In this document: positions 1 to 30,887 of the stretch, piece by piece
Layout: every line of letters starts with the position of its first letter
Numbering within the stretch: position 1 is the stretch's first letter
IMG/VR virus record: IMGVR_UViG_3300043568_001631
Coordinates: 1 to 30,887 of that record
Strand: one strand, 5' to 3'
DNA: 30,887 nt
Source of the DNA: a virus
Position numbers and translations under genes: made by a program
The notes under the pieces: generated by a model
Database searches by the model: none
Told to the model about the DNA's origin: nothing
The model's input: only the letters and a program-made list of their open reading frames with translations

Positions 1-1213
1 AAACGATTTTTGGCTCTTTATTCATATTTAAACCTGGACCAGATGTATATACACCTGTGTGTGCTTTAAATCTTTTACCCACCAAATCAGCTTGTGCCTC
101 AGCAAGACTATTATAAACAAAAGAACCATTCCATTTAATGTCAACATTATAATAGTCTCCTGCAGGTGTATTTAATACGTCTAACCAAGTTTGATCTCCT
201 AAATTTTTATTTTGGTATAAGTCTAAATAAACTCTTGGCCAAAAAGCACCTCCAAGAGTTAAAGCGGAAATGTCTTTAAATTTACAAGACACTGTATTTA
301 CATTTATAGCAGTAACTTCTACAATTTGGCATTCTCTAATACCTAAACTTCCACAGTTATCGTTATAAAAGATTACTGTAGGTGAAGTAACTCCTAACGT
401 ACTTGTTATTACATTAGGAATTACAGTTTGCCATCCAGCTTGTGTACCTGGATCAATTATTTTAACATATTGGATTTCTCCTAATGAATTTAGCTTTGCT
501 TGTACGTTGCCATTAAAATTAAAAGTATTTCCACATATTGTTGTTATACCACCGTTATATGAATTATCTTCTGACCTAAATGTAAAGTTATACTTAACTG
601 CTTTATTTGTGGGATCTTCCCATGTAAATAAAATTTTACCATCACTTCTAACTGATGATAATAAGTTTATAGGAGCTTCATCATCTTTTTCAACAAAAAC
701 TCTTCTATCAGTATAAAAACCAACATCACCGCTAGCTAAAACCCCTTGTGGTAATTTATCAGTAAGACCTTCAGAAAATGCACACGATAACGTATATGTA
801 TATTCAATAACTGGTGCATTAGTTGAGTTTAGACTTATGTTGGAAATTGCAATGACTGAACCTTTTACCCAATCAAAGTCATATATAGATTCATTCTTTA
901 AAACAAATGTATCTCCTACTTTTATCAAGTTATTGCCAAACAAGCCTCCATATACACCATTATCTGTTACTTCATAAGTAACAGTAATTTGATAATAGTT
1001 ATTATTTCCTGTTTTAGTTTTGTTTGAAAAAATACTATTTACTGCACAATTATATACATCTACATAATCAGGGTCATTTATTTCTGATGTATACATATAT
1101 CCTTGATTTGGATCATTTACTGGAGTATTACCATCCTCAATAGGATTAACCCGTAAAGCCTCATCAAGATTTCTTTGAATGACTGAAATGCTATTTCTGT
1201 TATCTTGCTTCAT
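1..1213 (-). CDS. Baseplate/fibre-like structural protein, C-terminus outside window
   Basis: Open reading frame that starts at ATG 1213-1211 (MKQDNRNSISVIQRN) and stays open for about 404 codons to the window edge, so the C-terminus is missing. The start overlaps the end of the 2286-aa gene by 14 bases, which suggests translational coupling. The product is rich in Asn, Thr, Gly and Tyr with beta-strand-like spacing. Around residues 188-215 it has a fibronectin-III-like stretch (APINLLSSVRSDGKILFTWE). Composition and position directly after the wedge genes suggest a baseplate-peripheral or fibre protein. No catalytic motif was recognised. The existence of the gene is well supported; its role is inferred from context. 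Confidence 0.75.
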   Translation of the reverse strand, partial: MKQDNRNSISVIQRNLDEALRVNPIEDGNTPVNDPNQGYMYTSEINDPDYVDVYNCAVNSIFSNKTKTGNNNYYQITVTYEVTDNGVYGGLFGNNLIKVGDTFVLKNESIYDFDWVKGSVIAISNISLNSTNAPVIEYTYTLSCAFSEGLTDKLPQGVLASGDVGFYTDRRVFVEKDDEAPINLLSSVRSDGKILFTWEDPTNKAVKYNFTFRSEDNSYNGGITTICGNTFNFNGNVQAKLNSLGEIQYVKIIDPGTQAGWQTVIPNVITSTLGVTSPTVIFYNDNCGSLGIRECQIVEVTAINVNTVSCKFKDISALTLGGAFWPRVYLDLYQNKNLGDQTWLDVLNTPAGDYYNVDIKWNGSFVYNSLAEAQADLVGKRFKAHTGVYTSGPGLNMNKEPKIV

Positions 1214-4200
1214 ATACGTTTAAGAATGACTTTTTAGTTTCAGTTTTTTGATTGCCGTTAGTATCTGTAATGGTTAATTCAACATCAAACGCACCTGTGT
1301 AATCAAATGTCCATAACATTCGGCTATCTACAGTTTCAGCAAGTATAGTATTGCCATCTTTTAATTTCCAACGATAGCCTGTCTTACCAACCATATCACT
1401 TGCTTCAGCAGATAACATTACAGAGCTTCCAGATGGAATCTTAGTTCCATATTTTCCAATTCGTGTTTCGTCCCATGTATATGATCCGCTAATAGCTCTT
1501 ACATAAGGTAATCTTTCAGATTGAGATTTTGCATTTAAGTAATTGCTAAACACTGGATCATTGGTATATGAATATGCATACGGTAAAGTATCTGCTGGGT
1601 ACCATCCGTTAACACCCCAAGGAGACGTACCTAAACCTATATAAGTTTGTGCATAACGATATTTAGACAAGAAATCTTGAAGACCGTATTCAAATGAGCC
1701 TACTCTATTAGTACCAAATCCAAACCACTGATAGAAGTTATTCATAGGGTATGTATGTCCTATTGTTGTGCTAACCGTTGTTTTTGGATTTTGCGGCGGT
1801 AAGAATGTTACACCATTTGTTCCTACAAGATATCCTAAGTTATCACCGCTTGGGTTTGTTGCAAACGCAAAAATCTGAATATCATTTTGTGTTAATCCGT
1901 TGGATAAGAAAGGTATTGTAATAGTAACATTAGGAAGAGTTATTTGTTCAATATCAAAACTACCATTAGTTACATTACCACTTAAAGGCTGGCTAAGAAT
2001 AATTTCACGAACCATTCCACTTACTGTAAAAATTTGTAAAACTTTTGCAGGAATTGCTGGAGCAACAGGTAAGTTAATACCAGTCACTACTTCACCAACT
2101 CTAATTACTCCTTCATGTAAACCTTGAATGCTTGTTAAACGATAACTTCCATTTACACCATTTGCAATAAAACTACCTTTCTTAGGAATATTTTTATTTA
2201 CGTATGTTACATTGTAATTTGTTAATAGCGGATCTATTGGAAATGCTGGTGAAACCGAAGTTACTTTTGTAGCAGGTTCAACAAGAGGAGAATATAAAAC
2301 GTCACCGTTTGTAATTGCTACACTACTTTCATAAAATACACCATTAGGTACAAGATAAGTGTTTATCTTAGTTTTTCCTACGTATTGGAATCCGCCAGTT
2401 AATGCAGTAAAATAGTTATCATCAACGTAGTTTGCGTCAATATACAATAAAGAATTATTCGTTGCGCTATACAATCCATAGTTAAATTTACTAATTCCTG
2501 AGTTATCAGAATTATTTAGTTCCCACAGTGCTTGAGCAAACTTTTCTGAATCACTCATTCCTCCAATTATTCCAGTAAAGTTAAATGTAGGTAATTCATT
2601 AAACTTAATACCGCCATTTGTGTCAACTGTATCAATTACATATCCACACCAAAGATTATCAACATAATCAAGTGTATCATATGTATTTCCGCAAAAAGTG
2701 TCCCATGTTAATTCTTCATAGTTTTCCCAATCTTGAACTCGCGTTCCTAAATGTCTTTCTGCGTAATCTTCGTCAAATCCTTGTTGGCATGCGTGAAAGT
2801 ATGTATCACTTCTATAAAGCTCAAGATTATTATCATCAAGAGTTAATAGAGTTCCAGCTCCACCTTTCCAAGTACCAGTGTTTAGGATTTTCATTGAATA
2901 ACTATTTCCAACAATACCATGATCATAAAACCAATTACGATTATCAGCTTCATAAATAAGTCCAAAGTTAGTTGCATTTGTAAATGAACCTGCTGGTGGA
3001 AATGAATTATAGTCAGGTATGATAGTTAAATCTGTATTAAAATCTTGGGCCCAACGTTGACGAGTTGTAAAATCATCATATTCATATTCTAAGTAAATAG
3101 AATTACTATTATTATAGAATGTATTAAGTTGAGCATTTAGTTCATTTAATTCGCCTCCACTTAAACCTATAACATCTATCACATAATAGTCGGTTTGCCA
3201 CTCATTATATGTAGGGCTAAGTGTACTTGTATTTAAGTAAGCATGTTTAGTTCTAAACACCTGTGTATAAATCTCTTGAGCGCCATCATAAACGTATAAA
3301 CGTATTCTTGTAAAACCTGGACGAATTTCATCTATAGGATTACAGGTTAACTGTTTAGTGTTTAAAACAATTTGCCCAATATGATCACTTTTTTCTGGAT
3401 CGTCTGGTGTTGTGTTTATATACATCCAAGCGGATTCAGAAACTGTGTTATTTACAGTTATTGTGATATCATTAGCAGTTAATGGAACTCCACCAATTGC
3501 TGCTGCACTAATTAATATAGTTTCAGAAATAGCAAATCCATTTCCACCATTTGCTAATGTAATTGTGTAATTTCCAAAAGCATCTATATCAATGTTCCAC
3601 ATAGAGTTTACTCCACCACCTGATGCAGAAGTCTGTGGTACATTAGTAAAAGATGCAGGACCTGGCGCACCAAACCCTGTAAAAGTAAATCCAAGAGGAT
3701 CTACTGCTGTTACATTATTTGACCAATTAAGATTTCCGTTTAAGTAATTGTTATCTCTTACTTTATAAATTCTTCCGTAAGCACCTTTCTTATTTAATAC
3801 AGTACTTCCTGCAGCTCCGGCAATTTCAAAAATATCTTGTGAATCTTTACTACGAATAACATTTCTACGAGATATAGGAGTAGATCCTTCTTTAGTTAAA
3901 ACAAGAAATTCACCTGTTTTAAAACCAGTTGGATTAGTAGCCTCGTCGTAAATCTGATTTCCGTTTACAGCAACTGTTCCTTCAATTTCTCGAAGAACTT
4001 CCCATGTTCCAAAGCTTGCGATAAACGCTTGTGGTGGTTTAGTTGCAAGCTCTATTGATGTTTGTCCAGGAACTGAATAATCAGCTGATAAAATTTCTAA
4101 TTGATATATGACTCCATCTCTACGAAGGTAAATCCAATCAGTTGGATCGTATGAAGGATCCAATGGTTGTCTAACTATTTGACCTGCAACAGTAATTGTA

Positions 4201-7200
4201 GGATTAACTGATGGAAATGCAGATGCATTATCAGAATAGCTTAACACAACTCCCTCTGCAAGATCTCGAGAAGATATTTGAAGGACCTCGATTTCATTAC
4301 ATGGTGGGAACGATGGATTATTAACATCTGATAAATCAGTCACAACTAGGGTATCCCAGTTAATATCGCAGTCTATCCAACGTGTAGGATTAAAAGTTAT
4401 ATTTGTCCAACTGCTATTTGCGTTATCCCAATTATACTGAATAGGACTAGGTGCATCAAGTGGAACATTAGCTTGTATTTGCGCTGTCGATGGATTAAGA
4501 CCCGGTGACTGAATTTGTTCAAACTCATTCCAAGTATCTTTACAATCATCAACGTTTTTATTAATGAAAGCAAAATCTGCTTGAGGTACATAAACTTCAA
4601 CAGCATCACGTTTAATACTATTAGACTTACTGTTTGTTGTATCATATACATCAAGTTCTATAGTATATTTTCCAGTGTAAGGTAAAATTACAGTATGACT
4701 TATTAAATCATCAATACTATTTACACCTGATCTGTATTCGAAAACGCGAGTAGGGTCAGTAGGACTTGTTAATGAAGCTTTCCATTCCATTTGATAAAAA
4801 TCAGCTCTGCCTAAATCATTCCAAGTATACATAACAGTTGTATGTCCACCACTAGTGTTAACAAGAGGGTCGGACGTATATCCAAAACCACCAAATGTAA
4901 CACCTACACCTTGATGAATGTAAATCTTTTGACCAACTACTGCTGATGAATAAATTACGTTTGCATCATATTTTTCTAAATAGATATCATTACCTATGAT
5001 ATTACCTATAATCGTGCCTTCTGGAATACCAGCACCGGTTATGATTCTATTAATAGTAATTGCGGATAAACCGCCAGCAGGTATGTTTGGCGATACTGTA
5101 ATAAGATCGTTAGATCCACCCCAAGTACCAATGTTAGCTATTGTGTATTCTACAATGTTTAACTTGCCATCACGAATTTGCGAAGTAAAAGTTGCACCGT
5201 ATCCGCCGCCACCTGCACTTTTAATCATAGGAGAATAGTTATAACCGCTACCCGGATTAACAATTTCAACAGCAATTAAATTTCCACCAGCTCCAGGTAA
5301 AAGAGTGCCGTATGCTTTAAGTGTTGCATTATTACTACCTGTGAAAGTTAACCAAGGAAATGGTAATTCATCCCATGTAACATCAAATGAAGTATTTAAG
5401 TCAACGATTGCACCAATTGGAATATTGGCAGAATCACTGTATTTTTTAACACTTTCGCTATCACTAAAGTAACTAACAGGTGATGATGAATTTTTTGTAA
5501 CTACTAACGTTCCCGTTGGTGAAACAGCGCCCGGCGCGTTCCATAAGAACTGTATAGTAGGATAAACGCCGTAACGTAATCCTTTATCATATAAAGTAAC
5601 TTCTTCAACCTCAAATGAAATTTGCGAAGAATCAATTGTAAATCCAATTGCTCCTAAAGGAATTTCATATTGAAGACCAACTGGACGTAAAACTGTAGCT
5701 TGTGAAAACGTAGTTGGCAATGAACGATAGTTACTACCTTGTTGAGGGCCAGTATTTATAATGTAATCAGTAACACCTCCACCTAAATTAATACCAGCAA
5801 CTTCAATTCTTAATGGCACATCATATGTACCTCCTTGAAGAGTTATAATATCACCAACTTGATAGTTAATCCCAGAAATAGGTCCAGTAATTGCTATCGG
5901 TCCAACTGCTTCTCCGCGAACTTTACATTCACCTCTTGCTTGTTGTAAAGCAGATCCAGGAAAAGTAATTAATGGAATTTCTCCAAAGAATCCACTACCG
6001 CCATAAGTAATGATAACATCACTAATGTCGTATGAATCCGCATAAATAGATAATGAATCTGTAACTTCAGGAGTTAACAGACCACCATTTGCATTATAAG
6101 GTCTAAGATCCACAATTTGAGATCTCTGTGTATTTGTAAAGTTTAATCGTTTACCTGCATTAATTAAATGTCTATCATTTCTATCATTCCAAGTATTAAC
6201 TGCGTATCTTTCATAATAAACACCTTCACCAGTAATATCAACAATTCTTGTATTTAGTGGAAGGAATTTTTGTTTAAGATAGCCTTTAAGTGCAAATAAC
6301 TTGATTAAGACTTCTTCATTAGTATATGCAAAAGCATCTTCTGTTACAGGAATCCCAAATTCATCAACTTGAGCAGAATCTCTTACGATATCGTAAAAAA
6401 GTCCAAATAGATTTGATTTCTTATAATGTTTACTTGGTAGTAAACCAATTTGTTCTCCACTTACATTTTTATCTTTAAGTTGAAATGCAATAGGAACTTG
6501 TCTGTACTTGTTATAATAAGTATCATCAACATTTACATTTAACCAATATTCTTTAATTCTTATATCATAATATCCAAACCAATTAATGATATTAACTAAT
6601 CCTTTATAAGCACCAACATACGGCCAGATCTGATCTCCTTGAAGAAGCATCTCTTTACGTTTTTCATTAAGTAAAATGTAATTAGGATTATCTTCATTAA
6701 CGTCAGAATCTCTAAGTATAAGTTCTTGGTCTGTTGTAATATCACGACCTAAGTTTTCAAGCATAGAACCAAGACGCTCATCCTCGGCAACTACTTCACC
6801 TTCAATGTTTAATGAAAATAGAATAGTTTCTTTATTTACGTACGTTACATCAGCAATTTCAAGTTGTCCTGCGTACACACCTTCAACATCAGCTTGTAAT
6901 GCAAAATTAATCTGAAGTGGTGCTTTACGTAAATTAGGATCAAACACCTGACGACTAATTTCGCCGTTAGGTCCTAGATTATTAGATTGTTGAATAATAG
7001 CATCAGGCGATGAATATGGGTCAGATGAATCTAATGTAAATGCAATAGTTTGTGATTTCTTAATCGTTGGGTAATCTACACCATATTCTACTTCATATAA
7101 AAACCATTCAGGATCTGTTCCTGTTCTTATTCTTACCTCAAACTGTGGAATAGCTGCGTACGAAATTGGTACTACTGTTGTTGATATAAGTGTGTTAAAA

Positions 7201-8060
7201 GAAAACTTATACGGAAGTACTTGTGTAACTGAATAAGATCCAGCTAACGGTCCACCATAAACATTAATAGGAGACCCTACTTTTAAGTTATGCGGTATGT
7301 AAAAATCATATGTATTTGTTACACCTATACTTGTAGACGGATTACTTAAAGTAATTTCACCAAGTACTATGTTAATTTCTAATATAAGTGTGTTAGACGT
7401 TATTCCATTTCCTAATACTGTCATATTAGTAGATAACTGACTAATTACCACAGGACTAATTCCTGTAATAACAAAAGAGTTTACAGCTTTTACTATACCT
7501 GTAGATTGATAGTTTTCAACTTCCAACGTAGCAGAAGATCCGTTAGTCACAACACTTTGTACAGGTTGCGTGTAAAGATCAATTCTTGGTAAAACATATG
7601 AAGTGTCTCCATTTGAATCCAAGATTTTTTCAATCATGAAAATATTTTCAGATTCAATTAATCCTGCAGAAACAGGAGGAAGATAATATGAATTGTAAAT
7701 TGTGTTGGCAACAATCGGCCAACCTAGTGTGTTATACACTGAAGTTGGGTCTCCGGCAAAATTAAAAGAAGCAATTTCTCCTAACACAGTTAATCCTAAA
7801 CAAGCTGGATCACTATCCCATTTTTTATTAATGACAGGGCGAGTTTCAAAATTTACATAAGTATCTGAACTATAGTTTATACCCGGATTGACAATCTGTA
7901 CATACTGCATAGTTCCAGCATAATCAGTGTACACACGGATTTCACCACCTTGGCCTGCACCAGTAGGATCTATAACAGTTGCGGTAATAGGAAAAATCTC
8001 CGTAGAGTTAATGTTATTTCCGCTTTTGTTAAAAACTTTAAATTGTCTGTTTAATAACAT
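1200..8060 (-). CDS. Giant baseplate wedge/fibre protein (2286 aa) with PKD-like domains
   Basis: Very large structural protein. Around residues 430-620 there is a non-repetitive part with the motif INWFGYYDIRIKEYWLNVN. Its position directly downstream of the gp6-like gene suggests a gp7/gpI-like wedge component. The rest is beta-rich, with recurring segments of the type v-x-I-V-N-P-G-x-G-Y-x-x-x-P near residues 52, 700, 880, 945 and 1490. PKD-like immunoglobulin folds appear near residues 1080-1163 and at the C-terminus, about 2205-2282 (MLWTFDYTGAFDVELTITDT). The start overlaps the stop of the 89-aa gene by one base (TAATG). It is about twice the length of T4 gp7, so it probably combines a wedge module with peripheral or fibre modules. 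That wedge assignment is inference; a structural role is fairly secure. Confidence 0.65.
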   Translation of the reverse strand: MLLNRQFKVFNKSGNNINSTEIFPITATVIDPTGAGQGGEIRVYTDYAGTMQYVQIVNPGINYSSDTYVNFETRPVINKKWDSDPACLGLTVLGEIASFNFAGDPTSVYNTLGWPIVANTIYNSYYLPPVSAGLIESENIFMIEKILDSNGDTSYVLPRIDLYTQPVQSVVTNGSSATLEVENYQSTGIVKAVNSFVITGISPVVISQLSTNMTVLGNGITSNTLILEINIVLGEITLSNPSTSIGVTNTYDFYIPHNLKVGSPINVYGGPLAGSYSVTQVLPYKFSFNTLISTTVVPISYAAIPQFEVRIRTGTDPEWFLYEVEYGVDYPTIKKSQTIAFTLDSSDPYSSPDAIIQQSNNLGPNGEISRQVFDPNLRKAPLQINFALQADVEGVYAGQLEIADVTYVNKETILFSLNIEGEVVAEDERLGSMLENLGRDITTDQELILRDSDVNEDNPNYILLNEKRKEMLLQGDQIWPYVGAYKGLVNIINWFGYYDIRIKEYWLNVNVDDTYYNKYRQVPIAFQLKDKNVSGEQIGLLPSKHYKKSNLFGLFYDIVRDSAQVDEFGIPVTEDAFAYTNEEVLIKLFALKGYLKQKFLPLNTRIVDITGEGVYYERYAVNTWNDRNDRHLINAGKRLNFTNTQRSQIVDLRPYNANGGLLTPEVTDSLSIYADSYDISDVIITYGGSGFFGEIPLITFPGSALQQARGECKVRGEAVGPIAITGPISGINYQVGDIITLQGGTYDVPLRIEVAGINLGGGVTDYIINTGPQQGSNYRSLPTTFSQATVLRPVGLQYEIPLGAIGFTIDSSQISFEVEEVTLYDKGLRYGVYPTIQFLWNAPGAVSPTGTLVVTKNSSSPVSYFSDSESVKKYSDSANIPIGAIVDLNTSFDVTWDELPFPWLTFTGSNNATLKAYGTLLPGAGGNLIAVEIVNPGSGYNYSPMIKSAGGGGYGATFTSQIRDGKLNIVEYTIANIGTWGGSNDLITVSPNIPAGGLSAITINRIITGAGIPEGTIIGNIIGNDIYLEKYDANVIYSSAVVGQKIYIHQGVGVTFGGFGYTSDPLVNTSGGHTTVMYTWNDLGRADFYQMEWKASLTSPTDPTRVFEYRSGVNSIDDLISHTVILPYTGKYTIELDVYDTTNSKSNSIKRDAVEVYVPQADFAFINKNVDDCKDTWNEFEQIQSPGLNPSTAQIQANVPLDAPSPIQYNWDNANSSWTNITFNPTRWIDCDINWDTLVVTDLSDVNNPSFPPCNEIEVLQISSRDLAEGVVLSYSDNASAFPSVNPTITVAGQIVRQPLDPSYDPTDWIYLRRDGVIYQLEILSADYSVPGQTSIELATKPPQAFIASFGTWEVLREIEGTVAVNGNQIYDEATNPTGFKTGEFLVLTKEGSTPISRRNVIRSKDSQDIFEIAGAAGSTVLNKKGAYGRIYKVRDNNYLNGNLNWSNNVTAVDPLGFTFTGFGAPGPASFTNVPQTSASGGGVNSMWNIDIDAFGNYTITLANGGNGFAISETILISAAAIGGVPLTANDITITVNNTVSESAWMYINTTPDDPEKSDHIGQIVLNTKQLTCNPIDEIRPGFTRIRLYVYDGAQEIYTQVFRTKHAYLNTSTLSPTYNEWQTDYYVIDVIGLSGGELNELNAQLNTFYNNSNSIYLEYEYDDFTTRQRWAQDFNTDLTIIPDYNSFPPAGSFTNATNFGLIYEADNRNWFYDHGIVGNSYSMKILNTGTWKGGAGTLLTLDDNNLELYRSDTYFHACQQGFDEDYAERHLGTRVQDWENYEELTWDTFCGNTYDTLDYVDNLWCGYVIDTVDTNGGIKFNELPTFNFTGIIGGMSDSEKFAQALWELNNSDNSGISKFNYGLYSATNNSLLYIDANYVDDNYFTALTGGFQYVGKTKINTYLVPNGVFYESSVAITNGDVLYSPLVEPATKVTSVSPAFPIDPLLTNYNVTYVNKNIPKKGSFIANGVNGSYRLTSIQGLHEGVIRVGEVVTGINLPVAPAIPAKVLQIFTVSGMVREIILSQPLSGNVTNGSFDIEQITLPNVTITIPFLSNGLTQNDIQIFAFATNPSGDNLGYLVGTNGVTFLPPQNPKTTVSTTIGHTYPMNNFYQWFGFGTNRVGSFEYGLQDFLSKYRYAQTYIGLGTSPWGVNGWYPADTLPYAYSYTNDPVFSNYLNAKSQSERLPYVRAISGSYTWDETRIGKYGTKIPSGSSVMLSAEASDMVGKTGYRWKLKDGNTILAETVDSRMLWTFDYTGAFDVELTITDTNGNQKTETKKSFLNVYEAR

Positions 8061-8329
8061 TAGTTAAGATATTTGTAGTTTTTATCAACCGTGTAATTCA
8101 TAGCTTTTTTAATCATGCTTACTCGGTCAATCATATAAACCATCATTTTTTGAAGTTGGCTTAAGATCTCTTCTCTTTTAGGATCTGACAGTAAATAAGT
8201 AGAAACAGACTTTCTAAACAAGTTATTTCTCCAGTCATACCCAGTATTTTTTAAATCATCTTGAATATGTATCATATATTGGTAATAGCTCTCTCGAGTT
8301 AAATACTTACCTTCTCTTGGTTCTGCCAT
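8060..8329 (-). CDS. Small protein in baseplate operon (89 aa), unrecognised
   Basis: Small, charged, mostly helical protein (MAEPREGKYLTRESYYQYM...), rich in Tyr, Lys and Met, with no signal peptide or membrane segment. It sits tightly between the gp6-like gene (1-base gap) and the giant wedge gene (1-base overlap), so it is co-translated with baseplate wedge proteins. It could be a small wedge subunit or an assembly factor. I do not recognise a family. Confidence 0.7.
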   Translation of the reverse strand: MAEPREGKYLTRESYYQYMIHIQDDLKNTGYDWRNNLFRKSVSTYLLSDPKREEILSQLQKMMVYMIDRVSMIKKAMNYTVDKNYKYLN

Positions 8330-8330
8330 C

Positions 8331-10022
8331 TTACGTATTTTTTATTGCATCAATGTTAATGCGGTGAAGTTCCATGTTTAATGTGTTTTCTGAATCTTTA
8401 CCGAATACCACGTTTATGCTTCCAGGTTTAGAAGCATCTGTTGAATCATAATATGTAAAACCTGTACGATCATTCCAACCTCCACGAATAAGCGCATATT
8501 CACCACGGCCAATAAGTACATCTCCATATTCATCAAGACCTTTAGGTGCAGCCTCAGCATTGGCAGGATCTGACTTAAATACTTCATTTTCTTCGCATAC
8601 AAACCAAACATTAACAGAGTCAACTCCAGCTACACTTTCAATGATAGAAACTAAATCAGATTTTGGAATCTTGTCTCTACGGCGATTCTTTAAAAAGTAA
8701 TCCGAACATTTTGAAACTATAGATTGACGAATAACATCTTTGCTGTATCCTTCAAAAGAACGAACACTAATGTTTACTACATATTTCTTAACAATAGGAT
8801 CAACAATCTTAACAACCGTTGTTAGAATTTTTTGACCGCTTTGTTCTATAAGATCATATATCTTATTCTTTTCTTCTGTTGATAATAAGAATAGATTAAG
8901 AGGTGTGCTAAAATAATCAGCATTAGAAGGTTTACGTTTATTTACATCAGGTATAAGGAATAGATAAACTACATTATCATCGGTAAGATCATTATCGCTG
9001 AAAGAACTAAACGCATCAATTACGCTAAACATATTAAACTTCTCTAAGAAGTACACATAGTTATCCGCATTTGCCAAGACATACGCACGACTTGTTTTAG
9101 GCGCAAGTATACGAGTTAAATAAACGGGTTCACTATCAGCACCAAAGTTAATAGGCAGACCAACTCTTACATTTAAGGCAGTATTAAGATCTACAGTGTC
9201 ACCTGCTAAATCAAATCCATCATCAGTAAATGAAAACTTAGGTTGGTTATTGTCAAAAATATTTCCAGCATTTCCAGCATTGGTTAAATACTCAATTCTA
9301 ATAGTAGAACCTAATGCAGGAATACTTCCAAAGTATGAATTACCAAAGTAAGCATCAAGACCACCGTTAATACCTGTCTTAACAACTACGCCTTTTGCTT
9401 CATACGGAATATCATAAATAGAATCATAAACTTTCCATTTTTCATTATTCACATAAATGTTGACAAATCCGTTGTCAACTTGATAACCTTTTTTAGGATT
9501 AACGGAATATGATTGTAAAGGTAAACCAGTCCCAGTTACTTGTTGAGACTCAACTTCACCTTGGAACAGTTTAACTTCAATAGATTTTTTAGCAACAAGT
9601 TCAAGACGAGTTTCTTCAGTGTTTAAAACTATAAGATAAGGTAATCCTGTGGCAGTATTAACCATTCTTGTGTAATTTGGTATAATTACAGTATTCCCGT
9701 ACATATCAATTTGTTCACCACTATAAGATAAGATAAGAGTACCGTTTGCTGATATAGCACGAGTAGGGTTGTGACCAGCAATTCTGGCTAAACTTTTAAT
9801 AGAAATATCACGAGTAGCTGTATAGATATTAAGTTCAGTAATACTGTCTTCAATATAGTACAAAATAAGTTTACCCATATCAAGAACCACGGACAGTATT
9901 TGACCATACGCACTTGCTGGACTGAATACTTCAGCTGATTGTTGAAATGTACTTGTAAGATACTCCCTAACATCAGAATACATCTGACTAAAGGATATCC
10001 TATTGACTTTAAATATTTCCAT
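8331..10022 (-). CDS. Baseplate wedge protein, gp6 / baseplate J-like
   Basis: 563-aa protein whose N-terminal 100 residues look like T4 gp6/baseplate J. The pattern is F-x-P-A-S-x-Y-G-Q-I-L, then ILYYIEDSITELNIYTATRD, then SIKSLARIAGHNPTRAISA. A beta-rich middle follows, and then an alpha/beta C-terminal region (TTVVKIVDPIVKKYVVNISV). In this family the protein dimerises and forms the iris around the tail hub, joining wedges. The gene lies 10 bases after the gp25-like gene, the usual gp25-gp6 (W-J) order of contractile tails, which strengthens the call. Length is within the normal range for J-like proteins and slightly shorter than T4 gp6 (660 aa). Confidence 0.8.
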   Translation of the reverse strand: MEIFKVNRISFSQMYSDVREYLTSTFQQSAEVFSPASAYGQILSVVLDMGKLILYYIEDSITELNIYTATRDISIKSLARIAGHNPTRAISANGTLILSYSGEQIDMYGNTVIIPNYTRMVNTATGLPYLIVLNTEETRLELVAKKSIEVKLFQGEVESQQVTGTGLPLQSYSVNPKKGYQVDNGFVNIYVNNEKWKVYDSIYDIPYEAKGVVVKTGINGGLDAYFGNSYFGSIPALGSTIRIEYLTNAGNAGNIFDNNQPKFSFTDDGFDLAGDTVDLNTALNVRVGLPINFGADSEPVYLTRILAPKTSRAYVLANADNYVYFLEKFNMFSVIDAFSSFSDNDLTDDNVVYLFLIPDVNKRKPSNADYFSTPLNLFLLSTEEKNKIYDLIEQSGQKILTTVVKIVDPIVKKYVVNISVRSFEGYSKDVIRQSIVSKCSDYFLKNRRRDKIPKSDLVSIIESVAGVDSVNVWFVCEENEVFKSDPANAEAAPKGLDEYGDVLIGRGEYALIRGGWNDRTGFTYYDSTDASKPGSINVVFGKDSENTLNMELHRINIDAIKNT

Positions 10023-10032
10023 TTATATCTGC

Positions 10033-10395
10033 TTATTTTGCGAGGACGCCAATGAATTTGGATCCATCTATGTATATATCAATGAAACATAAATCCCTCA
10101 CTTCCCCAGGTTGAAAGTTCACAGAAATTTCTACATTGTATTTTCCAGCCTCAGGAACAAAAGCAGCAAGTTGACCATAAAATGTATTTTGTAATTGTGC
10201 AGTATTAACATTAAGATCAAATAAATATTCTTCAAGACTTAATCCTAAATTAGGAGACCCAAGAACTTCACCTTTTTGTGTAAAAATGATCATACGAATT
10301 TTAGTTAGAAGTGCTTCTAACTCACTACCAGTTTCTAATTGAAATGGTTGGTAACTTGGATCATTTATATTTCTACAGTATATTTCTCTTAACAT
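10033..10395 (-). CDS. Baseplate wedge protein, gp25 / GPW family
   Basis: 120-aa protein matching the size of gp25/GPW proteins. The family layout is visible: an N-terminal helix (ELEALLTKIRMIIFTQKGE), the G-E-V-L-G-S-P-N-L-G-L-S-L turn, a helix, and two final beta strands (KYNVEISVNFQPGEV and DLCFIDIYIDG). In contractile tails gp25 links the wedge to the first sheath ring. The usual E-P-R-like triad that sits near E-V-L is not intact here, because the segment reads GEVLGSPNLG. The gp6-like gene follows directly. Confidence 0.82.
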   Translation of the reverse strand: MLREIYCRNINDPSYQPFQLETGSELEALLTKIRMIIFTQKGEVLGSPNLGLSLEEYLFDLNVNTAQLQNTFYGQLAAFVPEAGKYNVEISVNFQPGEVRDLCFIDIYIDGSKFIGVLAK

Positions 10396-10411
10396 TTATT
10401 AATGAGGTAAA

Positions 10412-11143
10412 TTAGTGGAATAAGAAGAACCAGTCTGGACTGTTCTCATCGTCTATTCTTTGTTTAACTTCTTTAAGCTCTTCATTGCCTTCATCTTTAA
10501 TTCCACTTGCATCAACTTCAATACCGCCTGGCAAATTAAACTTAAACGTTCCAAGTATTCTACCTAAAGATATTTTTGCTTGTGCAATTATGTATCTTTG
10601 AAAAAACCAATCATCATATAGTTTGCTTTCTTCAATTTTTGCATATGTTTGTAAAAAAACGTTTCTTTTAGGATCACGCCCTACAATTTTTAAACGATGT
10701 GTATTACGATTATAGTCAAACCCAATTCTTTCAAGAATAAACGCTTTCGTTAAATCCCAATATGAATATTGCGCAGTTCTAAGAACAAGGTCATCAGATT
10801 GAAATGGTGATAAAAATAATTCTGAAGCAATAAGTCGGTTATCAGAAAAATCTCGGTCAACAGAACCAAGACGTCCACCTCCTGTTATTTCTTTTACTTC
10901 AAAAACTGTAACAACACAGTCTGGCAATAAAATACTTCTTGATTTTTTAAACTCTGGCTGTCTAAACCAATCTTTTTCTATTACATAATATTGAGTCTCT
11001 ACAGCAGGACCGTAATTAACATAAAACCAATTTAGCGCTTGGTCAATAATACGATTTGCTTCTCGCTCCGGAATAGAATACGGAAGTGAACCACTTGCTG
11101 TGATTTCACCTGTTACCATTTCTATAAGTTCTCCTCTTGTCAT
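10412..11143 (-). CDS. Probable virion structural protein (243 aa), neck or baseplate
   Basis: Soluble 243-aa protein with no signal peptide. The N-terminus is helical (MTRGELIEMVTGEITASGSL, then IPEREANRIIDQALNWFY). The middle is beta-rich, and a C-terminal part has the pattern AQAKISLGRILGTFKFNLPG followed by acidic helices. It leads the gp25-gp6 group and is separated from gp25 by 16 bases, so a wedge or neck structural role is likely. The look is that of conserved large-phage structural proteins, but I cannot assign a T4 equivalent. The leader TTGTAAATAAAAGAATTAAG before the ATG is A-rich and lacks a Shine-Dalgarno core. Confidence 0.7.
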   Translation of the reverse strand: MTRGELIEMVTGEITASGSLPYSIPEREANRIIDQALNWFYVNYGPAVETQYYVIEKDWFRQPEFKKSRSILLPDCVVTVFEVKEITGGGRLGSVDRDFSDNRLIASELFLSPFQSDDLVLRTAQYSYWDLTKAFILERIGFDYNRNTHRLKIVGRDPKRNVFLQTYAKIEESKLYDDWFFQRYIIAQAKISLGRILGTFKFNLPGGIEVDASGIKDEGNEELKEVKQRIDDENSPDWFFLFH

Positions 11144-11167
11144 CTTAATTCTTTTATTTACAACAAG

Positions 11168-11464
11168 TTAGCGCATTAGTGCCAAAGCTCCTAATTCACT
11201 TAATGTAACTTTTACACCTTTGTCTTTACCATTAGAAGAAGAGTGGTATAAAACACCCGCATTAAATAATCTTTTAAAAACTTCACCTTTAACTAAATCA
11301 AAGCTAATTGTGTTACTTACGTTGTCCCATGAATCTATTACATATTCTGGTTCAATCCAGCCGTATCCGCTTTTAATGTTTTTAATTAAAGTTTCAACGT
11401 CTTTATCAAATTGCTTAACAGCGCCTTCATTAATATAGTCTTCGTATAGTTTAATATGTTTCAT
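11168..11464 (-). CDS. Small protein with capsid-targeting-like leader (98 aa)
   Basis: The first 13 residues read MKHIKLYEDYINE, nearly the same as the leaders of the genes at 27203 and 27591 and of the same type as the T4 capsid-targeting sequence (MKTYQEFIAE). The rest is unlike those proteins. It has a helical segment (KDVETLIKNIKSGYGWIEPE) and a C-terminal part that could be a small winged helix (VFKRLFNAGVLYHSSSNGKD). Prohead protease cleavage after I-N-E would leave about 85 residues. The gene is short and AT-rich, preceded by CATAAATAAAAGAATACAT. Packaging in the head is inferred from the leader, and the function of the mature part is unknown. Confidence 0.75.
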   Translation of the reverse strand: MKHIKLYEDYINEGAVKQFDKDVETLIKNIKSGYGWIEPEYVIDSWDNVSNTISFDLVKGEVFKRLFNAGVLYHSSSNGKDKGVKVTLSELGALALMR

Positions 11465-11478
11465 ATGTATTCTTTTAT

Positions 11479-11760
11479 TTATGGTATAACGGCAGTAACA
11501 GCCATTTCATCTTTAGGGTCTTCTGGTAAAGCTTGTTGTTCTATCTTAGAAACAAACACAGAATCAACTTCTTCAATTACATCACCCATTACATCATCAA
11601 GAATATCATACCAAACTTTTGCTTTAGTAAAAGATACTCTAGCAACTGTTCCGTATCGAGTTTCTTCACCTTCACCAGTTACGTATTGTACATTATCACC
11701 AACACCGTGTGCTGCTGGGAAATTAACTTCTTCGTTTAAAAATTCTGTATAATTCTTCAT
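11479..11760 (-). CDS. Small SH3-like protein with capsid-targeting-like leader (93 aa)
   Basis: Begins MKNYTEFLNEE, the compact form of the capsid-targeting-like leader seen elsewhere in the window, with a possible cleavage site after L-N-E. The mature part looks like a small beta barrel. It reads GVGDNVQYVTGEGEETRYGT, then VARVSFTKAKVWYDILDD, then VDSVFVSKIE, the strand pattern of SH3- or KOW-like modules. The start codon overlaps the stop of the amidoligase gene by one base (TAATG), so the two are translationally coupled. The role is unknown; an internal head protein is an inference from the leader. Confidence 0.72.
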   Translation of the reverse strand: MKNYTEFLNEEVNFPAAHGVGDNVQYVTGEGEETRYGTVARVSFTKAKVWYDILDDVMGDVIEEVDSVFVSKIEQQALPEDPKDEMAVTAVIP

Positions 11761-13166
11761 TATTTCTTTGCCTTTTTAATCTCTTCTTTTTTACCAGTTT
11801 CCTCGCTTTTAAACCCACCATCAGATTCAGATGGCTCAATTAGCTCAACGATCATGGTATCTTTGGAAACTTTTGCAAGTTTTCCAATTTCACCATTACG
11901 AATAACTCCTTTATTAACTTCACAGTTAATAATGAAACGTTTATTCTCAATGAAACAGTCATTACATACATTAGTAACGTGGAGTGGAGTATCAGCAATT
12001 TTAGAGAACTCAAAAACATTCTCTTTCATAGCCCATGAATTGGTAATTCTAGAGTTCTTAATAGTAGAGTTATAAAACCAAGAACGATCTATAACACCTT
12101 GTATTTCACAGTTTATAAATTCTATGTCTTCAACTTTACAGTTATTTAGTTTAGTATCTTGAAGTTGGAAACGTCCTAAGTCAGTATCATAATTAAACTT
12201 TCCTTTTGTCATTCCACCTGTAACCACAAGATCAAACAATTTTTCTCTTAAATTACCCCAAACAGCTGATAGAGTTTGATCATCTTTAATCATATCCATT
12301 GAAAGCTCAATGTCAGGATAGTTCTTTTTAAACTCGCCGTATTTAATAAATGATTTGTAAATGATTTCTTGTTTCTCCATCATACCTTTAAACTTAGCAC
12401 GGTCAACTTGTGAATATTGACCGTTAAAGTTTAATGTGTTAAACATGTGTAAAATGTAATAATCAACAAGACTAAGAATCTTACGAGCTTTTGTATGATA
12501 ATCTTTACCACCCATGTATCTGTACTCTAAGTATCCTTTCTCAAGTTTTAAGAAATTTACACCAAAGTATTTTTCATCAGGAGTTGCCATCGTTGAACGC
12601 GAAAATTCTTCTAATGAAGGTGAGTAAAACATAATCTTATTAGGTCTAAGATTTTTTATACTTCTTGCATAAACCGAATCTTTTCTTTGTGGGAATACAT
12701 CATAGATTCTTCCTTCATCAAAGTCAAGTATAAATTTAGCAACATTCATTTGAGGAATGCCAACTAATGTAGGTAATTTATTAGAATCAATACTAATGTT
12801 AGCATGTATAGAACATCTTTCATTTGTATAGCCGTTATCTTTAATCCACTCAAAAACTTTGATTAAAACATTACGGGCATCTTTGTAAGACATAGGGCCC
12901 GTAACAAGTTCCATCATATTTTTACCTCCTGAATAATCAGGCTCTAGTTTAAAGATATCAGCAGTAGGCGTAATTGGCGAATGATATAGAGGTTTTGGCT
13001 CTGTAATGTTACTAAGTGCCATCGGGATAACCACCCTCTTTTGGATATACTTAGCTAAACCGCGAGCGGTTTTTTCAATGGATAAATTTGAATAAAACTC
13101 AAATTCATATCCAATTTTTCCACCGTCAAGTATTTCAGCATCAGTATAAGACTTTTTAACTTTCAT
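11760..13166 (-). CDS. Probable amidoligase (GS-like COOH-NH2 ligase) fused to beta-helix
   Basis: 468-aa protein. Residues 1-230 carry the motif order of the amidoligase family of glutamine-synthetase-like ligases: G19-Y-E21-F-E23-F, E75-P-D77-x-S79, E86-L-V-T-G-P, H121-A-N, and V-N-x(8)-G-Y-L-E214-Y-R216-x-x-G-G. The acidic and His/Arg residues match those expected to bind Mg-ATP. Known members join a carboxylate to an amine, and several are predicted to modify peptides or cell-wall material. Residues about 335-455 show short pentapeptide-like beta-helix steps (TKLNNCKVEDIEFINCEIQG), and the tail is lysine-rich. It overlaps the start of the SH3-like gene by 1 base and the zinc-ribbon gene by 11. 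The substrate is unknown. Confidence 0.62.
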   Translation of the reverse strand: MKVKKSYTDAEILDGGKIGYEFEFYSNLSIEKTARGLAKYIQKRVVIPMALSNITEPKPLYHSPITPTADIFKLEPDYSGGKNMMELVTGPMSYKDARNVLIKVFEWIKDNGYTNERCSIHANISIDSNKLPTLVGIPQMNVAKFILDFDEGRIYDVFPQRKDSVYARSIKNLRPNKIMFYSPSLEEFSRSTMATPDEKYFGVNFLKLEKGYLEYRYMGGKDYHTKARKILSLVDYYILHMFNTLNFNGQYSQVDRAKFKGMMEKQEIIYKSFIKYGEFKKNYPDIELSMDMIKDDQTLSAVWGNLREKLFDLVVTGGMTKGKFNYDTDLGRFQLQDTKLNNCKVEDIEFINCEIQGVIDRSWFYNSTIKNSRITNSWAMKENVFEFSKIADTPLHVTNVCNDCFIENKRFIINCEVNKGVIRNGEIGKLAKVSKDTMIVELIEPSESDGGFKSEETGKKEEIKKAKK

Positions 13167-13296
13167 TGCGTTTCTTTGCCTTTAATTTTAATTCGTAATT
13201 TTCTATACACTCTTCGCATACTTCAGCTCCATCTGATGCTTTCTTAAGTTGACATGAGCAACCTAAATTTGTTTTACATCTTGGGCATTCTGCCAT
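13156..13296 (-). CDS. 46-aa zinc-ribbon protein
   Basis: Short gene found by reading the gap between its neighbours: ATG 13296-13294, stop TAA 13158-13156. The product starts MAECPRCKTNLGCSCQLKKA and ends in a basic helix (ENYELKLKAKKRNES). Cysteines at 4, 7, 13, 15, 27 and 30 form C-x2-C, C-x-C and C-x2-C knuckles, enough to bind one zinc and perhaps more. The start lies 1 base after the stop of the S1-domain gene and the end overlaps the amidoligase start by 11 bases, so all three are probably co-translated. The fold suggests nucleic-acid or ribosome binding, but the target is unknown. Confidence 0.8.
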   Translation of the reverse strand: MAECPRCKTNLGCSCQLKKASDGAEVCEECIENYELKLKAKKRNES

Positions 13297-13297
13297 C

Positions 13298-14503
13298 TTA
13301 CGATTCGCTTGGTAATGTTAAGAAAATTTTATCGTTAGCAACTCTTTCAATAGTGACCATAACTTCATCACCTATATTGAATCGTTTCTTTTTCATTTTA
13401 ATTTCTTTTTGGGAAATAAGTCCAACCATATCTTTTTGAATTTTAATTAATGCGCCGAATGGTTGAATCGACACAACTTCCCCACTACGAATAATTCCAA
13501 CGTTTTGATCTTTAAAGTCTTCAAGTTCTTTTCTACGGAACGAAGGATCTTCGTCAGATAAAATAATTTTCTTATCTGGAGTAATCTCTCTAATCCAGAA
13601 GTCAACTGTATCTCCAGGTTTAAACTCAAAGTTCTTAAACGATTCTTTAAGAGTTGGCGACATTTTGCTGCTGTGAAGTAATCCTGTAAAGATTTCATCA
13701 AACTCAACAAAGATACCGTATTTTGCAATACCCGTAACTGTCCCTGTGTATTTTGCATCAAGGTCAAGTTCTTCAATTTTTGTTGGAAGAACATACGCAA
13801 GATATTTCTTATAAGAAAATACGAATGTACTACTCTCTGTAAGATAATCTTCAACCATCACTGGAACTGTTTTGCCAATCATGCTATCAAAGTCTCGTAC
13901 CACATTAGCTGCCGCAAGAGATCCAGGAAGGAAACCGTTAATACCTTGAACCGCAATAATAAATCCACCTTGGTTCTTACCTGTAATAGTTCCGTAATAA
14001 GCTGTTGTAGGTTTTCCAATCTGACCAAAGAAATCTTCTTTGATATGAGAAAGCTGTCCTTCATATAGAGATACCTTAACATAAGGTTTAATCATCTCAA
14101 CTCTTACATGATACTTATTAGCACAGAAATGTTTTTTACCTTCTTCGGTTTGTAAACTTCCTACTAATTCTTCTTCAGTCATTCCTAACATTGTTAAGAA
14201 CTTCTTCTCTTGCTCCAGATTAACTGTTGCATCAATAAAACCTGTGAGTGTAACGTATAGTTCACGATTAGCGCCAACTCTTACATCTACAAGTTTATAA
14301 ACTTCACCTACTTTCGGCTCTTTATTTGCCGTTTCAGTCATTCCTTGATACAACGAAAGTAAATCTTCCGCGTATGATTCGTGACAATAAACACTATTGC
14401 CAGCTTTACTACTCAATTTTGAATTTGGTACTAACTTGCCGTTTGTTGCAAGGATTGCCCAATAGTTGTCATCAAAAATTTCGTCTTGTTTTTTTAGTTC
14501 CAT
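13298..14503 (-). CDS. Three-S1-domain RNA-binding protein, ribosomal protein S1-like
   Basis: 401-aa protein from ATG 14503. A longer in-frame start at 14602 is rejected because it would run into the upstream gene. Three S1 OB-fold domains are visible: residues 168-233 (AYYGTITGKNQGGFIIAVQG), 250-318 (KYTGTVTGIAKYGIFVEFDE with G-L-L-H-S-S-K) and 338-398 (SGEVVSIQPFGALIKIQ with V-G-L-I-S). A degenerate fourth may lie at 65-95. This arrangement is typical of bacterial ribosomal protein bS1, which brings mRNA to the 30S subunit. The gene has its own leader, with ATATATAC 13 bases before the ATG. It sits between baseplate genes and is followed by the zinc-ribbon gene. It could redirect host ribosomes or protect phage RNA; this is inference. 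Confidence 0.78.
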   Translation of the reverse strand: MELKKQDEIFDDNYWAILATNGKLVPNSKLSSKAGNSVYCHESYAEDLLSLYQGMTETANKEPKVGEVYKLVDVRVGANRELYVTLTGFIDATVNLEQEKKFLTMLGMTEEELVGSLQTEEGKKHFCANKYHVRVEMIKPYVKVSLYEGQLSHIKEDFFGQIGKPTTAYYGTITGKNQGGFIIAVQGINGFLPGSLAAANVVRDFDSMIGKTVPVMVEDYLTESSTFVFSYKKYLAYVLPTKIEELDLDAKYTGTVTGIAKYGIFVEFDEIFTGLLHSSKMSPTLKESFKNFEFKPGDTVDFWIREITPDKKIILSDEDPSFRRKELEDFKDQNVGIIRSGEVVSIQPFGALIKIQKDMVGLISQKEIKMKKKRFNIGDEVMVTIERVANDKIFLTLPSES

Positions 14504-14524
14504 ATTATTGCTTTTTGTATATAT
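14504..14524 (-). promoter_or_regulatory. Conserved leader ATATATAC-N13-ATG before the S1 gene
   Basis: Read on the minus strand, ATATATAC (14524-14517) lies exactly 13 bases before the ATG, and the last six bases before the start are AATAAT. The gene starting at 26236 has the same element at the same spacing. It lies in a 53-base spacer after the 894-aa gene. It may be a promoter -10-like element or a translation leader. Confidence 0.35.
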
Positions 14525-14556
14525 CCGCGATGTTTGATCATATATTTTTAAGGACT

Positions 14557-17241
14557 TTAACTTGTAAAGAATCCGTATGTGTTTTTTCCTTGCTTGCACC
14601 ATTTTGCAAGATATAATAAGTAGACAACATTTGTCATGGTTAATCTTTCATACACAGGTAAATCATCTTGTATAAAAGGTAAAAGTTGAGTCACGATAGG
14701 TCCTACATTAATTTTAACATTAGTCTTAACAGTTTGACCATTCTTTGTATATTTTAACGGAATGTTAACAGTTGGTATGTCAAGCGCGGAAACTTCAGAC
14801 GTGGTAATAGAATCAATATTTTTTGGTCCACGATTTCCTACTACAAACCAAGACTCTTTTGCTTTAACCATTCCTATCGGAAACGGCCAACCTGGGTTTA
14901 CTATATAGATAAAAGGTCCAGGACAAATACCGCACATAGTTATACCTATCACAATTAATGCAAGATCCGATGGTATAACTGCAAGAGGTGTCCAGATAAT
15001 AGGAAAAGGAATTTTAATCAATCCACTTGGTGTAGGTATAATGATACCAATTGGCCAGTATGTTGGTAAAAGATTAACAGTAGTTGCTCGCTTACAATAT
15101 TTTTTCCAATATGCAAGAGATGTTGCAGGTGGAGATTTTGGGTCTGGGTTTCCGTTTTCTTTATCATTATCAGCAGGAGCTCCAGCACCACCACCGCCAT
15201 CACTAAATGGCCAAGGAATGATTTTAGTTTTTTTACCTTCGTACTTCCCAACTGACGCAGGACCACCGCCAACCATTGCACAACCACTTGTAGTTATACT
15301 TTTAATGATATTAGGAAATGAATCTATGTATATCTCTGTTTCTACTATCTTTTTACGAATAATTACATATTCATCATGAAGTTTTTTAAAGGCTGCTTGC
15401 GCATCTTGGCGCTTCTTATCAAGTTCAGTAGTTTTATTTTTACCGTTTTGAATAAATATGGATCCGTCATTTAATAAATAGTAACCAAAGTTTTTACAAT
15501 ATTCTACAACTGCATCATAATTATCGGTAGCAAGTTTTTCTATTACTGCGGGTAAAGCTCTTTCTTGTAAACTTAAATCACCAGTTTTTTGTGTTACTGT
15601 ATCAGGATCGTCAGCCGGTTTAATTCCTTTAGAAACTGCTGTTGCTGTGTTAAAGAAATCATAACGAGTTTTCCACATGCTACCTGCCCATCTACGAGCA
15701 CCTCCTTTAACTTCAAAATCATAATCAGTTGGTGAAGTTTGAACTCTAATTAATGTGTTGTATGAAAAGATATCTTTTTGGTTTATATCAAAATGAATCC
15801 TTGGTTGTAAAGGGTTAGGAATATCAGTCCATCTATCAAAGTATCTACCCGCCAACAATATGTTATTTGTAAAAGGTTCTATGATAGCAGGTAATCCTGT
15901 TAGAATGTCAATATACGGAGAAGAAAGTTTATCACCTGACTTAAACGGTATGATTGTGTATTGTGATCCTTTAACACCTTTTGTATATGGCACAGAAGTA
16001 ACACTTGCATTAACTTCTTTAGTCTTATCTAATGCAAAGTAAGTAGGCTGTTCAGCTCTTACAGCATCAAGCTGTGATGTAACATTTCCTATTGATGTAA
16101 CAAGTTCAGTTTGTCTTGCAAGTAATTCAGTGATTTGCTTTTTCTTATTACTGTTATAATCATTAGGTAAGATAAACTTTTCAGTATTTGTAGTTGTAGT
16201 TGCAGCAACTCCTGCTTTTGCTTCTGTTGTAGTAGTAAAAGTATATGTATAAAACAAATCTTCTAATTTCTTTCTATTCTCAATGAACTCATCATTAAGA
16301 GTATTTCTTTGAGTTATAAGATCATTAAATTTTTGATAGTACGCAATGTATCCTTGGTACTGTCCTTCAAAAATTCCTAATATAGTTTTTGCATGCCAAA
16401 CTTGTGGCTCAAGCACTCCTAATCTTTCTTTAAGAAGAATCATTTCATCAATCTTCTTTTTAAGATTATCAGCTTCAGCAAAAACTTTTTTCGACGTATC
16501 TACAGGATTAGGTTCTTCTACTACAAATAACTGACTGTTTTTTACACCTTTATCTTTAGTGATTATCTTTTTAACTATACCATCAACTACAGGACAAGTA
16601 ACAGCAATTCCTCCAACTTCCATAATAGTTTCACCACAAGAAACTTTATCACCGTCATTCTTAATAACTTTTATTTCAGCATATTCGTTTCCGTTAGCTG
16701 TTAAACCGTCAAGACTAACTAATGTGACAAGAGTATATTTTGGTGGTGCTAATGCATCTTCTGGTTCTGGTTCTGGTTCTGGCTCAAAAGGAGTGTCAGG
16801 TAAAAACTCAGCAGGTAAAAATGGAGCAGGCGGTTTAATATCACACTTTGCATCAATAGCTTCGGATAACTGAATGTTATCTAAAATGTTAGGAACTGCG
16901 CTACGAATTTCACATTCATCAACCGCTTGTTTAGCAACCGCTTCAATCTCTTCTTTAGAATAGTTTGGTAGTATATTTGTTGTTGACGCTGGCGCTGATG
17001 TAAGAGGTGCAGGAATAACTGCGTTATTTCGAGTTGCTCCTGGGTTTAAACCTGCAGCATTTGCATTCGTACCAATTGTAGCTTTTACAATTTTACTATA
17101 TGAAGCATTAACCGCGTCTAAAAGTTCAGATGCAGATTTGCCTTCAAACCCAGTGGGCATGTAGGGAACTCCGTCTATAACTTTTGCTTTAGATTTTAGT
17201 GCTTCAACTATTGCTTGAGCTGCTGGTGATAGGTCTGCCAT
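14557..17241 (-). CDS. Large baseplate/hub-associated protein with lipoyl-like domain (894 aa)
   Basis: Modular protein following the spike gene after 9 bases. In order it has a helical N-terminus, a Pro/Glu linker near 136-161 with EPEPEPEPE, and a biotinyl/lipoyl-like hammerhead at about 187-243 (VSCGETIMEVGGIAVTCPV then VDGIVKKIITKDKGV). A coiled-coil-rich region (about 250-405) follows, then a middle domain, a Gly-rich linker (about 680-700) and a strongly hydrophobic Pro/Ile segment at about 725-790 (WPIGIIIPTPSGLIKIPFPI). The lipoyl-like part has G-G-I where a modifiable lysine would sit, so it is probably structural. Tail length-determination, spike-associated or membrane-contacting roles are possible. 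I do not recognise the complete architecture. Confidence 0.62.
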   Translation of the reverse strand: MADLSPAAQAIVEALKSKAKVIDGVPYMPTGFEGKSASELLDAVNASYSKIVKATIGTNANAAGLNPGATRNNAVIPAPLTSAPASTTNILPNYSKEEIEAVAKQAVDECEIRSAVPNILDNIQLSEAIDAKCDIKPPAPFLPAEFLPDTPFEPEPEPEPEDALAPPKYTLVTLVSLDGLTANGNEYAEIKVIKNDGDKVSCGETIMEVGGIAVTCPVVDGIVKKIITKDKGVKNSQLFVVEEPNPVDTSKKVFAEADNLKKKIDEMILLKERLGVLEPQVWHAKTILGIFEGQYQGYIAYYQKFNDLITQRNTLNDEFIENRKKLEDLFYTYTFTTTTEAKAGVAATTTTNTEKFILPNDYNSNKKKQITELLARQTELVTSIGNVTSQLDAVRAEQPTYFALDKTKEVNASVTSVPYTKGVKGSQYTIIPFKSGDKLSSPYIDILTGLPAIIEPFTNNILLAGRYFDRWTDIPNPLQPRIHFDINQKDIFSYNTLIRVQTSPTDYDFEVKGGARRWAGSMWKTRYDFFNTATAVSKGIKPADDPDTVTQKTGDLSLQERALPAVIEKLATDNYDAVVEYCKNFGYYLLNDGSIFIQNGKNKTTELDKKRQDAQAAFKKLHDEYVIIRKKIVETEIYIDSFPNIIKSITTSGCAMVGGGPASVGKYEGKKTKIIPWPFSDGGGGAGAPADNDKENGNPDPKSPPATSLAYWKKYCKRATTVNLLPTYWPIGIIIPTPSGLIKIPFPIIWTPLAVIPSDLALIVIGITMCGICPGPFIYIVNPGWPFPIGMVKAKESWFVVGNRGPKNIDSITTSEVSALDIPTVNIPLKYTKNGQTVKTNVKINVGPIVTQLLPFIQDDLPVYERLTMTNVVYLLYLAKWCKQGKNTYGFFTS

Positions 17242-17250
17242 GTTTCATGA

Positions 17251-18030
17251 TTAAGGTACTGTGACAGTCACAATGGTTGAGGTTGATGCTGTTTCCGCTG
17301 CAGCTGCCGCAGAGGCATTTGCTCCTGGCGAAGGAGGCCATTTAAGATCTACCGCCGCTGATAGAGATTTTAGGAATGCCCATAGCGGTTCTGCACCTAC
17401 TGCACTAAAATTACCAGTGGGACCTAATTGTGTTAATTGTGTTCCATTTATAATGCAAGTTTCAGCAGTTTCTTCAATTTTGGTAGCAGCGGTTACATTA
17501 ACGTTTGCTTGTGTAGTGATATTACAGTCCGGACCTATAAGTTCAATAATACTTTGTGAGTCAGCATGTTCTATTGTAATACTTACATCAGGATTAATCG
17601 TGATATGCGATTTCTTAAAGTAAATTTCAAATCCTTTAGATGGTGTATAGAAAACTCTCATCTGTTCATCAACATCATACATAAGAACGTGTGAGTTTAG
17701 ATAAGAATCACCAATTTCATTTTTAACTTCTTGGTTCATATACGCAATACTAAACCACTCTGGATTATAGAGTTCACCATCAGCAAAACTAAGTCTTACT
17801 ATTGCTTTATTTTTTGGTATTGATATATCGCCAAACCCTCCATCTTCACCTCCTCCAAATGTCTTAGACGAACCTGGTGATGCCCAAGGAATATCTCCAT
17901 CAGGAATATCATCAAAGATACCAAAAACTTTAACTCGGCAACGCCCTTCTTGAAGCGGGTCATTATTGTCTACGACTTCGCCGTAGAATATCTTTCCAAT
18001 TATCTCTTCTTTACTTAATCCTTTTATCAT
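17251..18030 (-). CDS. Baseplate spike, gp5/gpV-like OB-fold protein
   Basis: 259-aa protein with a clear gp5/gpV OB domain. N-D-P-L-Q-E-G-R-C-R-V-K-V-F-G-I-F-D (residues about 23-40), then D-I-P-W-A-S-P-G, then F-G-D-I-S-I-P-K-N and V-R-L-S-F-A-D-G-E-L-Y-N-P-E-W-F. Residues about 140-205 form short beta steps (INPDVSITIEHADSQSIIEL and on), suiting the trimeric beta-helix needle. The C-terminus is Ala/Thr-rich. In this family the trimer forms the membrane-piercing spike under the hub. T4 gp5 carries a lysozyme domain and this one does not, so cell-wall digestion must come from another protein. Its ATG overlaps the stop of the 646-aa gene by one base. Confidence 0.82.
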   Translation of the reverse strand: MIKGLSKEEIIGKIFYGEVVDNNDPLQEGRCRVKVFGIFDDIPDGDIPWASPGSSKTFGGGEDGGFGDISIPKNKAIVRLSFADGELYNPEWFSIAYMNQEVKNEIGDSYLNSHVLMYDVDEQMRVFYTPSKGFEIYFKKSHITINPDVSITIEHADSQSIIELIGPDCNITTQANVNVTAATKIEETAETCIINGTQLTQLGPTGNFSAVGAEPLWAFLKSLSAAVDLKWPPSPGANASAAAAAETASTSTIVTVTVP

Positions 18031-19970
18031 TATAAATTAGCTTTTCCTAATGTGGTTGGTGGTACAAGTGCTGCGGTTAAATCAGCTTTTCCTAATGTAG
18101 AAGTTTCAGCTGGTGCACCTGATACATCAGCTTCACCAAGATCACTTGTAATAACAGTTGCACCTTCAAGACTAACATTTTGTTGTGTTGCTGCTCTTTT
18201 ATTTGGAGCAGTAAGATTAGCTCTAGAAGAAGGTATGCCCGCAGATGCAAATGCTTCTAAATTAGTTTTTTGCGGACTAGCCGCTGGTATTTCAGGACCT
18301 AATAAATCAACTTTGCTTGCGCCTCCATTATTTATATTCGGAGACTCAAACGTAGTACTACCTAAAATTGTATTATTTGATGGCACCGCAGATAAAATAG
18401 TTTTTCCTGGCGGGGTTGTTTGCGTATCTGGTGAAGTTAAAATCTCTTTACCTAAAGTTTCAGGTGGGTTAACCGCTCCTACTAATCCAACATTACCTGG
18501 TGAATTAAATTCTGGTGCTGCGCTTTCTAATGTAGTCTGACCAATTAAAGTTTTAACCAAGTTTATTTCTGCACCTGTAAGTTCCACTTTTCTTGCCATC
18601 ATAGCAGCAATACCTGGACTACTTTGTCTTGTCAATAATCCTTCAATAGCAGCAGCTGGATTATTTAGAAGGTTTTGAGCTGCGTTAAATAATCCAAGAG
18701 GCGATGCTCCGTAAACATTTCCTAATAGGAAACTATTTACAGCATTGTTAATTGCGTTATTTGCAAAAGCTGTTGCTCCAGTAAGCGCTTTATTTCCAAT
18801 CTGACTTAATAGACTACCTGAATTAGGTTTTCCATTTGCGGAATCAAATGCTTGCTGTGTGGTAGCTCTTGTTGGATTAGGCTCATATGAACTTGGGATT
18901 GCGGCAGTATCTTTAGCAGTTTGAAAATTTACAGTCTTAGCTTCTTTTGCTGCATCTTTACCGTACGCGTCCCATGTTAATGTATCATCAAGAATTGCTC
19001 CAAGAAGACCATACGTATTGCTTTCATGAATTACGCCAGGGTTAATTACAAACTTATTAGCAGCAACAGTATCACCTATGATTCCTACTGTATCTAAATA
19101 TGGTGGAGCTTCAGTTAAGTCAATTTCACATTGTTCAAATGAAAACTTTATAAAAGTAGCAGCTGACCAAGGTGTTGGTGTTTTAGGCGTAACTAATCCA
19201 TATTCACGAGGAGTACCTGGTCCTAAATTTAATCCAGCGCTTGCGGCAACTCCAGCTAATGTTGATGTTGCTTTTTGCTGTACAGAAGTACCCACTTTCT
19301 TTGCAAGTTTTCCTAATTTTGTAGATGGGTCAGCTGCTGTATCAGGGCCTGGATTATTTGTTGTGTCTTCTGCAACTGCACCAATTTTCATAGGACGGAC
19401 TTCACTAATGATGATATCCATTTTAAACCAACGCATATGATCTGGAACAGCCCATCTCATCCAATTTGCATCAAACACAGCTTTGCGATAACAGTCTATT
19501 AGATATGTCATTTTCATATCAATAGATTCTAATGTTTCTACCGTAATCTTTTTATCTTTAGCTCTCCAGTTAATCTTAGAATCAATTTTCCAAGCATCTG
19601 CAAGTCCTGATACTTTTACAAAATACCAAGGGCATTCATTTAATAATGCGCCAAATCCAGTTTCAAACAATCTTATGTATTCAGCTCTCTTATATTCACC
19701 ACGATTAATTAAGTAGTTATATGTAGAGTATTTGTTACTGTGTGTATATTGACTAGCGTTTTCTTTATCTTTTTGACTATAAGTTCCACAAAAAAGTCCA
19801 TGCGGCATGTCATCTAAGTCAATTTCATTATTTTGGCTAGTCACTAATCTTATTTGAAATCCCATGTAAGTAGGATCTTGCCAATCTGACATAGAACCAG
19901 GTGGTAATGTAACCGTTGAAGGATTACCGTACGTTAAAAAAGATTTGGTTACACTATCTGCGTATTGCAT
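18030..19970 (-). CDS. Baseplate/tube-associated protein with 15-residue tandem-repeat tail (646 aa)
   Basis: The N-terminal 330 residues look like a tail or baseplate structural domain. There is an early segment MGFQIRLVTSQNNEIDLDDM, the signature TYLIDCYRKAVFDANWMRW with D-H-M-R-W-F-K-M-D-I, and later FIKFSFEQCEIDLTEAPPYL. The pattern resembles structural proteins of large phages that stack on the tube, but I cannot name a T4 equivalent. Residues about 370-460 are Ala/Asn-rich. Residues 463-646 are a tandem repeat with a 15-residue period (annotated separately). The gene lies between the hub gp27-like and spike gp5-like genes, coupled to the latter by TAATG, so it should act at the hub. Confidence 0.62.
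   Translation of the reverse strand: MQYADSVTKSFLTYGNPSTVTLPPGSMSDWQDPTYMGFQIRLVTSQNNEIDLDDMPHGLFCGTYSQKDKENASQYTHSNKYSTYNYLINRGEYKRAEYIRLFETGFGALLNECPWYFVKVSGLADAWKIDSKINWRAKDKKITVETLESIDMKMTYLIDCYRKAVFDANWMRWAVPDHMRWFKMDIIISEVRPMKIGAVAEDTTNNPGPDTAADPSTKLGKLAKKVGTSVQQKATSTLAGVAASAGLNLGPGTPREYGLVTPKTPTPWSAATFIKFSFEQCEIDLTEAPPYLDTVGIIGDTVAANKFVINPGVIHESNTYGLLGAILDDTLTWDAYGKDAAKEAKTVNFQTAKDTAAIPSSYEPNPTRATTQQAFDSANGKPNSGSLLSQIGNKALTGATAFANNAINNAVNSFLLGNVYGASPLGLFNAAQNLLNNPAAAIEGLLTRQSSPGIAAMMARKVELTGAEINLVKTLIGQTTLESAAPEFNSPGNVGLVGAVNPPETLGKEILTSPDTQTTPPGKTILSAVPSNNTILGSTTFESPNINNGGASKVDLLGPEIPAASPQKTNLEAFASAGIPSSRANLTAPNKRAATQQNVSLEGATVITSDLGEADVSGAPAETSTLGKADLTAALVPPTTLGKANL
18033..18584 (-). 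repeat. Degenerate 15-residue (45-base) tandem repeat in the 646-aa protein
   Basis: Starting at residue 480, eleven consecutive units of exactly 15 residues can be aligned without gaps. They are preceded by one 17-residue unit from residue 463 and followed by a final Asn-Leu. Position 2 is nearly always Leu, Ile, Val or Phe, position 4 is Ala, Gly or Ser, and positions 12-14 are often L-G-K. Examples are DLTAALVPPTTLGKA, DVSGAPAETSTLGKA, SLEGATVITSDLGEA and GLVGAVNPPETLGKE. At DNA level only the last units are clearly alike, with GCTTTTCCTAATGT on the plus strand repeating 45 bases apart near 18040 and 18085. This suggests an old array held by protein-level selection. Confidence 0.85.
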
Positions 19971-19985
19971 GGTTCATTATTATTT

Positions 19986-21536
19986 TTATCCGAGAGGAGT
20001 TGGCCATTCTCGACGTGTCATTATAAAAGTTTGATAAAACGCAGGACCATTATATTTTCCAGCGTTTTCACCTGTTGTTTCTCTTGGACCTTGTTTATTA
20101 TATACGAACTGTACGCCATTAATCATATAGTACCCGCTGTAAAATTGATCTAACACTGGAGGTGCACCTCCACCTTGGTCTTGTTCTACATTTTTTCTAT
20201 CAACACCAGACGCGTCTATTCTTGCTTTAAGTTCATCAGCTTGCGATGTAAGTAAAAGAGGTATACGCTCTCCATTGTATATATTTGGGTTCCAACGTTG
20301 TACATTTACTTCAAGATATAACTTTTTTAGCTCAAGAAGGTTTCTTTCATTATGCGCAATGGCAAATGTATACTTATCATGAACATTGGTACTTTGAATA
20401 CCTTTCCAAACAAAACGATTTTGAGTTTTCCAATACTCCTCAGCAGATGGAGATTTTCCATCTTTAGACTGTTCTTCCTTTTTAGGAAATGTTCTACCTT
20501 TTAAAATAATCTTTTTTTGTTCTGCGCCATCAGAAGTCTTAGGATCCACAAAGATATTCCAGTACTTTAAGCTTTTCATATCAAAGAATTGCACATTGTA
20601 CTTATATCCGTGTTCTTCGTGTATTCTTGAACTTTCATTCTTTGTCTTATATCCTTGAATGTACATGTTAGTACCTGACATATTTGCTAATGAAGTTAAA
20701 AACTTACCAATTTGTTTTTGAGCATTTTCAGCTTCGCCAATCTTATCACTGTAAAAATCTTTGGTTAAAGTTACATCAAGAATACCGGCGGCAAGCTGCC
20801 CTTCACCTTCTAATTGATTATTTACATTAATAAAGTTTAAATGATAGTAAACATCTATGTAACATTTATAAAAACTGTTTTCATCTTTCCAAGAAGCGGC
20901 AGCAATATGTTGAATGTATTCTTCCCAACTACTTCCTGCACATAGCCAAGCTTGTGAATCACTAGTGGATGTTTCATTAGTTGCATAACCCATTTGTAAT
21001 TCTTGTGCAATTTGATTTAGAACATCAAACGAATTTCCAGTATATGATTTTATAAGTTGGTCTTTAATATGTGGTATAAACAATTCACCTGAAATAGTGG
21101 ATGTTCCGCCAGCATTATCTTGTCCACCTTCTCCACTTGATACATTCTTAATTATGTAATCATTACGAATTGGCTTAAATGCATTATTTTTAGCACGAAT
21201 AAAAACACTTAATATATCACCATCTTTTGGATAACCTTGTGACTTAAATGCATCAGTTTTATTTAACGTAAAAATAAATGTTACTTGTGGTAAAAACCCA
21301 GTAGCATCAATCATAAAGTAATCTATTTCACCCGCGTCAAAAACATAGTTATTAATTGTTAAAAAGGGGTATGAAATTCCCAATTCATTTTGTACTTGAT
21401 GCCCAGTAGAAGTTCCTTTCTTATTATCAGGAAGTTTATCACTCGTTCCAGTAAACGCATCTTCTACCTCAAGCCTATCAATTTTTATTTTAGGGTCAAG
21501 CAAAGATCTTATAATTGTTTTTTCTGATTGCGCCAT
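19986..21536 (-). CDS. Baseplate hub protein, gp27 / late control gpD-like
   Basis: 516-aa protein. Residues about 165-240 carry the pattern typical of gp27/gpD hub proteins: a helix (SFDVLNQIAQELQMGYATNE), then T-S-D-S-Q-A-W, then SSWEEYIQHIAAASWKDENS and C-Y-I-D-V-Y-Y-H-L-N-F-I-N-V-N. The N-terminal part has beta-barrel strands (PQVTFIFTLNKTDAF, GDILSVFIRAKN). In this family a trimer makes the hub that connects the tube to the gp5 spike; the spike gene is two genes downstream. Its ATG overlaps the gp53-like stop by one base. An A-rich leader with AATAGACTAAATA sits inside the end of the upstream gene. Confidence 0.68.
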   Translation of the reverse strand: MAQSEKTIIRSLLDPKIKIDRLEVEDAFTGTSDKLPDNKKGTSTGHQVQNELGISYPFLTINNYVFDAGEIDYFMIDATGFLPQVTFIFTLNKTDAFKSQGYPKDGDILSVFIRAKNNAFKPIRNDYIIKNVSSGEGGQDNAGGTSTISGELFIPHIKDQLIKSYTGNSFDVLNQIAQELQMGYATNETSTSDSQAWLCAGSSWEEYIQHIAAASWKDENSFYKCYIDVYYHLNFINVNNQLEGEGQLAAGILDVTLTKDFYSDKIGEAENAQKQIGKFLTSLANMSGTNMYIQGYKTKNESSRIHEEHGYKYNVQFFDMKSLKYWNIFVDPKTSDGAEQKKIILKGRTFPKKEEQSKDGKSPSAEEYWKTQNRFVWKGIQSTNVHDKYTFAIAHNERNLLELKKLYLEVNVQRWNPNIYNGERIPLLLTSQADELKARIDASGVDRKNVEQDQGGGAPPVLDQFYSGYYMINGVQFVYNKQGPRETTGENAGKYNGPAFYQTFIMTRREWPTPLG

Positions 21537-22159
21537 TACTTATTATTTAGTCTATTCTTAATTAATCTTGAAATGAATTCGCTTTTTGATAATGGTTTAT
21601 CGCAATCTTCATCTTGTTTTGTAACTCCAGGACCAAATACAATTTTTCCGTTTCTTACTTGTAATTCAGTATCACCAAATGCAGCGTAATTTGGAGGTAA
21701 CGCGGGTTGATTACCTTTTGCAGGGTTTGGTTTTCTTGGTGTGTCACGTTTATCAAAAGCACGTAAAGCAGGATCTACGGTAGATTTCTTTTCTGGTGTT
21801 ATGTATTGATCTCGTATATCAGCTCTTAATGAATCATTAGTAGTTCCTGTTCTCATATTTGCATTCATACTCGGTATATCAAAAGTATAAAGAACATCTC
21901 CTTCGTTAATCGCAAATGGATTACATATTTCATTAAATTTAAGTACACCTTCGATTGCTGATAAATAGCCATACATTTTTTGTGTAATTAAATCAGCACG
22001 CATAGAATCCTCAGCGGTAACTAAATAATAGTCAATAATGATAGGACGATAACCAATTTGTGAGGTTAACATATCTTTCTCAATAAAGTTAACTATTTCT
22101 GTTCCACTTTTATCTTTAACTAAAGGTTTACTATCTTGTGTTTTAAAAAACTCTAACAT
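21536..22159 (-). CDS. Baseplate wedge protein, gp53 / LysM-like
   Basis: 207-aa protein. Residues about 36-95 have the gp53/LysM-like baseplate layout: I-I-D-Y-Y-L-V-T-A-E-D-S-M-R-A-D-L-I, then Y-G-Y-L, then CNPFAINEGDVLYTFDIPSM. The N-P-F-x-I-N-E-G-D-x-L pattern is the typical end of this domain. In T4, gp53 ties neighbouring wedges together. The second half is low complexity with many Lys, Pro and Asp and looks disordered. It directly follows the 708-aa gene (2-base gap) and precedes the hub gene. The family call rests on one domain pattern, so another LysM-like tail protein is possible. Confidence 0.55.
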   Translation of the reverse strand: MLEFFKTQDSKPLVKDKSGTEIVNFIEKDMLTSQIGYRPIIIDYYLVTAEDSMRADLITQKMYGYLSAIEGVLKFNEICNPFAINEGDVLYTFDIPSMNANMRTGTTNDSLRADIRDQYITPEKKSTVDPALRAFDKRDTPRKPNPAKGNQPALPPNYAAFGDTELQVRNGKIVFGPGVTKQDEDCDKPLSKSEFISRLIKNRLNNK

Positions 22160-22161
22160 AA

Positions 22162-24288
22162 TTAAGATTCTTTTTTCGGTGTTGGTTTTGGAACCGCTGG
22201 CGAATATCCTGAACCTTGTGAATATAGAGCAGCGTATACAGACCCTACAGTAGGAGCTTTATTTGTTGCGCCGGGGTCAGTTTTTGCTGCTTGTTTTTGG
22301 TCAGCGGTTTTACCATCAGCTTCTTTATTTGAAGAAGGATCATTACGTGAATATTTGTATCTTGCTTCGATTGATGTATCTACTGGTGATTGAGAACTTG
22401 ATGCAAGAGTTTCTTCATAACCTTTAGGTAATGCGTAAATTCTACCTCGTCCTTTGTTAAACATAGATTCAATACCTGCTTTATCACGAGGCATTCCATG
22501 TTCAATACTAATTGTTACTTTTATTTCGGCTGGGAAATCATCAGGTCCAAGTTCATCACTAAATTCAATTTTAGCATTAGTCACAATCATATTACCCATC
22601 ATCATCATTGGATTCATTGGAGGACCAACACATACGTGCCATTCACCAACAGGAGCCCCAGTTAATAATGAGTGAATACCTGTAGTAACTCTGGTTGATT
22701 CCGTAACACTGTTTTTCATAAACGCCTTGACGCCACCATTCATTATATCTCTTAAGCCTTCCTCTGGATTAGCTGTAATTGCATTAAACAAGTCACTTAT
22801 GTTGTCTCCAATAGTCATAAATTGATCTTTCAGTGAAGTCATAAATCCCGCAGGATCTCCACGTAACCAAGCACTTCGCCCTTCTTTCCCACCAAGAAAT
22901 GGGTCACCTTGTCCAGAACCAGCATTTGGTACGTATCTGTTTTGTCCACCCCAAAACGGAGCAGTTGCTGATGTCATTAACATTGCATTTGCAATAATAT
23001 CTAATCCTGCTGCTTTTGTATTAATTCCGCCAATACCTCTTAAACTATATTCAAATACAAGATCCATCTTGTGTTCAAACTTCAGTCCTTGTTCACGACC
23101 TTTAGTTGTGTTAATTACGTTTACCGGACCAATGATCTTATTTGCATATGGACCATTATTATAAGGATCCGGCGGTGTTACGTTTGGGTTTGTTGTACGT
23201 GCATCACCTGATACTAAGAAACCTAGCATTTTTGCTAAGCCAGGCGCTGGGTTATTTACACTTGCAGATTCACCCTGCGTGCTTACCTCCCATACTTTAG
23301 CTTCAAAATCTTTCCACTTAAGACCAGTTTCAATAGGACCTAAAATAGAAGATATTTTGTTACCCGTGTCTTCACCTAAAAATGTAAGCATAGTTGCTAC
23401 CGGTTTTAGTTTATCAAGTTTAAGATCTTTTCTTGCTTCTTCTCCACTTATAACTGCATCATTGACAGGAAACGGATAACGTCTTAATGTGATAAGATAG
23501 TTATTAGGAATTTTCTTCCACCATTTTAAAAATGCAAAGTCAGTAAACTTATACGGAAACTTAGCAGCATTAGAGTCATTTGATCTACTCCATGCAACTA
23601 TTTGATTTACGGTTGGAGCAGAAGAAGGCTGAACTCCAGTACCATCACCTTGCCCAGGTTCAGATATGTTATAAAAACGTATACTGTTTTCTCTGTCTAT
23701 TAAGTACTTATTGTTAACTTTTCCACCAGCTGCTTGTAAGTTAATATATGAGTTAGAGTTAATTAATGCGGGTACACCTGCAAATTCAATTGCTTTAGTT
23801 TGTAATTGTTCTACGGTGAACTCATTTTCCATTTTCTTTTTAGCTGTTTTAGCAGATGCTTCATCAGTTCCTTCGGAAAATGACATGCCATCAACAAGTA
23901 AATGTGTATTCTTTGGGTCACCTGACATTGAATAAACAACTTGCCCGTCAGAACCCGTTGCAAAAACAAGACGTAAGTCAGTAGGTTCAAGAGTTTGAAT
24001 TGGTTTAACGTCAGCAACTGTTGTATTAGGTTGCGGCGGTGTAGGTTGCGGTGTAGGTCGTGGCTGCATGTTTTCGACCCCAGGGAATTGACCTTTTAAC
24101 GCATTAATAGCTTTTTCCTTCATAGAAGAAACTAGCGTATTAGTGCCACGGCCTGTTTCGTTTTCGGCGTAAATAAATGTTCGTTGTTCTTTAGGTGCAT
24201 TATCGCCAGGCTTAAAAACAAGAAAGCCTTTACCATTTTTACCATAGCTTACTGCTTCATAGCCGTAAACTTCTTTATTCTCTGCCAT
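22162..24288 (-). CDS. Tail/baseplate structural protein (708 aa), first gene of baseplate operon
   Basis: Large soluble protein. It has a Pro/Thr/Gln linker near residues 76-92, a domain with FAFLKWWKKIPNNYLITLRR (about 255-275), and a C-terminal domain with GEWHVCVGPPMNPMMMMGNM followed by ELGPDDFPAEIKVTISIEHG and SMFNKGRGRIYALP. The L-G-P-D-D-F-P and H-G-M-P-R-D-K-x-x-I-E-S-M-F pattern resembles large-phage structural proteins that start the tube or baseplate. A gp48/gp54-like role is possible but unproven. The last 100 residues are disordered-looking and rich in Lys, Pro and Ser. Four consecutive Met codons are unusual. The gene has its own 77-base leader with a small palindrome. Confidence 0.6.
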   Translation of the reverse strand: MAENKEVYGYEAVSYGKNGKGFLVFKPGDNAPKEQRTFIYAENETGRGTNTLVSSMKEKAINALKGQFPGVENMQPRPTPQPTPPQPNTTVADVKPIQTLEPTDLRLVFATGSDGQVVYSMSGDPKNTHLLVDGMSFSEGTDEASAKTAKKKMENEFTVEQLQTKAIEFAGVPALINSNSYINLQAAGGKVNNKYLIDRENSIRFYNISEPGQGDGTGVQPSSAPTVNQIVAWSRSNDSNAAKFPYKFTDFAFLKWWKKIPNNYLITLRRYPFPVNDAVISGEEARKDLKLDKLKPVATMLTFLGEDTGNKISSILGPIETGLKWKDFEAKVWEVSTQGESASVNNPAPGLAKMLGFLVSGDARTTNPNVTPPDPYNNGPYANKIIGPVNVINTTKGREQGLKFEHKMDLVFEYSLRGIGGINTKAAGLDIIANAMLMTSATAPFWGGQNRYVPNAGSGQGDPFLGGKEGRSAWLRGDPAGFMTSLKDQFMTIGDNISDLFNAITANPEEGLRDIMNGGVKAFMKNSVTESTRVTTGIHSLLTGAPVGEWHVCVGPPMNPMMMMGNMIVTNAKIEFSDELGPDDFPAEIKVTISIEHGMPRDKAGIESMFNKGRGRIYALPKGYEETLASSSQSPVDTSIEARYKYSRNDPSSNKEADGKTADQKQAAKTDPGATNKAPTVGSVYAALYSQGSGYSPAVPKPTPKKES

Positions 24289-24306
24289 TTACTTAAATGA
24301 TTTTCT

Positions 24307-24321
24307 TAGACTATAAGTCTA
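24307..24321 (-). promoter_or_regulatory. TAGACT-ATA-AGTCTA palindrome upstream of baseplate operon
   Basis: Inverted repeat of 6 + 6 bases with a 3-base centre, in the 77-base leader before the 708-aa gene. No T-run follows it on the minus strand, so it does not look like a terminator. It could be an operator or an mRNA hairpin. ATATATAC (about 24337-24330) lies just upstream and may be a promoter element. Confidence 0.35.
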
Positions 24322-24323
24322 TT
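24312..24323 (-). promoter_or_regulatory. AATAGACTTATA element, copy 1
   Basis: The minus-strand 12-mer AATAGACTTATA recurs exactly at 24370-24359, just across the stop of the 143-aa gene, and with one change (AATAGACCTATA) at 27217-27206, directly before the start at 27203. All three copies are in or at intergenic spacers. Its distance to the start codon differs between copies, so a promoter or operator is more likely than a ribosome site. Confidence 0.35.
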
Positions 24324-24358
24324 TTAAGTATATATCATACAAGCAAAATCTAAGGTAA

Positions 24359-24370
24359 TATAAGTCTATT
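24359..24370 (-). promoter_or_regulatory. AATAGACTTATA element, copy 2
   Basis: Identical to copy 1, placed 47 bases further upstream, overlapping the TAG stop (24368-24366) of the 143-aa gene. Together the two copies bracket the candidate promoter of the baseplate operon. Confidence 0.3.
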
Positions 24371-24797
24371 CAGTTTCTTCTAGCCAAGTGACTGGAACTG
24401 TGATGCATTCTATAATATGCACTTTCTTAATAGACGGAAAGAATAAGATTTCATCAAAGAGTTCGTATAGTTCTTCATTCTTCCCTTTTTCTGTTAGGAG
24501 TATTACACGGCTAACTACCGTATTGTCTTGGCAAAAATGGATTAACCCACGAATAATTTCATCATTAAGATTTTGGTTAACGTAAATAATTGACTGCATC
24601 TTTTTGCCTGAGGCAGTCGACGTTATGATTTTCTTGATTTTCTGATTAACAATAAATGAAGCATAATCATCCACCTTTCCAACTTCATACCCAAGTTCAA
24701 CAACAACTTCATCGACGACAATGATTTGTTGTTTTCTTAAGTTAAGGAAAGCTTTTTTTAATTTGCTTTTATCTTCTATTGTTATGTATAAATTCAT
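24366..24797 (-). CDS. Unrecognised alpha/beta protein (143 aa)
   Basis: Alternating hydrophobic strands and helices (QQIIVVDEVVVELGYEVGK, KKIITSTASGKKMQSIIYVN, VSRVILLTEKGKNEELYELF) suggest a compact Rossmann-like fold. No catalytic motif or Walker A motif is intact; T-S-T-A-S-G-K-K is only loosely P-loop-like. No signal peptide or membrane segment is present. It starts one base after the stop of the 108-aa gene and is the last gene before the baseplate operon leader. An assembly or regulatory role is possible, but I do not recognise the family. Confidence 0.7.
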   Translation of the reverse strand: MNLYITIEDKSKLKKAFLNLRKQQIIVVDEVVVELGYEVGKVDDYASFIVNQKIKKIITSTASGKKMQSIIYVNQNLNDEIIRGLIHFCQDNTVVSRVILLTEKGKNEELYELFDEILFFPSIKKVHIIECITVPVTWLEETE

Positions 24798-25124
24798 TTA
24801 TTTGTTTTCTTGAAACGGGATTCTTTTTGCGTTTTTCTTTTCCCAACGATCTTGTTCAACTTTAAGTACTGCATCTGCCGCAGCGGTTGCTTCTTCATCA
24901 TTCATGCCTTCAGATTGAAAACGCTCAATCATTTTAGTGTAGCGAAGTGTTTCTTGTTCAATTTCATATTGTTCACGAGCTTGAACATTTTGTAAATGGA
25001 TTTGCTTTCCTGAAGCAGCACGTCTTTTTCGTAATTCTGCTTTATCTGCCTCAGACATATTCTGATACATTTTCAGTAACCCTGTTTTTTTCTCAAGTTC
25101 TCTTCTTTGTCTTCTGTTATACAT
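24798..25124 (-). CDS. Basic, coiled-coil-like protein (108 aa), unrecognised
   Basis: Highly charged, almost entirely helical protein. It starts MYNRRQRRELEKKTGLLKMY and continues with a long Glu/Gln/Arg-rich helix (NVQAREQYEIEQETLRYTKM). The pattern fits a coiled coil or a nucleic-acid-binding helix and gives no enzyme motif. The start overlaps the end of the Nudix gene by 8 bases and the stop directly abuts the 143-aa gene, so the three are probably one translational unit. A scaffold or assembly role is a guess. Confidence 0.7.
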   Translation of the reverse strand: MYNRRQRRELEKKTGLLKMYQNMSEADKAELRKRRAASGKQIHLQNVQAREQYEIEQETLRYTKMIERFQSEGMNDEEATAAADAVLKVEQDRWEKKNAKRIPFQENK

Positions 25125-25659
25125 GACCTGTTGATTTTAAGTAAAAGTAATTAAATAGTCTAAGAAACGCAGCTAATGCAAGAGTCTCTTCTGAAACTAA
25201 AATTTCATTAGATGGCATCATAATTAATTCTGACAGTTCTTCCTTTTTTGAACCATCACCTTCCGGTTTTGATTGTGGTAATCCAGTGACATCTACAGCA
25301 AATGTAGGTACTTGTCTATCACTGTCTTTATATGGAAAAAAGTTACCCAAATAAATCCATCTTTGATTCTCTTCAGGCGGTGTAATGAACCCACCTTCTT
25401 CAGTTAGTTCACGTTTTGCTGTTGATAATAAATCTTCATCTTCGTTATCAATGGTTCCTGTAATAAGTGTATGACAAAAATCACCTTCTCTTAAAGTGTT
25501 ATATTCTTTAAGAAGTCCAATTTTACTAATCATACCCGTGTCATCGGTTGTAAACGGCATAACAGCAACTGACATAGTTTTCATCTTAATCTTTTGATGA
25601 CCTTCTATCTCGATTACATCAAAGTTTTTAAAGCTCTTTAATGTTTTAAACTCTTTCAT
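25117..25659 (-). CDS. Nudix hydrolase
   Basis: 180-aa protein with a Nudix box at residues 68-91. R83-E84-L85-T86-E87-E88-G89-G90-F91 fits R-E-U-x-E-E-x-G-U, and E75 lies at the usual distance before it. Glycine 68 is one residue further away than in the consensus (G-x6-E instead of G-x5-E). Strands before and after (TMSVAVMPFTTDD, FPYKDSDRQVPTFAVDVTGL) suit the Nudix fold. Members hydrolyse nucleoside diphosphates linked to another group, such as NAD, ADP-ribose, capped RNA or damaged dNTPs; the substrate here cannot be told. The N-terminus MKEFKTLKSF resembles the leader of the packaged-protein candidates but has no N-E cut site. It overlaps both neighbours (14 and 8 bases). Confidence 0.78.
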   Translation of the reverse strand: MKEFKTLKSFKNFDVIEIEGHQKIKMKTMSVAVMPFTTDDTGMISKIGLLKEYNTLREGDFCHTLITGTIDNEDEDLLSTAKRELTEEGGFITPPEENQRWIYLGNFFPYKDSDRQVPTFAVDVTGLPQSKPEGDGSKKEELSELIMMPSNEILVSEETLALAAFLRLFNYFYLKSTGHV

Positions 25660-26236
25660 AATTTTCTAAATTTTCTTGTGTTTCTTCAACAATCTCCGAA
25701 ATCTCCGGAATCTCAAAGATATCCGATGTTAGTTCAATTGCAATTTGTCTTTTTAGTTCTTCAACCATTTCTGGGGTTATGCTATTTTGTAAATAGCTAA
25801 GAACTTGATCTTGCCCATCGTCAAAAGATGCTGCCAACACTTTTATTAAATCAAAAGGTGGGACATTAATTTTTAATGATACGCCAACAGTTTTTTCAGT
25901 TTTCTTGGAATTAGTAAGTAATGCTTCTAATGGGCTAACTGTTGGAGCTGTAGGCTGTATAACTTGCGCAGAGCTATCTGGCTGTTGTGTATGTGGTAAA
26001 TCATTAGTTTGCACCACACGCAAAGGTTCTGGCGCAATATCATTAAGCATAAAAAGATTTTCTGGACTGTCATCAAGAACTTCTATTATGTAATCACCAA
26101 TCAGGTCATTATTACATCTACTGCCATCAGTAAAAGTAATAAAGTCAATCCCGCCATCATCAACAATGGTACCATCAGATTTTACAACATCTCCGGCTTT
26201 TTCACCTTTGATCCACTGATATGTTTTAAGACTCAT
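25646..26236 (-). CDS. Conserved-looking phage protein (196 aa), unrecognised
   Basis: Start placed at ATG 26236 (MSLKTYQWIKGEKAGDVV), because the longer in-frame reading from 26410 would overlap the upstream gene, and because the ATATATAC-N13-ATG leader points to this codon. The N-terminal part is a small beta domain (DGGIDFITFTDGSRCNNDLI), then a Pro/Gln/Ser linker (about 80-100). A helical C-terminal domain follows (VGVSLKINVPPFDLIKVLAA, then ITPEMVEELKRQIAIEL), ending in an acidic tail. This P-P-x-D-L-x-K-V-L and helix-helix layout is reminiscent of phage tail or hub assembly factors, but I cannot assign a family. It overlaps the Nudix start by 14 bases. Confidence 0.68.
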   Translation of the reverse strand: MSLKTYQWIKGEKAGDVVKSDGTIVDDGGIDFITFTDGSRCNNDLIGDYIIEVLDDSPENLFMLNDIAPEPLRVVQTNDLPHTQQPDSSAQVIQPTAPTVSPLEALLTNSKKTEKTVGVSLKINVPPFDLIKVLAASFDDGQDQVLSYLQNSITPEMVEELKRQIAIELTSDIFEIPEISEIVEETQENLENYERV

Positions 26237-26257
26237 ATTATTTGTTTTAGTATATAT
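26237..26257 (-). promoter_or_regulatory. Conserved leader ATATATAC-N13-ATG before the 196-aa gene
   Basis: On the minus strand, ATATATAC (26257-26250) is followed by TAAAACAAATAAT and the ATG. It has the same element, spacing and final AATAAT as the leader of the S1-domain gene at 14503. It partly lies in the 25-base spacer after the 108-aa gene that ends at 26262. Confidence 0.35.
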
Positions 26258-26261
26258 TTCA

Positions 26262-26588
26262 CTAGATTTCAAGGTAGTTTCTGTATTCTCGGTGGTATTC
26301 GGCCATCCATTCAACTGGGAATCCTTGCGCTGCCCACGAGAGGTACTCTTGCCTAAAATTTTCCAAAACATATTCGATATGGTGTTCATAGTCTCCGTGT
26401 GAAAATTCATTTAAAGAAGTAAGAGGTATTCTGAACGTATGTTGAGTTCCTTTAACTCGCCAAAAGAAATTCTTCTGACGGGAAATATCTTTATATCCGT
26501 ACTCAACTTCCAAAGGTGTCCAACCGTAAGGTTTAACTGACATTTGCCCTTTGCCATACAGTTCTCCAAAATCTTGATGAAATGGCAT
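26262..26588 (-). CDS. Unrecognised aromatic-rich protein (108 aa)
   Basis: Soluble protein rich in Tyr, Trp, Phe and His (MPFHQDFGELYGKGQMSVKP, then RQKNFFWRVKGTQHTFRIPL). The first half appears beta-rich and the second half is a long amphipathic helix (HHIEYVLENFRQEYLSWAAQ). There is no membrane segment or known motif. It follows the 76-aa gene by 3 bases. Overlapping readings in the other minus frames (26411-26638 and the extension of the 196-aa gene) are rejected, because this frame has the better spacing and a complete, balanced protein. Confidence 0.65.
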   Translation of the reverse strand: MPFHQDFGELYGKGQMSVKPYGWTPLEVEYGYKDISRQKNFFWRVKGTQHTFRIPLTSLNEFSHGDYEHHIEYVLENFRQEYLSWAAQGFPVEWMAEYHREYRNYLEI

Positions 26589-26591
26589 TCT

Positions 26592-26822
26592 TTAATTTTC
26601 TTCAGGTTGTGCAAAGTTTTCTTTTGGAGTAGTCTCAACAGCTAATAGACACATGTCTAATATTGTTCCTCTACTTTCACCATGTAATTCCATAAGAGCT
26701 TCTATATCTTGTTTCATCATACGAATTGCTCCGGCGCCATCTTCTCCATTATTAATTTGGATAATCACGCTATCCCATTCATTAACAACTTCTGGTGTTA
26801 TGTTTTCAGTATTTTCTGACAT
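26592..26822 (-). CDS. Small acidic protein (76 aa), unrecognised
   Basis: Acidic, helical protein (MSENTENITPEVVNEWDSVI, then GAGAIRMMKQDIEALMELHG) with no Cys-pair, signal peptide or membrane segment. It heads a new transcription unit: the terminator of the upstream gene lies about 60 bases before it, and the 105-base spacer contains TATAAATA. It may be a small regulator or assembly factor, but nothing in it identifies a function. Confidence 0.68.
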   Translation of the reverse strand: MSENTENITPEVVNEWDSVIIQINNGEDGAGAIRMMKQDIEALMELHGESRGTILDMCLLAVETTPKENFAQPEEN

Positions 26823-26841
26823 AATAGTATATTTTTTGTTT

Positions 26842-26849
26842 TATTTATA
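26842..26849 (-). promoter_or_regulatory. TATAAATA, candidate late-type promoter element
   Basis: TATAAATA is the T4 late promoter core. It lies 19 bases before the ATG at 26822, within the 105-base spacer that follows a terminator. The octamer also occurs inside coding sequence in this AT-rich window (near 5755 and 18331), so the call rests on position only. Confidence 0.3.
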
Positions 26850-26879
26850 TTCACTAAGTGCAAGATAGTTTTTCGTCAT

Positions 26880-26908
26880 AAAAAAAGTTGGACAAACTGT
26901 CCAACTTT
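26880..26908 (-). terminator. Rho-independent terminator after the 91-aa gene
   Basis: Minus-strand stem AAAGTTGGACA / TGTCCAACTTT, 11 base pairs with a 3-base loop, followed by a run of seven T. It starts about 20 bases after the stop at 26928 and ends transcription of the 27203 unit. Confidence 0.85.
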
Positions 26909-26927
26909 CTGTCCAAGGTTTATGTTT

Positions 26928-27203
26928 TTACCAATAGTATGGTTTGGGATAATCTTTTAGAATTAGTTTTTTGTATCCCATCTTTTGAAGCTTTGAAATT
27001 AAATCTTCAATATCATATTCAGATGGACCATTTTCTATTTTCTTTTCCATGCAATATTGATCAACCCAATATTCTAAATCTTCTGCATTGGAATTTTTAT
27101 CAGGGAACTCTTTAGCAAACGCTTTTGCTAAGCCGTCTACATTTAATTCGTCCCAGTCTTTACCTTCATTCATAAAAGATTCAAAAGTTTTAAAATGTTT
27201 CAT
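26928..27203 (-). CDS. Small protein with capsid-targeting-like leader (91 aa)
   Basis: Begins MKHFKTFESFMNEGK, one of the clearest copies of the shared leader; cleavage after M-N-E would leave about 78 residues. The mature part is acidic and helical (GLAKAFAKEFPDKNSNAEDL, then DIEDLISKLQKMGYKKLILK) and ends in an aromatic cluster (PKPYYW). It resembles no other protein in the window apart from the leader. The last gene before a strong terminator, it has AATAGACCTATA directly before the start codon. I infer a packaged head protein; its function is unknown. Confidence 0.78.
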   Translation of the reverse strand: MKHFKTFESFMNEGKDWDELNVDGLAKAFAKEFPDKNSNAEDLEYWVDQYCMEKKIENGPSEYDIEDLISKLQKMGYKKLILKDYPKPYYW

Positions 27204-27205
27204 AT

Positions 27206-27217
27206 TATAGGTCTATT
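27206..27217 (-). promoter_or_regulatory. AATAGACCTATA element, copy 3
   Basis: One base different from the two copies near 24318 and 24365. It is only 2 bases before the ATG at 27203, in the 25-base spacer between two genes with capsid-targeting-like leaders. Confidence 0.3.
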
Positions 27218-27228
27218 TTTATTATCTG

Positions 27229-27591
27229 CTAATTGTCGTAGCTCCATTTACCGGTGGCTACATCATATATGTTATGTCCTTCAAGCCACACACGTTTCAC
27301 ATCTGGATATTTTTTCTTAATCATAGCTAACACAGCGTCAAAGTTATTTCTAACTTCGTTGCGAAGAACCGTCATAAGTGGGTAACTCATTCGGTTAGGA
27401 CCTAGCACGTTAAAAGATTTTTGATTAACGGCGTAGTTAATTGATTTGACTAAAGAAGCGTATCTGTCTCCTCCTATAAGTTTTACAAAAGCATCAACAT
27501 CTTGTTTAGGCAATTTCTTAAATTCGTCTTCAAAGATAGCGTCATCATTGCTTTCATTCAGAAATGACTCATAAGTTTTAATGTGTTTCAT
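27229..27591 (-). CDS. Protein with capsid-targeting-like leader (120 aa)
   Basis: Start placed at the second ATG (27591), giving MKHIKTYESFLNESNDDA; the ATG at 27600 would add M-E-R in front of a leader that is otherwise constant. Possible prohead protease site after L-N-E. The mature part is alpha/beta (LPKQDVDAFVKLIGGDRYAS, then FDAVLAMIKKKYPDVKRVWL) and ends in GHNIYDVATGKWSYDN. It has no recognised catalytic motif. The A-rich leader GGATAAATAGTCTATAAAATAAA precedes it. Packaging is inferred from the N-terminus and the function is unknown. Confidence 0.75.
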   Translation of the reverse strand: MKHIKTYESFLNESNDDAIFEDEFKKLPKQDVDAFVKLIGGDRYASLVKSINYAVNQKSFNVLGPNRMSYPLMTVLRNEVRNNFDAVLAMIKKKYPDVKRVWLEGHNIYDVATGKWSYDN

Positions 27592-27613
27592 TCTTTCCAT
27601 TTTATTTTATAGA

Positions 27614-29065
27614 CTATTTATCCACATTATTCAGCTTCTTTTTTTCATTTCGTTTTCGAGATGCTTCACGTTGTTTCTCTTTGTGTGCTTCCCATTTAAT
27701 AGGATCTGCCATAAGTCTAGCCTTTGCAGCTGCGGATTGTTCTCTTTGTTTTTTAAGATATGCCGCAAGTAAAACTGGGTCCGCGTAAATTTTAGCTTTT
27801 AGAGCAGCAGACTGTGCTCTTTGCTTTTCTCGGTACTCAGCATATAGAACAGGATCTGCTTTAATCTTTTCCATAAGTAAGCGTGATGCCTCACGATTTT
27901 TTTCTCGAGCTAACTCAACTGATTTTTCTAATTCATCAGAATAGTCAAGCATCTCCGGAAATTCTTTAATGTATGCCTCACGTTCAGATTTTGTCATTCT
28001 ACCATATTTACTAATCTCAAGCTGTAACCAATCAGATTTACGAATACTTACACCTATGGATACTTCTTGACCAACACCCCAGCCAGAATAAGATATGATT
28101 TTACCATAGTCTATAATTTCATCAAGTGTAGCTCCAGTGATCTTAAAGAGTTTACATTTTGGATTTTCATCTTTGCCATCACCAAAGATTAGTAAATCAT
28201 CAAACTTAGAATAATCATAATAACTTAATATCTGAACCGCAAGAAAGATGTTTGAAAGTTCATCTTTATTACGTATACCTTGATGTATTTTTGTTATAAG
28301 TTCATTCTTATATGTAAGGAACGTTTCAGGGTGCTGTGATAAAGCCATGATAAACTTTTCAGAATCTGAATATGATAAACCATTTTGTATAAGTGGGTAT
28401 ATGTGTGCTTTTAAATAAGAAGATGACAGTGTACGAAAATCCGGCTCAATGTTAAACATCTTGTTAATTTTATCCAAAGCATCTAAACCATTAGAAACTT
28501 TGCCAATTCCAACAAGCCTTCCCATTTTGCCTTTTACCTCAATTCCTCTTTCAGTATCAGGATCCCAAAGATCACCTTTAGTACCTTTTTGAAATGTAGT
28601 GAAACAAGATAACATTAATTCACTTGGACCCATATCACCAGGTTGCTCTTTAAATAATTCTTCAAAGAACTCTGAGGCAAAAAAGTTATAATGATTAGCT
28701 AGAACTGATATGATATCCACAGGTTCACCGCTTAACGATTCAGAAGAAATGTATGCAGGATTTTTAATCATATCCGTTACCAAGTCAAGATTTTCTATAC
28801 CACCATTATAGAATGCTTTGATTAAGCGAGCAATTATTTTGGTTCCTGTAGTTCTTGCAGATGGCGGTAGCCTATCAAATATAATGTCAAGAATTTCTGC
28901 GAAGCGGTCTTCACAAAGAACGTTCTTAATAGCATTAAGTTTCTCAATGTAGCGTTCATCATTGACGTTTAAAACACCGAGCAATACTTTTTTATTGCTA
29001 TTTGGTTTCTTAAGGTAAATGTTAGAGCCTTCTGCAGTAATCTCATGATATGTATTAATACTCAT
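27614..29065 (-). CDS. Probable PD-(D/E)XK nuclease with C-terminal basic repeats (483 aa)
   Basis: Residues 145-185 show the core of the PD-(D/E)XK nuclease superfamily. G-P-S-E149-L lies on a helix, then K-G-D165-L-W, then I-E176-V-K178-G-K-M-G-R-L. D165, E176 and K178 are the expected metal-binding and catalytic residues, and this E-V-K-G-x-x-G-R-L form is typical of phage enzymes. Residues about 378-477 are Lys/Arg-rich repeats likely to bind DNA. The N-terminus MSINTYHEITAEGS loosely resembles the T4 capsid-targeting sequence MKTYQEFIAE, but the cut site would be T-A-E rather than I-x-E. Host-DNA degradation or competitor exclusion are possible roles. A structural or packaging nuclease cannot be excluded. 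Confidence 0.65.
   Translation of the reverse strand: MSINTYHEITAEGSNIYLKKPNSNKKVLLGVLNVNDERYIEKLNAIKNVLCEDRFAEILDIIFDRLPPSARTTGTKIIARLIKAFYNGGIENLDLVTDMIKNPAYISSESLSGEPVDIISVLANHYNFFASEFFEELFKEQPGDMGPSELMLSCFTTFQKGTKGDLWDPDTERGIEVKGKMGRLVGIGKVSNGLDALDKINKMFNIEPDFRTLSSSYLKAHIYPLIQNGLSYSDSEKFIMALSQHPETFLTYKNELITKIHQGIRNKDELSNIFLAVQILSYYDYSKFDDLLIFGDGKDENPKCKLFKITGATLDEIIDYGKIISYSGWGVGQEVSIGVSIRKSDWLQLEISKYGRMTKSEREAYIKEFPEMLDYSDELEKSVELAREKNREASRLLMEKIKADPVLYAEYREKQRAQSAALKAKIYADPVLLAAYLKKQREQSAAAKARLMADPIKWEAHKEKQREASRKRNEKKKLNNVDK
27635..27859 (-). repeat. Three 25-residue basic repeats in the nuclease-like protein
   Basis: Residues 403-427, 428-452 and 453-477 each start A-D-P-[VI] and contain a K-x-K-Q-R-x-x-S or E-K-Q-R-x-x-S core. 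The first opens ADPVLYAEYREKQRAQSAAL, the second ADPVLLAAYLKKQREQSAAA, the third ADPIKWEAHKEKQREASRKR. A weaker fourth unit precedes them at 378-402. Such repeats look like modular DNA-binding helices. Confidence 0.78.
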
Positions 29066-29117
29066 AGGTATATAATTTAACGGATAATAAAAGTGTCTTT
29101 AATGTCATTAATATTGC

Positions 29118-29438
29118 TTATTGTTTAACCTGTAGATACTTGTTAAACAGATTTTTAGCATGTTTCCAATCTCTTGGTTTAACATCCATAACCCAGTTAG
29201 GAATATACACTCGACCTTCAGATCCGCTAGAGAAACGGATAATCCATCCAGTGTATTTAGAATTGGCAACCTCATCAGTACTGTCAATGTTATGAGATGC
29301 CCATTGATAAACTCCGTCAATGAATCCACCGCAAATACTTGCGTATGAAGAATCCCCGATAGTAGAGAAACGATTATAGATTGCCATGTTAAATCCGATG
29401 TTTCCGTCCTGCTCTAAGTAATCTTGCATTGATTTCAT
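29118..29438 (-). CDS. Unrecognised small protein (106 aa)
   Basis: Start placed at ATG 29438 (MKSMQDYLEQDGNIGFNM), because an earlier in-frame ATG at 29489 lies inside the terminator hairpin of the preceding gene. The start M-K-S-M-Q-D-Y-L-E-Q weakly recalls the capsid-targeting-like leader, but no N-E or I-x-E site is present. The rest is beta-rich (YASICGGFIDGVYQWASHNI, then YTGWIIRFSSGSEGRVYIPN), perhaps a small barrel, with a C-terminal helix. No family recognised. Confidence 0.7.
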   Translation of the reverse strand: MKSMQDYLEQDGNIGFNMAIYNRFSTIGDSSYASICGGFIDGVYQWASHNIDSTDEVANSKYTGWIIRFSSGSEGRVYIPNWVMDVKPRDWKHAKNLFNKYLQVKQ

Positions 29439-29476
29439 ATTGTGTATAGTTTTATATTGATAGTTAAAATTAATAC

Positions 29477-29507
29477 AAAAAACCCACAAATAAAAATTTG
29501 CGGGTCT
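29477..29507 (-). terminator. Rho-independent terminator after the 387-aa gene
   Basis: Minus-strand stem ACCCGCAAAT / ATTTGTGGGT (one G-T pair), loop TTTT, followed by six T. It starts about 22 bases after the stop at 29529. The next gene therefore needs its own promoter; AATATAAAACTATACAC before 29438 is a candidate. Confidence 0.88.
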
Positions 29508-29528
29508 AAAGTTATTAACAATTTGCTT

Positions 29529-30692
29529 TTATTTTTTCAAGAGTTTATCCCATTTAGCAATACCTCGTTGAACATTTTTATTTCCTTGGGCCCAGATACC
29601 AAATCTAGCATTCTTAAATCCAAAGCTTCCGCCTTGACCGTTTCTAAAAGAAACATAAATGTAAGGCCAGTATTCATTAGAATCATTCATTGCTAATTTA
29701 CCACCTGTAAGTACAGGATTGTAAATCTGATGTCCTGTTGGTACTACTTCATAAGCACCTTCAAATTTGTCGCCAAAACGTTCAGATGCATTTTTAAATT
29801 GCATTTCTCCTTGCATCATAAGCTGAATGTTATTTGGACTCCAGTTCTTATTACCAGGTCTTGCATCAACACCAAACATAGCACGAATACCCAAGTCAAT
29901 ATGCTGCTGCGGTATCTTAATAGCAAATTCATCACCACCTTTTAGTTCATCACCAACATGCTTACGAATAAGTTCTAAGAATTCTTTTGCAAATGGATGA
30001 TCTCTTAAATTATCAAGACCGCCATACTGTTGAAAGTCAGCAGCGCTTTTACCGTCTTTATGTGAGATATAAATTGGTGGGTTACTCTGAATAACAAATA
30101 AGAAATCTGCTTTAGGAACACCAGGCACTTTATCAACATCTTCAAGATCAACTTGAGTAATGTTTCCACCGCCAGAATATAATTCACCCATTAAGACAAG
30201 ATGAATTGCTGAGTTTGCTTGTTTAAGTTTTTGTAAACTACCACGAATAGCATCAAGAGCCATAGTTTCTTTCTTTAAACTATCTTTAGGCGACCAGAAA
30301 ATAGCTTCCGGTTTTTCGTCCATTAGTAGTAAAACCAAACAAGCAGCTTTTTCAAATCTGTTAGTAGGTGCTTTGCCGTCTACTAAACTTGTAAGTATTT
30401 CGTCTAAAGATTTCTTTGCGTCTTTAGCATATTCTGCAATTTTACCACCTTGCATAGCTCTTACTTTAACAATAGTATCATATACTGTTACATAAGTTGT
30501 TTCACTAAACAGACCGGTGTATGCTTGGCCTAATTCAGCTGCCATTTCAGTTCTTGCAAAATTCTTAAGTTCAGGAAGACGCCCTTTTAAGTTTTTCTGA
30601 AAGTCTGTAAATATTTTCTTTAAAACTTCAGGTGAACTTCCTTCAAAAAGAAAATCCTCATTGATGAAATCTACGTAATTTAAAAGACTCAT
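29529..30692 (-). CDS. Candidate nuclease-like protein with capsid-targeting-like leader (387 aa)
   Basis: Starts MSLLNYVDFINEDFLFEG, with the leader core [YF]-x-[DE]-F-I-N-E and an I-N-E cut site after residue 12. After a helical N-terminal half, residues 193-225 read K-A-D196-F-L-F-V, then PPIYISHKDGKSAADFQQYG. A D followed 14 residues later by S-x-K on a strand, and then a Q-x-Y-G-G motif, is like degenerate PD-(D/E)XK enzymes (restriction-endonuclease fold). The usual acidic residue before x-K is Ser here, so activity is uncertain. The C-terminus is aromatic and glycine-rich (WPYIYVSFRNGQGGSFGFKN) and ends basic. It is followed by a strong terminator. I infer a packaged and possibly ejected protein. 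Confidence 0.5.
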   Translation of the reverse strand: MSLLNYVDFINEDFLFEGSSPEVLKKIFTDFQKNLKGRLPELKNFARTEMAAELGQAYTGLFSETTYVTVYDTIVKVRAMQGGKIAEYAKDAKKSLDEILTSLVDGKAPTNRFEKAACLVLLLMDEKPEAIFWSPKDSLKKETMALDAIRGSLQKLKQANSAIHLVLMGELYSGGGNITQVDLEDVDKVPGVPKADFLFVIQSNPPIYISHKDGKSAADFQQYGGLDNLRDHPFAKEFLELIRKHVGDELKGGDEFAIKIPQQHIDLGIRAMFGVDARPGNKNWSPNNIQLMMQGEMQFKNASERFGDKFEGAYEVVPTGHQIYNPVLTGGKLAMNDSNEYWPYIYVSFRNGQGGSFGFKNARFGIWAQGNKNVQRGIAKWDKLLKK

Positions 30693-30706
30693 TTGTTAGT
30701 TGATTA

Positions 30707-30887
30707 TTATTGGTTTAGTGTTTCTGCAGAAATGTATTCAATTACATTACTACCACTAATACTACGGATTTCATGGTCCATCGTCATTCCTTTGAAGTAT
30801 TCACGCACTAATATTTGCGCTGCTTCTATTGTTTCTGCTTGTATAAGATAAGTCTCTACTTTAGCTCTTAATTTTCCTGAGTCTAAA
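30707..30887 (-). CDS. C-terminal part of a small protein, DUF4494-like
   Basis: Open frame entering from the window edge and ending at TAA 30709-30707 (a second TAA follows directly). 59 residues are visible, reading LDSGKLRAKVETYLIQAETI and then EAAQILVREYFKGM; the N-terminus lies outside the window. The pattern K-V-x-T-Y-L-I-Q-A-E-T-x-x-E-A recalls small DUF4494-type proteins common in Bacteroidota and their phages, but the match is from memory and partial. Function unknown. Confidence 0.6.
   Translation of the reverse strand, partial: LDSGKLRAKVETYLIQAETIEAAQILVREYFKGMTMDHEIRSISGSNVIEYISAETLNQ

Follow-up and report, generated by a model that had tools for sequence, protein, structure and literature searches.

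A T4-like N-terminal leader on unrelated proteins of a huge phage probably targets them to the capsid and may mimic a scaffold repeat

We analyzed a 30,887-nucleotide stretch of viral DNA (IMG/VR record IMGVR_UViG_3300043568_001631, positions 1 to 30,887; hereafter the window) that carries T4-like tail genes together with five genes whose products begin with a common leader (Table 1). The gp6-like baseplate wedge gene served as our anchor for finding relatives, and its product shows 41% identity in LR756500, 34% in Lak and 34% in LR756501 (95-98% covered), and 47% in G019. Most baseplate genes of the window have homologues in LR756500, Lak and LR756501, and by these homologous T4-like tail genes we assign the window, itself a fragment, to a huge T4-related phage of the Lak or Al-Shayeb type. 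Scanning genome contigs with gp6 for a host link found none. Leader proteins 1 and 2 occupy a first variable slot (11168-11760). On one side of this slot the order of the gp25-like and 243-aa genes is conserved in relatives G001-G006; on the other lies an amidoligase-like protein that is 73-97% identical in the same relatives and matches Amidoligase_2 below the cut-off (E 0.011).

Table 1. Features of the window discussed in the text; a slash marks the predicted cleavage point.
Feature	Position	Strand	Leader	Leader position	Remarks
gp6-like baseplate wedge protein	8331..10022	-	none		phrog_219, E 6e-22
gp25-like gene and conserved 243-aa gene	10033..11143	-			phrog_43 (gp25-like); border of first variable leader slot
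Leader protein 1, 98 aa	11168..11464	-	MKHIKLYEDYINE/G	11426-11464	
Leader protein 2, 93 aa	11479..11760	-	MKNYTEFLNE/E	11731-11760	
Amidoligase-like protein	11760..13166	-	none		other border of first leader slot
Leader protein 3, 91 aa	26928..27203	-	MKHFKTFESFMNE/G	27165-27203	
Leader protein 4, 120 aa	27229..27591	-	MKHIKTYESFLNE/S	27553-27591	
483-aa protein	27614..29065	-	MSINTYHEITAE/G		candidate degenerate leader; left out of leader count
Leader protein 5, 387 aa	29529..30692	-	MSLLNYVDFINE/D	30657-30692	

A preliminary description of this DNA had claimed that at least five unrelated proteins share a leader, and that the leader is kept at the protein level while its codons vary. Our data bear this out. 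All five open reading frames are present at the starts it gave, and their N-termini fit the consensus M-x(2-6)-[FY]xx[FY]-[ILM]-N-E, with [FY]xx[FY][ILM]NE as the common core. Using a leader pattern built from the window proteins and the T4 propeptide, we found matches at 5 of 26 gene starts, compared with a mean of 0.04 and a maximum of 3 in 20,000 shuffles of residues 2-20. Pairwise BLAST comparison of the post-leader bodies revealed no link between any two of them, and the residues that the leaders share are encoded by differing synonymous codons.

Leader protein 1 has a leader-bearing orthologue in G001/G002 (91%) and a weak relative in G005. For leader protein 2, the homologue in L458 (51%) begins with a similar but longer leader, MKHIKLFENFLNE/E, and body similarity picks up immediately past the predicted cleavage site. 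No homologue of leader protein 3 was found in the fetched relatives. Leader protein 4, whose start is an internal ATG in a reading frame that opens at 27600, has a homologue in G003/G006 at 39%. Leader protein 5 has a 62%-identical homologue, L457, in which the leader reads MQLLSYTDFINE and its codons have changed synonymously; a search of the other large genomes gave no match to this protein. Pfam and PHROGs searches with the five leader proteins gave one convincing match, that of the leader protein 5 body to phrog_13937, a family without assigned function, and an AlphaFold2 prediction of this protein (with one relative) was unusable, with a mean pLDDT of 35. The 483-aa protein begins with MSINTYHEITAEG, and a G004 gene whose product is 22% identical to it begins with a full leader, MSLIDYKTFLSE/S; this gene may represent a sixth, degenerate case.

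In phage T4, internal head proteins begin MKTYQEFIAE, and the gp21 prohead protease cuts after (L/I)-x-E. In T4 IPIII, published mutations at residues 4 and 7 affect targeting, and those at residues 8 and 10 affect processing (PMC9026906). The conserved leader residues coincide with these four positions, the aromatic pair with the first two and the I and E with the others, and all five window leaders place their aromatics and [IL]xE residues at the IPIII spacing. As a control, we applied the leader pattern to 255 T4 ORFs, where it matched ipII, ipIII and gp61.1 only. The capsid-targeting reading proposed in the preliminary description is supported by these data, and we consider it highly probable on sequence grounds.

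Large relative genomes encode 22-56 leader-marked proteins each. The leader is found at 22 of 667 protein starts in LR756500 (shuffle mean 0.8), 50 of 1002 in LR756501 (shuffle mean 1.5), and 25 of 140 in the IMG/VR contig G005 (shuffle mean 0.25), with internal methionines, our control for the pattern, matching at 0-0.26%; some genomes that bear the scaffold array described below have leaders on just 2-3% of their genes. The 165 leader proteins of the relatives fall into 125 unrelated families, and their genes have been replaced over time in fixed slots flanked by conserved tail genes. Core genes are significantly depleted of leaders in LR756501 (0 of 108, p 0.004), and not significantly so in LR756500 (2 of 108). 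Tagged bodies match models for polyphosphate kinase 2 (PPK2), RNA ligase, methyltransferases, HNH and DHH, and another matches a fusion of an RNA-ligase/Acb1-like domain with an exonuclease. Second protease sites shortly past the leader exceed background in LR756500 and G005, with no excess in LR756501 or G002; since the excess is seen in only some genomes, we do not claim it as general.

The preliminary description had also called for a search for the leader and for a gp21-like prohead protease, and both of these computational checks were favorable in the relatives: the leader is widespread, and the large relatives encode a gp21-type (Peptidase_S77) protease adjoining the capsid gene. The window record itself, a 31-kb tail-gene fragment without head genes, contains no Peptidase_S77 match; we infer that the window's own phage would carry the same head genes as its relatives. 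The protease of these relatives also contains a fused scaffold domain, in which the motif [FY]xx[FY][ILV]AE is repeated every 14 residues in up to 14 copies. Contigs chosen by the leader DNA pattern alone yielded 17 full-length S77 proteases, and the array is present in 17 of 17. Among all collected proteases, 92 of 96 contain at least 2 strict motifs and 82 of 96 at least 5, compared with at most 2-3 in shuffles; in LR756501 the protease-scaffold tops all 1002 proteins in motif content, and the LR756500 array is degenerate, with 2 strict and 11 loose motifs. The repeats share the leader's aromatic pair; at P2 they have A/G/S where the leader has N, and P1' differs as well. The leader end, [LI]NE/[SAG], is found again at conserved positions of the lineage's capsid protein and protease, where [ILV]NE[SAG] is conserved. 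Both this and the scaffold-repeat link go beyond what the preliminary description had claimed. An AlphaFold2 prediction of one relative's protease-scaffold gave moderate confidence for the protease domain and modeled the array, at low confidence, as long helices, a result that is suggestive at most.

Other phages use other versions of the leader. In Sphingomonas phage PAU, whose tagged proteins begin MK[TS][LI]xxL[YF]E, the leader motif is KLYE/S, which outside N-termini occurs in three proteins only, including the protease and the likely scaffold, and five tagged genes adjoin the protease; judged by this motif distribution, PAU repeats the leader-protease/scaffold link in a different dialect. 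LR756502 and its relatives possess a second leader class, MKxLxxYK[IL]FE/S, for which we found no counterpart in the scaffold. A model-free [ILMV]xE position profile showed a clear excess in LR756501, LR756502, G002 and G005, and a weak excess or none in other genomes. The same profile brought out the distinct dialects of PAU and Lak, and we therefore dropped an initial supposition that array-negative phages are leaderless.

Overall, we favor a T4-type capsid-targeting leader with a greatly expanded cargo set, combining a mimic of the scaffold repeat with a protease site (probability roughly 0.82). That scaffold mimicry is the means of targeting is somewhat better supported than not. The docking half of the leader would be the aromatic pair [FY]xx[FY]; because this pair is repeated in the protease-fused scaffold, a tagged protein could enter the prohead core as though it bore one scaffold repeat. 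The release half, [LIM]NE/[SAG], is a candidate prohead-protease site. As the head matures, the protease would be expected to cleave behind the glutamate and to degrade the scaffold, and freed cargo would stay in the DNA-filled head, from which it could pass into the host along with the DNA. We infer each of these events: that the leader docks to the scaffold and is cut off, and that the cargo is present in the virion and is ejected. At a similar, fairly favorable level of confidence, the scaffold would act as a set of tandem docking units, with one unit plus a protease site at the N-terminus recruiting dozens to perhaps a hundred distinct proteins per phage, enzymes as well as small proteins, dialects matched within each lineage, and rapid turnover in the slots.

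Leaders might resemble scaffold repeats simply because both are cut, with the motif serving as a protease-recognition site (aromatics preferred at P7 and P4) and targeting proceeding through another contact rather than by docking. The T4 capsid-protein site FGSFLTE/A satisfies the full pattern, and leaders and repeats both terminate in [ILV]xE, as this explanation expects. We nonetheless consider it unlikely: the lineage's capsid and protease sites LINE/A, NLNE/S and VNE/S lack the aromatic pair, and in T4 IPIII the aromatic positions affect targeting, with processing assigned to positions 8 and 10.

Delivery to another place formed during infection, for instance the host membrane or a compartment for replication, would suit several tagged enzymes (PPK2, RNA ligase, methyltransferases) that are plausible in the host cytoplasm. 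We consider this destination very improbable: each conserved leader residue has its equivalent in an established capsid-targeting sequence, the prohead scaffold repeats the leader motif, and the PAU motif is found in that phage's protease and likely scaffold. In addition, the leader ends match capsid and protease sites, and the leaders contain acidic residues and have no hydrophobic stretch of the membrane-signal type. Finally, the leaders could be functionless remnants of recent duplication or of a recombination hotspot. Recombination could spread them, and some tagged genes are paralogous (a family of 9 in LR756501 and one of 7 in LR756500), yet the number of unrelated families, the synonymous variation around conserved residues, and the leader kept in a 62%-identical homologue largely refute this account.

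The capsid-targeting reading has parallels in known systems. As with T4 IPI, IPII, IPIII and Alt, which are processed by gp21 (PMC9026906), a short N-terminal propeptide with two aromatic targeting positions and I/L and E processing positions is found on unrelated accessory proteins, in phages whose relatives have an S77 protease and a gp23-type capsid. The relatives differ from T4, with its three internal proteins plus Alt, in the size of the tagged set, and T4 gp22 is a separate scaffold gene without a motif array, whereas in the relatives the scaffold is fused to the protease and the motif is repeated. In phage P1, N-terminal residues of DarB, a cargo protein that counters host restriction, suffice to carry a reporter into the head (PMC9024508). 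The leader would similarly act as an N-terminal packaging signal; P1 differs in that a separate scaffold is reported absent and the signal was shown for DarB, with no shared array-type tag described (PMC9024508). SPN3US and phiKZ have many head proteins, some of which lose N-terminal propeptides to an S77-type protease that cuts after E, and eject proteins into the host; their propeptides differ in exceeding 100 residues and occurring on few proteins, and a gp22-like scaffold had not been confirmed in any giant phage (PMC5694885). In Tenacibaculum phages PTm1 and pT24, as in the relatives, the capsid gene adjoins a gene for a protease that is fused to a scaffold or annotated as one ("prohead core scaffolding protein and protease"); these phages differ in lacking the [FY]xx[FY][ILV]xE array (0-1 motifs), with 1 leader match in 279 genes of PTm1.

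Our search of the open-access literature found no account of the leader or the array in huge phages. The array in the relatives is a proposed gp22-like scaffold for giant phages, and the likeness between leader and repeat suggests how a short N-terminal peptide could recognize the scaffold core. The leaders would also add to the peptides available for directing proteins into large capsids. The function of most huge-phage genes is unassigned, and a readable tag would sort dozens of genes per genome into a virion-borne class, where early anti-defense and take-over proteins are likely to be found. The same tag on many unrelated proteins, with its pattern repeated many times in the internal scaffold, suggests how huge phages pack a large set of proteins, possibly for delivery into bacteria.

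The preliminary description wrote the N-termini of five window proteins correctly, and all share the pattern [FY]xx[FY][ILM]NE shortly after the initiator methionine. The pattern is found at 5 of the 26 gene starts in the window; shuffling of residues 2-20 gave a mean of 0.04 and a maximum of 3 (20,000 trials). The proteins were said to be otherwise dissimilar and their leaders to differ synonymously, and both statements hold: BLAST found no link among the post-leader bodies, and synonymous variation is seen in the codons for the shared residues.

The window is a 30,887-base fragment of a viral genome, and its main genes form a T4-like tail and baseplate cluster on the minus strand. In tblastn searches its gp6 matched the large-phage genomes LR756500 (462 kb, 41%) and LR756501 (735 kb, 34%), Lak phages (34%), other huge phages, and jumbo phages of Tenacibaculum, Flavobacterium, Chryseobacterium and Sphingomonas. 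The nearest large contig among the matches listed is a 482-kb IMG/VR record (G019, gp6 47%). From these matches, the host of the window's phage is probably a Bacteroidota bacterium. Within the cluster, the gene at 11760-13166 (minus strand) has a weak N-terminal amidoligase-like match below the cut-off (E 0.011) and is kept in the tail clusters of relatives, including LR756500 and LR756501. The product of 13298-14602 (minus strand), in the baseplate cluster, resembles by eye a ribosomal-S1-type repeat protein, and its homologues are conserved in LR756500, LR756501, Lak-B5 and LR745206.

Positions of leader proteins and T4-like genes in the window, and of leader examples in Lak-B5
Feature	Record	Position	Strand	Basis
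Leader proteins 1-5 (starts)	window	11464, 11760, 27203, 27591, 30692	-	
gp6-like gene	window	8331-10022	-	phrog_219, E 6e-22
gp25-like gene	window	10033-10395	-	PHROGs match
gp5-spike-like gene	window	17251	-	read from sequence by eye
Lak-B5 leader examples	MK250024.1	227676, 95230, 193461, 525775 and 60707, 219735, 321415, 495891		

The searches proposed in the preliminary description, for the leader and for a gp21-like prohead protease, both succeeded in relatives. Using M-x(2-7)-[FY]xx[FY][ILMV]xE on whole or partial genomes, we found the leader above shuffled expectation across independent genomes: at 22/667 starts in LR756500 (shuffle mean 0.8), 50/1002 in LR756501 (1.5; 56 leader starts if later ATGs in the first 40 codons are counted), 25/140 in IMG/VR contig G005 (0.25), 12/85 in G002 (0.1), and 5-7 per 160-200 kb in LR756502, LR745206, LR756504 and G008 (0.2-0.4). 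Internal methionines, used as a control, matched at 0-0.26%. In T4, the positive control, 3 of 255 ORFs matched: ipII, ipIII and gp61.1. The last, an uncharacterised protein (NC_000866.4, 18966-19130), is the sole match besides the two internal proteins and starts with the capsid-targeting-like MKTFKEFIKE/D (a slash marks the putative protease cut). A scan of IMG/VR with a leader DNA pattern gave at least 120 matches; among 33 contigs from the matches listed, 18 had a gp6 relative and 18 an S77 match.

The S77 (gp21-type) protease of the relatives adjoins a gp23-type capsid gene and is fused to a C-terminal repeat domain. In LR756501 this scaffold domain contains ...DYSNYIAETLDKSIDFSEYIAENVDNTIKYSEYIAENLDK..., in which a 14-residue repeat spaces its aromatic residues as the leader does and includes [IVL]xE. 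The domain counts 14 strict leader motifs; no other protein of that genome has as many, and shuffles of the domain gave at most 2. Two or more strict motifs occur in 92 of 96 protease proteins from other records, and five or more in 82; pT24, PTm1, MA9V-1 and locus L191 have fewer than two. The array is present in all 17 full-length proteases from contigs picked by leader alone among the matches listed. Low-confidence AlphaFold2 models suggest that it forms long helices. Small proteins carrying, or largely made of, scaffold repeats lie outside the head cluster (LR756501.1, 619760-620383; LR745206.1, 460435-460686) and are perhaps another way into the prohead core.

Putative cut sites elsewhere in the lineage resemble the end of the leader. 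Capsid proteins conserve LINE/A at residues 5-7 and, despite an adjacent local insertion, NLNE/S at 42-44. Of 66 distinct protease sequences, 61 have [ILV]NE[SAG] directly behind the catalytic domain (background 0.016 per 60 residues) and 57 have [ILV]NE[SANG] close to their end. The aromatic pair is absent from these conserved [ILV]NE sites. At P2, leaders have N in 90/164 and scaffold repeats A, G or S in 403/437; P1' is mostly S, A or G in leaders and mostly N in repeats. Because the repeats hold the aromatic pair and the capsid and protease sites the [LI]NE/[SAG] end, the leader reads as a combination of both. Mutagenesis of the ten-residue propeptide of T4 IPIII assigned targeting chiefly to residues 4 and 7, and processing to residues 8 and 10; T4 propeptides send proteins into the core, and proteolysis frees them (PMC9026906). 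In MKTYQEFIAE, positions 4 and 7 are the two aromatic residues, and 8 and 10 are I and E.

Leader genes occupy slots among conserved tail genes, with content varying between contigs. Between the amidoligase-like gene and a 243-aa gene, the window has leader proteins 1 and 2, G002 a protein 1 orthologue and a different leader protein, G003 a single unrelated one, and G005 two others. By single linkage on the post-leader part, 165 leader proteins from relatives and window fall into 125 families, and the 27 of G005 into 27. Protein 5 has a 62% homologue (L457) that retains the leader (YTDFINE); its distant relatives from cyanophage, DLP6 and phiM12 have none. Tagged proteins of relatives match, by family name only, PPK2, RNA ligase, methyltransferase, HNH, DHH, ATP-grasp, nucleotidyltransferase and LRR models, and a 2'-5' RNA ligase/Acb1-like domain fused to RNase_T.

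Other genomes use other leaders. The window's type is absent from the genome of Sphingomonas phage PAU (JQ362498.1), where about 19 proteins, encoded at 100248-120537 and elsewhere, begin MK[TS][LI]xxL[YF]E/[SA], often continuing with KLNE/A. Five of these genes directly adjoin the protease, ahead of a likely scaffold (assigned by position and acidic, helical make-up) and the capsid gene. Beyond N-termini, no more than three PAU proteins contain [KQE]L[YF]E[SA]: the protease, at its C-terminus, the likely scaffold and one other. Lak-B5 has two repeated leaders, KKALYE/SIMKSVS and MNKxIKxL[VM]E/SLFDD, on about a dozen proteins. A second class, MK[HY]LxxYK[IL]FE/S, begins 29 of 303 genes in LR756502.1 1-200000 (shuffle 0.6; L243-L252), 23 in LR756501.1 and 9 in LR745206.1; we found no counterpart in the scaffold.

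LR756501.1 (735 kb; loci L116-L152) also carries, genome-wide, 103 copies of the octapeptide DPYGEE-x-W in 86 of 1002 called proteins, frequently at the extreme C-terminus. Within called genes and on the same strand lie 100 copies, third codon positions vary, and none of the other genomes fetched has it; by sequence it appears to be a short linear motif.

In the open-access literature searched, we found no description of the scale, the tag-matching scaffold array or the dialects; the mechanism of capsid targeting is already known in outline. From these sequence comparisons, we consider it likely (probability roughly 0.8) that the system is T4-type capsid targeting, greatly expanded, with the targeting motif repeated in the scaffold.
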